Source: Sipunculus nudus
Lineage: Eukaryota; Annelida; Sipuncula; Golfingiida; Sipunculidae
Direction of reading: 5' to 3'
Assembly (NCBI GenBank): GCA_026874595.1
Contig: CM049307.1
Span: forward strand, 38,172,862-38,236,861
DNA length: 64,000 nt
A model generated the notes under the pieces. It saw only the letters and a program-made list of their open reading frames with translations, was not told where the DNA came from and did no database searches. The position numbers and the translations under genes are program-made. Each line of letters opens with the position of its first letter. Within the stretch, counting starts at the first letter, position 1. Shown here piece after piece: positions 1-64,000 of this stretch.

Positions 1-59
1 AATGGCAGGTGAGCCACATGTTGAAGATGGAAGGCATGTCATGAAAAGTTTGGCTTAAA

Positions 60-340
60 ATGCACCCACTATCTTTTTATAGAAGTGGGGTCTGTGACCT
101 TGACCTGAGACCTCATGACCCCAAAATTAATAGGTGTCTTACTGTCAAGGTGGGTCATATATCAGTCAAATTTAAAATTAACATTTCAATCAAAACTGGA
201 GTCACTGTGAAATTAATTTGTGGACAGATGGCCCCTGTGACCTTGGACTTTATGACCCCAAACTCAATAGGATTCTTCCCCCATTGGCAGTCCAGCTATA
301 TATGTGCAAAAAATCAAATGCATCCACAATCTTTTTAAAC
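60..340 (-). repeat. family B-type tandem units (fragment)
   Basis: Two partial units of the family B repeat found at 9600-10560, recognisable by the phrase 'dual TGACCT half-sites, then CATGACCCCAAAA, then a thymine-rich stretch, then CATATA-AGTCAAGTTTGAAAT'. Cut by the window edge or truncated; no terminal hairpin or CTAG seen here. Confidence 0.6.
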
Positions 341-364
341 AACACCAAATGCATCAACAATCTT

Positions 365-900
365 TTTAAACAACACCACCACAAAAGTGCATAATACGGG
401 CTATCTTATGTCTTGTGACCTCTGACCTCATTAAATGTGTGAAATCTGCTGGGGAATCTAACTGAGGTGATTAACTCTATTGGTAAATATGTATAATGAG
501 TTTCATGAAAATCCATAGAATTTTTGTTTAGTCACCATGTCCCTCCAAAGTGCAGTGACCTCTGACCTCATTAAATATGCCTGGATTTTGCTGGAAATCG
601 AACTTAGGCAAGATATTTTATTGATTAACATTTCTGAGGAGTCTTATAAAAATCCTTCAGATTCTTTATAAGTTATTGCAGCATCACCACAAAGTAGCCT
701 AGTGACCAATGACCTTATTAAATATGCATGGATTTTGCCCATAATCGAACTCAGGCAAGATAATCTGTTGGTAAGTAGTTATGGTGAGTTTGGTAAAAAT
801 CCTTCAAAAACCAATCAGTTATCATGGCGACACTTAAAGTTAAGCGACATACAGACAGACGGACAGACGATGGGTTACAATAATACTTCCGTCATATGAC
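365..900. repeat. ~530-bp dispersed repeat with three internal units, copy 1
   Basis: Starts at ACCACCACAAAAGTGCATAA and runs through three diverged ~130-bp units that each contain GTGACCTCTGACCTCATTAAA or a near copy, ending in a GACAGACGGACAGAC stretch. A second copy at 8478-9000 has the same order of units and the same start (ACCACAAATGGTGCATAA). Confidence 0.65.
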
Positions 901-1209
901 CGGCATATAAAAAGTGGGACCTGTGTCTGTAAACTTGATCTTTGATCCATAAATCGATACAGATTATGCTTTAGTGGTGGGCCATATTTAAGTCAAGTGT
1001 TATATCCATATGTCAATCCAAACTTGAATTTATATCATCCGGGAACAAATTTGTGGATGGACAGACAGACAGTCAGTAAGACGAACAGACCAACAGACAG
1101 GGTGATTACTAATACTACAGAGACCTGCTTATGATCTGATAAACAAACCAGGTTTCAAGACACTAGATGAAACCACAGCTGAGAAAATGACTTGACTGCT
1201 TCAGTTTTA

Positions 1210-2110
1210 AGCTGAAAGAGGCTAAAATTACTATGTTTTTGTCCGTAAAAAACAGGTCAATGTAGGTTGGGCCACAAATACCTCATTTCAAATATGAGTC
1301 CTATAACCAATATTAGCACAAACTTGGTGATGCAAGCTCCTGTCTTTTCTGAGATTATGTTAGTATGCTTACTATGCCAAATAACTAAGTTCAAATTCCT
1401 GAAATACGGCCTAAATTCATCAAACCCAAACCATTTGAATAAACTTAAGAGTGCTCATCTCTGGGATCACTTCTGTAAAATATTGAAGAATTTGGCTGAA
1501 TGATTTCTGAGAAGATTTTCAAAGGTTTTCAAGCTTTGCCCCGTAAAATATAATTTCATGCAGGGGGTGCCACAAAAAGCCCAATACCACAACATTTGAT
1601 ATGTGATGGATTTTTGAGTAAAATTTGGGGATGCTAGCTCCTGCTATTCCTGAAAAATTATTGGTTCATGATCGATGACCCCTGTACAAAAAAGGTTGAT
1701 GCAGGTGGCTCCACCAACACCTCAATTTCAAATATGACTCATGTAACCAACATTTGCATCAAATTTGCTGATGATAGCTCAAGCCATTCATGAGATTGTA
1801 ATTTTAGTATGCTTTTTAGCCAAAAGACTAAGTTTAGCTTCCCCTAACTTGGCCAAAAATCACCAAACTCAAACCATTTGAACAACTTGAGAAAGATTGT
1901 TCCTGGGATAATTTCTGTGAATTATTGAATAAATTTGCTTGACGGTTTCGGAGAAGAAAATTTTTTAAAGTTTTTTAGCTTTTACCCTATAAAATCTAAG
2001 TCAATGCAGATAGCCAAAAATAAGCACAATCCAATAAAGTTTGACCTGTGACTGATTATTTCATAACATTTGGCGCTGCTAGCTCTGATGGTTTTTGAGA
2101 TAGTAAGGGT
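1210..2110. repeat. two diverged ~480-bp direct repeats
   Basis: The stretch from about 1245 (AGGTCAATGTAGGTTGGGCCAC) is repeated from about 1690 (GGTTGATGCAGGTGGCTCCACC), followed in both by CTCATTTCAAATATGA, then TTTTCTGAGATT or CATGAGATT and a shared AACTAAGTTCA/TTTAG part. Old and diverged. Confidence 0.55.
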
Positions 2111-2279
2111 TAACCTAAGGACGACTTGGTCAGACGCTGCGCCAATCGCATACGCTCACAGGTTTGCTTAAAAACTTCAGGTGGTGACACCAGTAGTGGA
2201 ACTGACAAAACTAGTCATTGTCAATATTCAAGGCAATAAACAAGGCTATCCATGGAATATTATCAAGATACTTGAGGTT

Positions 2280-2526
2280 TTGTTTCATTTTTTAAATTTT
2301 TCTGGGAGGGTATTTTTAAGCCTCATAGCTAGGAGGATAAAGGTCGCAAAGTACTAATTTTGTGTTTCCAAGAAGATTTTTTTATTGACCTCCTTAGTTA
2401 GAAGTTTCTAGGGTCAGTAGTTACAATATGTGCCTTGCTAACAGATGGCTGGACACCCGGACAGCAGGACTATTAAGACAGCTGGACCATTCCTATACCT
2501 CAGTTGACTTAGTCAGCTGAGCTAAA
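2280..2526 (-). repeat. family E repeat fragment with terminal hairpin
   Basis: On the minus strand this begins with TTTTTAGCTCAGCTGACTAA (a hairpin remnant) and continues into GCAAGGCACA, CTGACCCTAGAAACTTCTAA and AGGTCAATAAAAAAATC. The same order is found on the plus strand at 39842-40030. Confidence 0.6.
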
Positions 2527-4109
2527 AATGGCTCCATGATCTTATTCCAAATATCATTATTATTCATGTCCCCGCAACAAACCAACACAGATCGTGCAGT
2601 TGAGTTGGAAATATTTGTTATAAGTCTCCCTTGATGTTTGATTCATTAAGGGCAATGGCATACATCAAATGCTTTGGGTACAGAGGTTATACAATGTCAG
2701 TAAATACAATGCATGTGAATTGTGGTTGTTGTGCTTTGAGATTATGGAACTATTTCACGGTTGTATATAGATTTGCTGATGTTTGTTATCTGTTGGTCTG
2801 TATAATTCATTTTGACTGTTAACACATAGACTATTCATTGTATATGAAACAGAAAGTTTGTGTGTTTTCACAGACTTAGCAATCTTTAACAAATGCTATG
2901 ATCTGTGTCAGGAACATAATATTTATAAATGTAGGATAATTACTGATGAACATTTTGTTTTGTACAGCTTTTTATAGCATGTTTTAGAATATGAATAGGG
3001 AGCTTTAGAAATGCTGTATATTATATTATCATACAATTATATTATATTATTATCAGCAAATTAATCATAAGGTGGTCTCAAAATCAGGTCTTAACAATTC
3101 TATTGAGAAACAGATCCAATAGCTGCTGAGCAAAACTTTTCTCATTTTCTGACTGATGGGAAGTTGCAGATAACCTAGAAAACTAAGTGTACCAGTCTGG
3201 TAGATTGATTGTACCAATTTCAGACCAATCGGAAACTGTTACTGTAGCTGAATATAGAAGTTCTTTAAATATGTATGGAACTGATTTCATCAGAATGTAT
3301 ATAAAATAACCGTTTGCACTGGTAGCGGTCTGGTTTTATGACACTCAATACCTAGATGTGATGTATTTGACTTGTGTACAACTTCTTGTTATGTTTGCAT
3401 TTATTATAACAAATAAATAAGTTTTAAAAAGCAACCACAACACACAGGGAATCTGTATTTAGATATCAGCACTGGGAATAATATCCTCAGGTCCATACAC
3501 AAGATTTACTTTCTTCCAGACCTTACATAAATATAAAAATCTCACATATTATATAGTTAAAATAAAGTACTACAGCCCTGTTTAGTGATACAGATCTACC
3601 AGTAACAGCAGAGTAGAAATCAAGTTCTATCAGATCAGAGAGTACATAACTCTTTGCGAGTAACAAAGTTTTATGAAACTTGGGTCTATCCATTCATAAC
3701 ATTCTCTGGTAATTCATGGATCAAAAATGCATATTAAAATTTGGTTAGATATGCACAACTGCCATTACATTATTCAAAGTTCTAAACAAACAAACTCATG
3801 CATTAAATTTATAGTTGGACTGAAGCCATGATCCTACACCAATTAAATGTATTATCAGTCAATGATAAAATAGTCCAGTCACCTTTCCCTTTATAACAAC
3901 AGGTATCACGCAGTGAACAAGCGGACAGTGGTTTTATGTACATGATATATACATTTATACGCTAGATCTGTCAACAGTATCACTCTGATAGAGCTAGGTT
4001 GATATTTCAAGTACTAGTTATTGTGGTAAAGGACACTATTTTCTCATACTCAACGTACTACAACATGTACCTGACCAGTATGAAGGACAAAAGGGGAGGA
4101 AGTTCCACA

Positions 4110-4871
4110 GAAATACAATGTGGCAGATACAATGGCTGCTGAGCAAAACTTTTCTGACTGATTGGAAGTTGCAGAAAACTTAGAAAATATACAGCACTGT
4201 ACCAGTCTGGTGGACTAATTTTACCCTTTTCCTTAAATTTGTTAAGCAGTTTTTAAGTAAGCTTATCATTAATTTTAAGGAATTATATAAATATCACAGT
4301 GCTAAAAAAATATAGTCTTTTATTTTTGCTAATTTTAAAAAAAATAAGAGATTTTGGTCAAATTTTGGGTATACAATTTAATTTTGATTAATTAAAGTTA
4401 TATTACTGGAAAAAGGTCCTTAGCTCTAACATGTTTTGTGTTAAGTGATCAAATATCTTTACAGATTTTTTTACAAAATGCATTATGTTTAAGCCCATAA
4501 CTTTTTTTAATTATATAATACAGACCTTATTTCTGGCATGTACATAGGAGCTATATAGAGGTATATTTATGGTAAATATGAGGAAAAACAAATGAGTGGT
4601 TTTGATATTAGGCAGTCCTAAAGTGTGAAAATAGGGTTTTAATAAAAAATTGAGGTTTTTCCTTAATTTCTCAAAGTAACAAAGCGGCAAAGACCCAGTT
4701 TTCGCCTTGGTAGGAGATCTTGGGGACATCTAACATTATGCCCAACTTTGGATTCCTAGGTCTTACGGTTTCAAAACTTGCCACATCTACGGACGGACGG
4801 ACAGACCGACAGACACATGACGGACAATGGACCATGACTATAGCTCAGATGACTTATAGTCAGCTGAGCTA
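4110..4871 (-). repeat. family E-like repeat with intact terminal hairpin
   Basis: The right end (4841-4871) is a hairpin: TAGCTCAGATGACT, five-base loop, AGTCAGCTGAGCTA, with 13 of 14 pairs. The body (from about 4205) is paralogous to 12620-13211: both contain ATTTTGGGTA-ACAATT, 'GTTTAGACCCATAAC' or a near copy, and 'GGTAGGAGAT-TTGGGGACATCTAAC'. Confidence 0.6.
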
Positions 4872-6243
4872 AAAAATGAACAGAAATAATGAACAACCAC
4901 TGTGAACAGATATATATTACATGGAAAAGTAAAACTTTGATACCTGTATGTTACATATATAGTTTATTCTGTGATCACATACCATAAAAGCTTTGCTGGA
5001 TCACATCAAAAGATTTTCAATTTTTCAAGGAATATTTTCATGATTTACAGTCTATCAAAGACAGCACAGAAGTTAAACATGATTGGGACTGATTATGTTG
5101 AAAATAAATAATACAGGTTTATGTGGACTAACTACTAATACTCAAATGATATAACAACAGATTGTGTAAAGGCTTGCAGACAAATTGTACCAAGCCTGTA
5201 TAAATGTCTTTTGATGTAACCAATCAATGCACGATTATTTTGCTTCCATGAGGAGCCATGATCTTTTTTGGTGCATGGAAAAACCAAAAACAGTCATTAC
5301 GTGGCCATCCTAGCCAATTAGTAACAAATATTAACAGTTTCTCTCAATATGAGCCTGAACTCCATAAATTACACTAATTTACAGAAACAAAGATTAAGAA
5401 AAGGTAAGATGAACTGCAGTGAAACCCAAAAAATATACTCAATACTATAGTCATATCTCTCACCATATATATACAGTAAAGATCAATATTTTGCATGATA
5501 CTGGTTTATCACCAAACTCTGGCATTGGCAAAATTAAAGTGATATTATATTGCTGAAGTCAAAGAGTTTCGTCATCCTGGGCTTAACTAGCTGCTGACAT
5601 ATATTCCCATTAGTCTGGGGGTAATTGAGGTTTTCTGGCACTGTGATTCCATAGAAGTTTCATCCACAGTTCTGGAGTTTCACTGATTGCTCTTGCTAAC
5701 ACTGGACAAGCAGGCAATCTCACAAGCTGAAGACTAGTCAACCATGATCAAGGGACGGTCAGCCAGGGAAATTGATCCGATGGTTGCCATGGCAAAGCAC
5801 CCAGTATCTTGGTAGCAAGTCATACAGGGTAACCCTGAGGCTGTTATAAATACAAACTATATGATGTATATAAAAATAGCCTTTTAAAAATGACTTTTGT
5901 AAATAGGATTTCATGCAAGGGGATCAAAGATATTTTGAAGATGTGCCATGGTAAAATCTGGGCAAAATTTCAGGTACTGATTTTATTTTTATGATAATAA
6001 CTTGAAAAATTTACAAAATTCAGAACTAATTTTGGTTTCACAATTGAATCTTAATTAAACAAAGTTATATACTTGGAAACAAGGCCTACAGGCCTAATGC
6101 GAACCTGTGCAAAGTTTGGGAGTATGAATGGAGGTTTATTTTTTAAATTTAATATTGATCCTCTTAAGTCCTACCTTAGTCATTATGATTTCAGCAAAAT
6201 GGACGTTTCGGACCTGCAAGTTTCAGACTAGGACATTTTAAAA

Positions 6244-6802
6244 CTAGAATATGGGTAGGCGACAAGCGACTGTGTATCCGCAGAAATAAGAGTGGGACGG
6301 GTGAAGTGAGGCATGGATTAAGTGGCAAGGGGAATAGAGTGAGGTGTGTTGCATATTAGCATGGATGTCTGCAGCAAAAACGTGAATGTAGGTCGTGCCA
6401 TCTGTCATAAAATCAAGAAAATTGTCCAGGATGTATAAACCTGCAAAATTTCAGGTGAATAAGTCAAACCACTGCTGAGATATGAGTGATTTTATCCCAA
6501 GGCAGATGAACAGATGGACGCTGTACATAAGTGGTTGCAGGTGGCGCGACCAGTTTTGCCTATGATGAAGAGCTATGTGAGATCTATACACAAGCAAAAT
6601 TTTGGCCCAATCAGTCAGACCGTTCCCGAGATATGAGCTTGGATGTCTGCACAGTAAAAGTGAATGTAGGTGGCGCCACCTGTCATAAAATCAAGAAAGC
6701 TGTCCAGGTTGTATAAACCTGCAAAATTTCAGATGGATAAGTCAAACCACTTCTAAGATATGAGTGATTTTATAGCTCAGATGACTATTTGTCAGCTGAG
6801 CT
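6244..6802 (-). mobile_element. family A copy on the minus strand with a family E hairpin at its other end
   Basis: The left end reads, on the minus strand, ...TGCGGATACAC, a stem-loop AGTCGCTTGTCGCCT, then CTAG followed by T's: the family A 3' terminus. The body has family A units (GTGGCGC-ACC, 'TGTCATAAAATCAAGAAA'). The right end (6773-6802) is the family E hairpin instead of the family A one. No coding capacity. Confidence 0.6.
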
Positions 6803-8477
6803 AAAAATGGTTGTTGCAGTAAGAATTTTAGAACGCTCTTCACTGGGATACCTGATCTTAAACTAAAATAACAGCAGATTTTCTTGTTCATCCAATGTGT
6901 CAGTGGTTGACTAGTCGCTTGTCACATTTACTATAGTACATGGTTAAGGGATCATCATGATGACATTGAAAGTGTGCGTCAAAAAGAGTACAGTATATCA
7001 AAATCAAGAGGCTATCAGCTCTTGCCTTATATTGAGTTGACCTGTTTCAGATACAGTTCAATGTGGTAACAGTTATCTCTCATTATAAGATTACACATAT
7101 CTGGATCAGTCAGGCCCCTGGAGAGTGCGTCAGGTATATTATTGACATAGGAGAGATTGTCTGGATCTTATTTGTGTTTACGAGACAAAAGTGTGCTATA
7201 AATATAGAAATTTTGATAACAGAGCTATTTAAGGAAGTCAAAATATGTCTGATTTATTTATATATTTGTTACTGGAGTTTGTACAGGTTTAGTTATTACA
7301 CTATTTTGACCTGATTTGGCAACTTACTAAAGGTAATCAGTTTGATCATGTAATATTTAACCTTGAGTCTATTCTTGCATAATAATGCATATAAAACAAG
7401 TCCTCTTGAAACCTGAAATAAGAAATTCAAGATTCTTAAATACTTGATATAATTTTTAAAGCCTCTTCATACATAACTGCTATAATATCATTGACAGTGA
7501 AGTATTTTTTTATATTCTTCAATGTGGTATTGATACAGCAAACTCAGGTTTTTATATATAAGCGAGTATTTCTTTAAATATAAATCTTTATAAATAACAA
7601 TCTGTACAACTCACATTAAAGTTACTTATTCATGAAAAGCACTGATCAAAATACCCCTGCAAACAGACAGGCTTTCTGAGCTACCTAGATTTAAAATTTT
7701 ATTTAATGCAGAATATTCTTACAATAAATGCCAAAGAATATATTGGCTATTAACAATGAACTAGTACTGGTACAGCTCTGCTATTACTGGTATTTCCCAG
7801 ACTTGTGTCCGACAAATGTGGACATGCCAAAGCAAAGTGGTGGGGGCATGATGTAGGATGCGTGCCACAATGACAAACATGGTTTCATGAACTGAAATAA
7901 CTTAGTGATTAAGCATTGTATCTAGCACATTTAAATATATTATAATGTAAATAACAATAAATCCTCCATGTACACTGCAGCCTACAGGTCAAGTTCAAAC
8001 ATTAATACTATCTAGCTCTGTAAACAAGAGTAGAGTACTTATAACAGATCTGGTGGCCAGCACTAGGCCAAGCCCAGCTACACAGCCCCAGCTCCTCAAT
8101 GACCTTGAGCTGGCCAGATTGTGAATGAATAAGGGTGACTCGCACCCAGGCTGGCTGGTTTATACCAGTCAGGGTGCGTACACAACAAACTCTCTGATAA
8201 TATGTGTTTATAAAAACATGAAAAGCAGTTAAATATACTAAGATACAGGCTAAGGAACAGTTCATGTTTCCTAATTTTGTAAATTTATATGAATATCCTG
8301 ATTTAACAGTTTTGAAAGCTCACACTCTAATTTACTTTTTCAACTTATCACCAAGAGGACCTTGTTCCAGTCCATGTACAATATCATTCAGTGCCAAAAA
8401 TGGCTCACTTTTAAATTCATTTGTGTATAGCTGACTACATCAGCATTTACATACCAATGAATGTTAAGATGAACTAT

Positions 8478-9000
8478 GATAACAAGAGCACCACAAATGG
8501 TGCATAATACGCCCGTCATGTAACTGGTGACCTCTAACCTCATCAAATATGTGCAAATTTTGCTGAGAATGTAATTCAGGTGAGAATCTGTATTGGTAAA
8601 TATTTACAAAGAGAGTCATCAAAATCCATAAGATTTTTGGTAAGTCACTCTGGTGTCACCAAAGTCTGCCGACCTCTGACCTCATGAAATATGTGGATTT
8701 AGCTCGAATTTAAACTTAAACGAGATATTATATATTTCTGTTGCGTTTTATAAAAATTCATCTTATTCCTTGTCAGTTATCGCTGCGACACCGCAAAGTA
8801 GCCTAGGGACCTTTGACCTTATTCAAAACATGTGGATTTTGTCCATAATTGAACTCAGGCAGATAATCTATTGATACGTAGTTATGGTGAGTTTTGTGAA
8901 AATCCATCAATGCCCTGGTAAGTTATCACGGCGACACTAAAAGTTAACGGATGGACAGACTGTGGGTATACCATAATATGTCCTGTGATAGACAGGTGTA
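8478..9000. repeat. ~530-bp dispersed repeat with three internal units, copy 2
   Basis: Homologous over its length to 365-900, with the same three-unit layout and a matching GGATGGACAGACTG ending. Its class is unknown; the unit structure resembles the other non-autonomous rolling-circle elements in the window, but no CTAG terminus was found. Confidence 0.65.
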
Positions 9001-9460
9001 TGAAATGGCAAAACTGGAATCAGTAGTTAATGCAAACCTGCTGATATGTTGTCTATTATAATCCAAAAGGATAAAATTTGACTGCAGTTCATTTTTCATT
9101 AATTACTTTTCATACAATGTGGTACTTTTCTTTAATCCCGCCATGGTCATTCCAAACATTATACTCACACTGTATTTTAATCACTTTATGAAGGGGACTA
9201 TTTTAAAGCGAAATTTACTGTTAGTTTAATCAATATAGTAGAAGATCTTATAAAGATGAGAATGGAAACTAAATTTTTTTTCAAGGAGTGTCATCAGTAG
9301 ACCTGTTTGCATTGTTTGTTTAGTTAGTCTCTGGGGTAGTTTCAGGATGGTTTGTCTCTCTACTCCAATGTTTTAGGAAGTTGAGTCAGTCAGTGCCAGA
9401 ACATATTTTTGCAAATTCCCTTTCTGTGTTATCTCTGTATATTGTGTTCCTATTGTAAAA

Positions 9461-11190
9461 CTAGACATTTCTTGGCACCGCAGGTGCCAGAGTATCCCCA
9501 GACATAGTAGGGCCCCCCCCCCCCCCCTTAAGAATAGGCCCCTATTTTTAGCAGCATATACTGACACTTGGCTAGCAATTATTGTTTCTTCCATCTATCA
9601 ATCCACAATCTTTTTGAAGATGTTGGTCCTATGACCTTTATCTTTTTAAAGATGTGTCCTGTGACCTTGACCTTTGACCTCATGACCCCAAAATCAATTC
9701 GGGTCTTGCTTTTCCAATGGGACATATACAAGTCAAGTTTGAAATCTATACATCAATAAAAGCAGGAATTATTATCCAGAAACTAATTTTTGGACAGATG
9801 GCTCCTGTGACCTTCACCTTTGACCTTGTGACCTCAAAATTGATAGGGTTCTTCCTCTCTTGGCAGGTGAACTATATGTGCAAGATGAAAGATCTGAGAT
9901 GAAATGTTTGGCTGAAAATGCATCCACATCTTTTTAAAGATGTGTCCTGTGACCTTGACCTTTGACCTCATGACCCCAAAATCAATTCGGGTCTTGCTTT
10001 TCCGATGGGTCATATACAAGTCAAGTTTGAAATCCATACATGAATAAAAGCAGGAATTATTCAGAAACTAATTTTTGGACAGATGGCTCCTGTGACCTTC
10101 GCCTTTGACCTTGTGACCTCAAAATTGATAGGGGTTTTCCACTCTTGGCAGGTGAAATATATGTGCAAGATGAAAGATCTGAGATGAATTGTTTGGCTGA
10201 AAATGCATCCAATACCTTTTTAAAGATGTTTCCTGGGACCTTGACCTTTGACCTCATGACCCCAAAATCAATTCGGGTCTTGCTTTTCCAATGGGACATA
10301 TATAAGTCAAGTTTGAAATCAATACATCCAGAAACTAATTTTTGAACAGATAGCTCCTGTGGCCTTGACCTTTAACCTTGTGACCCCAAAATTGATATGG
10401 ATCATCCACTATTGGCAAGTGAGCTATATATTCAAGATGGAAGACCTGGGATGAAAGTTTGGCTTAAAATGCATGGCTTAAAATGCATCCACAGTATCTT
10501 TTAAGATGCGAGTCCAGTGACCTTGACCTTTGACCTAATGACCCTAGAACCTATAGGGTTCTTACTTTAGTGGTGGGCCATACATAAGTCACGTTTGAAA
10601 TCCGTATGGCTATCAACACTGGAGATATCATAAGAGGTGTGTGATTTTCACCAAATATGGACACATTAAAGGTCAAGGACACTCTCATGGTTAAGGTCAT
10701 GAACCAAATGTAAATAGACCTCATCCCATAACCCATCTCTCTACATATGCATAATATGAAAAAAATCTGTCCATTAGTTTTTTACTTATAATGCTTACAG
10801 TACTGTTAAGTGGCAATTATGGGGGTATTGAAAGGCGCAAAAACAAGAAAAGGTTAATAGGTGGCGCCACCAGTTTCTGGTATATCACAAGGCTATTCAA
10901 GATATTCGGCCACCTTGATTTTTGGACCAGTCCATGCGAGCTTACTTGAGATATTTAAGAATCTGTCTTATTTTCAGCAAAAATGGACCTATTCAAGGTC
11001 AAGGTCACTCTCCTAGCATATGTCATGACCCCATTTTAAATAGGCTTCGTCCCCTTACCTATATCTATTCAAATGTAAAGTTTGAAAAAGATCAGTGAAA
11101 TATTTTTTGAGTTATCCCGCTCACAAGGTTTTTCTGCGGCGGCGTGACCGTCATGAAACCATAGTATCCCGACTTTGTCTGGGGATACAA
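9461..11190 (-). mobile_element. family B: non-autonomous Helentron-like element
   Basis: Reading the minus strand: TT then GTATCCCCAGAC, a short spacer, and GTCGGGATAC (5' hairpin, 11163-11188); a CCGCCGC stretch; several tandem units of ~270 bp in 9590-10560; a second GTCTGGGGATAC (9488-9503 region); a stem-loop GGCACC-TGC-GGTGCC (9474-9488); AAGAAATGT; CTAG; then TTTT. This layout, with subterminal inverted repeats, 3' stem-loop and T|T target, is that of Helentron-associated non-autonomous elements. No Rep/helicase frame inside. Confidence 0.65.
9590..10560. repeat. tandem units with AGGTCA-type half-site clusters
   Basis: Each unit has TGACCTTGACCTTTGACCT or a one- to two-base variant: 9662-9680, 9950-9968, 10236-10254 (first half-site changed) and 10518-10536. 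Between them are shorter variants (TTCACCTTTGACCTTGTGACC near 9812, TTCGCCTTTGACC near 10097). The unit repeat length is about 280-290 bp. Confidence 0.8.
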
Positions 11191-12619
11191 TAACATGCAG
11201 TTACTAAAACTTACTTTGTAATACATACCAATGTTCCAAATTACCTAGATGCAATGTGAGAAAAGAACCAGGGTCCCACAGATTTTCTATGAAAACCTTC
11301 ATACATTTCTTTAACAAGGGACCCATGGGTCACAGCGCTCAGCTGAAGTTTGAAATTTTAGCAAATGCAAAACATGCAAAATATTCTTTTGTAATTTTTG
11401 TCATATATATAAGCATATAAGAAGCTAAGAGGATAGGGGCCCTCCTACTTAGTCATAGTAAAGTTCTAAATATATGATTGCAAAACTAATACTCTGACAA
11501 GACTGTCATGAAGAAAAACAGTATATTTAAAGTTTTGAGATACTTCGATGCATATGAAAAATTTACAGATGGATAGGCAAGGTGACAGAATGGACTGATA
11601 CCTTTATTTCACTTTCAGGGGAGTAATGCATTCAAGTTTATATTAAAATACCTATTTTATTTCAGCATATCCACTTTTTTCATTAATAGTTTTTATTAGA
11701 TTCATTTTTTTTTTATTTACAAGTTTTGTATATTTGTTTGAAAAAAATCTGAAAATATATTTAAAAATATCAGAAATCTAAGTTGCAATCATTATTTTAT
11801 CCATAGTTTACCTCATTTTGGGTCATATTATGCATACACATATATTTTATAATTTTTAAATCTCAAATTTTTAAACTGAATTTAAAAGAAAATAATGCCA
11901 CAACATGGCATCTTCAAGATTATTCCTTGAATCACTATCAAAAAGTTTTGTACATTAGAGTGTTCAGTACATGCTTAATTTTATTCAATGAAATAACAGA
12001 TTCAGTAAATTCGATAAAATAAAAACATCTGTTCAAATAAAGTATACACACTGTTGGTTGAATGAGGGACACACAATATCATTGTGCTAATTACTATCTC
12101 AGCTATAATTTATTACTGGAATTAATATTTAATTGTACGCCTGGTGAAGTTTTTACACTTCTGAAGTAAGGAATTCCTTATCTGATGAACATCCACATTT
12201 TCATAGCAATACACCACCTTGTGGACACAATTAAATGTGCACTTTAATCATTGTAACCCTGGTGATACAAAACAAATCTAAAATGTAGCATAGCCTAGAA
12301 TAAGACAGAACCACATACAGAAAATTATAACATTCATCTAGTTTCTATCAGGGGGGGGGAAGGGGGGGGGGGGAGTGCAGGGCAGAGGTGAAGCCTGCTA
12401 GTAGTGGCCAAGCTGAGCCAAGGCAAGCTGCCTGGAGCAGGTTACCTAGCAGTTACACAGGTGAAAGCTGTACATCTAGTTGTGCTTGATGTAAACAACA
12501 CTTGTCATGGTGTGTGAAACTTGAATAAAAGCTACTCTTTTAAATCAATTCCTTTGAAATTTCAGATTTTATAAGATTAAATCCTTATGTATATATGCTG
12601 TGAAAATTAAATCAACAGT

Positions 12620-13211
12620 GCTTACAGGGAAAAAACGTGCCGTGGCCAAAGTTTGACATATTTAAGGTATTGATTTTTATTTATGCTAATAACTAAAAAT
12701 ATTTGCAAAATCAAGGTCTAATTTTGGGTAAACAATTGAATCTTGATTAAATAAAGTAATATCCCAGAAGAAAAAATCTCCAGCTTCAGCAATTCTCATG
12801 TTAAGTGAGTAATTTCCTGATATTTTAAAATTGCATTATGTTTAGACCCATAACATCAAAACAATAGGCAATACTGTTCTAATTTTTGGTATGTACATAG
12901 AAAATGTATAAAAGAATAAGCATACTAAATATGATCAAAAAAAGATCAGTGGTTTTGATATTAGGCAGCCTTGAACTGTAACAATCGCTTTTTAATGGAA
13001 AACTGAGGTTTTTCCTTGATTAGATAATATCTCAAAGGAACCAAGTCCTAATGACCCAATTTTCTGTATGGTAGGAGATTTTGGGGACATCTAACTGTAT
13101 GCAAAACTTTGGATTTGTAGGTCTAACTGTTTCAAAACGTGCCCTGTTAACAGACGGAGAGCCGGACGACGGACCACTACTATAGCTCAGATGACCTACA
13201 GTAAAGCTGGG
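12620..13211 (-). repeat. second copy of the 4.1-4.9 kb repeat
   Basis: Same order of blocks as 4205-4871, ending in a decayed hairpin (TATAGCTCAGATGACC at 13181). Confidence 0.6.
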
Positions 13212-14726
13212 CCAACAATTGATACCTTGTGTTTATTAACTTTATTTGATTATTTCCATTTAGATTTATACAAAGCATGAACTTTCATGAGTGCAAAAAT
13301 TCCATACACGTGATCCTTTTTATATTTCAAATTATTCTTTCAGAATCTGTCCAGATTCACTCAGTGAAAAAATGTTCCAAAATTGTTAGTCCAGAGTGCA
13401 GTAAATTAGATAATAAAAGGTGATTTATTTGACAGTGGGATCCTTTGATTGATACCTATATTCCCAATCTTTATAAAAGTAATGGTCCAGTAAAAGTACA
13501 ATGAATAGTATGTAGGCCTGTATTTAGACCTGCCAAATTTATGCATGTACACAAACAATTTTGATTGATAATGGTAAAAGGTCACAATTAATCAGCATTT
13601 GGTGATTTCATATACAATGTACATGAAAACTATATTAACACCTTTTGATTGACCTGAAGTCTGAACACATTCCCCCACAACTCCTGGTTCAACATTCTGT
13701 ATAAATGATTACATTGTGATGGAAATCATATAATAATTTTTGGTCAACCTGAAAACATCCATCCACAACTCCTTTTTCAAAATTCTGGGTTAAATATTGA
13801 GATTCCACTTAGCACTTGTGTTTTATTCAATCGTTATTCCCAGCTAGGGATTTAAGGTCTATTACTGACTCTGAACCTTAACTTTATGTATATATGCAGT
13901 CAACAGAACATCTCATTTCTGAATACTTCAAATTGTGTCACTGAACATATATTTAGTTTCAGGTGGAAGGAATGAAATCAGGGTCTCTTTCAGGAGATAT
14001 GAATAACCTTTTAAATTTTAAACAGTAAATTTACTCTTACAATATGAATATATAAACACTTTGTTAAGGCAGATTGGCTAAGTTGTATGTTCATTTAATT
14101 CAAATATTAAATTTATTGTAAATTATTTAACTGACACAGCTGATGATAAAAGAATACTTATGTTATCAAGTTTTACCTGAATTGTAATGTACAAGATCAC
14201 TGCTGGCAATGTTAGTGTTTACCTTGTCTGCTCACATCTCACACCATGAACACTTTACAAAGTGGTATGGCAGTAATAACTAATAAATAAATTGAAATAC
14301 AGACCTCAAGTTGTTTTCATGACTGATAGCTAATCATATAAAATTGTAGATGGAATGTTTATTTGTGCTGTCTTGTATTTTCATCTCTACACAATCTAAA
14401 TATATGAAGTTGTATTCTCCTTCAGCCTTTCAGGACTTGTCAATTACATGTGAATACCCTTGGATTAACAAGAACAGTTTGTGGTACTATGTGGTAACAG
14501 GGCACCCAGCTGAGCAAGTATTAAAATACTGCACTCAAGCACACAGTGGCACCTTGACATAATACTAGGTCACACGATGACCTTGTTTCAACCAATCAGC
14601 ATCGAAAAACTGAAACACACCCACCAATCGATAGCTGCAAGGTGACACAAACCAGCCTGGCTGCAAAATTGCTTACCTGTACAAACACTGAAACCATTTA
14701 TAACTCAACCAAACCAATCACCTCAC

Positions 14727-14963
14727 CTTGTGGACTGACTTTGGGTCTTCTAGCCAGGCATTGTACATTTCCTCCACATACACGGATGAGCTGCCATTGA
14801 GGAAGGATTCCGCATGCACTGCTGATGCATAGAACTTGGCATTGACTGGCCATCTGGCCCGCTGTAGTCGGAGGGCCTGGCCATGGTGCTGCCCCTGGGC
14901 AACTGCCCGGAACCCACGGGCTACACCGTTGCCCTTCGTCACAAACGTCCTAAGTCTGTACAT
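14727..14963 (-). CDS. OGDH: 2-oxoglutarate dehydrogenase E1, first coding exon (partial gene)
   Basis: E1 of the mitochondrial 2-oxoglutarate dehydrogenase complex decarboxylates 2-oxoglutarate in the TCA cycle. Only the first coding exon is here: 79 codons from an ATG at 14963. Residues 1 to about 48 are rich in R, K, A and Q and poor in acids, as expected for a mitochondrial transit peptide. Residues after that contain [18 protein letters not shown] and LEDPKSVHK, which match the conserved N-terminal block of animal OGDH ([29 protein letters not shown] in the human protein as recalled). The exon ends at K79 in phase 0, followed on the minus strand by a donor GTGAGG (14721-14726). The next exon should begin with S/T-W-D and was not found in 1-14720. 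The thiamine-binding and catalytic regions are therefore outside the window. A possible 5'UTR acceptor (CTAG) lies 6 bp before the ATG. OGDHL or a DHTKD1-like paralogue is less likely given this N-terminus. Confidence 0.9.
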
Positions 14964-15800
14964 AATTTGCTAGGATCCAAGTTAGTCCTAATTATATGTA
15001 AATGTCTTCTGTGAAGTATAAGAGTAGGGTTTCCCCAAGGAGCCAGGCTTACGGTTGTTAAGCCGAGGTATACACGCGGATCTGATAAATATTCAGCTTT
15101 TCTGGAGTTTAAATCCACTGTTTTTCTTGACTTTACATCAGTGTGGTAAGATCCGCCTCCCTCACACAGGATTGAGTCAGAATCCTGTATGTTTCCGACC
15201 TGGAACCAGGTTCAGCTTAGCTGTGCGTCAGCTGAAACACGAACGAGAATTTCCCTCGGTTAATGTCAGATTGTGGCGCCACTACGGACCACCGGTTGGT
15301 CTTGTGTAAGCTACAAAAGACCAGAAAAAGCTCGATTAGTGCAAAATATGAAAACATAAGTCAAACTGAAATGTTATAAACACATTCAGGAAATGACCGG
15401 ACTTACAACGAAAGCCTTGGCTCCAACCGAAATATAGTGAATGGAACGAATGACGGAGTTCTCAGCCACAGCAGAAATGCTCGTGTTGACGTCACATAAG
15501 AAACCATGCACCTATGTTAAGGCCTCGTGTATTGGCCCGGGCAGCGGCTGCCTGCCAATGAAACTTGCCGTGACATACAGACTCGGGAACCAAGGTCACG
15601 GTTCAAAGTTCAATCGTCAAGGCGCGTGGGAGCGCAAAGAAAATGGTAAAATCGGGTCGGGTAGTCCGTGGTAATTAGCTGTTTTAGTGACAAATAACAT
15701 GTGCTGTGTTGCAGTTGGCTAGTTATTCATCATCTTTCATTTATAGACAGGCCTTTCCCACTTTTTATTTTGCAGAGCTGTTAGGTGACACGAAGAGAAA
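14964..15800 (-). promoter_or_regulatory. 5' flank and likely promoter region of OGDH
   Basis: This stretch upstream of the OGDH start codon is clearly richer in G+C and in CpG than its surroundings (for example 15060-15310 and 15400-15670), and several chance open frames occur in it. That is what a promoter or an untranslated first exon looks like in an AT-rich genome. No TATA box or clear initiator could be assigned. Extent and strand are inferred from the neighbouring gene. Confidence 0.35.
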
Positions 15801-15963
15801 TGTCAATTGACGGCCGGTGTGTGCATGTATAACTGCGGGAGGGGGTTCTGAATCTGAACGTGATGGGGGGGGGGGGGGGGGTTAACGTGGTAGCAGGGCC
15901 AGGTACTTATACCCGTATCTGTACCTAGGTCTTACATGGTATACAGTGCAGAATGCCTGCATG

Positions 15964-16408
15964 CAGGGGCGTCAATAAGGGGGGGGGGGGATGAGGATAT
16001 ATACCCCCCACTTTCTGGCAAGGGGGGGGGGGGGTTGCTCAATGTAATCACAACCCCCCCCCCCCCACACACACACACACACACGCACACACATACACAC
16101 ACACTATTCAGAAATAATATTTACATATTGCAAATGAAATATATTATTAAAATATATATTATAGACTTTGGTTCCATTTATGAGTTTACCATGAAATAGA
16201 TATTTCTTACTTGTACCGGAAACAATACCTTATACCTTATTTTCTAAAATCTTATACATAATTGTAATATACGTGAAATGTGATTAAATACATATATTTG
16301 AAATGTATCCTACAGACGCTAAATATGTGTGTGTGTGTGTACGTGTGTGTCTCCCTAGCTGTCATACCCCCCCCCCCCCCCACTCTAGAAGATAAATTGA
16401 CGCCACTG
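15964..16408. mobile_element. hAT-like MITE with 8-bp target duplication
   Basis: Terminal inverted repeats CAGGGGCGTCAAT and ATTGACGCCACTG (one mismatch) enclose 445 bp with inner poly(G), poly(C), (CA)n and (GT)n arms that are themselves roughly inverted. Flanks are CCTGCATG on the left and TCTGCATG on the right, 7 of 8 identical, as expected for a hAT insertion. No coding capacity. Confidence 0.65.
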
Positions 16409-16474
16409 TCTGCATGTATGCCTTATATACCTGGCTTTCATGAATACCAGGAAACTTGCTTGTACCTGTACATG

Positions 16475-16646
16475 CAGGCGCGGATCCAGGAATTTTTGCG
16501 AGGAGTGGTCAAAGGGCGTCGTGCATAAAAATGTCTTATTCCCCCCCCCCCCCCCCCCCGTCATGCATAGGCCTAAGATTTGACTGAAAAGAAGATAGTT
16601 GGTTGATATAAATATAGCGCCCCCCCCCCCCCTGGATCTGCGCCTC
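16475..16646. mobile_element. MITE with CAGGCGCGGATCC ends
   Basis: Left CAGGCGCGGATCCAGG is mirrored by CCTGGATCTGCGCCT on the right; both are followed inward by homopolymer C/G tracts. No clear target duplication. Confidence 0.55.
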
Positions 16647-17799
16647 ACCTGGAACCAAGTACTGTACCTGGTTTAAGCAAAGTATTCCAGGTACATGTAT
16701 GGTATAGGAAATAGACATCGTGCTTCGTTCACGTACATGTACAGAGCTGTCACCGCTGTTTTGGCAGTCCTACTTTGCATGTTTGCAGCATTTGAAGCTG
16801 AGTGGACAAGCTGGGCAGGTAACATGCTGAACTACCCCCCCCCCCTTTTTTTTATAATAGGGTTGCTGACATGCCCCATGTGGATAAATCAGGCCTGCCA
16901 AAACACTCTTTTTATAATTTAAAAGAGTCGCTCTTTAATTTTGTGGATTTACTGAAAATGACGCTATAATTACTCTTTATTCATGCCCCCTTTTTTCAGA
17001 AGCACTTTAACTTTTTTTGTGAAAAAAAAAAATGACATATATATTATTCCGCCCATGCTTTAAGTTAAACAGTCCAGTAGGTACAAGAATGGCACACTAG
17101 CTTCGTAATTTTTATGCACCCGTGCAAATGTCCAGCATGTGTTACAACATGTGAAAAATGCCCTTATCTTCATGCAGGGGGATATGCAATGTATATTTCT
17201 GACTTTTACAGCTATGTATACACATACTTAGTATGCAAAGCACATATTTATTCAGTTTGTAATATATCATTATTTGGAATTGCATGCCGCTAATTTTACT
17301 CTTTTTTCACTTTTATTTCAAAGAGGTCTCTCTTTATAACCAGAGCATTTACTCTTCTCCCGGTCATTTATCTTTGGCAGACCTGTACTTGTTGTCCCGT
17401 ATATAAACACAGAACTCTGGTGAAGATTAAATGAAGAACTGAAGAAAATACGTAGGCATATTATATTACTGAAAATATAAATTAACCGAGCAGAACTCTC
17501 CGCAACTGCCAAAAGAGCAAAATTTCCCATGTTTAAGACCAAAACTGTCCTCTGTTAAATTTAATATCAAATTCAGATACTCATGCAGAATACATGATTC
17601 TCAAATATCTTAAATAACCATGTTTATTGTTACTTCTGTTTTTTTTTATATAGAGAAAAGACATATATTTGAACACATGAATGAAAGTTTGAATATCTGT
17701 AATTAAAAATAATTCTAAAAATTACCAGCTTTATATATGTTCACTGTTACTAAAGACCATCATACATAAGGTATATATATATATATGTGTTGTATATTT

Positions 17800-18120
17800 G
17801 TATCCGCCAAAACAGTTTTGCTGATACTATGTTTTCAGTTGCACGCTGCCGCCGCATAGGTTTCCGGAGAACTCCTCCGTAACCACTGGGTATAGAATTT
17901 TTTATCTGCCTTTATTTTGCAATTGTATACAATTGGATAACTTTCTGGATTTCGTGGCAGGTGGCGCACCTACATACACATTTCGGCTACAGACATCCAT
18001 GCTTATATGCAACACGCCTCTCTCTATTTCCCCTTGCCACTCAATCCATGCCTCACTTTATTCGTCTCGCTCTGGTTTCGGCGGATACACATAGTCGCTT
18101 GTCGACAACCCGTGGTCTAG
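17800..18120 (+). mobile_element. family A short copy
   Basis: Begins TT|GTATCCGCCAAAACA, loops back as GTTTTGCTGATAC, passes a CGCCGCCGC-like stretch and TCCGGAGAACTCCTCCGTAAC, then ends GGCGGATACAC, stem-loop TAGTCGCTTGTCGACAA, CCGTGGT, CTAG, then TTTTT. The complete layout in only 321 bp with one partial inner unit. Confidence 0.6.
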
Positions 18121-18714
18121 TTTTTCTTGAAGACGGGGGAGATTATATGCTTTTAAACAGTATATTTTGCCATTCTATTATAACTTATAATATGACATTT
18201 AGATGAAATATATTCAAGTATTATTCATTCAAATGTCTTTTAAATGTACCTGCATGTACCTATATAAATATCTAGATGTACTTTGTGAAATACCTGGACC
18301 TGTATACCTGTATCATACTCCACAAAACATCTATACCTGGGTCAGTTAAATTCCACCTAAAGAAGTTGTCATGGAAGCTTGAAGTTGAACAATCAATGTG
18401 ACATGTCCATTAGTCTTGGTAGAGACTTTTTAAGAATTCATGATATCCTGAATATACACAAGTCATACACGGATACCTATAGGCCTAGCTCTTACATATA
18501 CATGTATGATGTGCATCGTTCGATCTTTTTGCTGAATCTACAATTAAGTGCATACATAGTCAATACGTGACACTCCGTTCACAGCAGCAGAGCGAGCGAA
18601 TCGGAATAAAGAGTCTTGTGACGATAAATTTTGATCATTAAGGCCCAAGGCTAATTTTAAAAGACCATTCATGTTTAATGTGTACAAGGTATTTGTGAAG
18701 TCATGAAACCTACA

Positions 18715-20032
18715 CCAATTATCGGGTCATATGTGAACTGGTGCCTAACCAATTGGCCTTGACCTCTGACCTTTCCTCTCTGCCCAGCGTCCGTTTGTGC
18801 GTCTGTTTCCACATATCTCGGGAACCGTTTGACCGATCAGGAAAAAGAATTTACACAAATGTAGCCCTTGGATAGCTTTATAACATACACAAAAATGGTG
18901 GCGCCACCTGCTCCATGTTTGCACAGTGTCTATCTGTTCATCTGCCTTGGGATAAAATCACTCATATCTCTGCAGTGGTTGGACTAATTCACCTGAAATT
19001 GGGCATGCGTATACATCCTGGATAGCTTTTTTGATTTTATGACAGGTGGCGCCACCAACATTCACGTTCACGCTGCAGACATCCAAGCTCAAATCTCGGG
19101 AACTGTTTGACCAATCAGGAAAATTTTTTTTTTACACAAATGTAGCCCTTGGATAGCTTTATAATGTACCGAAAAATGGTGGCGCCACCTGCAGCCATTT
19201 TTGCACAGCGTCCACCTGTTTGTCTGCCTTGGGTTAAAATCACTCATATCTCTGCAGTGGTTTGACCAAATTACCTGAAATTCGGCATGCGTATACATCC
19301 CGCATAGCTTTCTTGATTTTATGACAGGTGGCGCCACCTACATTTACGTTCACGCTGTAGACATCCATGCTCATATCTCCAGACTCGTTCGACCAATCAG
19401 GAAAAACACAAATGTAGCCCTTTGATAGCTTTATAACATACACAAAAATGGTGGCGCCACCTGCAGCCATTTTTGCACAGTGTCCATCTGTTTGTCTGCC
19501 TTAGATTAAAATCACTCATATCTCTGCAGTTGTTTGACCAAATTACCTGTAATACGGCATGCGTATACATCCCGCATAGCTTTCTTGATTTTATGACAGG
19601 TGGCGCCAGCTTCATTCACGTTGACTCTGTAGACATTAATGCTTATATCTCCGGACTCGTTTGACCAATCAGGAAAAAAAAATTACACAAATGTAGCCCT
19701 TTGATAGCTTAATAACACACAAAAATGGTGGCGCCACCTGCAGCAATTTTTGCACAGCGTCCATCTGTTTGTCTGCTGTGGGATAAAATCAATCATATCT
19801 CTGCAGTGGTTTGACTTTTCCACCTGAAATTTTGCATGTGCATCTTGGATAGTTTCTCGTTCAAATAATAGGTGGCACCACCTACAATCATGTTTACGTG
19901 GCAGACATCCATTCTAATATGTAACACATGTAACTTTATGTCCCCTTGCCACTCAATCCATGCCTCACTTCACCCGTCCTACTCTGATTTTGGCGGATAC
20001 ACGTAGTCGCTTGTCGACTACCCGTATTCTAG
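18715..20032 (+). mobile_element. family A long copy with about four tandem units, 5' end missing
   Basis: Starts within the body (TCGGGTCATATGTGAACTGG) and ends with TGGCGGATAC, a perfect 7-bp stem GTAGTCG/CGACTAC around CTTGT, CCGTATT, CTAG, TTT. About four units of ~277 bp lie between, each with two GGTGGCGCCACC sites. It sits 600 bp after the short copy with the same orientation, so the two may be parts of one insertion. Confidence 0.65.
18897..19882. repeat. ~277-bp tandem array with GGTGGCGCCACC palindromes
   Basis: Palindrome copies start at 18897, 19045, 19178, 19327, 19450, 19599 (one change), 19727 and 19871 (one change). Every second copy is 272-281 bp apart and shares flanking sequence, so the unit carries two palindromes in distinct contexts. 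Confidence 0.85.
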
Positions 20033-20348
20033 TTTAATACATGAAATAAGATTTAGAGTTAGTTACGTGACCCGTTCTCGTACGTGCTATGAATCGACAC
20101 ATGTTACTCGAACGTCATAAAGGTTCATGATTTTTAATTGTTTTACAATGCAACTGGGCCTTTGATCATGTTTCAGTCTCCTGAATCGAGAGACGGCATA
20201 GTTACGTGCTTTATATTCACCAAGAATTATTTTTATATGTGCAGTGCGTGTGTAAAAGGCCAGTTTTTACCCTTTATATCCGGCTTTTACTTCGGGGTAC
20301 TTTCTGATTTAGGTTATTTTACCTAATTCTTCCACTTTATACACCTTA

Positions 20349-20681
20349 GGCCAAAATAAAAAAAAAGGTATGGTTCTCAGGCACTTTTTTTTAGAAATCA
20401 ATGCGGGCGGGCGCTTTTTTTATTTTAAATTTTTTGGTATGTTTTGATAAAAATGTCAAATGAAAAGTGAAAAGCATGAAAACAACAGTTTTATTTTGCT
20501 AAATAAAGCACTACAAAACAAAGGAAATTTTATGGTTGTATCTTCTTGAAAGAGGTGTCGGAGCGGCAGCAGCTCAAAATTGGAAAATCTTAATTGAAAA
20601 TCAAAATAAAAAGTTTTCTTGCGGGGGTTTAAAATTGATGCGGGCGGTGCCTGAGAACCATACCTTTAATTTTTTTTGGCC
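20349..20681. mobile_element. PIF/Harbinger-like MITE with TTA target duplication
   Basis: The ends are inverted repeats of ~36 bp: GGCCAAAATAAAAAAAAAGG then TATGGTTCTCAGGCAC on the left, mirrored by GTGCCTGAGAACCATACC and TTTAATTTTTTTTGGCC on the right. TTA sits directly outside both ends (20346-20348, 20682-20684). At 333 bp it is non-coding. TTA duplication and GG-starting ends are typical of PIF/Harbinger. Confidence 0.75.
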
Positions 20682-20937
20682 TTACACAATCGCAGAAACT
20701 CGCTTATATATATATATATATTTAAAAATATGTATTGCATATTTAAATTTAACTGAAATGACTGTACTTAAGGACAACCATTTTTTTGGCCAAGTAAATC
20801 ACACGTTCTTTATCCATGTCAAATGACGCAAAATATATGAGCCACTCCAGCAAGTTTCTAATTTATGAATAAACTACTTAATTCATGCACCTCCAAGCTT
20901 AGATGCAGGTATACTCGCAAGAAATTCCGACCGTGAA

Positions 20938-21025
20938 AATCTCACCGCTCGGCTGAGATTTGAACTCATGCACCCCCTTCCCATTCTTACAGTCATTTGC
21001 TCTACCCCTGATCCACAGAAGCCGG
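20938..21025 (-). repeat. tRNA-derived SINE head or tRNA pseudogene
   Basis: On the minus strand: CGGCT acceptor start, A-box-like TGGATCAGGGGTAGAGCA, then B-box GAGTTCAAATCTC directly followed by AGCCG, which pairs with CGGCT. The anticodon arm does not fold cleanly, so a functional tRNA is unlikely. Confidence 0.45.
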
Positions 21026-22274
21026 TTTTTTTAAAAGTTCTTGCTTGGTCAATAAAAACCGAGGTTCCGGTCTACCATACACCATGCAGGTGCCTTTTTG
21101 CGGGAATGGGGACAAGGTGACATGATACCCTCACGTTTTAGGGGCGAAGTATATTTGTCCCCACAATTTTAAGGACATAAGATGCATAATTTCCAACATA
21201 GGAATTTCGAGATACCGATAATTCCATCATCCATATAGTTTATGATGTTTCTTCACTGAACTTTATACATCAATAATCGCTCAGTTCAGCATTCGAATTG
21301 AGAAAATTTCGAATGGTGCATGCCAATTTAAGTAATCATGGAAACGTTACCCGATATGGTACGTTGTTGAATGTTGAGTTATGAAAAATGACAAACAGTT
21401 AAGAAAACTGGACAAAAATTACTAACGTTTAACCAACATGTACATCCCATTAATATTTATACTCTGCGAGGTGGACTTTACACCCTCTTTGTCATAAGAG
21501 AGGTTTTTGCCGGGGAAGGGGTTCTATCTGTACCATGCACTGTTGATGCCCCCTAACATTTTCTATATATAAGGCCCAGAATTGCATGGGCGAAGTACTC
21601 TATGTATTGACCTATATTGAAATATTCAAGTTTTTCCTTCTTCTTTATATATATATTTATGTTTGTACCTGTATATGTTTCATCTGATATATATATATAT
21701 ATATATAGGGCTATGTATCAGCTTTAACAATTCGACACAGAAATTTGAAATTCATTAATTATTCAAATTCACTCTGTTAAAATCTAAAAAATATGGATTT
21801 TCTCCTTTATTTCTAGGCCGATTTTGATTTTTTTTTTTGTTATTTTAATATTGAACCAACAAATAAGCCATCTGAGATTCCATTCATGACACATGAGCAA
21901 TATATATATTAATCTATGTACGTCATCAACGTTTTGGTTCAATATTCTTACTGCTGACTCGATGACACTTAAATTACCTCAAAGGGCGTGCATGTTCCGC
22001 TATATTCAGTATATAGTGCATATATAGTATTAAAGAATAGATTGAATAATTCGTAAGGAATCCACTAACCTGAACGTCCAAAGTTAAGCATAAATTTGAC
22101 GTGTGCTTAACCATTTGGATGGAAAATGGACAAATATGCTTTTTTCTCCTATTTCTAAAGGTTGATGAATAATGAAAGTAGTACTCTAGTTTTTTTTCTT
22201 AGGAATTCGAATTTTGCCGTTTCAAGTGTTATATTCCTTTTTGTAAGCATTCTTAAAAACCTAAAGCGGTAATT

Positions 22275-23509
22275 GTATCCCCCAAAACAGAGTTTTGCGG
22301 ATACTAGTTTTCAGCCCACCGCCGTCGCCGCGTAGGTGTCCGGAGAATTCCTCCGTAACTGCTGGGCGGAATTTTACGAAACCCGGGATTATGTTCGGGT
22401 CATATGTGAACTGCCGGTCCCGATTTTGTTTTGACCTCTGACCTTTCCTCTGCGCTCTACGTCCATCTGTGCGTCTGTGTTCACACATAAACCCCCATAT
22501 CTCTGGACTCGTTTGACCGATCGGGCTGAACATTTGCACGTTTATAAATCTTAGATAGGTTTTCGATTTTTTGTGACAGGTGGCGCCACCTACCCCCCTC
22601 CCCGTTTATGTATATCTCTGCAGTGGCAGGACTTATTCTCCTGAAATTTTGCACGTTCATACATCTTGGATAGATTTTTCATTGATATGACAGGTGGCTC
22701 CACCTACCTATGCGTTCGCAGTGCAGACATCCATGCTGATATCTCAGGACTCGTTTGACCGATTGGGCTGAAATTTTACATGTTTAAACATCTTGGATAG
22801 TTTTTTCCATTTTTTGTGACAGGTGGCGCCACCTACCCCCCCCCCCCCCCCGTTTACGCTCCAGACATTCATGCTAATCTCAGGGCTTGTTTGACGGATC
22901 AGCCTGAAATTTTGCATATGTATAGGTCTAACATAGCCCTTTTACAAATCCAAATCCGGTGGCGCCACCTGCAACTGTTTTTGCACAGCGTCCATCTGTT
23001 TGTCTGCCTTGGGATAAAATCATGCATATCTCTGCAGTGTTGGACTTATTCTCATGAAATTTTGCACGTGTATAAGGCTCTTTATCATACCAAAAACTGG
23101 TGGTGCCACCTGCAAAAGTTTTTGCACAATGTCCATCTGTCTGTCTGCCTTAGGATAGAATCATGCATATCTCTGCAGTGCAATGACTTATCTATCTGAA
23201 ATTTGGCATGAAAAGATATCTTGGATAGAGTTCTCTGAGAAGTTGGCAGGTGGCGCCACCTTCCATGCTAATATGCTATACTGATTTTGGCAAATACACG
23301 TTGTCGCTTGTCGACTAGCCGAATTTTTTGTTATTCAAGTTTTTCAGAGGCTCTAATATATTCACATTGTCAACCTCCAGAACACCATGTCTGGTCACTA
23401 CAGCCTTGCCTGGGTAACTTTATTCATCTTTCATGTAATATGTCATCTACCTCACAAGGTTTTCCCATTACCTCTATATCCTATCGCTTGTCGACTACCC
23501 GTATTCTAG
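22275..23509 (+). mobile_element. family A copy with intact 5' hairpin and doubled 3' end
   Basis: 5' hairpin GTATCC(C)CCAAAACAGAG then TTTTGCGGATAC, CGCCGTCGCCGCG, and CGGAGAATTCCTCCGTAAC as in the short copy. Inner units hold GGTGGCGCCACC or variants near 22580, 22825, 22961 and 23249. A first 3' terminus lies at 23290-23320 (decayed after TCGACTAG) and a second, better one at 23485-23509 (CGCTTGTCGACTACCCGTAT then TCTAG). Confidence 0.65.
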
Positions 23510-23682
23510 TTATTGGAGGGGTACAAGTTGTTGGCTTTGCGTATATATTATGTTGAATAACGTGTCATTGTATTATGTTCCTTTCATGGTGACCTTTCCT
23601 ATATACGTGAAGCCATATTGACAGGTATTTGGTGGGGACAAACAATATAAAGTTATCAGGAACTGGTCCTCGCTTATTTGTT

Positions 23683-23689
23683 GTATATA

Positions 23690-23748
<59 letters not shown>

Positions 23749-23761
23749 ATATATATATATA
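23683..23761. repeat. (AT)n microsatellite
   Basis: Nearly pure AT dinucleotides with two ATTT interruptions. Confidence 0.95.
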
Positions 23762-24713
23762 AAGGGCCACCTTAAAAGCTTGATCGAGAAAACGGACAAA
23801 TATATATTCAATATAAGATTTTAATTTAAAGAATCGAGTTGTTTTTTAAATGGTCACCTGGACACGTGATTCCTGGACGGGCAGATAATTATTACAGTTA
23901 TCAGCCGCCCCCCCCCCCCCCCCGTCTACATTTTTAGACCAGACCCAAGATAAAAATATAACCTATATAAAAAAAGAAAAATAAGAATCATGGTGCAAAG
24001 ATCAACATGTCTTATCAGGAGCTCATTTATATTCGATCCCTATATATAAAAATGTCTGTTATTATAAGTGCTCTCTGAGTACAAGATAACGTGCCTGTGT
24101 TTGCCTTCCCTGGACAGATCCTTATCTGATAACTAAAGAAAACTGTTACAAATTATTTGTATAGAGAAAAAGAAGGTCTGGGTCTAGGTACGACCTTGGC
24201 GACCATGTATTATCTCTTGTCTGGATCTGTCACTGATAATAATACCAGGCAACCTGCATCTTATTCACATATTTTACAAACATATTTTCGAGCTACCTGC
24301 TATGGTCAAATTAAAAAAAATAACATGAGAATTCAGGAATAACTTAGTGCCGTACAAAGCATGGGTATATTTGGGTGGGGAGAGGGAAAGGAAACGTTTT
24401 GGGGCATTAGACAGAAGGGTAGACTATATGTATGCATGGTTTTTTTCCCCTCCAAAGCGCTTTGACAAGCTGATATATAGGTAAAGTTTAATCATGCACT
24501 ATTGGCTCTTGTTTACTGTAAACCTTTGAAGCGATATATGCGGACGGAGTCTCAAAGTGTATGACCCATTCTAATTTTAATTATATTTACTACTTTAAAC
24601 CTTTAATGGGTATCATGACAAAAAGTCTACTTATGGCTGGCAATTGTTTTTCTTATGTCTGGTAAATCCAAATTATGGATTTATAATATAAAGCATTTTA
24701 GTAGTACTATAGG

Positions 24714-24795
24714 CAGGGGCGGATTTCGAGCCGGGGGGGGGGGTCTTCAACGTAAAATTCTTAGAAATAGCGCTTAATACCGAAAATCAGAGCCC

Positions 24796-24892
<97 letters not shown>

Positions 24893-25065
24893 CATTTTTT
24901 TTTTATTATTTTATAGTAAATTATATATATATTTAAATTATCCAAGATTGCGCAATGACAGCTAAAGTATTAAAATGTTCTACACTATATGTGAGGGGGA
25001 ACCCCTCCCTTCCTCCCCCCCCCCCCCATACTTCCTCCCTATTCTTAATCCTATATCCGCCCCTG
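24714..25065. mobile_element. MITE with CAGGGGCGGAT ends
   Basis: CAGGGGCGGAT on the left and ATCCGCCCCTG on the right, both with adjacent poly(G)/poly(C). The inside is mostly an (AT)n-(AG)n microsatellite (24799-24889). No target duplication recognised. Confidence 0.55.
24799..24889. repeat. (AT)n-(AG)n compound microsatellite
   Basis: AT repeats to 24856, then AG repeats, inside a MITE. Confidence 0.95.
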
Positions 25066-25349
25066 ATCATATATGTTACGAATTGTAAAATTCATATTGC
25101 TTTCAGCATGTTATTCGTCTCAATAGGTGTGTGAAAACTAAGTGTTTTCAAGGCTGAAACGTATAAAATTTATTTCCAAATTGTATAGGAGTCCACCTCA
25201 TTAAGAAACATAAACATACACTCAAAATTACAGGCTCCATCCATTGATATAAATTACTAATAGATCCACAAAGCAAAGTCTTCCATCTGTAGTTATCCAG
25301 TGATGTATAAACTCAATGTTAAAACAGAGGATTATTTTGTCCTAGTGAA

Positions 25350-25352
<3 letters not shown>

Positions 25353-25447
<95 letters not shown>

Positions 25448-25457
25448 ATATATATAT
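25353..25457. repeat. (AT)n microsatellite
   Basis: About 50 AT units followed by a short GA tract; lies 0.75 kb before the transporter start codon. Confidence 0.95.
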
Positions 25458-26197
25458 GGAGAGAGAGTGAGAGTGAGCGGAGGGGAATTCGTGCGAATTT
25501 TTTTTGTGTAGTTTACTTATGTTAGGAGTGGATATGTTCCTATAATATATGCAGCGAAAGTAGGATGAGACGTTTACAAGTAATATGTTATCGTTAGAAT
25601 AAACACAAATTGATTTTACTCTTGACTTACTCAGTGTTAAAGGATCAAGAATATCTGCACAGCGCAGGTATTTAAAATGTTTATTAGATTAGACCGTAAT
25701 GTTCAACTATTGTAGAGACATGTAAATCGACGATACGTGCGGCAGGTAGGTAGTATTTAATTTCGTATATATAAGCCGTTTAAAGTGAAGTCATGTGACC
25801 CTCTCACATGATTCAGCGAAAATCCCAATGCATGCCTCGAGGGAATGCAGGGCGTTTGGACTGTGGTCTGTCGGTGAACACTGTTCATGTGATAATGCAG
25901 TCAGTGAGTTCAGGTCTACATTTAAAGCCGGACTATATGGTCAGACCAGAACTAATTAATACCACCCACGACGGGGGTGGACGGACCGCCAGTATGAGAA
26001 AATAAGTGGTGCTTGAAACATTTAAGACCTCGGCTACAGTTTATTATCTGAGCTACACGAAACTTAAAGGATTATACTCCAAGTAGCATGGACAAGTAAT
26101 ATATCTAAACTGCTTATTACATCACGGATACTATCAGCTTTGAACAGTAGTCTAAACCCTTAAAACTCTCAAACAAAGGGTAAACTGTTCATAGACA

Positions 26198-26459
26198 ATG
26201 GGTAAATCTGACAGGATGTCGCTAAGAGAGAAAACCCCACTGATGATAGAGTCGGATCGTGATGGATCCGATCCGAATTTACACGGATCTAGTGCTGCAT
26301 CACTAAAGTCTAAGAGAGTGGTGATGTGTACCATATTGTCCATGGAACTATGTGAGCGGTTGACCTATTACAGTATCTACGGTAACATGGTGCTGTTCTG
26401 TACAAACATGCTGATGTATGGGTCCGGGGCTGCTGTCACTATCAGCCTGATATTTCAAG
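26198..26459 (+). CDS. SLC15A4-like exon 1
   Basis: Carries the start codon, a ~40-residue cytosolic tail with a dileucine-like EKTPLM, TM1 and the ExxER motif. The donor GTAAGC follows and leaves phase 1. The ATG at 26198 is chosen because the tail length matches the family; a second in-frame ATG lies seven codons in. Confidence 0.9.
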
Positions 26460-27453
26460 GTAAGCAGTCATAAACTAGAAATCTGCATTCTAAGGAATGC
26501 AAGCCTCCGCCATGTGTTTTCATATAATTATTTGGCCCCTGTTCCAAGGTTCATTCGTGCTTAAGTGATTGTACATTTGTGAATATTCCTTGGAGATCTT
26601 CCTGAAACCGAAACATGTACCGGATCGACATCAAAAGCTAATCACTTTTTTCATTCGCCAATTCCCGAAATTCCCTGAAAATTCCGTGAATGCATAGGTT
26701 ATGTTGTGATCAAGCAATTTACCTGTTAATATCAACTTCTGTTGTACTTGGGCTGCTTTCATTACTTTGGTTCAAGACGTGTTTAATAGTTGATATGTTT
26801 TGTATAATGAAAAATCAACATTTTCCTCGTCATATATGTAACAGTAAATCTAATGGTACTGGAGTAAGACCTATCTTCTTATGTCATAAATTAAGACAGA
26901 GACTCGACCGCAAAATTGAAGAAGTAAACGTGTTAACATCATCATGGACCTGTCGTATATAAAAGGCGACACATCCTTCGAAGGTTCTTCAATTTAGAAT
27001 ATTAATAACAAAACAGACAATATAGTAACATATATATAGTTGTATGTGGAGATAAAAGATTGGAAGTTGAAACTAATGTAACAGATGTCTCAGAGAGAAT
27101 ATTATTTGATTTTTCAGAAAGAAAATACATGATTAACCCAGTACTTGTACTTGGTGTAGAACCACTGTGTTTAGTAGAACCCCATTCACAAAATGGTTGA
27201 CCCACTGGGGAAGGTATATACACACAGGTCATGTTTGTGTTGTCACAGCTCATGATCACAGCTTATGAACGGCGTGTGATCCAAAGGTCATGCACGAGCC
27301 TAAGTTATTGACCCGAGATATCATGCTTGTCCGTTGTACACGATACACATTGAGTCTTTACCAGTCGTGTTTATGACATGTGAAGGAAAAGAGGTCAATC
27401 CTTTTCTCTCCCTGCAGGCAGAGCCAACTGCCCCCCCCCCCACCCCCCACCCC

Positions 27454-27495
<42 letters not shown>

Positions 27496-28969
27496 GTCTG
27501 TCTGTCTCTCTCTCTCTATATATATATGCCTCGAAACCACTATCGGGACCTCTATATAAAGTGGTCGCATTGGCGAGGTGGTCGTCTAAGCGAGGTCTTA
27601 TATAAAGGGAAAAAGAATCAGGAACCGTATGAAAAGTGGCTGCTGTTTTGTGAGGGTCGCTAAAGCGATGGTTACTGTGAATCCTCGATGTTACATGCAA
27701 CGAATGTGTGAAATCAGGAAATACACTCATTTCCTAAATCTTTCAGAAATACGTGTTATTCGTAATTCACCCGGTCACATCATGTACTAGTATTTACTGA
27801 AATTTCTAGAAAATACATGTATTTCCTAAAATTCAGGACCAAAAAATCGCACATTTACTGGTATGAAAAGCATGACCGATCTATATCTTTCGCATACTTA
27901 TATCTTTAGAATTCATGTTACCATGGCCTATAGCTTTACATCATTATCAATATACACCTCTTCTGAATGCAAATTATATCATTTTTATAGTTTTACTATT
28001 TTATAATATCATCAAAACAATGAAGTAGGCACACGTTATAAAGCATGTTGAGTGAACACGAAGAGTAGCTTCTTCCCTTTAAAATAAATCTGTACCTGCC
28101 AAAATATTGCTTGAAACCGTTTGCTTACGTTAACGTTAACGAGTGTTAAAAACAGTGAACCGGGCGCGATCGCAGGTGTCAACATAAACACAGTGAGTCG
28201 GGTCGTGTGTTGCGCGGAGCCTCAACACGAGCCAAGCAGGAGATGCCCTGACTGACTTGGTTAAAAATGTAATACATGTTCCCGCTTGCTGAACCACCAC
28301 GTGTTGTCCCTCTTAATCGGACCTCCGGTCACGTGGCCTCGTTATGGTAAACAGACTGTGTTTACCAATACGCAAGCTATAACAAGGTGTTAAACAGTCG
28401 TATTCGAGGAAATGAAACTGTGTACTGGAATGGTTTTGCTGAAAATTTTTGTATAAAGCAAAAATTAACTGATAGTGTGAAAAAATCTGAATAATATTGC
28501 TCCTGATTATGTCCCTTTAATTAAGGACTAATAATATAGCTTCCCTAAGACCCCTCAGGTATAAGCCATGTATATATATGACATAACAGTGATTCTTTGG
28601 ACCCGTGACTCTGCTACATTCATCCTATGAAACCCTTTAGTCAATCTAAGTATTTCCCCTTAATCTCAAGAAATACGCGTGTATTTCCTCAGGTTTTTAG
28701 TTAATACATGCATGAAGTTCCTGGGTGAATTAGGAATTACTTATATTTACTGAAAGTTTCAGGAAATACGTGAATTTCCTGGCAACACACATTCACTGTA
28801 TATATGTATATATAAGGAGTGGTATATTTGTGTGTTAATAAACAAGTTAGTCTACCTAAAAGGCGTAACTCTTTATCTTTACCGACGCTTATATATTTAT
28901 ATATATTTATTTATTCATTTATATATATAATTATAAATTCATGTATAATACATAAAGGCCCTAACTCTA

Positions 28970-29058
<89 letters not shown>

Positions 29059-29651
29059 AAAACATATAAGACGCGGATACAAGGGGGGGGGGGGGGCGGG
29101 GCAGTGTCCCCACTGAGTGGTCTGCTAAATGAGTCATCACCTAATTTGTTTTTGTATCCTTGTCACTTTTTTTCAAGGTCCTGTGGTAGTTTTTAATAAC
29201 AACGAAATTAAAATATGAAGGGAATGTATAATTATACACATTTTAATTCATTGGAAACTATGTCAGTATGAGAGGATTAAAATGTATTTGTAACACTTGA
29301 TTTAAAATTTGAGTAACTGAGTGTAATTAACACATATATGGAACAACCGTTGAGGCTACTATGCATTTACAGGGAAATAATTTGAGATAGCGAAATAAAT
29401 ACTTGGTGGCTGTGATCGCAGTTACATACATAGGTATAAACAATTAGACAATTAGTCTGGGACAGCTTTAGCACATATACACCCAGCAGCTAGAAATCTT
29501 CTGTTTGGTTTAAATTAGATTCAAGTATGTTTTTGACATTTCCGAGATAGGTTTTATAAATTTTATTTGTGGGGCAGCTGGTATAGTGGCAAATGTGTCT
29601 TAATAGCTATTTCACAAGAGTGTAGGGTAGGTCACTGCAATAAACTGCATT

Positions 29652-29720
<69 letters not shown>

Positions 29721-32700
29721 TTATATATTTAATTCAAGACTATTGAAACTTGATGGAAAAGGAAGAAATATCAGGACAAAATGCGTTAACGAGACATCAT
29801 TATGGGCCTATCGTTATAATAAAGGGAAAAGGGCGAATCAAGCTTCAAAGGTTCCTTAATTTAGAATATCGATTTACCTTAATCATATGACAGCAGACAC
29901 CATATAGTAAACATATTAATTGTTGTATATGGACATACACGTCATTATGAATGGACGAAAAGTCGATATTGATCACACGCATGTGCAGGGGTTGATCCCG
30001 ATTCGAGAATAAAATTCATGACCAAACAAAGCCTATCTTCAGCTTCAATTACAGTTGCATAAAATTGCAATAGGGGAATATATCTTGTTCAACTAATCAT
30101 TATACAATTATATAAATAATATATACTTGCTTGTCACGAATGCTGATGCACTTAGAATTTAACATTATACAAAGTGCTTGTCAAAGTACATTAAACATTT
30201 TGTTTTTCTACAAGAACAGTGCAGGAATGATATTTGTTTGTGCACACAAGACCATGCATGTTTGTAAATTTGGTGGTGGAACTTTTAAAAAACCTATTGG
30301 AAAAATTGTCACAACTATAATAAAAAACGTATTCTTTGTGTCCTCGGGTCAATCAGTCCGTGTTGCGCATTTGATATTTTATGCATCCAAAACCTGTAAC
30401 AAAAAGCTATAGGCCATGTTTTCATTATTCATGCATGCTACTAGGTCTATTGGATAAGAACCTGTATATATGGGCAGGGATTCTGCAGTTGAGAAATTTA
30501 GGGGCCTCACCCTATTTCCTTAACATGTGAAAACAAAAGAGATTCCTCATAAACATAGTAAATGGCATTGTTTCAGAAGAAATATGGTATTCAATGATAT
30601 GGAAGGAATTTGATGGTAACAGATTACTAAAAAATCAGACATAATGTATAGAAATTATTTTTTGTGATCACACTAATTTTTTGGCCATTAAAATTATATG
30701 TCACTTCATGGGCTTAATATTTTTATTTCAGTGAATGCCTTTAACAAAAGCAAAATCTCCATCCTTTGCTTCTAAAACCATTGGCTCGTTTGGAACGCAA
30801 ATGACTGAATTAAAATGTAAGCTTGATGTTATGAGGTGATCGAATCAGTGCAAAGAAGACCCGGGCCGCAGGGCGTTCTCAGAACTGATACGCACGACTG
30901 CTCAAACGTGAAATTCCCCTCTGTATGACATACCCACCCAAATACAACCCAGAGTGACTCTGCAGCTGTCTTATGGAATAAAAGTGCTATGTTTCATAAA
31001 AAAGTGCGTGGGTGATGAGTGCAATGACACAGCATCCCCATGATGTACTTGTATCAGGTCAAAGTGTCATGAGGAGCGGCGCCGGCAGGTGGCGCTCTGA
31101 CATTTACTCTTGTAAAGATTACACAAAAGTTGCGGGTATAAGCTAAGACAAATTGTCAGTCGAAGAAAAAGTCCCATTTATAGGAGTAAAACAGATATGT
31201 ATTTGACTGAGTGCACCTTTGGCCAGTCCTTTCCAGGATAAAGCCTTTTAATTGACCCCCACAATGATGGACGCTGGCTGGACCTTTTAATTTTTTTTAA
31301 AGAAATGGATGTATTAGAAAAGGTCGTAGTTTTTGCGTGTGATGTATTGAAAATTGATTTGCGTGACTTGAGTTCATAAAAAGTCCATATGGGTCCCAGA
31401 GTGTCCAATCTCGTTGCAATGAAAACAACAAATACAGTAAAATATGAATGAAAATGCTAAAACCCGAATGTTTATTTATGCGCGTCTTATTATTGCGTGT
31501 GCGTTTACATTTACTTTTAATATATTTCCGTTTCCGCAACCATAAAAAACATTCCCTACCCTCCCCCTTCTATAAACAGAGTGTTATCTGACAAGTATGC
31601 GTCTACATGCAACAATAGGTCCTTGAGGTAATTGCCATTGTCACGAAGAACACATGAAACCCTCTATAGTTTTAAGAATATTCTTTATGTGAAGCAACTG
31701 GAACTCCTGGAATGTCATCAAGATGACGATACAGGAACGTAACAAGCTCCTTACTTTAACAGTTAAACAAGAAAACCTACATATTAGCTTTTACTTCAAA
31801 CCCAAATTTGATCTACATTTTCTCAGACTAACCATGTTATATGCATATGTGCAAATACATTGTTATGGCCCCTTTACACAGGGCCGCCACCTTTGTGCAA
31901 CCTTTGAGCAACCAATAAATGACCAGAACGCTCAATGGTCGCCTAACCCCAGAAAATTCTGATTCTGTGTAATTGCTCCATAACTGTTTCAGCGATACTC
32001 AAGTTGTGCCTTGAACCTCCCAAAATACAGCATTAGGGCATTTTCTTGCCTGCCTTCCCTCTGCTTCCCCTCTGCCACCAGCGCGACCACTGTGCCTCCA
32101 TTCTACAACTACGGCAATGCTTGTGCCTGCCTTCTGCCTCCTTTGAGCAACCAACCACCTCGGCGACCTTTGTGCGATTGTTTTGAACATGTTCAAAAAC
32201 CTACGGCGACCATGGCGTCTATGGCGATGTCTGAAACTCCTGTGTACCACCTTTGAACAACCTAGGCAACCATTCTGCCTTCTTTGGGCCTCCTACGACG
32301 ACTTAGTAAATTTTGTGGTCGCACACGGGAGGCAGAAAGGTCGCTATTCTGTGTAAAAGCCATTTTAATAGTTATAGCCATGTGTAAATCATACCTTTCT
32401 ATGTAAAATCGCACTTCAAACAATACATCTTTCTTATGAGGGTATATTTTATCGTGCCGTAGACGTGCAGTTGTAATTCTGGATATGTGCAATTGTAATA
32501 TTTCAAGTTATAGCCCGTCAAGACTGAAAACAACTGTTATGCCTATGGGTAGATAATTGAATTTTATTGACCACTCATATCAATGATATAATCACATAAA
32601 ATACCTCTGGTAAGAGTTTACAAACGTGATGTAATTTTTAGTAATAATTGTATATAAATACTTTCATATTTTATTTTATAATTCATTTATAAAATTTACA

Positions 32701-35700
32701 TTATATAAATAAGTTGTATGGTTTAACCTTTAAAAAAAGCCTCTGTAACTCTGGTCCCTTTGCCTTCATCTTCCTTATGGATGTGCCACATATGAAATGT
32801 ATGCTGTATCGAATGTTTCCTTAAAATTTGAGCCATTATAAACTATTCTTAAAATACACCCAGTTTCTGATATTAAGCATCCAAAGTATTTGATATACTA
32901 ATTCTAAAAAAACACCGCTCGTTTTCATGTATCTACCTTTATCTTTTAAAAGGAAAAAAGGCATCTCAGCTTTATTGAGATACATTGCCTATATCAAATG
33001 TATCTTGGGTTTAAAAGGAAACACACTTACTTGCATTGAGAATAATTTTTAAACAGAAATGTTGTAAAAGTAAGCATATGTGTAAATATATCAGGTTCAT
33101 GATCAATTTTCAGCGGCGGCAGCAGTGACATCTAGCGGAGACATCTGGTACAAGCCCTCTCTCCTTTTTTTGCAGGTACAGCTTACTTCATTCCTTTATT
33201 TGGAGGGATAGTTGCAGACTCTGTTGCTGGGAAATTCAATACCATATTTGCAAGCGGCCTGATCTACTTAGTGGGTAAGTCTCTTACTTTGGAATATCCT
33301 TTCTTTTACATTTTGAAGCTTAAGTGGGAAAATTTTGACACATTCATTCAAATGGTTATTAATATCACTGTATCCAACAAAAAAAGAGGTTTGCCGATAA
33401 TATCATTTTCAACAGTGTTCCATCGCTACCAACGTAATGAATCAAACGTTTAATATCGGATCAGTGGCGGATGCGGGGGGGGGGGGGGGGGGGGGGGCGG
33501 CCGTGGCCGTTCTCGACAACTGCATGGTGAAAGGGGGCCTTTGATTGATCAACGTCTACTTTTTTTCCGGTCTCTCTGATATATTTTTGTATACTGACTG
33601 TATGTTGATGAATATGGCGTTTTGCCTCGGTTAGTATAAGCGATAATAGCTCCTTTTTAATTGCGGTAAATGGAATTAAAGTCTCTTACTCTTTCTGTTC
33701 ATCTGCATGTTTAAAACTTATCGTCATCGGGACTGGTGATCAGTGATATTCTTATAATAATTAATAGCATCGTTACTTTTCCAGGGACGTGGATCCTGCC
33801 AGTGACTGCCTTTAACTTTGCAGGTCTAGGACAAGACAGTGCCAATAATCTGATGGACCTTTCGGTCGTAAGTAATGTATATGGCTGCATGTTTCTTTAT
33901 TAAACTGTTTCTTTTGGCACTTTTAGACAGTGTCTTTTGGCACATTTAGACAGTGTCTTTTGGCACATTTAGACAGTGTCTTTTGGCACTTTCCACAACA
34001 TGTGTCAAAGAGTGTTCTTTCTGTGATCATTTTCTAAATGTATTGATGAAAATTGTGCATTAAAAATTGTTCCGTCAATCAATAATATCGCATAGATTTG
34101 TACTATAATCCCTTTACCGTCACGTTTGTGATATTCTAAACTCTAAAGTTTTAGCTATGTCATTTCCTACCGCCGAGTGCTGATTGACCGAGTTGCCCGA
34201 ATAACAAAATTGTGTGATTATCATGTATTATTTTGTTGTAAATCAGAGACCAGAGAACTTGAATATGAAAATTTGGAAGTATATATCAGGGTGTCTTTAG
34301 ACTGGACTTTTAACAGATTGGAACCTGTTTATATTGAATGTCGTAGATTTAAAAGCCTTTTGCTTTTCAATAATTTAATAGCGTCAACGACTCTCTGGCA
34401 CTCCGTGGTGGGGCTTATGATGGAGAAACGATTCTCTGTAGTTTTGTTCTCTAGGCTGATTATGGATACGCTGTACCGTAATGTTTTCATTACAGAATGC
34501 AAGAAGAGGTTTCTTCCTTACTGCCATTGGTTTGATCGCGATTGGGACAGGAGGAATCAAGTCCAACGTGGCACCTTTTGGAGCGGAACAGCTTGAGGGA
34601 TTTGGACCTAAGGCACTGCAGTCATTTTTCAACTGGTAGGAAAAATATATTTACTTTATTCTTGCAAAAGTTTCATGATTAGATTAACAAAAATTGAATA
34701 TTCTGTAAATGTGAAGGTGATGTCTTATTAGTTTATTTCTCATTATGCAGCAGTCCCCCTTTTTTTAGAATTACACGGAATAACATGGTGAAATCTCGTT
34801 AATGATGCACTCTAGTCTCTTAAGACAGGTAATGATTTCTGCCCCCCCCCCCTAGAAAAGCATAAAAATAACACACCATTCTCAACGTATTGTATACGTC
34901 TTCATTCAAGTTGCAACAAATAACTCATGGTCTTGAATTTAGAAGTATAAAAATGAATGTAAAAAGAGCGAGTTGAACAAGAGAGCACGATAATACCCTA
35001 TTGTGAAAAAGTGGACTTTATATAATAACAAAATGTACACTTTTTTGTATATATTTGTAATGTTCTATTTAAATAATTATACCATGAATAGGGTTATTAC
35101 ACGATGCTCTTCCTATATCATTATTTACGTATACAAGTTCTCGATATTAATTGTCACCAGAGGACTGTGACTAAGTTATTGCATATATTGCGATTTGTTG
35201 GTTTGACTTTTAAAAGAATCTGGTCGTTCACATCTTTAATGGTGTGACATTAATAAACAAAGAGAAATGACAACTGGTTAACATAGTTTCATATAGTTAA
35301 CTGAACAGTTTCTGCATATCCCATTCCATATTATATTTCTATATATATAATAATAATAATTTCTGTTGTGTTATCTAGGTTTTACTGGTTCATTAACGTG
35401 GGTTCGTCCATCGCTCAGTCTGCCGTGGTCTACGTGCAGCAGGAGATCGGGTTTGACATCGGCTTTCTGATTCCCGCCATCAGCATGCTTCTGGGCTTGA
35501 TCGTGTTTCTGGTCGGAAAACGATGGTACATCCACAAACCTTTACAGGGTAACAACATATTTTCATATATTATTTGTACCCTCATTAAGCTAAAACATTT
35601 CTAGCTTTGACATAGGCCTTTACCTTATAATTTATGATATATTTATAGCCTAGATGATGGGCATTGATGGCCATATCTAAAATGTTTAACACATTCACGT

Positions 35701-38700
35701 TCCTTTAGAGAACTTTAGGTCCACACGGCTTCATTACAAAAGGTCACTGATCAATGTCATAGGCTGACCATTCTCTACGGACGGCCATGACACATTCCTT
35801 GAATATTGATGTAAGAGAGTTTCCTCATTTCCTGTAGTTCCTATACATTTTTTAAAAATTTTTACACATTTTTCTCTATTTTTGACAAACTTCAAATGAA
35901 GCGGTCTGACTGTTTATAGGGCACAAACCGTAACTATTAGACCTAGAAACTTCTAACTGCACATCCAGGGAGTTCCTAGGCAGTTCCCCTTGTAAACCTG
36001 ATACTAAAAGTATTAGGTCATGATGACCTAGATTTTGTGAATTATGAGCCGAAAACATGATTTTTAAGCACCCAGTGAGTCAGATGGGGCACAAATTGTA
36101 TCCATTTGGCCTAGATCTTCCTACATGATTTACAGGGAGAACAACTTACAATAGACTGTTTCCACGACCATGCGCACTGCGCGTTATAATCATCTGCACT
36201 GTTCGGGTACAATTATCCAATACTATATTTTGCCAAATGGATTAAAATATAAGCCAGAGGCACCGAGCGGAACCTCGCCGTTAACGATAAGCTTTACCTT
36301 TAACCTTTATCACTGTAATATAACTTTTCATGTCAATATGAAGGACCCGAACTCTAAATCTCTGTCATCGGCGATAGGTGACACACGTAAAATGGAAAGG
36401 GTCTTTTAAGGCATTAGCTATACCAAATAAAGAACATGACCATAGGCCGTAAAAAGAGGATATAAGAATGGTAACAATAACATACCGGTAATAGCATATA
36501 TAAGACATATAGTTATGTATTATAGATTTATAAACTTTTTATCAATATATCGATAGATGCAGGGTACTCGATCTTCACTGGATCCGATTGGATTCAATAC
36601 AATTTAAACGTTGTAATATACTAGAACAAAGGTTTTGTTCCTTTTTAATGTAGAGTGACTTTTGCCAGAAGTATACTAACAATCTATCAAGGTATATTGT
36701 AATTAGTTAAAATGAGGTTACCGGAACATTTGTTTGCCTTTCTGTTATATCTATGCTGCGTACAAATATCAGTGTTTATTTTTTTATTGAAAATAATAAT
36801 AATGATAATTTTGGATGTGAGACATAGAATGCCGAATGACATTCGTCTTTTTACAGGTAGCTCTGTAAAGATGGCGGGTCAGATTTTTGTGGAGGGTGTT
36901 CGGCGTCGGCGGTATGCCTTCAAGGACCAGAACTGTCTAGATCTGGCCAAAACCAGCAACGGAGGCAGTTTTAAAACAGACGAGGTGGAGGGAGTTAAAA
37001 CCGTGTGTCGTATGATGCCTGTAATGGCTAGCATTATATACTACAGCACTATATATTCACAGGTAATTAATTATACCTCTCCATTGTTCATAACGGGAAT
37101 GTCTGGAAATGCTTTTGGGCTAGCTAAGTAAATAATATTTAGATGGTAATGTTAAGAAGAAATGAAAACCATCGTTCTAATCTTTGATATATATCCTTTG
37201 ATAGAGCATAAAATTCTACTTCATTCTTTCTTTTCTGGTCAAAATTACCATTAACAAACTCATCATTAACCTATAAAAATTCTCATGTAGTATTTTTGTT
37301 ATAATTAATCATTTGCGGTATGTTATAATTAGCTTTAAGACAACCAACTTGGTGACAAAATAAAGAGAACCTAGCGCTGTTTATTTAACAAATGTTTGTT
37401 TTCAGTATTAATTCAGTAAGTTATTGTCTTTAAGCAATTTCACGAAACTCTCCGAAAAAAATTGACTGACTGGACCTCTATATTTGATATTCGAGAGTAA
37501 AACCTCTTCTAACGACCCCCCCCCCCCCCCCTTTAACGAGCACCTCAAAATAACGACCACCTGTTCATGGTCCCTTTTCTTTGTTGTTCTCTATGTAAGT
37601 CCCCGCTTAGACGACCACCTCGAAAATGAGATCACTTTATCGGGTCCCATTGATGGTCGGAATTTCGAGGTTTTACTCTATATATACATATATTAATAGT
37701 CCACGTAAAATGTTTTTTTTTAAATTAAGGCTTTCCGAAAAAGTATTAACGTCGATTTAAAAAAATAATGTCTCCTTTCAGAGTAGCAGTACCTTCCTGG
37801 TCCAGGCCGTCCGTATGAACCTTAAGGTCGGCGGCTTCACGTTACCTGCCGCTTCTCTTAACCTGTTTGACGGTCTGACCATTCTGTTACTGGTTCCGCT
37901 GATGGATCGGGTGATTTACCCACTGCTACGTAAATGTAACCGATATCCGAGCCAGTTACAGAGAATAGGTAAGATATGGTTTCGATGGATCGGATGGTGT
38001 TCACACAATTACGTAAATATAACCGATATCCGAGCCAGTTACAGAGAATAGGTTAGATTTGGTTTCTATGAATTAGGTGGTGTACCCACAACTACGTTAA
38101 AGTAACCGTTCTCCGAGCCAGTTACAGAGAAAAGGTAAGATCCCAATTCAGGAACATCATCAAGGAATAATAAAAAATCTAAGGTCACGTATGCTCAAAT
38201 GAACCTGGGAATATGGGCCGAATAAGTGAATGGCGGAGGGTTGCATTCATTAGAATACAGATTCTAGTACTTGTTAATATAACTCTGCAGGTTTTGGTCT
38301 GATCGTTGGGGCGTTATGTGTTGTGGTGGCCGGAGTAGTGGAGATTCTCCGCAAAAACGACCTCAGAGAGACCGGTGGCTTCATACAAATCGTCGGTGGC
38401 GTGGAGTACCGAGCGTCCAATATCAGCATCCTGTGGCAGGCCTTCCAGTTCCTCCTGCTCGGGGTCAGTGAAGTCTTCACCAATGTCGCAGGTATGTTAT
38501 TAAGAGCAGCTCTTTCAAGCAGACTTAAGCAGCCCTTAAATGTGCGATTGTTTTGTATGACTTCCAAAGCTAAAATATTTGTTACCAGTACCTGCGACAA
38601 CCGCACACGTATACACAATAGCAGCCATCTGTATATTATCAGCCATCTTCCAGTCAATGCTTCAGACATATTAACCTCGGAGTCACAGCCTCTCAGCACC

Positions 38701-39731
38701 TGTCAGATATTTGTGAATATCCCTCACATGTACCAAGCACTTGATTTATCTTACCTTATAATAATATATTTTATTGTGAACTCACTTCACATGTACCATG
38801 CACTTGATTCATCTTACCTTATAATTATATATTACTTTCAATATTTGCAGCTCAAGAGTTCGCATTTTCCCAGTCTCCGCCGAACATGAAAGGAATGGTG
38901 ATGGGTGTATACCTGGCCACTGTGGGGATTGGCAGCTATTTTGGATCAGCTTTGGTCAACATTGTCAATGCAGCCACTCAGCCAAGTACGTGTATAACCT
39001 GTATGGCATTTACCCGAACATCTGATCTGATTGCATTAAAGCACCGCTACTGCTGACTAGCGTACGTTACTGCGAGTATTCATCTTAAATTATAGTTTAG
39101 AAACGTCCCCGTAAACTGTTTAGTCCAATTTATGAGACAATTTACAAATTTAGTAATTAATCATAGCTGAAGTGACAACAGATATGTTGTACATACTTAC
39201 ATGAGCATCTTTAAATCGGGCGTTACGGTATATATTTCACATTTCTTGTGTCTGCTAGGTTATTCGCAATCTTGCTCAACGACAAATAAAGTGTTTTTTA
39301 TTCAGCTATAATATGCATTGAATATTTCATCAATATGAATTTTTATGAGCTAAACCTAGCCTTTTGGAGAAGCCTGTACTTTAGTTAAGGATAGAGGAAA
39401 TATTCTACCTCACCATGTTTAAGCATTTTGCTGAAGCGCTCAAATCAGTTAATTCTTTTTTGCAATTTTTTTTTTTATTTCAAATGATATTTCAGCTCCT
39501 TGGTTTCCGGATGAGATCAATGAAGGTCACGTAGAGAACTTTTTCTTCCTGATGGCCGGCCTGGCTGTGGTGAACTTTGTGGTGTTCGTGTTCGTGGCCC
39601 GCTGGTACAAGCCTTGCCGACCAACCGTTCCTTTTGGTCCAGAGGAAGATGAACACGTATCAAGTTTCAACGAGCCTCTTCTGGCGTCACAAGAGAAGAT
39701 ATCTTACGGAGCAACTCAGCGACAGCATTGA
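26198..39731 (+). CDS. proton-coupled peptide/histidine transporter, SLC15A4-like (10 exons, complete)
   Basis: A POT/PTR family membrane transporter that would move di- and tripeptides or histidine with protons; SLC15A4 relatives act on endolysosomal membranes. Exons: 26198-26459, 33176-33274, 33785-33867, 34496-34635, 35379-35548, 36857-37062, 37782-37968, 38291-38491, 38851-38985, 39496-39731. Splice phases agree throughout and give 572 residues, close to human SLC15A4 (577). Visible landmarks: the proton-coupling ExxER motif at 50-54 (ELCER in TM1), GTGGIKSNVAPFGAEQ at 165-180, the PTR2 signature FYWFINVGS at 196-204, the DEVEGVK linker before TM7, and a conserved Glu at about 443 (LLLGVSEVF). 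N-terminal EKTPLM and C-terminal NEPLLAS resemble acidic dileucine sorting signals, which fits lysosomal targeting (inference). A near-repeat of the exon 7 tail follows its donor. SLC15A3 or another PHT paralogue is the main alternative. Confidence 0.92.
26475..26600 (-). mobile_element. family D 3' fragment next to transporter exon 1
   Basis: On the minus strand: ...GGCGGAGGCTT, perfect stem-loop GCATTC-CTTA-GAATGC, AGATTT, CTAG, TTTATG. The same ending is present at 38264 and, with one change, at 54595. Begins 16 bp after the last base of exon 1. Confidence 0.55.
27452..27528. repeat. (CT)n-(GTCT)n-(AT)n microsatellite
   Basis: CT repeats after a poly(C) run, with short GTCT and AT parts, in transporter intron 1. 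Confidence 0.95.
28968..29055. repeat. (CT)n-(AT)n microsatellite
   Basis: CT repeats changing to AT repeats, in transporter intron 1; a poly(G) run follows at 29083. Confidence 0.95.
29656..29716. repeat. (AT)n microsatellite
   Basis: About 30 AT units in transporter intron 1. Confidence 0.95.
31867..32361. mobile_element. MITE-like element with ~14-bp inverted ends
   Basis: GGCCCCTTTACACAG on the left and CTGTGTAAAAGCC on the right, 495 bp apart. The inside is unlike the flanks: C-rich with repeated TTTGAGCAACC, CCTTTGTGCAACC and GCCTCC phrases. Target duplication not clear. No coding frame recognised. Confidence 0.5.
33176..33274 (+). CDS. SLC15A4-like exon 2
   Basis: Acceptor TTTTTTTGCAG, donor GTAAGT, phase 1 to phase 1. 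Encodes the TM2 region, including GGIVADSVAGKF, the usual cytosolic GGxxAD loop of POT transporters. Intron 1 before it is 6.7 kb and holds most of the gene's repeats. Confidence 0.9.
33785..33867 (+). CDS. SLC15A4-like exon 3
   Basis: Acceptor TTTTCCAG and donor GTAAGT. Encodes TM3 and a luminal loop (GTWILPVTAFNFAG), ending in phase 0. Confidence 0.85.
33911..33989. repeat. 23-bp minisatellite
   Basis: Three and a half nearly exact copies of CTTTTGGCACATTTAGACAG plus TGT, 43 bp after transporter exon 3. Confidence 0.9.
34496..34635 (+). CDS. SLC15A4-like exon 4
   Basis: Acceptor TTACAG. Encodes TM4 with GTGGIKSNVAPFGAEQ, the family's best-conserved block, and ends within the Trp codon of FFNW at donor GTAGGA, which is weak but phase-correct. 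Confidence 0.92.
35379..35548 (+). CDS. SLC15A4-like exon 5
   Basis: Starts in the Trp codon shared with exon 4 and encodes FYWFINVGS plus TM5 and TM6 (LIPAISMLLGLIVFLVG). Donor GTAACA, phase 1. Confidence 0.92.
36857..37062 (+). CDS. SLC15A4-like exon 6
   Basis: Acceptor TTTTTACAG, donor GTAATT, phase 0 at the end. Encodes the long cytosolic loop between TM6 and TM7 and the start of TM7 (VCRMMPVMASIIYYSTIYSQ). Confidence 0.9.
37488..37686. mobile_element. short MITE in transporter intron 6
   Basis: CGAGAGTAAAACCTC on the left mirrored by GAGGTTTTACTCT on the right. The inside holds a second inverted phrase (ACGACCACCT ... GACCACCTCGA). A fragment of the same family, in inverted orientation, lies at 27528-27615. 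Confidence 0.5.
37782..37968 (+). CDS. SLC15A4-like exon 7
   Basis: Acceptor CTCCTTTCAG, donor GTAAGA. Encodes TM8 and LNLFDGLTILLLVPLMDR, closely like the SLC15A4 sequence at the same place. Two further copies of its last ~40 bases plus donor follow in the intron. Confidence 0.92.
37928..38136 (+). repeat. tandem triplication of the exon 7 tail and donor
   Basis: The last ~40 bases of exon 7 with its donor occur three times, about 81 bp apart: donors at 37969 (GTAAGA), 38051 (GTTAGA) and about 38133 (GTAAGA). The shared core is CCGAGCCAGTTACAGAGAA. The second copy is in another reading frame and meets a TAG at its own junction. Confidence 0.9.
38136..38267 (+). mobile_element. family D fragment in transporter intron 7
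   Basis: AATTCAGGAACATCATCAAGG at the start, then TGGGAATATGGGCCGAATAA, and the ending GGCGGAGGGTTGCATTC followed by TAGAATACAGATTCTAG. Ends 23 bp before exon 8. Confidence 0.55.
38291..38491 (+). CDS. SLC15A4-like exon 8
   Basis: Acceptor CTCTGCAG, donor GTATGT. Encodes TM9, a luminal loop and TM10 with LWQAFQFLLLGVSEVF, including the conserved Glu. Confidence 0.92.
38851..38985 (+). CDS. SLC15A4-like exon 9
   Basis: Acceptor ATATTTGCAG, donor GTACGT. Encodes QEFAFSQSPPNMKGMVMG and TM11 (VGIGSYFGSALVNIV). Confidence 0.9.
39496..39731 (+). CDS. SLC15A4-like exon 10, stop codon
   Basis: Acceptor ATTTCAG. Encodes TM12 (FFFLMAGLAVVNFVVFVFVA), a basic stop-transfer RWYKPCR, and a cytosolic tail with NEPLLAS. 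Stop TGA at 39729-39731. An AATAAA at 39750-39755 lies only 19 bp beyond the stop and may or may not be the signal used. Confidence 0.9.
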
Positions 39732-42700
39732 CATTAAACTCTCTTAACGAATAAAATACTCAGTATATAGTCCATTTGCACAGAGCAAATTTTACATGTA
39801 TGGATACCGACCAGTATGCCAAAACTCAAATAGTTTTTTTTTAGCTCAGCTGACTGATAGGTATAGGTATGGCCCTCTGTCCGTCGCCCGTCCGGCCGTC
39901 GTTAGCAAGGCACAAATCGTAATCGCTGACCCTAGAAGCTTCTAAGTTAAGATCCGTTGAGGTCAATAAAAAATCTCCTTTGAAAACTGATAAAAAGGTC
40001 ACTGTGGCCTATATCCTTCTAGATTTTGGTCTTGTAAGTACCCCCTAGAATTATTGAAATTTGATGCAAACCCTCCAGTATCTTGATAATTTATGCTTGG
40101 ATTGCTATGAATCTTGCGTTGAATATTGGTAAAGTAAGAACCGTATCGATTTTGGGGTCTTAAGGGCAAAGGTCAAGGTCCCATTTCATTATAACGAATG
40201 TGGGTTCATTTTAAGCCAAACTTTTCATCACAAAACCTCCATCTTCCAGATATTGCTCACCTGCCAACAGGAAAAGATTCTTTTCGATTTTGGGGTCACA
40301 GGATCCAAGATCACGGTCTCAAGGCACATCCATTCACAAATTAGTTAATTGACATTAACTCTTGGTTTGATATGCAGATTGGCTTTAAACGTGATTTATT
40401 AATGACCCACCACTAAAGTTATAATCATTTTTGGTTTCGGGGTCACAAGGTCAAAGGTGAAGGTCAAAGAACATACATCGTTAAAAGATTGTGGATGCAT
40501 TGTAAATCAAACTTTTCATCCAAAGCCTTCCATCTTGCAAACATGGCTTACCTGCCTAGAGTGGAAGAAATCTGTAGTTTCTGAGGTTCCCACGTCGGAG
40601 GTCAAGGCCACTGGAGCCACTTTTTATGATAATCTAAATGCTGTAGGTTCAAGGGAAACAAGTTCTCAGATTTTTTGGTCACACGGTCAAGGGATAAGGT
40701 CAAAGGACCCACATTTTTAAAAATGCTCATAAAAATATCATTGTAGACAAATTCACCTGGGCGTCGAGACCCATTGGTCCCTTTTAAAAGGTCTATGTCT
40801 ATAGATAATATTTTGGTATGATACCTGATCCAGAGTGGTAGTTTATTCATATTTATCCGCTATTGAATGCATTGAAGTGGCATGAAATTTGAAACATTCA
40901 GATACGTCGATTTTTTATCAGTTTAATGGCAATAACTTCATTAATACAGAAGATATTATTGTAAATTTAGTCCGCCTTTGGAATGTTAATGGTGTTTCAT
41001 ATTTTTATCGGGCAACATTTACTCAGCATTTAAAATTTATTTCAATTGGGTAACTTTTGGCCGCATCATATTTCATGATCTCAGAAGCACGTGGCAGTAC
41101 TAGTCTATATTCATTTTATTATTTACAGTGAAATATGTCCTTATATATCTCGTTTGTTAGATATAGTTTCGTCAAATATGATTATATATGTACATCATAC
41201 GGAGAAAATCTTATCGTTTATTTCAAATTATATTAATTTATGATCTGATGTGTTGGTAACGTTTGGATGCTCACAGAGACAACATTTAAAGAGATGCCAT
41301 CAATAAACCAAATAATCTTTAAATGTTTATATAGCAATTATATTTTATAGATGATATCTGTGTTTTTATTAATTTGTGTCAGAATGTCATCAATGATTTT
41401 TTTTTTATTTATAATCTATTCCTAATATGAGTCATCAATACTGTTGCTTGTTGGCGTTTAATTTCACCTCATAACATATTTATTCAATTTTGTATTGATT
41501 AAATTAAAAGTTATAGTCACGATATATGTATATATGTACATTTAATTTATTTGCATTGGTGACTTTCATATACCCATTAATATATTTTTATTTAGAGAGT
41601 GCACAGTAGTGCATGTGGTGTTGTAAATGAAATGTTTATTGTATATGAAGTAAAAGTCTACCACTGTGATATATGTACGGGTACCGGTCACTGTTCAAAG
41701 CTTTTTAGAACAGGAGGGTTAAGAAGGTCCGCCACTAACCACGGAAGCATTTGTACATACAATATATGGTCGTATGCTACAAAGAGTAAACAAACTTTTT
41801 TTATGTCTCCCGCCGCCCCGAAGTGGTGTGAACGCAGCAATTTGATAACAAATTGACATACAGTCACCATTTTCGGACTATTGATATATAACGGGCCAGG
41901 TCAAATCAAAATGTTTGTTGACATTGATGCATTTTTCGGACACAGAGGCGATCTAGCTAAATTTATGTTGGCGCTCTAACTTAGAATTACTTTGGGACTC
42001 AGGCACCATTTATATACATCATTGTTGTTCCACTTGATAGGTTAGGACAAGCTCGAATATGGATGGCCTTGGTGTATCTTCCAAAGTCACAAAAGATATC
42101 TGGCTAAAGATATGGGAGAGCAATAACTAATATGAAATTTTCAGGTGGTATATTCTGCTTTATCAATAAACAATTCAGATTCCCCCGTTGTTACTGGTTA
42201 CTGTTTAAACAATGTTTATAACTGATACTTCATTCATTAGTCCATTCAAGAAGAGTCTAATGATATCCCCTCAGGCCTTCAACACTTTTTTTGGCAGTAT
42301 CTTAATACTTGAGAGATTTGGACAAACCAGATCTGTTCCACATATTAACTTTTCTTGGTATAATTATAACAAGATAATGAGTCGCATGTTAAGATGATAA
42401 TGATAGGTCTGTCATGATACAGGTCATTACAAACATGAAAATGACAAATAATATACGGGACAGAAACAATAGATGATGCTGATGATACTTCATGGTACCC
42501 CGTCTCGTTAATATTTAGAAGATATAAATACAATATTATAAAATTATTATAATACATCTTCTTTATAAAAAAAATGAATGTGTGTCCATGACTATGCTTA
42601 ATCAAAAATGGATCTTCAATTAATGGAGGTACACAAACATCAAAGAGCATAAAAAATCCCGTGTTCCCGCCAAATTCAACATGTCAGTGGTTAGAAGCAA

Positions 42701-43071
42701 ACACGTAACCCATCTGCAAGTACTATTGTCAGAGAACTGCGTCATTTTACAATGAATGTGCTAGGGAGCGGTAAACAAAACGATCGGTTTATTACGACGC
42801 AGTGTTTAGGAAAGCTGCCAGGTAAAGCGACCCCTGGCACAACCTGTGCTCATAGGAAAGTTCAGGAAAATTCCACCAGAATACAGTACTTATTTGTACC
42901 TATAATAAAGGGTCGATCTCCGCATTAATATGATGTTTGTTCATAGTATATTCATATGTTTATTCATATGGTCATCAGACATAAGTGTGTTATGTACGCT
43001 GGTACCATCTGGATTGACCTGCGGGAGCTTTTTGTCCTCGATGACCTTCCGCGGCCGCTGACCTTACCCAG
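39732..43071. other. intergenic region between transporter and ASB-like gene
   Basis: 39842-40780 is repeat. The rest, 40781-43071, is AT-rich with no exon I could support; the missing first exon(s) of the ASB-like gene should be here. One ATG-led stretch at 42752 runs to a GTAAAG donor but has the wrong phase for the next candidate exon. Confidence 0.5.
39842..40780 (+). repeat. family E start followed by family B-type units
   Basis: Begins TAGCTCAGCTGACTGATAGG after a run of T's, continues like the 2280-2526 repeat, then from about 40140 holds family B-type units (GGGGTCACAAGGTCAAAGGT, TTTTCATC, ACCTGCC) reading opposite to those at 9590. It starts 110 bp after the transporter stop codon and may contribute to its 3' UTR. 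Confidence 0.55.
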
Positions 43072-43187
43072 CTGGCATTGCGCGTGTACACGCATGATCA
43101 GTTGGCACACATCGAGCCCATCTTCCCAGAACAGCTTCCTGGAGCTGCACCAGCACGTGACGTCATCCGCCTGGAGGCTCCGAAAGG
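43072..43187 (+). CDS. possible upstream exon of the ASB-like gene
   Basis: An open GC-rich stretch between a possible acceptor (CCTTACCCAG) and a good donor (GTAAAC). Its end phase (2 bases over) is exactly what the exon at 46374 needs. It would encode about 38 residues including LALRVYTHDQLAHIEPIF. No ATG lies in frame above it before a stop at 43042, so it is not a first coding exon as drawn. Another frame here is open from an ATG at 42992 but has the wrong phase for the next exon. Confidence 0.45.
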
Positions 43188-46100
43188 GTAAACTTTGCCG
43201 TTATGTCAAGGCGTGTTTCTGAATGGCTAATGATTGTTATTAATGTATTTCATCCCGGATTCCATTCATTCATTTACTGAAATAAAGCTACGCTACTCAT
43301 GAAAATAAATCTTAATTTATTTCTGCCGAATCTGTATGCCACGGATCTGATAATCCTACATAATAATACCATAGTTTGATTCACCAGTAGGAGTCAAATA
43401 TTTGTCAAATATTATCACAAAAATTTGACACTAAAGTTGGTGGTGGACGAAAGACTTAATATGAGATATAAAAATCATAACAAAATCCAACATTTATATT
43501 TTGCATTCCCACGGTCCTTCTGAACTGTCACGGTCAACCTGCATGTTGGTCTTATAATTATAGTATTCAGCCAGAAACATGAGGTGGTTTTAAAAGTATT
43601 AGTCAAAGTGGTATGTACACATGCTATACAGTTACAGAAAATGATATAAACACTAACTGCGTTTGCCTTTGCAAAACCTGCGGGAGCCCCAGAGCTTTGT
43701 TTTGGAGCAGTCTGTATATAAACCAAGCAGTTAGTAGGCAGCGGTAAACCAGCCAAATGTTGGTACATGGTCTGGTCATAACAGTCTGTTGGTAACTTGC
43801 ATAACTGCCCCTTTAGCTTCGTGTCCAGCGATGTCACGGTAAGTGGAGTTATGTCTGTTTAAGTATCAAAATAGAGTGTTAGGAGATTAATGCAGAATTG
43901 ACAATTCGGACATTTCGTGTCTTTTTCTGACCAGGCACATGGACTCAAGGTGAAGTATGTTTTGGAAACTGCGCCGTACGTTGCCCCTTTGTTCTGTTGT
44001 AAATAATGTACGTCATGCAGTCTGCCAAATCAGTGGCAATGATAAAATAATATATTGAGATATACAGTAAGGTACAGTCTGTTATTATTCAAAAGAAAAT
44101 TCCGAAAATTAAGTAACCCGATTGCTTGCCATTTATATTTTAATTGCTATACTTAACCGGAATAGTCCCTTATAATATTTAACTATTTTTAATCTAAAAT
44201 GCATGCATGCATATTGTATCCGCAAAAACAGAGTTTTGCGGACACAAGGTTTTCATGCGGGTTCCGCCGCCGCCGTCTTTTCCGAAGAACTCCTCTGAGA
44301 CCCTTGGATCGATCTTTCCGAAACCAAGCATATTTAATGGCCAACATGTTAACTGGGGCGTAACAAAGACTGGTGCATAACCTAGCTGTAATCCTTTTCA
44401 AGAGTGATTCAATATATTGGTCTGAAATTTTGCATGTAAATCCATCTTGGTGAGTTTTTTTGGTAAACCAGATAGGTGGCGCCACCTAACTCCCTGTTTT
44501 CGTAGAATACATTGATGCCCTTTCCTCAGGAGTGGTGTGACATATTGGTCTGGAATCATTCATGTCCGTAGATCTTGTACACCTCAATCTCTTACTAAAG
44601 ACTTGTGGTGCCATCTGCAACGTTTTCGCGTGGCGTCCTTCCGTGCGTTTGCTTTGGTTGAATATTACTCATATCTCAGGAGTGGTTCAATGTATTGGTC
44701 TTAAATTTGGTATGTCCATCCATCCTGGAGAATGTTCTCGTAGACCAGACAGATGGCGGCACCTACCCTCCCGTTATCGTAGAATACAATGTACATTGTT
44801 GCCTTTTTCTCAGAAGTGTCTGCCGTATTGGCCTGAAATTGAGCATGTCCATAGATCTGGAATACTTCCATCTCGTACTCAAGACTGGTGGCGCCATCTG
44901 CAATCATTTTTATGTGACGAGCATCTGTGCGTTCGCTTTGGCTGAAAATCGCTCATATATTAGGAGTAGGTGAATGTATCAGCCTGAAATTTGGTATGTT
45001 TATCCGTCTTGGATAGCTTTGTTGTAGACCAGACAGGGGACGCCAGCTGCCGTTCCGTTTTTATAGAATACATTGATGCAATTTTTCTCAGTATGTTCAT
45101 GTGGTTGCTGTATTCACCTTAAATTTGGACTGCTTGAACCACTTACATTCAATTTCATCTTGCATCCACTTATAGATCTGTTTTTGGTGAAAATTACGTA
45201 TATATACGAGGACTTTAATTTCACCTCTGATGCCACATATTTGGAGTCATGTATTGTCAGGGACATATTCAATGCCTCTTTTATTTAGCGGATACATCTG
45301 GTCGTTTGAGGACTGATCGCTTTCAAGTTTTCAAGCGGATTTTGTCTCGTGTTTTCCTATCATGCATTGATAGGTAGCACTTATGACACATAACGGTCAA
45401 TAAGTAATGAAATAACCCGTTTTTATGTTAATTCAAATTCCTCACCTTAAATGAAAACCGGAGCATGATGTATCTATCTACCATAGTCATACACTTGGTC
45501 GTGGCACCTTCTCATGCATTCATCATCTTCTAACTTTTACTCTTTATGTTACTTTAGCATGTATCTCTTGGTCACCTTCTCTCATGGTGTATACAAGTAT
45601 TGGTTGCTTTTCTTGAAAGAAGCTCTCATTCCTTCATAAAAGTCTTTCTTTCCGCCATTTGATCATTGAACTCCTTCAAGAATATAAGAATACAGCTGAT
45701 AAACGTGATATACTTAATTTTCTGGACGCCCAATGCATGGTTATGACCTTGCTTCCTGTGCCTCTTTGAAAAGCTTATACACGTCATGACTTTCTTTACT
45801 TTTTTCAAAGGCTATATATGTTACGGTGGCTTTCATTCATAACGTATGGTGCACATGGCAACTCTTAGTATTTTTGTTTATCCTGATCAACATTATGTCC
45901 TAACCACACTCTGACTATTCGTTTAAAGGTTCATTCACATTTTGAATAATAATATGTGTACTATCTCTCACCATTGAATACAAAATTCAACTAGCAGAAC
46001 CATATGGGCACATGGACTTACTATCGACTTCCACCTGTTTTATACGTTGATATGGTTCTGTGTGTAAGCGAAAACAGGGTACCCGTGTCTGTGTACAACA

Positions 46101-47936
46101 ACAAGACTTTATGACCGTAGGTCCAATCTGAACGTTCGCGACATATCCAAAAATAGGACAAGCAACATGAAAGAAAGTGGTGTGTGCGCCATGTTTTATT
46201 TTTGCACAACTGATCGCGTCCGTTCCATTTTTTTTACCCTTGTGTACAGGAGTAAGCAAACATTTTAGAATGAAAAATGCCATAATACTGTATTGGGAAA
46301 ACACTATTTCGTGTATATTTAACATACCTGGTACGCGAATAGGCCCCTTTAATGTTATAGTGTATTCTTTTAGGGTTCTATGTGAAGCAGCCGCTAAGGA
46401 CGACTACTGTCTCCTGGACAGCCTGCTGCGGAATGAGTTTGGTCACGAGGTGGAGCCGGATGAATTGAACCAGGCTCTGCTGAGGGCTGCGGCTCACGGT
46501 AACATGGACTGTGCAGCTCGTCTGCTGTCACATGGCGCCGACCCGGACGCCTCAGACTATGACGGCTTTACCGCGCTCATGCTCGCAGTGGCAAACCATT
46601 TTAAAGGTATACACACATACAGGTATATTTTTTATTTATACAATGAAAATTTTAAGCAATATTAAAGTTATTTATATTAATATATAAAGTTATTAATGAA
46701 AAATGTTATAGGTTACTCCGGGGGCATATTTCTGTACCTTCTCCCCTAGTCTTCGCATGACTAACCGTTGTTTATTGAATGACCTTATTATCAACGTCCT
46801 TCTCTTCGGGCTTTCTTAACCAGGGTCGACGAATATTGTTCATGGTATTCTAGAATAAAAAGTTACCAATAAAAGGAATTACACTTTGTATTTAAACCAA
46901 AATTAACATAATATGACAATTAAGATCCAAGGTTTAAATTTCAGATATGGCGATGCTGCTTATGGACGCTGGGTGTGACATCAACCTGACAAGTGACCAC
47001 GGCCGATCGGCACTTCACGTGGCTGTTTGGGGACACCAGTATCAAACCACACGACTCCTCTTACAAGCCAAATGCCTTACATGTCAGCAGGACCAATATG
47101 GCGACACAGCTTTAATGCTGGCTGCCCGGAAGGGGCACTATGACATAGTGCGCATGCTCCTTCGCCACAACGCCGATTTATCGGTACGCAGCCACGAAAA
47201 ACACACCGCGCTTCACTATGCTGCACGGTATGGTCACCCACGATGTGCTGAACAACTGATAAAGTCAGGTGCAGACAAAGAGGCAACAGACCTGTATCAG
47301 TATACACCGTTACTGATAGCAGGGCACATGAAGCGAGAAGATTGCATGTGTACTTTAATCAAACTGGGGTGCTGTGTGAACGCGCGGGATTGCTCAGGAC
47401 GAACTCCCCTCCAGGTGGCAGCAAAACACAATCTCACAGACGCTATGCAGCTCCTCATTGACTACGGCGCCGAGCTTGACATACCTGACTCTGATAATAT
47501 CAACCCCCTGGCGGACGCTTTAATGAAAAATCTCAATCAGGCGACGAAAATTTTATTAAAAGCGGGCTGTAAGACTTCTATGCCTTCACGATGCATTGCG
47601 AAGAGTAATATCTGGTGGTGCACCCCTGTTGAAACGGCTCTGGCCAACAAAAACCCCGCAGCAGCCCACATGTTACGTCAGTGTGGTGCAGATGCCATGT
47701 GTACGATGTTTGTCAACAGCCATCCTGATCTCTTAGTTAGTTGTGAAAAAGTACTGGCATGGTACGACGAATTTGGCCGGATGCCACTTCGCCTGTCGGA
47801 AATATGTAGACTGGCGCTCAGGAAAGAACACGGCAGGAAACTTGAGACATGGATTGAGCCCCAGATCATACCCGTCACACTTAAGAAGTTCCTACAATAC
47901 GCAGACTTTGATTATTACATCAGAGTGTTTAGCTGA
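43072..47936 (+). CDS. ankyrin-repeat protein with SOCS box (ASB-like), 5' end uncertain
   Basis: ASB proteins recruit substrates through ankyrin repeats and bind Elongin B/C and Cullin-5 through the SOCS box, forming a ubiquitin ligase. Exons: a probable 43072-43187, then 46374-46606 and 46945-47936 (stop TGA). The last two are joined in phase 1 by clean GT-AG sites and encode about eight to nine ankyrin repeats with canonical cores such as DGFTALMLAVA, HGRSALHVAVWG, YGDTALMLAARKGH, KHTALHYAARYGH and SGRTPLQVAAKHN. The C-terminus, PLRLSEICRLALRKEHGRKL followed by IIPVTLKKFLQY, matches a BC box (L-x3-C-x3-L) and a degenerate Cul5 box. No start codon was found; one or more 5' exons are missing. 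I could not assign a particular ASB number. Confidence 0.85.
44216..45327 (+). mobile_element. family A copy between the transporter and ASB-like coding exons
   Basis: 5' hairpin GTATCCGCAAAAACAGAG then TTTTGCGGACAC and CCGCCGCCGTC. About four degraded units follow (GGTGGCGCCACC at 44475; variants at 44606, 44753, 44887). The 3' end shows AGCGGATACATC, a decayed stem-loop and TTCAAG in place of TTCTAG. It lies in the intron between the possible ASB exon at 43072 and the exon at 46374. Confidence 0.6.
46374..46606 (+). CDS. ASB-like exon with first ankyrin repeats
   Basis: Acceptor TATTCTTTTAG, donor GTATAC. Encodes VLCEAAAKDDYCLLDSLL, then ALLRAAAHGNMDCAARLL and ADPDASDYDGFTALMLAVAN, each fitting the ankyrin helix-turn-helix pattern. 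Confidence 0.88.
46945..47936 (+). CDS. ASB-like terminal exon: ankyrin repeats and SOCS box
   Basis: Acceptor AAATTTCAG; 331 codons including the residue shared with the previous exon. Five to six further ankyrin repeats are followed by a less regular linker (CTPVETALANKNPAAAHMLR) and the SOCS box in the last ~45 residues. Base use is plainly coding, more G+C-rich than the flanks. Confidence 0.93.
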
Positions 47937-48256
47937 ATTTGCAGCCTTGAACTGTTCAGAACAATCAATTAGGCTAATTATAAAACTGACCAAAGCCCTA
48001 ACATTTAAGTATATTGTAAGGACAGCTTGTACCATGCTCTTCAAACTGCGCTTTATTTACGCATGTAGCGGCCGTCCAAGGCAGCGATAAACCAGACCTT
48101 TGTAAAATACGTTGGATTTCCTTTCCTCGAGACCGTCAGTTTATAGCAGTGTTGTTTATCCGAATATGGGACACGGTTTTTGTTCGGAACAATGATCATC
48201 CGAATAAACGATTTTATATGAGATTGCACCAGGATTCTTCACTGCCATTCTGCCTC

Positions 48257-48454
48257 CAGGGGCGGATCCAGGATTTGGGAAAAGGGGGGGGGGGGGGGGC
48301 TCCAAACTAAAAAAAAGGTCCCCAAGTCTGGAAAAGGGGGGGGGGGGGGGTCCAGGCCGCAAAATCTTGTCTGAAGCCCTTAAAATACGTTGTTTCTGAT
48401 GAAAAAAAGGGGGGGTCCAGACCCCCTGGACCCCCCCTCCCGGATCCGCTTCTG
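48257..48454. mobile_element. MITE with CAGGGGCGGATCC ends
   Basis: CAGGGGCGGATCCAGG on the left, GGATCCGCTTCTG on the right, with two internal poly(G) runs (48284-48299, 48337-48350). Flanked on both sides by GCCTC, a possible short target duplication. Confidence 0.6.
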
Positions 48455-49189
48455 GCCTCGATTACTGGACGTTAGGAGATACTGGAAAAATTTAATACAC
48501 GTATTTGCTGCTATATTATGTTTTCCGTAAATTTAATCAGTATATGCTTGACAACCCTGGTGAATATATATATTAAAACTGGATATGGTTGTCGTAATTC
48601 CCAGTTACACCTGGACAGGTCACAGAAAAATGGTGGCGACTGTCTGCGACGGGGAATATTGAACAGCCATGTTAATACGCCATGTTGCATGCGCTTAGCT
48701 TTTTTTATGCTGAAGAAGCATGCATATACCCTTCTTATTGAATATTTATCCCAAACTACCTTATACATTTTGTATTTCTATGTTGGAATAAAATTACAAT
48801 ATAATACCGTGTAAAACGTCTTCTTTAGTTCGACAAGACCTTAATTACGGTTCAACATATACCTGCCATGTGAACGGGTGACAGGGTACCATATTTATAC
48901 TGTTAAGCAACGGATAAAACTTACACGCATAACTGATACCTACATGACACAGATGGAAAGTCGACAAGCGACGTGTACCGTGGAATCACCTGAGGTTGGG
49001 AATTCTCCTGTTGTGGAATCCTACGGAATTTCTGGAATAAGAGATGCTAAGGTGTCCCAAACTGCAATTCCACCGAGTTTTGTCTTTTGATTCCTATAAA
49101 CTGATATTGAACAAGCTACAATACTGCCCTACAATTTTCAGTGGATACTGGTAATTAAGAAGAAAGAGATATGTGATTTTCACTCAAAA

Positions 49190-49450
49190 AGGACGCATGG
49201 ACGCAATACAAAAGAATTGTAGATGGCGCCACCAGTCTTATGCACAAGATAAAGCTATCCAAGAATAATCGACACGCAAAATTCAAGGCCAACACATCAA
49301 ACCACTCCTGGATATATAAGCCTGCGTGGAGGCCATGCAAAAGGTGACAGGGGGCGCTACTAGTCTTGTGTACATATAAAACTATCCAGGATCTATGGAC
49401 ACCAACTTTCAGGCCAATCTAACAACACGCCTGAGATAGGAGCATGGTCC
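49190..49450 (-). repeat. family A fragment
   Basis: Contains GATGGCGCCACCAGTC (about 49213) and a related GGGGGCGCTACTAGTC (about 49349) with family A spacing. A shred of the 3' stem-loop (GTCGACAAGCGACGTGTACC) lies upstream at 48960. Confidence 0.45.
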
Positions 49451-49972
49451 TATGGACCAACGATAAGCAAAATCATGTGGGGGCTTTAAATGATCCCTCT
49501 TGGTAATAAATCATCTATTTGACTTTTATAAAAAATAGGCCAAAAAAACCTGGATATCAACGCATACAGGTTGCTTGTTTTGTTTATATTAACGTGTTTA
49601 TAATATGTGGTGCCACAATAATCAAGTCAAATTCAACATGGGCATCTGGTGGAAAGTCAGATAAGCCAGAGCTTTCAAAATGGCGTTTTGCAACAAATGA
49701 CCTTCCTACCTTGGCATATATGCAACCTACCACCTGAGGTTATATGGTTTTCCAGTTGTCAACACTGCTGTGTTTACAAACACATTGTTGATAAACAAGT
49801 TCATACATCCTTCACGAAGGCCTTATGAGAATTTTCTACAATCAAAATTACCCTTAAATCATAAATATATACACAAAGGAAGCCAGAGATCACATAAATT
49901 CTTTTTCAAATGCTAGGTGAATGGGCACCTTTAAGAAATGATGGCCAATCTCAGTATAAGCATGTGAATATG

Positions 49973-49973
<1 letters not shown>

Positions 49974-50032
<59 letters not shown>
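49974..50032. repeat. (AT)n microsatellite
   Basis: About 29 AT units between the ASB-like and LRPAP1 genes. Confidence 0.95.
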
Positions 50033-50037
<5 letters not shown>

Positions 50038-51698
50038 CATTATTGAAAGGTACAACGTATAAACAGCAATGAAGTTGAACAATTTTGATTTTATTTCAAA
50101 GATACAAGTTGTGCACTTATGGCAATATGCTACTGACATTAATATAATCATAAAACATGTATAATATAGGTTAATGTTATATTCTTGTTACATTGCAGCA
50201 TGACCAATAAAACAACTTCTGGTGGAAAGTAAATTAACTAATATTGAGATTAACAAAACCTCCTCTATTTATAGAAAATTTATATACATAATATCATCTG
50301 TGGAATATGATAACATGTATGATAATATTTTGAATATTTTTTTTATAAAAAGGTGGTTGACATGACCCGTGCAATTAAAGAGAAAATTCTTGTATACAAA
50401 TAACAAATAATTACCAAATGATTTTAAATGAAGATTTCAGAGCACAAAACATTTACATGGAGCACAAATAAATGAACTTGATTGATACAATTGTTCACGG
50501 CATGAAAAATTGTGTGTGCAAATTTTCTTCAAGCATTCACATGAAAATGGATTTATTAAATTGGCAATTTTATTGAGCAGCATATAAAATGTTCAGATCA
50601 CATGATCATATATGGTCTGGAGCTTGTCAGGAACATGATGACCACTGCACAAAATATTGGATCCCCACTCATTGAGATACCCCTTCTTGAGCTAGGAATT
50701 GATATTAGCAAATACTGAGCACAATTCTACACATAAAATGTACCAGTAACTTAATTAGGTATAAAATACAGCACCACCAGATATCAGATAAAAACATGTA
50801 AGGCTCAGAAGTGCACTGCATGAAAAAACACTAAAGTCTGATTCAAAAATGCAAATGGAGGCCAACTGTTATTCTCATCCAAGAACATGTACATGAATTA
50901 AAATATATATGTTAATGAAGCATCACTGGCAATTCCCCTATGTATTTACGAAATTCACATTCCATTTTATATGAAATTTTAACATTTTTTGAAAATTTAG
51001 TTTTAAAAGTTACACAATTTTAAGCAATCAGTAACAGCAAATCACTTTCTAATGGGCTAATATTAAACTACATGAAAATATCAACCAATAATGGTTGCTT
51101 AAAATTTTGTACCGTTTAAAAATTTTTAATTGTCTAAAATGTTAAAATTTTTATATGAAAATGAATGTGAATTTCATAAGTACATATACCATTAGAAAGA
51201 GCTTTGTAACATGTTTACAATGATTTACACTTTATGGGGTCTAATATTGTGTTTGATTTTTAATTTTGGGAATTTGCCAGGGATGCTGACTTAATTATAC
51301 ATATGATACCTGGTTTGCAATTATAATCTGGAGCTTCATATTAATAACAACACAAATTCAGTATCTTAATAAATGCAAATGGCATAGGAGAGAACCTTTA
51401 ACTGCAGTTAAACTATTGCTAGTACAATCTATGACTAATCTACAATTAAACTAATATCACACTAATTCTAATGGATAAAGAAATCTCATTTCTAATTATT
51501 ATTAATCATTAGTGGTATATAGCCAACAAAATGAAGACATGTCCACAAGAGAGGAGACTTTAAAAGCAGATTCTGGGTCCACAGTGAACACAACACAACA
51601 TCCCAGCACATTTTGAAAAAAAAAATTAAAATATGAATAATTTGGAGATTCACTGGAAGACTTGGATGGGATGTGGTGAAACCTATTATGCATTGATG

Positions 51699-51767
51699 CT
51701 ATAACTCTGTGTGCTTCTGCAACTGTTTTGATATTCTCATTTTTATATCCATTTCATATTTTTTTAC
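51699..51767 (-). CDS. LRPAP1: LRPAP1 last exon, HTEL ER-retention signal
   Basis: Encodes 22 residues (VKKYEMDIKMRISK then QLQKHTEL) and TAG. Entered in phase 0 from an acceptor CAG at 51768-51770. VKKYEMDIKMRIS lines up with VKKHLQDLSGRIS of the human protein. Confidence 0.92.
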   Translation of the reverse strand, partial: VKKYEMDIKMRISKQLQKHTEL

Positions 51768-54700
51768 CTGAAAAATGAGAAAATATTGACATATAATATC
51801 AACAAAAAACTTCATGTATTCTTTAGATAATATACAGGAATACAGCTTTGAGTTTCATGTTAGGATTGTTTTCATGCTTATGCTTTAAAAAAGACTTAAG
51901 TGGACTTTATGAGTCACAAAATGTCCATATTAACAGTACCGTTCTAATTCAATATGCTGCAAAATTTGGCATTTTTTTTAAATTTAAAAACATTTCTTGA
52001 TTTAAAGTCACTGCTTGCTTTCTTTTTGGTTATGATAAAATGATAAAAAAAAAAACAAGCAATACAATGTAATTCCCACTGACTAAAAAATTTAATGCCA
52101 AAATGATTGCAAATATAAAAATTACCAACTATTTTGTATCATCTACTATGCTCACCTTACGGCCATAGGTCTCAACGCGTTCTTCCATCTCCTTGTGGTG
52201 GTCTGGCATCTCGTCATCTGTGCGGCCTTTACTGCGGTACTGCTCTTCGGACATGACCAGGTTCTCTCTCAACACTTTGTGCTTTCCCACCTTATGTTCA
52301 AAATGTTTCAGCTCTTCCTGTAAAATAATGAAATTAAATACCTTAATACAATATAACAGCATATACTGAAATAGCTCAGCAGGTAATGAAATAGCTCAGC
52401 AGGTAATGAATACCTCACCAGGTAATGAAGGGCCTGACCAGGTAATGAATACCTCACCAGGTAATGAAAGGCCTGACCAGGTAGTGAAATACCTCATCAG
52501 GTGATAAAGGGCCTCAACAGGTAAAGAAATACCTTGCCAGAAAATGAAATACCTCACCAGGTACTGAAATACCTCACCAGGTACTGAAATACCTCACCAG
52601 GTACTGAAGTACCTCATCGTACTGAAATACCTCACCAAGTTGAAATATCTCACCAGGTAATGAAATACCTCACCAGGTACTGAAGGGCCTCACCTTATCA
52701 CAATATATCGCAGAAGGTAAGGAAATCCATCACCAGTTATGCCTGCACTTGTATAGGAAACAACTTTGAAAAATGTGAAATGTTGGGTGGTAAACCACAG
52801 CGAGGAAGTATCAATTTTGTACATATTTCATCACAGGGCCCTGAACCTTAGTATAGCCAACAGTGCCACCTGGTGATCAAGCATGTAACAAGAAACCATG
52901 GGTGTCACAAGTTCCTATATTTTATTTTTCTCTGGCCCTAAAAGTATAGGAATTGTTTAGTGATTTTACAAGAGAGTTCACTTTACAAACCCTGATGGTC
53001 CTTGTGTGGGGTAAGAGGCAGAGTTGGGTTCAAATGTAATCTGATGCATGCAAATTAATGCAAATTCAAATACCATACTGCTTTCCCATATGCAAATGCA
53101 AATGCATTATCAGTCATTGCGTTTATTGTATACTGTGTCTCTATCAGTTTATACTTTGCCAGTGGTATAATATTATACACAAATGTTGATTACACTTGAC
53201 ATCCATGTGTGATTCAAACAATTTACATGACACTCTGATGGTCTGAATGGAAGATCTGTTCAACATTGCTGAAAGTTTGTATACCAGTACATATTTGTGT
53301 TTTAATATTTCTTTCTCGTGTTAACTACTTTAGTCAGAATCAACATCCCCGCTACCCCTAAGATTGATCAAAATTTAATGTATACTATTCTTTAAAGCCA
53401 TTATCTATTCATAAAAGCTATATCTGCATAACTATATTCTTAAATGACAAACATTAACATTAACAGACTATTGTAATTAATGATTTTTATGTTTAATGTA
53501 CTTTGGCAGGTATAACTAACACAGCCAGGACTGAGAATTTTCCCTGTTACTGAGAGGTGTCCATACTTGAGTTTAGGAAAGTCTGAGTCTCAGTCTGCAC
53601 ATCCTGAAGTCCCTGAAATTAAGAGGTGTCTGTAATAGACATGTGTCTGTATTAAAGAGGTGTCTGTAATAGAGAGGTGTTTGTAGTAAAGAGGTGTCTG
53701 TGATAGAGGTGTTTTTAATAGAGAGATGTCTGAAAATAGAGAGGTGTCCATAAAAGAGGTGTCTGTAATAGACAAGTGTCTGCAGTAAAAACATGTCTGA
53801 AATAAAGAGATGTCAGTTATACAGTGCCTTTATTAGACATGAGTCTGTAATAGACTGGTTTATGTAATATACAGGTGCCTGTAATAAATAGGTGTCTGTA
53901 TTAAAAAGTGCCTTTGTGGGAGATGATTAATGTATTATGGTTGCTGACCTTGAGAAACGACAGCTCCTCCTCTGAGAAGTTAGCGCTCTGTGCGAGCCTC
54001 CACATGTCCATGACCTTGGGCTCTTTGAATTCCTTGCTGGCCTCCTCCATCAGCATCTGTCGCTCAAGGTAATCAAAGTCGTGTTTCAGGTCACGGTACT
54101 GCTCCTTCAACTTCAGCATCTTCTTCTGACGACCCAGTGGCTCCTCAAAATCAGACTTCAACGGATCTATGGAGTTGTCTGATATTTCTGCAAATAAATA
54201 ATACCTTGAGCTGAAAATAAGCAAAAGTCATGCTGTTTCTTGTGCAAAAAAAGCCGACTTTCTGTATTTAGCTTTCATGAAACTTAAGACATAATCAAAT
54301 ATGATGATGCGTAAAAATTTTGATAAACAATTTTTTGGGAATGGGCCAATAAAGCATTGATTAGTTTTGTTGTGGATCTAGAAAATGATCTGGACTCAGG
54401 AACGTCATCAAGAAATATTAAAAAATTTAGAGTAATTTTTGCACAAACACAAGTAAAGTGCATAAATCTGGGTATAAAAGAAAATAAACCTTGGAATATG
54501 GGCTAAATAAGTGAATGCAAACATGGTTTGGGGAGCATCTGACAATAGGGAACCCCCACTTGATGGAGGCCTGCATTCCTTAGAATGCAGTTTTGTAGTT
54601 AATTAGTATTCTTAATACAATTAATCCTTTTTAATAATGCTCATCTAAGTTATCATTTAAGCAGCACAGGAACAAAAATGGTGCTTATTTTATGAAGTTG

Positions 54701-57414
54701 GTACATTTCTTTCCACTCCTTTACCATTTGTTTCTTCATCACTGATCTCTCTCTTCAGCAGGTTATATTCGTTCATCTTAGCCTGCTGGTGCAGCAACTC
54801 CTTCTGGAACTCCTCCAGTTCATAATCTGTATCAAACAATAGAAGATAACATACAACAACATAATGAATACCATGGGTTTGTATGACACATAAATAACAA
54901 TTAATATACGGGAACTCCTATGATGAAAAGTCTGTGACAAGACCATCAGTGCTTCATCACGAGTTCACCTTCATCCAGATTCAGTGTCATATCAGTTATG
55001 GCTTACATTCTTAAAATGGACTGTCAATGAAAATTGTGCATGTTGTATTGCCTTGGTGCAAGGCTGAGAATTACACACCTTGGGACCCAGGCTGCACACT
55101 TAGCCTTGCATATGGTCTTAAGATTTTACATAGCAGTCCTTCTGGTATACCAGAAGGAATGAATAAAAGAGTCATTAAGGATAAGAAGCAGCTTAAACTA
55201 TGTTCACTATACCTATCTATCCTTTTTTTCTCAGTTGCCATACATGTGGAGTGTCCTGGTTATGTAATTTATGATATAATAGCATTTTACCATGAAGAGA
55301 AGAAGACTGTCACTGTCACATCCATATTGTGAAGGCATGAACTCTGGTCTTCTGTGACCTGACCTCTTCGGTGTATCAGAATAACTTTTGTTGTAAATAA
55401 ATCTATTCCAGAACATCTTAGTTCATGAATACTGCATAAGAGTTGATGAAACTATGGGGTTAAAACACGTCCTCTATAAGTTTATGGCTATACCTTTTAA
55501 GGTTTTAATAAATTTGCTAATGGAACTAATATTCACTATAATTTATTTGGAATATTAAACATAAGACAACTTTTCTCATATAAATAAGGTCAAGGATAGG
55601 GCCATGTGACAAAAGATAAACACGGGAGAATGGCAGGCCACAGAAAATCAACAGGAGTAGAAGTTGAAGCAACTCCTTTATCAATGTACTCCTTTATTTA
55701 TTTATTTTAACATTTATTTTTGCTCCAGGACAGTTTATTAACCATTATCGGTAAGAATTTGCTTAATTCCCTCTATTTTCTCCCTTTATTTTACAAAACT
55801 TCCATTTTACCCTTGCCACAGTTTTCCATAAAAGGACACCCATTCTCATTTCAGTTATGTACCCATGACATGTTGTACTGTATGTTCAATATAAAACAAT
55901 ATACAGGCAGCCTTTTACTTCAGTTGACCATCGGCATGCGGTCTATGTATGAAGTGAGGTTGTTTTCAGGGTTTTCATATTGAAAAGGCATGCAAGTTTT
56001 TTTTCTTTTTTTTTGGTGTCTTTGAATAATGCATACACGTATATGGTAGGAATTATGCCCATATCAAATTACTTTTAAATTAGATAGTCATAGTTGGTTT
56101 TTGAAGACAAAGTAGCATTTTATGTAGAATGCCATAGACTTGATGCCTTACCAAACATGACATCACGCATCTTACCTGTAAAGCCACTCTTCTGTGCTTT
56201 CTTCCATAACTTGGTCAGTTTCTTGTCAAGTTTGTCTGGGTTGAATTTTCTGGAGCCTATATCTTTCTTTAAAACTTCATTGAATTCCTTGTCATATTCT
56301 GCAATTTTATCTGTCAGTCCATATCTGTGCAAAATATCTGGAATAAATTAAAAACACTTTGTAATGATTTACAAGGTTAAAAGAGAGTGAACTGTTGCAG
56401 CAGGGCTTTAGCTTAAATTATATTGATCTATTGTAAAATGTTTTGTCGTCACAGTTGTTTAACATTTAAAAGAGCAATAAGAATCAATCAAGAGTATTAT
56501 GATACCCTGAAGAACATAAGGTCAGTGAATTCCCATCTAACTCAGTGGATATTACAACATGCTGGTCCTGCTTGGCCTGTGAAATTATTAATGTATTTCA
56601 AATCCTACAGAAAAGTGTATGTCTGATCTTATCATAGTGGCAGTCGAGCCCATACCCTCCAAGTACAAGTCTGAGTCAAGGCCACCCAAGTCCAAGTCCT
56701 AGTACTTGAGGCTGGAGTTCAGGTCCACCATATTTGGATTTGAGTCTTTTGGAACCCGAGTCCATTCTTTATTTAAGATGAGAAAATTGAGATTATCCTG
56801 TTATTATGTTAGTTAACACATGCTTTTCAACATTATATTTAATTAATATAGCTCCTGACACAGAGATTATCAGCTTATAGTAAGTTTTGTTTTGTAATAT
56901 TCTGTGAATAGTTCTCTTTTCAAAATCTTTCATGTCTCTGAATTCTCCAGTTCTGACCTCCGTGTCTGAGTAAAGTCAGGGTCAGAGACCCTTTAAGCTA
57001 CGATTCCTTTAAAGTGGTTGTGGTCGCGGTCTGACCACAATTGCGGATAGAGTCGAACATATGGTATTATGAAGAACTGATTTCTTCATGCTGTTGCTAT
57101 ACTAATCTGACCCGTCATCTAACAAATATTTTTTCGGATCATGTAGCAACTGATCTGACAAAAAATTTTGAACAGATGGGGTCGGATGAGGAATCCAACT
57201 GAATTGTATACGTCACATAGGGGTTTCTTGAGGATTATAACGTGGTTCAGTATATGCCCTGAGGTAAAACGTTTTTCGCCTGAATGCATCAATTTAAATT
57301 ATTTTGAATATGGGAACCATGTCTGTCATTCACTGGTGAGTGGTCTGCCCTGTACATGTATCTGTCTTGATTCATGTGTAGGTTTCCTATCCTTTACTAC
57401 CACTTTCACAATGC

Positions 57415-57486
<72 letters not shown>

Positions 57487-57806
57487 TACATAAATATTAT
57501 ATCACATATAAAAACATCATTTTTGTCCGCAACTGCAACCATATAAAAGGAATCGGCCTTGCCACAACCGCATACCTGGACCGCATACCGCAGCCGCAAA
57601 AAAGGAAAAGTAGCTTTAGTCCATGTATGATTACAGACTTGAGTCAAACATCACTGTATCTTACTGAACATGGTGCTTCTGACACCAGCTTCCAGGGACC
57701 CGTCTTTGTCTTTTCCATCAGCCTTTTTGTGCTTCAGGTCCAGCTCCCTCTTATCCTGTAATGCCAGCTCTCCATGAAGCTCCTCTAACTCCACCTTTGG
57801 CAGGGT
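51699..57806 (-). CDS. LRPAP1: LDL-receptor-associated protein RAP (alpha-2-macroglobulin receptor-associated protein), N-terminus missing
   Basis: RAP is an ER chaperone that keeps LDL-receptor family members from binding ligand before they leave the ER. Six exons, in order of translation: 57665-57806, 56176-56337, 54725-54826, 53949-54187, 52156-52317, 51699-51767. All phases agree and give about 291 residues; human RAP has 357, so roughly 60-70 N-terminal residues with the signal peptide are missing. Landmarks: VELEELHGELALQDKREL and ILHRYGLTDK (domain 1), KLTKLWKKAQKSGFTG (domain 2), then FKEPKVMDMWRLAQSANFSE, EELKHFEHKVGKH (domain 3). The C-terminus is HTEL, equal in place to human HNEL. 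The first exon was not recognised in 57807-64000 and may lie inside that repeat-filled stretch or beyond it. Confidence 0.95.
52156..52317 (-). CDS. LRPAP1: LRPAP1 domain 3 exon
   Basis: Encodes 54 residues beginning EELKHFEHKVGKHKVL, rich in charged residues as expected for the three-helix domain 3 that binds LDL-receptor repeats. Both ends in phase 0; donor GTGAGC. Confidence 0.95.
52366..52735. repeat. ~20-bp minisatellite in an LRPAP1 intron
   Basis: About 17 imperfect copies of CACCAGGTAATGAAATACCT with GGGCCTGA variants. It begins about 50 bp upstream of the 52156-52317 exon, on the acceptor side. Confidence 0.9.
53616..53912. repeat. ~18-bp minisatellite in an LRPAP1 intron
   Basis: Some 15 or more diverged copies of AGAGGTGTCTGTAATAG. 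Ends about 35 bp from the donor of the 53949-54187 exon. Confidence 0.9.
53949..54187 (-). CDS. LRPAP1: LRPAP1 domain 2/3 exon
   Basis: Encodes EISDNSIDPLKSDFEEPLG through LAQSANFSEEELSFLK. The block EPKVMDMWRLAQSANFSEEE matches human EPRVIDLWDLAQSANLTDKE. Donor GTCAGC. Confidence 0.95.
54370..54598 (+). mobile_element. family D fragment in an LRPAP1 intron
   Basis: GACTCAGGAACGTCATCAAG, TTGGAATATGGGCTAAATAA, and the perfect stem-loop GCATTCCTTAGAATGC at 54573-54588, followed by AGTTTTGTAG in place of CTAG. Confidence 0.55.
54725..54826 (-). CDS. LRPAP1: LRPAP1 domain 2 exon
   Basis: Encodes about 34 residues: DYELEEFQKELLHQQAKMNE and YNLLKREISDEETN, lining up with human LDKLWREFLHHKEKVHEYNVL. 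Phase 1 on both sides. Confidence 0.92.
56176..56337 (-). CDS. LRPAP1: LRPAP1 domain 1-2 exon
   Basis: Encodes ILHRYGLTDKIAEYDKEF through KLTKLWKKAQKSGFTG, matching human VILAKYGLDGKKD and KLWHKAKTSGKFSG. Donor GTAAGA; acceptor TATTCCAG. Confidence 0.95.
57419..57484. repeat. (AT)n microsatellite
   Basis: About 32 AT units in the first visible LRPAP1 intron, 180 bp from an exon. Confidence 0.95.
57665..57806 (-). CDS. LRPAP1: LRPAP1 domain 1 exon, first exon seen
   Basis: Encodes TLPKVELEELHGELALQDKR and ELDLKHKKADGKDKDGSLEA, lining up with human LPPVRLAELHADLKIQERDELAWKKLKLDGLDEDGEKEA. Acceptor CCTTTCAG in phase 0. An upstream exon should supply the signal peptide and an M/L-N-x-L-W-x-K-A motif. 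Confidence 0.92.
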
Positions 57807-58711
57807 CTGAAAGGAGTTATTGACACCTATTTAATTTAAACAGAACTTGAAATTAAATTACCAATTCAAAAATATTAGTACATTAATGTCAAATTATCTC
57901 AACCTTGCTCAAATTTTCACAAATGAAAAGTGGAAGATAAATAAACTTAAAGCCAGGAATTGATTAATGTTAAAATACAAGCTAAATATTGTATTACATT
58001 GATAATGCATAAAACATAAACAACTGAGCATGCCACATATGATAAAAGGGTATTTATTTTAATTTCAAGTGCAAAGCTGTTCGTAATATTTTAACTTGTT
58101 TATTACATTATTTTAATATTTTCTTTTACTTGTGAAATACATGTACATATTATATCTTATTCAAATGAACCATACTATATGAAATATGTTTCAGGTAAAA
58201 GCTTTAGAAAGATTACATATTGTAAGATAACAAGCAAAAAACAGCCTTATCTGTAATACAGGTATATCTGTTCCTTGCTTTAACCACTAGTTTGAACATT
58301 TCAAATATGTGTGCTGATCAGAATGCCATTTACCCTAAATAAATATTAACATAGACAAAAGATTGGCTACAGTAAGATGCAAATGTTGAGAGGAGAACCA
58401 AAGGCAGAGGCTGGCACCAGTGGTTATTCCAGACAGGTTTCATAAGTAGATACTAAGTTAGGTGCATGGGTTAATTCTCATCAAGATAGCAAGCAACACC
58501 AGATGGACCCTGCATTTCAAGTTCTAACTATAATGTATTATAACTCCATGGTCTAACAATAATTTATTTTTGATGTTTGAGTAATAAGGGAAATCGCCAA
58601 TGCAGTCTCTCGTGTAAATGGAGGAGAAAAACCACTGGCTGGCACAGCCAGAAGCCCATTTATGCAGGCAAGTGTGATTAAGCCAGATGGTCATTAGCAC
58701 TGTCTTATTCG

Positions 58712-59000
58712 GGCTGTGTGTAAAACTCGGAAGCTGGAAGCCGGAAGTCAGAAGCCAAGGATTTTTTTCATAAAAAAGTGCTAAAACATGCACAAATTAC
58801 CTCTAGATCAACACCATTTTAATTTCTTTTGATAGAATAAAGTTTGTTCTATCATTCCATGAAGAATCATACTTATCCATTCCGTAATATGAAAGTTATA
58901 GACAATTTTGTGCTAGGAAGCCATCTCAGAAGCCACTCAGAAGTGCCGGGATGCGGTCCAAATGTGTAAAACTCGGAAGTCACGGAGACGCACTGGTCAA
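58712..59000 (+). repeat. left terminal inverted repeat
   Basis: Shares with the right arm CCGGAAGT, AAGCCAAGGATTTTT, TGAAGAATCATA, TGAAAGTTATAGA, GGAAGCCATCTC and TCCAAATGTGTAAAACTCGG. The outer and inner parts of the arm also share GTGTAAAACTCGGAAG with each other. Confidence 0.8.
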
Positions 59001-60791
59001 CATGTGGTCAGTTTAAGCCACATGGCAAATGCAATTTCATTGCCTGCATATATTTAAAGTGCTTATGATTGTGCTTGTAATGAGTATATAATACAATACA
59101 TTGTACATACTAAAATATGATAAAAGAAATCCGTATACGACTTTAAAAATACATTTATAAATTACGATATCATTAAATATTAAAACAGTTTTAATATATT
59201 TCTCTTACGTTGAGCAAATATCCAATATATTTAATATTATCATAAAATATTGGAAATTCAATCTATCTTAACAGGATATGCTGGAACTGCAACAAACACA
59301 TATGTACCAAATAAAATGTAAATTAAATGTGTTTTATAACGTGAGAATTCTATGATCTTTTTTTTTTTTTAAAATTAAGATATATCGTAGTAAGGGATAC
59401 AACAGAACAGGTAATATATTACATACTTATATATGTGTGATTATAAAATCTAATATGTTTTTATGTTTAAGCATAAAGTTTGTTTTAAACAAAAAAAAAT
59501 ATAAAATATTTTCAACTCTTTCTTTCATACTAATTCAACCATGATATTTATTTTCTATTTATAACACTCTTGATATTGTTACAACATTATTATAATAATT
59601 TAACTTCAAATAAATTGATATTTCAGAAAATTTGAAAATATTTATTTAATTCATTCCACTCTCAGATGTAATGTGCGTAATAAGGGCATCTAAAACAGAA
59701 TGTGTTCCTAGCTTCAATTAAGGAACTGCAAGGAGTGACGATTACAATGATCTCGATAAAGAAATTCCTATTTTGTGTTAGGAGGAGATCGTAGAATGTC
59801 AAGTCTTAGATAAATAATTTTATAAATAGGATCTTATTTACACATAAGACATTCAAGTAAAAGTCTGTATGTCTGGAGGTTCATAGTGTCTTAAAGAAGC
59901 TACGGATATAGGCATTTTTATCCAACCGGTTGCTTAGCTAAGATTCATACCTTGAATTTTCATGCATAAAAAATGTTGACGTCATGCAATAATGAAACGA
60001 ATCCTTTCCGATGATTTTTCGACAATTACCCATCAAATCAATTACTGTGGAAAATCTGGTTGGATATTTACCGCCAAGATAAAAATTTCAATGATAAATA
60101 TCAATTATTCCCATTCTTCTTTGATAAAATAGCAAGTAAACCTCTTTATAAAAAAATCCTTTTCATGCACATGAATCTTATCTATATACTCACAATCTGT
60201 ATTTGATCCTTATATATTTACCCTTTTCGTAATTTAATTTATCACAAAATAAATCAAGTTAACAGGAAGCTTATTCTTAGGCCTGCATGGTAATCACTGA
60301 TTTTCAAACATTTACTGAATAATTTTTGCCAAGCTAAATGTTTTGTTGGTGTTTTATTGATTTGTTGTTGAATTTTTTTCTGTTGACGTGTTTTACAATA
60401 TGTATTTAAAAAGTATTAATGTTTGTGCCGTCTGTTTTTTTTATAAATTTCAGAACATTAATTTTCCGAACATTGTACATAACAGCATAAAAATACCGAG
60501 GAAATATCAAATCGTTCTGCAAAAACAGAAACAATTTTATTTTATGAACGTTAAATGTTACAATCGGCATCATATCTATTTACACATGTACTGTGTATTT
60601 ATTTCTGTCAAGGTTTTGTTTATGTTTGTTGCTTGCCGGAATCAAAGATTTCGGCAAGCATATTACTCAGTTGCGTATGTCTGTTTGTTTGTCTGCACTC
60701 TCCTGGCCACAATTTTGCCACAATCACCTTGAAACTTACAGGGATGATGAAAAACATAATTTCTAGGTGCCCTATTGTTTTTGGTTAAAAT

Positions 60792-60816
60792 AGGTCAAAG
60801 GTCAAGGTCAAGGTCA
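60792..60816 (+). promoter_or_regulatory. cluster of four AGGTCA half-sites
   Basis: AGGTCA, one A, then three AGGTCA directly abutting: a perfect DR1 followed by two DR0 arrangements. Matches the nuclear-receptor half-site consensus; function is not shown. Confidence 0.6.
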
Positions 60817-61149
60817 TCAAAACTTCTCAAAACGGTTTTTTCTTCATATCTTTGTGACTATTAGTTGTATCTACTTCAACAATAGTATATTTTAATCGTC
60901 ATTCCAAGGCCTGTCATCTGGTGTGTAGCTGACTCAAATTTGCCGTAACCATGGTTACAAATTTTTGGGGAAAAGTCATGATATTCGAAAATAAAGGGTC
61001 TTATTTTTGTAACTTTGTCAATTTTAAAGCTAGAGTGATCTAGTTTTTTGCATCAGGAAGCATTCAACTAGTACTACAAGATTTTATTACAAGTCTTGCA
61101 GTATCTCGTAAAATATCTCGTGAATAGAGATATTTCGAGATTTAATTCA

Positions 61150-62300
61150 TCTTACGCCAAAGGCCACATTATTGCAGGAATCTTTTTGAAACTGACATAT
61201 TATAAGTCCTACACTAGTATCTCGAAATTGTTTTTTCATTTTTTGAATAGGGCCGCTAGGGGGCGCTGGATGCGAACCTCCCGAACATATCATATTTTGG
61301 CCATATCTAAAAAATTATAAGCCTCAATTACATAACTATAGCTTATTTTCTTCCTCTGAGTTTTTTCCATAACCTAGTGTAGTCATCTGGTCACAATTTT
61401 GTGACACTTTGTCAGTGTGTCTGTCTGTTTGTCAGTTGTCCTCAAATTCGCCTTCTTGCTCTTGCGTCTAACATATAGCATTCTACAGGCCACAGTTTTG
61501 AAAGAATTCTTTTGAAACTATTACATCTTAAGTCTTACACTAATATCTCGAAACCAATTGTTCATTTTCCGGATATGGCCGCTAGGGGGCGCTGAACTCG
61601 AACCTCTCCCAACATATCATGCTTTGGCAATATCTCCAAAACTATAAACCTCAGTTACATAAACTGTAGCTTTTTTCTTCCTTTGAGTCTTCTCCATAAC
61701 CTGGATTAGTCATCTGGACTCAATCTTGAGTCACTTTGTCAGTGTTTCGTCTGTTTGTCAGTTGTCCTCAAATTCGCCTGCTTAATTGTTGGCTCTTGCG
61801 TCTCACATATAGCATTCTATAGGCCATAGTTTTGACGGAATCCTTTTGAAACTATTACATCTTATGTCTTACTTTAATATCTAGAAATAAATTTTTCATT
61901 TTCTGGATATGGCCACTAGTGGGCGCTGCACACGACCCTCACACACATACCATTGTATTGGCCATATCTCTACAACAAAAGCCTCTGTTATACAAACTAT
62001 AGCTTATTTTCTTCCTTTGAGTCTTCTCCATAACCTGATTAAGGCATCTGGTTTCAATCTTCTGTCACTTTGTCAGTGTGTCCATCTGTTTGACCGTTAT
62101 CCTCAAAGTCGCCTGCTTGCTGGTTCTTACGCCTTACATATAGCATTCTACAGGCCACAGCTTTGACGGAATCCTTTTAAAACTGGGACATCTCATGTCA
62201 TACACTAATAATACGAAACGCATTTGTCGTCTTCGGAATATGTCTGCTAGAGGGCGCTACAGTCGAGCCTCCCAAGTATATCATTAATTCGCCATACCTC
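61150..62300. repeat. ~330-bp tandem array in family C
   Basis: Unit marks: a (T)GGCCGCTAGGGGGCGCTG-type site at 61250, 61576, 61910 and 62241 (steps 326, 334, 331); AAACTATAGCTTATTTTCTT or a near copy; TCTTCTCCATAACCT; CACTTTGTCAGTGTG and CTGTTTGTCAGTTGTCCTC. Confidence 0.9.
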
Positions 62301-63169
62301 CAAAACTATAAATCTAAATTACATAAATTATAACTCATTTTCTTCCTTTGAATCTTCTCAATCACTAGGTAATGTCATCTGGTGTCAATCTTGTCTCACA
62401 AAGTTACTTTGTCTGTCTGTTCGTCTTTTGTTGTCAGTTTTGTCTGCTTGCCTGTTCTTTTGTTTCATATGTCATTCTACGGGCCACATATTCTCAGCAA
62501 TGTCCCTGAGAGTCATTCCATTAATAGAAAACCGACAATATGTTTGTCTGTCCGTCTGTGTTTCACTTCCGATTTCCGGCAAGCGTTCGACCTATGGTCG
62601 TCTAGTTTTTCTTTTTAAAGTTGTCCAATACATCTGATGAATCATTATCAAACAATTCAATGTGATATATTATGCATATGATGCAACATTTTAAAACTTG
62701 AATTGAAATGGGTTTCATTTGACAGCATGAACATATCGGGGAAATATCACATTTTGAATTTGTTAAATGTGCATTCTGATCATGAAATATAAAATAAATT
62801 TTGGAATCAATTAAATATATTACATAATAAATTTTGTAAGTCTAAGAGATACATAATCCTGATGAAATTTTTTATCAATGGAACATGTGAAGTTTGGTCA
62901 ATTTAAACATGAAACATAAAACATTTTATCAAAAAAACCTTTAGAAACATTTCCAGGACATTGTCGTGTTTCTGTCAAATTTTAATTCTATTTATCATTT
63001 TAATTAATCAATTGATACTATGTTGTTTTACAAAATGAAAAAAAATATGACGACAAAATATTATTGTAAGAAAACAGCATCATGAATGTAACACAACAGA
63101 ATTGAATTATAAAAAAAAATATGTCATCTGGAAGATATTGAAAATGCTTGACATGCACGTATATGCTGA

Positions 63170-63464
63170 TGATTTGATGACCAGTGCATGGCCGTGGCTT
63201 CCGAGTTTTACACATTTGGACTACTAACCTGCACTTCAGAGTGACTTCCGAGATGGCTTCCGAGCACAGATTCTTCTATAACTTTCAGATAATTGAATGA
63301 ATAACTATGATTCTTCACAGAATAATAGAACAGACCCTAGGGTATCGATAAAAATCAAAATAGTATTGATGTGATGGCTTTTTGTATATGCTTTATGGCT
63401 TTGTTTCTTAAAAATCCTTGGCTTCGGACTTCCGGCTTCCGACTTTCGAGTTTTACACACAGCC
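63170..63464 (-). repeat. right terminal inverted repeat
   Basis: Inverted partner of 58712-59000, roughly 75-80% alike by eye, same block order. Confidence 0.8.
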
Positions 63465-63892
63465 TCTTATCTGACCATCCCCACTACATCAGCTTATACA
63501 CGCTATTGACTCTGTTTATTTAATGTGATCATTGAGCAAATATAAGGCTGCAATTAATATTGTTGGTATGCTGCAAGGAAGATTAAATGAAACTTGCAAA
63601 AACCTGATGTTTATCTGTAAATGAAAGACCATGAGTAGCTTTGCCCTGAATTATTAAGCGAGTCCGTTGATATAAGATAAAGTTATAGTGCAATATGTTA
63701 TTTCTAAGCTTTTCACGTTCACGCTTCCATTTTAATTTCAACTCAGCAACAGTCGATTAAGACAAGACCACATTATATTTGCACAGTGCACACACAGCAG
63801 TATTGAATAAATACTGACAGGCTGTCCGCCAGGGGCGCTAGTTATTTGCCTGCAGTTTTTCAGTCAAGCAGGCAGATTCTAGCTGCATTAAA

Positions 63893-63926
63893 TGCGGTGG
63901 TATCCAGGACCCTGGATACCGCCGCA
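63893..63926. repeat. long hairpin near the window end
   Basis: TGCGGTGGTATCCAGG, two bases, CCTGGATACCGCCGCA: 15 of 16 pairs. To its left CTAG and GCATTAAATGC resemble, on the minus strand, the stem-loop plus CTAG ends of the other elements. Confidence 0.7.
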
Positions 63927-64000
63927 TAAAAAGCTTCAGAGTAAACTGGAGAACTTCAAACCCTTGTCGGGAAAAGATTGTGTAAAATCAAATAGTGCGT

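Follow-up and report, generated by a model that had tools for sequence, protein, structure and literature searches.

Probable Helentron-associated elements with common ends and satellite-like arrays in the genome of Sipunculus nudus

A stretch of 64,000 nucleotides from Sipunculus nudus (contig CM049307.1 of assembly GCA_026874595.1; hereafter the window, in which all positions are counted) carries several tandem repeat arrays, and raises the question of what kind of element these arrays belong to. A preliminary description of the window had assigned three repeat families (A, B and C) to the non-autonomous elements associated with Helentrons. This class assignment held up, the structural hallmarks visible in the window being present. 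With a probability of roughly 0.88, we consider A, B, C, E, F and the H-ended copies to be HINEs, that is, non-autonomous, non-coding Helentron elements with short satellite-like arrays. The assignment is based on the subterminal inverted arms, the 5' hairpin, the 3' stem-loop, CTAG followed by T's, the tandem arrays and the border T. We recovered the layout as described in A, B and C: an arm and an inverted copy of it make up a 5' hairpin; tandem units follow, then a further copy of the arm towards the 3' end, a stem-loop, CTAG and T's. Our analysis added the copies B1 to B4, E and F, as well as a third end type, H (Table 1).

Table 1. Elements and example sites in the window
Feature	Positions	Strand	Remarks
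G/Aw	1..2523	-	H-type 5' hairpin at 2497-2523; A-type units follow the G units (2085-1245)
H1	4517..4874	-	H-type 5' hairpin AGCTCAGCTGAC/GTCATCTGAGCT, GTCC-rich stretch; body homologous to H2
B4	6244..6806	-	H-type 5' hairpin (6774-6802), B half-units, B-type 3' end
A (probable HINE)	9461..11189	-	both ends and tandem units
H2	12870..13213	-	H-type; partner arm still present (13184-13195), 5' arm decayed
B1	17798..18120	+	short B copy, both ends; 5' hairpin TTGTATCCGCCAAAAC..., 3' GGCGGATACACATAGTCG...CTAG
B2	18690..20032	+	8 successive half-units with GGTGGCGCCACC-type block, 3' end intact
B3	22274..23509	+	5' hairpin TGTATCCCCCAAAAC, 6 half-units
A2	39841..40724	+	H-type 5' arm (partner arm lost), then A-type units
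E	44215..45331	+	B-related; 5' hairpin TGTATCCGCAAAAAC, 5 half-units, 3' GCGGATAC
F	48940..49490	-	remnant of an old B/E-like copy with two half-units; 3' CGCTTGTCGAC; limits by eye
C	60630..62605	+	5' hairpin TGCTTGCCGGAAT..., 3' arm TTTCCGGCAAGCG, stem CGACC/GGTCG, CTAG
GGTCA block example, A units	9662..9680	-	AGGTCAAAGGTCAAGGTCA; also C at 60792
GGTGGCGCCACC block example	19045..19056		13 exact copies in window: 12 B/E, 1 A (10860)
Putative CTCF-type 15-mer, C unit 1	61253..61267	+	CCGCTAGGGGGCGCT; more at 61579 (15/15), 61913, 62244 (14/15)

At the 3' side, a perfect stem followed by 1-8 bases, CTAG and T's was found, as previously noted, at 9464 (A, minus strand), 20029 (B2) and 62602 (C); the stem is TGGCACC/GGTGCCA in A and GTAGTCG/CGACTAC in B2. 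CTAG is kept in A (9464-9461), B1, B2, B4 and C, each time with at least TTT after it, and the palindrome is partly decayed in B1, B3, B4 and E. B3 has a second 3' end segment (23484-23509), identical to that of B2 at 26 of 26 positions and located 149 bp after the decayed one. At the 5' side, inverted arms lie at 11189-11172 in A, from 17795 in B1 and at 60630-60642 in C. Subterminal inverted repeats (subTIRs) are present in A, B1 and C, and in B3 and E at up to three mismatches to the B pattern; those of A are GTATCCCCAGAC (5', at about 11188) and GTCTGGGGATAC (3'), and the 3' arm of C differs from its 5' arm at 2 of 13 bases. Computed with RNA energy parameters applied to DNA arms and with no shuffled control, the folding energies of the 5' hairpins were -12.8 (A), -6.4 (B1), -10.8 (B3), -13.9 (E) and -21.6 kcal/mol (C). 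All five 5' borders (A, B1, B3, E and C), which we drew at T from one or few copies, A and C each being represented by a single copy with both ends, are T|T; the 5' ends start as T|TG or T|TTG next to flanking T's, and no target duplication was seen by eye in the 14-bp flanks. The co-occurrence of these features had been described as strict, which it is not: B2 has lost its 5' end (its left limit was placed by eye), E has CAAG instead of CTAG and a decayed stem, the 3' end of B3 (23290-23335) is decayed, and the H ends have no 3' partner within the window, where the 3' ends of H1 and A2 were not found.

The families had also been reported to have almost no sequence in common. For A, B and E this is wrong: all three have GCCGCCGC in common and their 5' modules share the first ~45 bp, so that A and B cannot be called unrelated. 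A aligns with B2 over 43 bp at 81% identity, around GGTGGCGCCACC, and with F over 34 bp at 88%. The same ends recur in A, B1, B3 and E on the 5' side and in A, B1-B4 and E on the 3' side. Unit lengths were first given as 270-330 bp. C has only units of 326-334 bp, four in number (61150-62471); in A and B/E, the 270-290-bp units divide into half-units of ~140 bp. The units of A (~285 bp, 9640-10474) contain two half-units each. By self-comparison, half-units measure 142-146 bp in A and 141 bp in B3, appear weakly in E, and were not detected in B2 or C; the spacing of a conserved block (114-150 bp in B2, B3, B4 and E) also indicates half-units.

The H end type occurs at five places, with different bodies behind it (A, G or B units). 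Its arms are 12 bp long; the partner arm is found in three of the five copies, and one arm is lost or decayed in the other two. We read G/Aw as one element with its 3' end beyond the window, although this is not proved. In B4 the H hairpin is joined directly to B half-units, and CTAG is kept with a decayed stem; B4 is apparently a chimera of an H-type 5' end and a B body and 3' end. This apparent chimera helps make it plausible that one machinery serves several end types. Searching against Pfam all 21 listed stop-to-stop ORFs that have at least 110 aa and lie wholly within the window, we found no Rep-helicase among them. The five listed ORFs overlapping B3, E and C had no Pfam match, and the elements have no recognisable coding capacity. 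Following published Helentron biology, the Rep/helicase of an autonomous Helentron elsewhere would recognise the 5' arm and hairpin, nick, peel off one strand and stop at the 3' stem-loop and CTAG; the strand would then be pasted between two T's without duplication. The arrays may expand and contract through slippage or unequal exchange. That H ends stand before A, G or B units points to recombination or newly acquired 5' ends.

Could the repeats instead be ordinary satellite DNA, in which stem-loop, CTAG and arm fall together by coincidence? Single features are common (CTAGT occurs 61 times in the window, though this is below the chance mean of 96), and the C-arm pattern at up to three mismatches is no commoner than chance (15 against 11.7 expected), so that only exact, one- and two-mismatch copies in their places count. 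The joint pattern (CTAGT, a stem of at least 5, a 3' arm, an inverted 5' arm and an adjacent partner) speaks against coincidence: it has four matches in the window, compared with a mean of 0.2 in dinucleotide shuffles (n=20; none in 16, one in 4). Three of the four are real, that of B2 using the 5' arm of B1 in place of its own lost 5' end; the fourth, at 26478(-), is AT-rich without a GC-bearing arm and most likely a chance match, a point in favour of coincidence. B1, B3, B4 and E, in which stems or CTAG are decayed, escaped the test. Together with the recurrence of the same ends across copies, these results leave the satellite explanation highly improbable. We also rejected several candidate ends: weak stems with CTAG at 11013, 12446, 26289, 61377 and 3178 did not pass the joint test, 22304(+), taken for a 3' end, is in fact the 5' hairpin of B3, and a palindrome near 61120 was dropped as the 5' hairpin of C once the arm turned up at 60630. 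It is somewhat less improbable, but still unlikely, that the repeats belong not to the HINEs but to the canonical Helitrons (with 5' TC, 3' CTRR and an A|T target) or to Helitron/Helentron intermediates of the type found in oyster. CTAG is a CTRR end, and there are oyster elements described with TC, CTAG, a hairpin and, in 257 of 751, subTIRs (PMC7992393), as well as a lepidopteran element, Hel-2, described with CTAG, a subterminal inverted repeat, a 3' hairpin and a microsatellite (PMC4344730). As described in these sources, however, both start with TC and are flanked by A/T; the elements analyzed here start with TG or TTG between T flanks, show neither the canonical 5' TC nor an A|T target, and have arms, partner arm and tandem arrays that fit HINEs.

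An unexpected extra is that the inner units keep short blocks that look like putative sites for host DNA-organising proteins. In 25 half-units of B, E and F, the block GGTGGCGCCACC has a conservation of 0.87, against 0.55 for the rest (0 of 20,000 column permutations, columns being taken as independent); its sites were picked at up to three mismatches to GGTGGCGCCACC itself, which gave 26, and the one at 44260, in the 5' module of E, was dropped. The spacing check covers 22 of the 25 sites, with B1 and F (3/25) outside it, and shows that no half-unit was skipped inside the B2, B3, E and B4 arrays. The columns beside the block are conserved at 0.92, 0.43 and 0.85 after it and at 0.78, 0.61 and 0.48 before it, a modest difference in the direction that a reverse-strand CTCF motif would predict. 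The CTCF consensus is CCRSYAGRKGGCRSY. The four C units match it at 15, 15, 14 and 14 of 15 positions, and the best B/E match is 13 of 15; the putative cores would be CCGCTAGGGGGCGCT in C and AGGTGGCGCC, inside the dyad, in B/E and once in A. At thresholds of at least 13/15 and at least 14/15, the window has 19 and 8 matches, compared with 2.9 and 0.2 per shuffle (n=30); 6 of the 19 and 4 of the 8 lie outside the elements, whose limits, drawn by us, cover 23% of the window. Across the four C units, a 12-column window on the core ranks 4th of 320 in conservation, behind a T-rich stretch, and a 15-column window 42nd of 317. A nuclear-receptor-type GGTCA block is common to A and C, and in direct-repeat form was read in the A units and the 5' parts of B and C. 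Among ten A half-units, including three from 1-1060, the window on GGTCA ranks 9th of 135 in conservation, the top one being ATTTTGGGGTCA.

Based on these motif matches, different HINE families might keep a putative CTCF-type core or GGTCA block in almost all units or half-units, and transposition might thus seed clusters of insulator- or enhancer-like sites, a reading that we consider doubtful. SINE B2 spreads CTCF sites in rodents. A literature search covering titles and the beginnings of abstracts, with most subscription journals outside its scope, returned no report of CTCF or nuclear-receptor sites in Helentron repeats. CTCF-like motifs have been reported in squid and annelid chromatin (PMC9023564, PMC7854359), and a CTCF-binding probe printed in PMC6925871 contains AGGTGGCGC; the same string in PMC7883824 is an unrelated rice target, and the literature match for the string GGTGGCGCCACC was a chitinase paper. 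Rather than host sites, the 12-bp and GGTCA blocks may be boxes of the elements or of recombination (Rep-binding iterons, or CENP-B-box-like hot spots of array exchange), for which we estimate slightly less than an even chance. As a perfect dyad, the GGTGGCGCCACC block would suit a protein that binds as a dimer, and it is unlike most CTCF sites, described as non-palindromic (PMC5498337). Moreover, two conserved segments are common to otherwise dissimilar oyster monomers, and motifs of transposase-related proteins are discussed there in relation to monomer replacement (PMC7492417). Such boxes would fit less well with C, whose different, non-palindromic block agrees with the CTCF consensus, or with the lopsided, if modest, conservation beside the B block. 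If CTCF-like or nuclear-receptor proteins do bind the blocks, rolling-circle elements would be a source of clustered regulatory sites. In spiralians, 3D genome organisation is described as poorly known (PMC10658182).

As HINEs, these repeats are further members of a class already in print, not a new class, and they extend to this genome the known pattern of several families with common ends and swapped bodies. The oyster elements CvA, CvE and CvG are known as "pearl". They differ in sequence and have a common structure, as is the case here, a likeness drawn by description only (PMC11136912). The combination of CTAG, hairpin and subterminal repeats is itself already in print for oyster Helitrons, which resemble our elements in their subTIRs and in a CTAG 3' end with a palindrome (16-20 bp), but are described as starting with TC and inserting mostly at A|T (86%), where our borders read T|T (PMC7992393). 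Lepidopteran Hel-2 shares CTAG, the 3' hairpin, the 5' inverted repeat and subterminal inverted repeats; it carries a CTGT microsatellite and, as described, differs in its TC 5' end, A/T flanks, ~250-bp consensus and lack of tandem arrays of the kind seen here (PMC4344730). Compared by description, the layout found here equals that published for DINE-1/HINE (PMC4067079) and for Cg_HINE of the Pacific oyster (PMC7492417). DINE-1/HINE elements of Drosophila, mite and Culex have subTIRs of 12-15 bp (in DINE-1 with an inverted repeat beside the 5' one), a palindrome near the 3' end, unmodified T-rich targets and, in some copies, tandem repeats; our elements have counterparts of these structures, and their T flanks are consistent with such targets. 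CTAG appears once in the main text, for an oomycete (Phytophthora) proto-Helentron and not for HINEs (PMC4067079). Nor does the main text on Cg_HINE name CTAG, and its monomers are mostly 140-180 bp, whereas here ~140-bp half-units pair into ~280-bp units and those of C reach ~330 bp (PMC7492417). Cg_HINE is described with a 5' subTIR of 11-12 bp and its complementary inverted repeat, a microsatellite, a short tandem array, a 3' subTIR and a palindrome, inserted at T-rich or TT sites without duplication; some elements have two arrays (PMC7492417). Our elements resemble it in their ends, their arrays, the apparent presence of two arrays in one element, the related flanks around divergent repeats and the conserved segments within dissimilar monomers (PMC7492417).

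The anatomy of the repeat elements A, B (copies B1-B4), C, E and F is that of Helentron-associated interspersed elements (HINEs). GC content in the window is 33-42% per 4 kb, and the DNA is probably eukaryotic. BLAST and reading added B1, B3, B4, E and F. Scanning for a perfect stem ahead of CTAG recovered the three 3' ends of the preliminary description (see table), and at all three the segment 5' of the stem matches, inverted, sequence farther upstream. The 5' arms (subterminal inverted repeats, subTIRs) have a partner, the inverted copy forming the 5' hairpin, and by computation they fold as hairpins. The proposed layout of 5' hairpin and inverted arm was found for A, B and C; the joint end pattern occurs four times in the window (one probably by chance) versus a mean of 0.2 per shuffle over 20 dinucleotide shuffles, a combination rare by chance. 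This test did not return the decayed B1, B3, B4 and E from the window. All five 5' borders, as we placed them, lie at T|T, and T's directly follow CTAG wherever it is retained.

Positions of element parts and of neighbouring features in the window
Feature	Position	Strand	Basis or remark
Tandem array A	9640-10474
Tandem array B	18812-19815
Tandem array E	44508-45036
Tandem array C	61161-62399
A-like array	40125-40724		BLAST and reading
A-type plus G-type body	1-2350		BLAST and reading
3' end A	9464	minus	perfect stem and CTAG scan
3' end B2	20029		perfect stem and CTAG scan
3' end C	62602		perfect stem and CTAG scan
Inverted 5' match, A	11189-11172		TGTATCCCCAGAC..
Inverted 5' match, B	17795-17813		TATTTGTATCCGCCAAAAC; 5' end of B1
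Inverted 5' match, C	60630-60642		TGCTTGCCGGAAT
H hairpin	2523	minus
H hairpin	4870	minus
H hairpin	6802	minus
H hairpin remnant	13213	minus
H hairpin, one arm lost	39843	plus
Two reading frames partly matching the POT/PTR2 peptide transporter family	36703-38889	plus	one above, one below the Pfam cut-off; probably exons of one gene
83-bp tandem repeat, three copies	37901-38149		near the transporter-like exons
Ankyrin-repeat protein	46171-47936	plus	two exon-like frames
Minisatellites	52367-52684 and 53613-53900		periods 20 bp and 17/34 bp
Inverted 249-bp pair	58763-59011 and 63166-63414		75% complementary, flanking C; another dispersed repeat

A, B and C had been said to share almost no sequence, a claim that proved wrong for A, B and E. 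Their 5' modules can be aligned from the first base (TTGTATCC.C...GATACTA.G.TTTCA...GCCGCCGC, with mismatches in E), and the 3' arm is G(G/C)GGATAC in five of six copies (A, B1, B2, B4 and E) and GCAAATAC in B3, lying 26-28 bases from CTAG or decayed CTAG by our own count (A, B1-B4 and E). Judging from these alignments, A, B and E are related; C differs from them in both ends and body. No half-period was seen in C. Of the units of 270-330 bp described earlier, those of A, B and E are pairs of diverged half-units of ~140 bp. Self-comparison put the offset at 142-146 for A and at 141 for B3, and gave weak offsets for E and no half-unit offset for B2; in B2, B3, B4 and E, successive copies of a conserved block are spaced at 114-150 bp. 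The original observation is real and for the most part was described well. B3 (23290-23509, plus strand) has two 3' end segments in succession, a decayed end and, 149 bp on, a second of 26 bases identical to B2 (26/26), perhaps a read-through or an older copy.

A third end type, H, has the 5' hairpin AGCTCAGCTGAC-n5-GTCATCTGAGCT or a near variant, preceded by a T run and followed in some copies by GTCC-type sequence. With up to two mismatches its arm has 10 matches versus 2.4 expected (0 of 100 shuffles reach 10), eight of them in the five H ends. Since what follows an H end differs between copies (G-type units leading into A units, only A units, B units immediately, or a separate body in H1 and H2), B4 looks like an H 5' end fused to a B body with a B-type CTAG end; the arrangement could also be a nested or truncated insertion. 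A duplicated stretch (ACCAGACTGGTACA...; 3090-3230 and 4130-4216, minus strand) was spotted by eye near H1.

In pairwise comparisons, the sequence common to A and to B2, B3, B4 and E is short and centres on GGTGGCGCCACC; A and F have a different 34-bp stretch in common, and A and C a GGTCA repeat of 20 bp. GGTGGCGCCACC has 13 sites in the window and is present in 0 of 100 shuffles; AGGTCANAGGTCA has nine versus none in shuffles, all inside elements as we delimited them. AGRKGGCGCY has 27 matches versus 0.19 expected, 26 inside elements by our count from positions, although these are not independent, palindromes being counted twice and copies being tandem. Across 25 B/E/F half-units, the 12-bp block has a mean pairwise identity of 0.872, versus 0.551 for the rest and 0.713 for the best other window, and none of 20,000 column permutations equals the value of the block; it is conserved despite containing CpG (observed/expected 0.60 in the window).

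Conservation beside the block is mainly one-sided (0.92, 0.43, 0.85 after; 0.78, 0.61, 0.48 before), so that the reverse strand reads G-Y-AGGTGGCGCC, which we take to be the core of the CTCF motif. The C units match the motif at 15, 15, 14 and 14 of 15 positions, and B/E units at 13 at best. A lone full match to this consensus (CCGGCAGGTGGCGCT; 31082-31096, plus strand) lies outside the repeat elements and may be a host site and serve as a useful control. From their sequence the conserved blocks appear host-factor-like, and as candidate CTCF sites they are a lead worth keeping; molluscs are reported to have CTCF genes (PMC10658182). Against this reading, the block of B is a dyad, whereas most CTCF sites are described as non-palindromic (PMC5498337), six of 19 sites in the window that fit the motif at 13 or more positions fall outside elements, and within the C unit the core is not the most conserved window. 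Moreover, the available text of PMC7492417 discusses the conserved segments of oyster monomers beside recombination or transposase signals.

Transposition of the elements would be driven, by a rolling-circle mechanism, by an autonomous Helentron; no Rep-helicase was found in the window among all 21 listed ORFs of at least 110 aa. HINEs are described, in the available parts of PMC4067079 and PMC7492417, as having subTIRs, a partner inverted repeat, a palindrome near the 3' end, insertion at TT and repeats in the centre, and the half-units of A, B and E are close to oyster HINE monomers, mostly 140-180 bp (PMC7492417). Oyster Helitrons are reported to have CTAG and a hairpin, 257 of 751 elements also carrying subTIRs, but they end in TC and their targets are mostly A|T (PMC7992393), in contrast to the T|T borders here. 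Double arrays, and divergent repeats with related flanks, have precedent in print in oyster. The elements belong to a known kind, to which mixed ends and host-factor-like blocks add a little interest, and 'bivalve-like' would denote a likeness of the elements alone.
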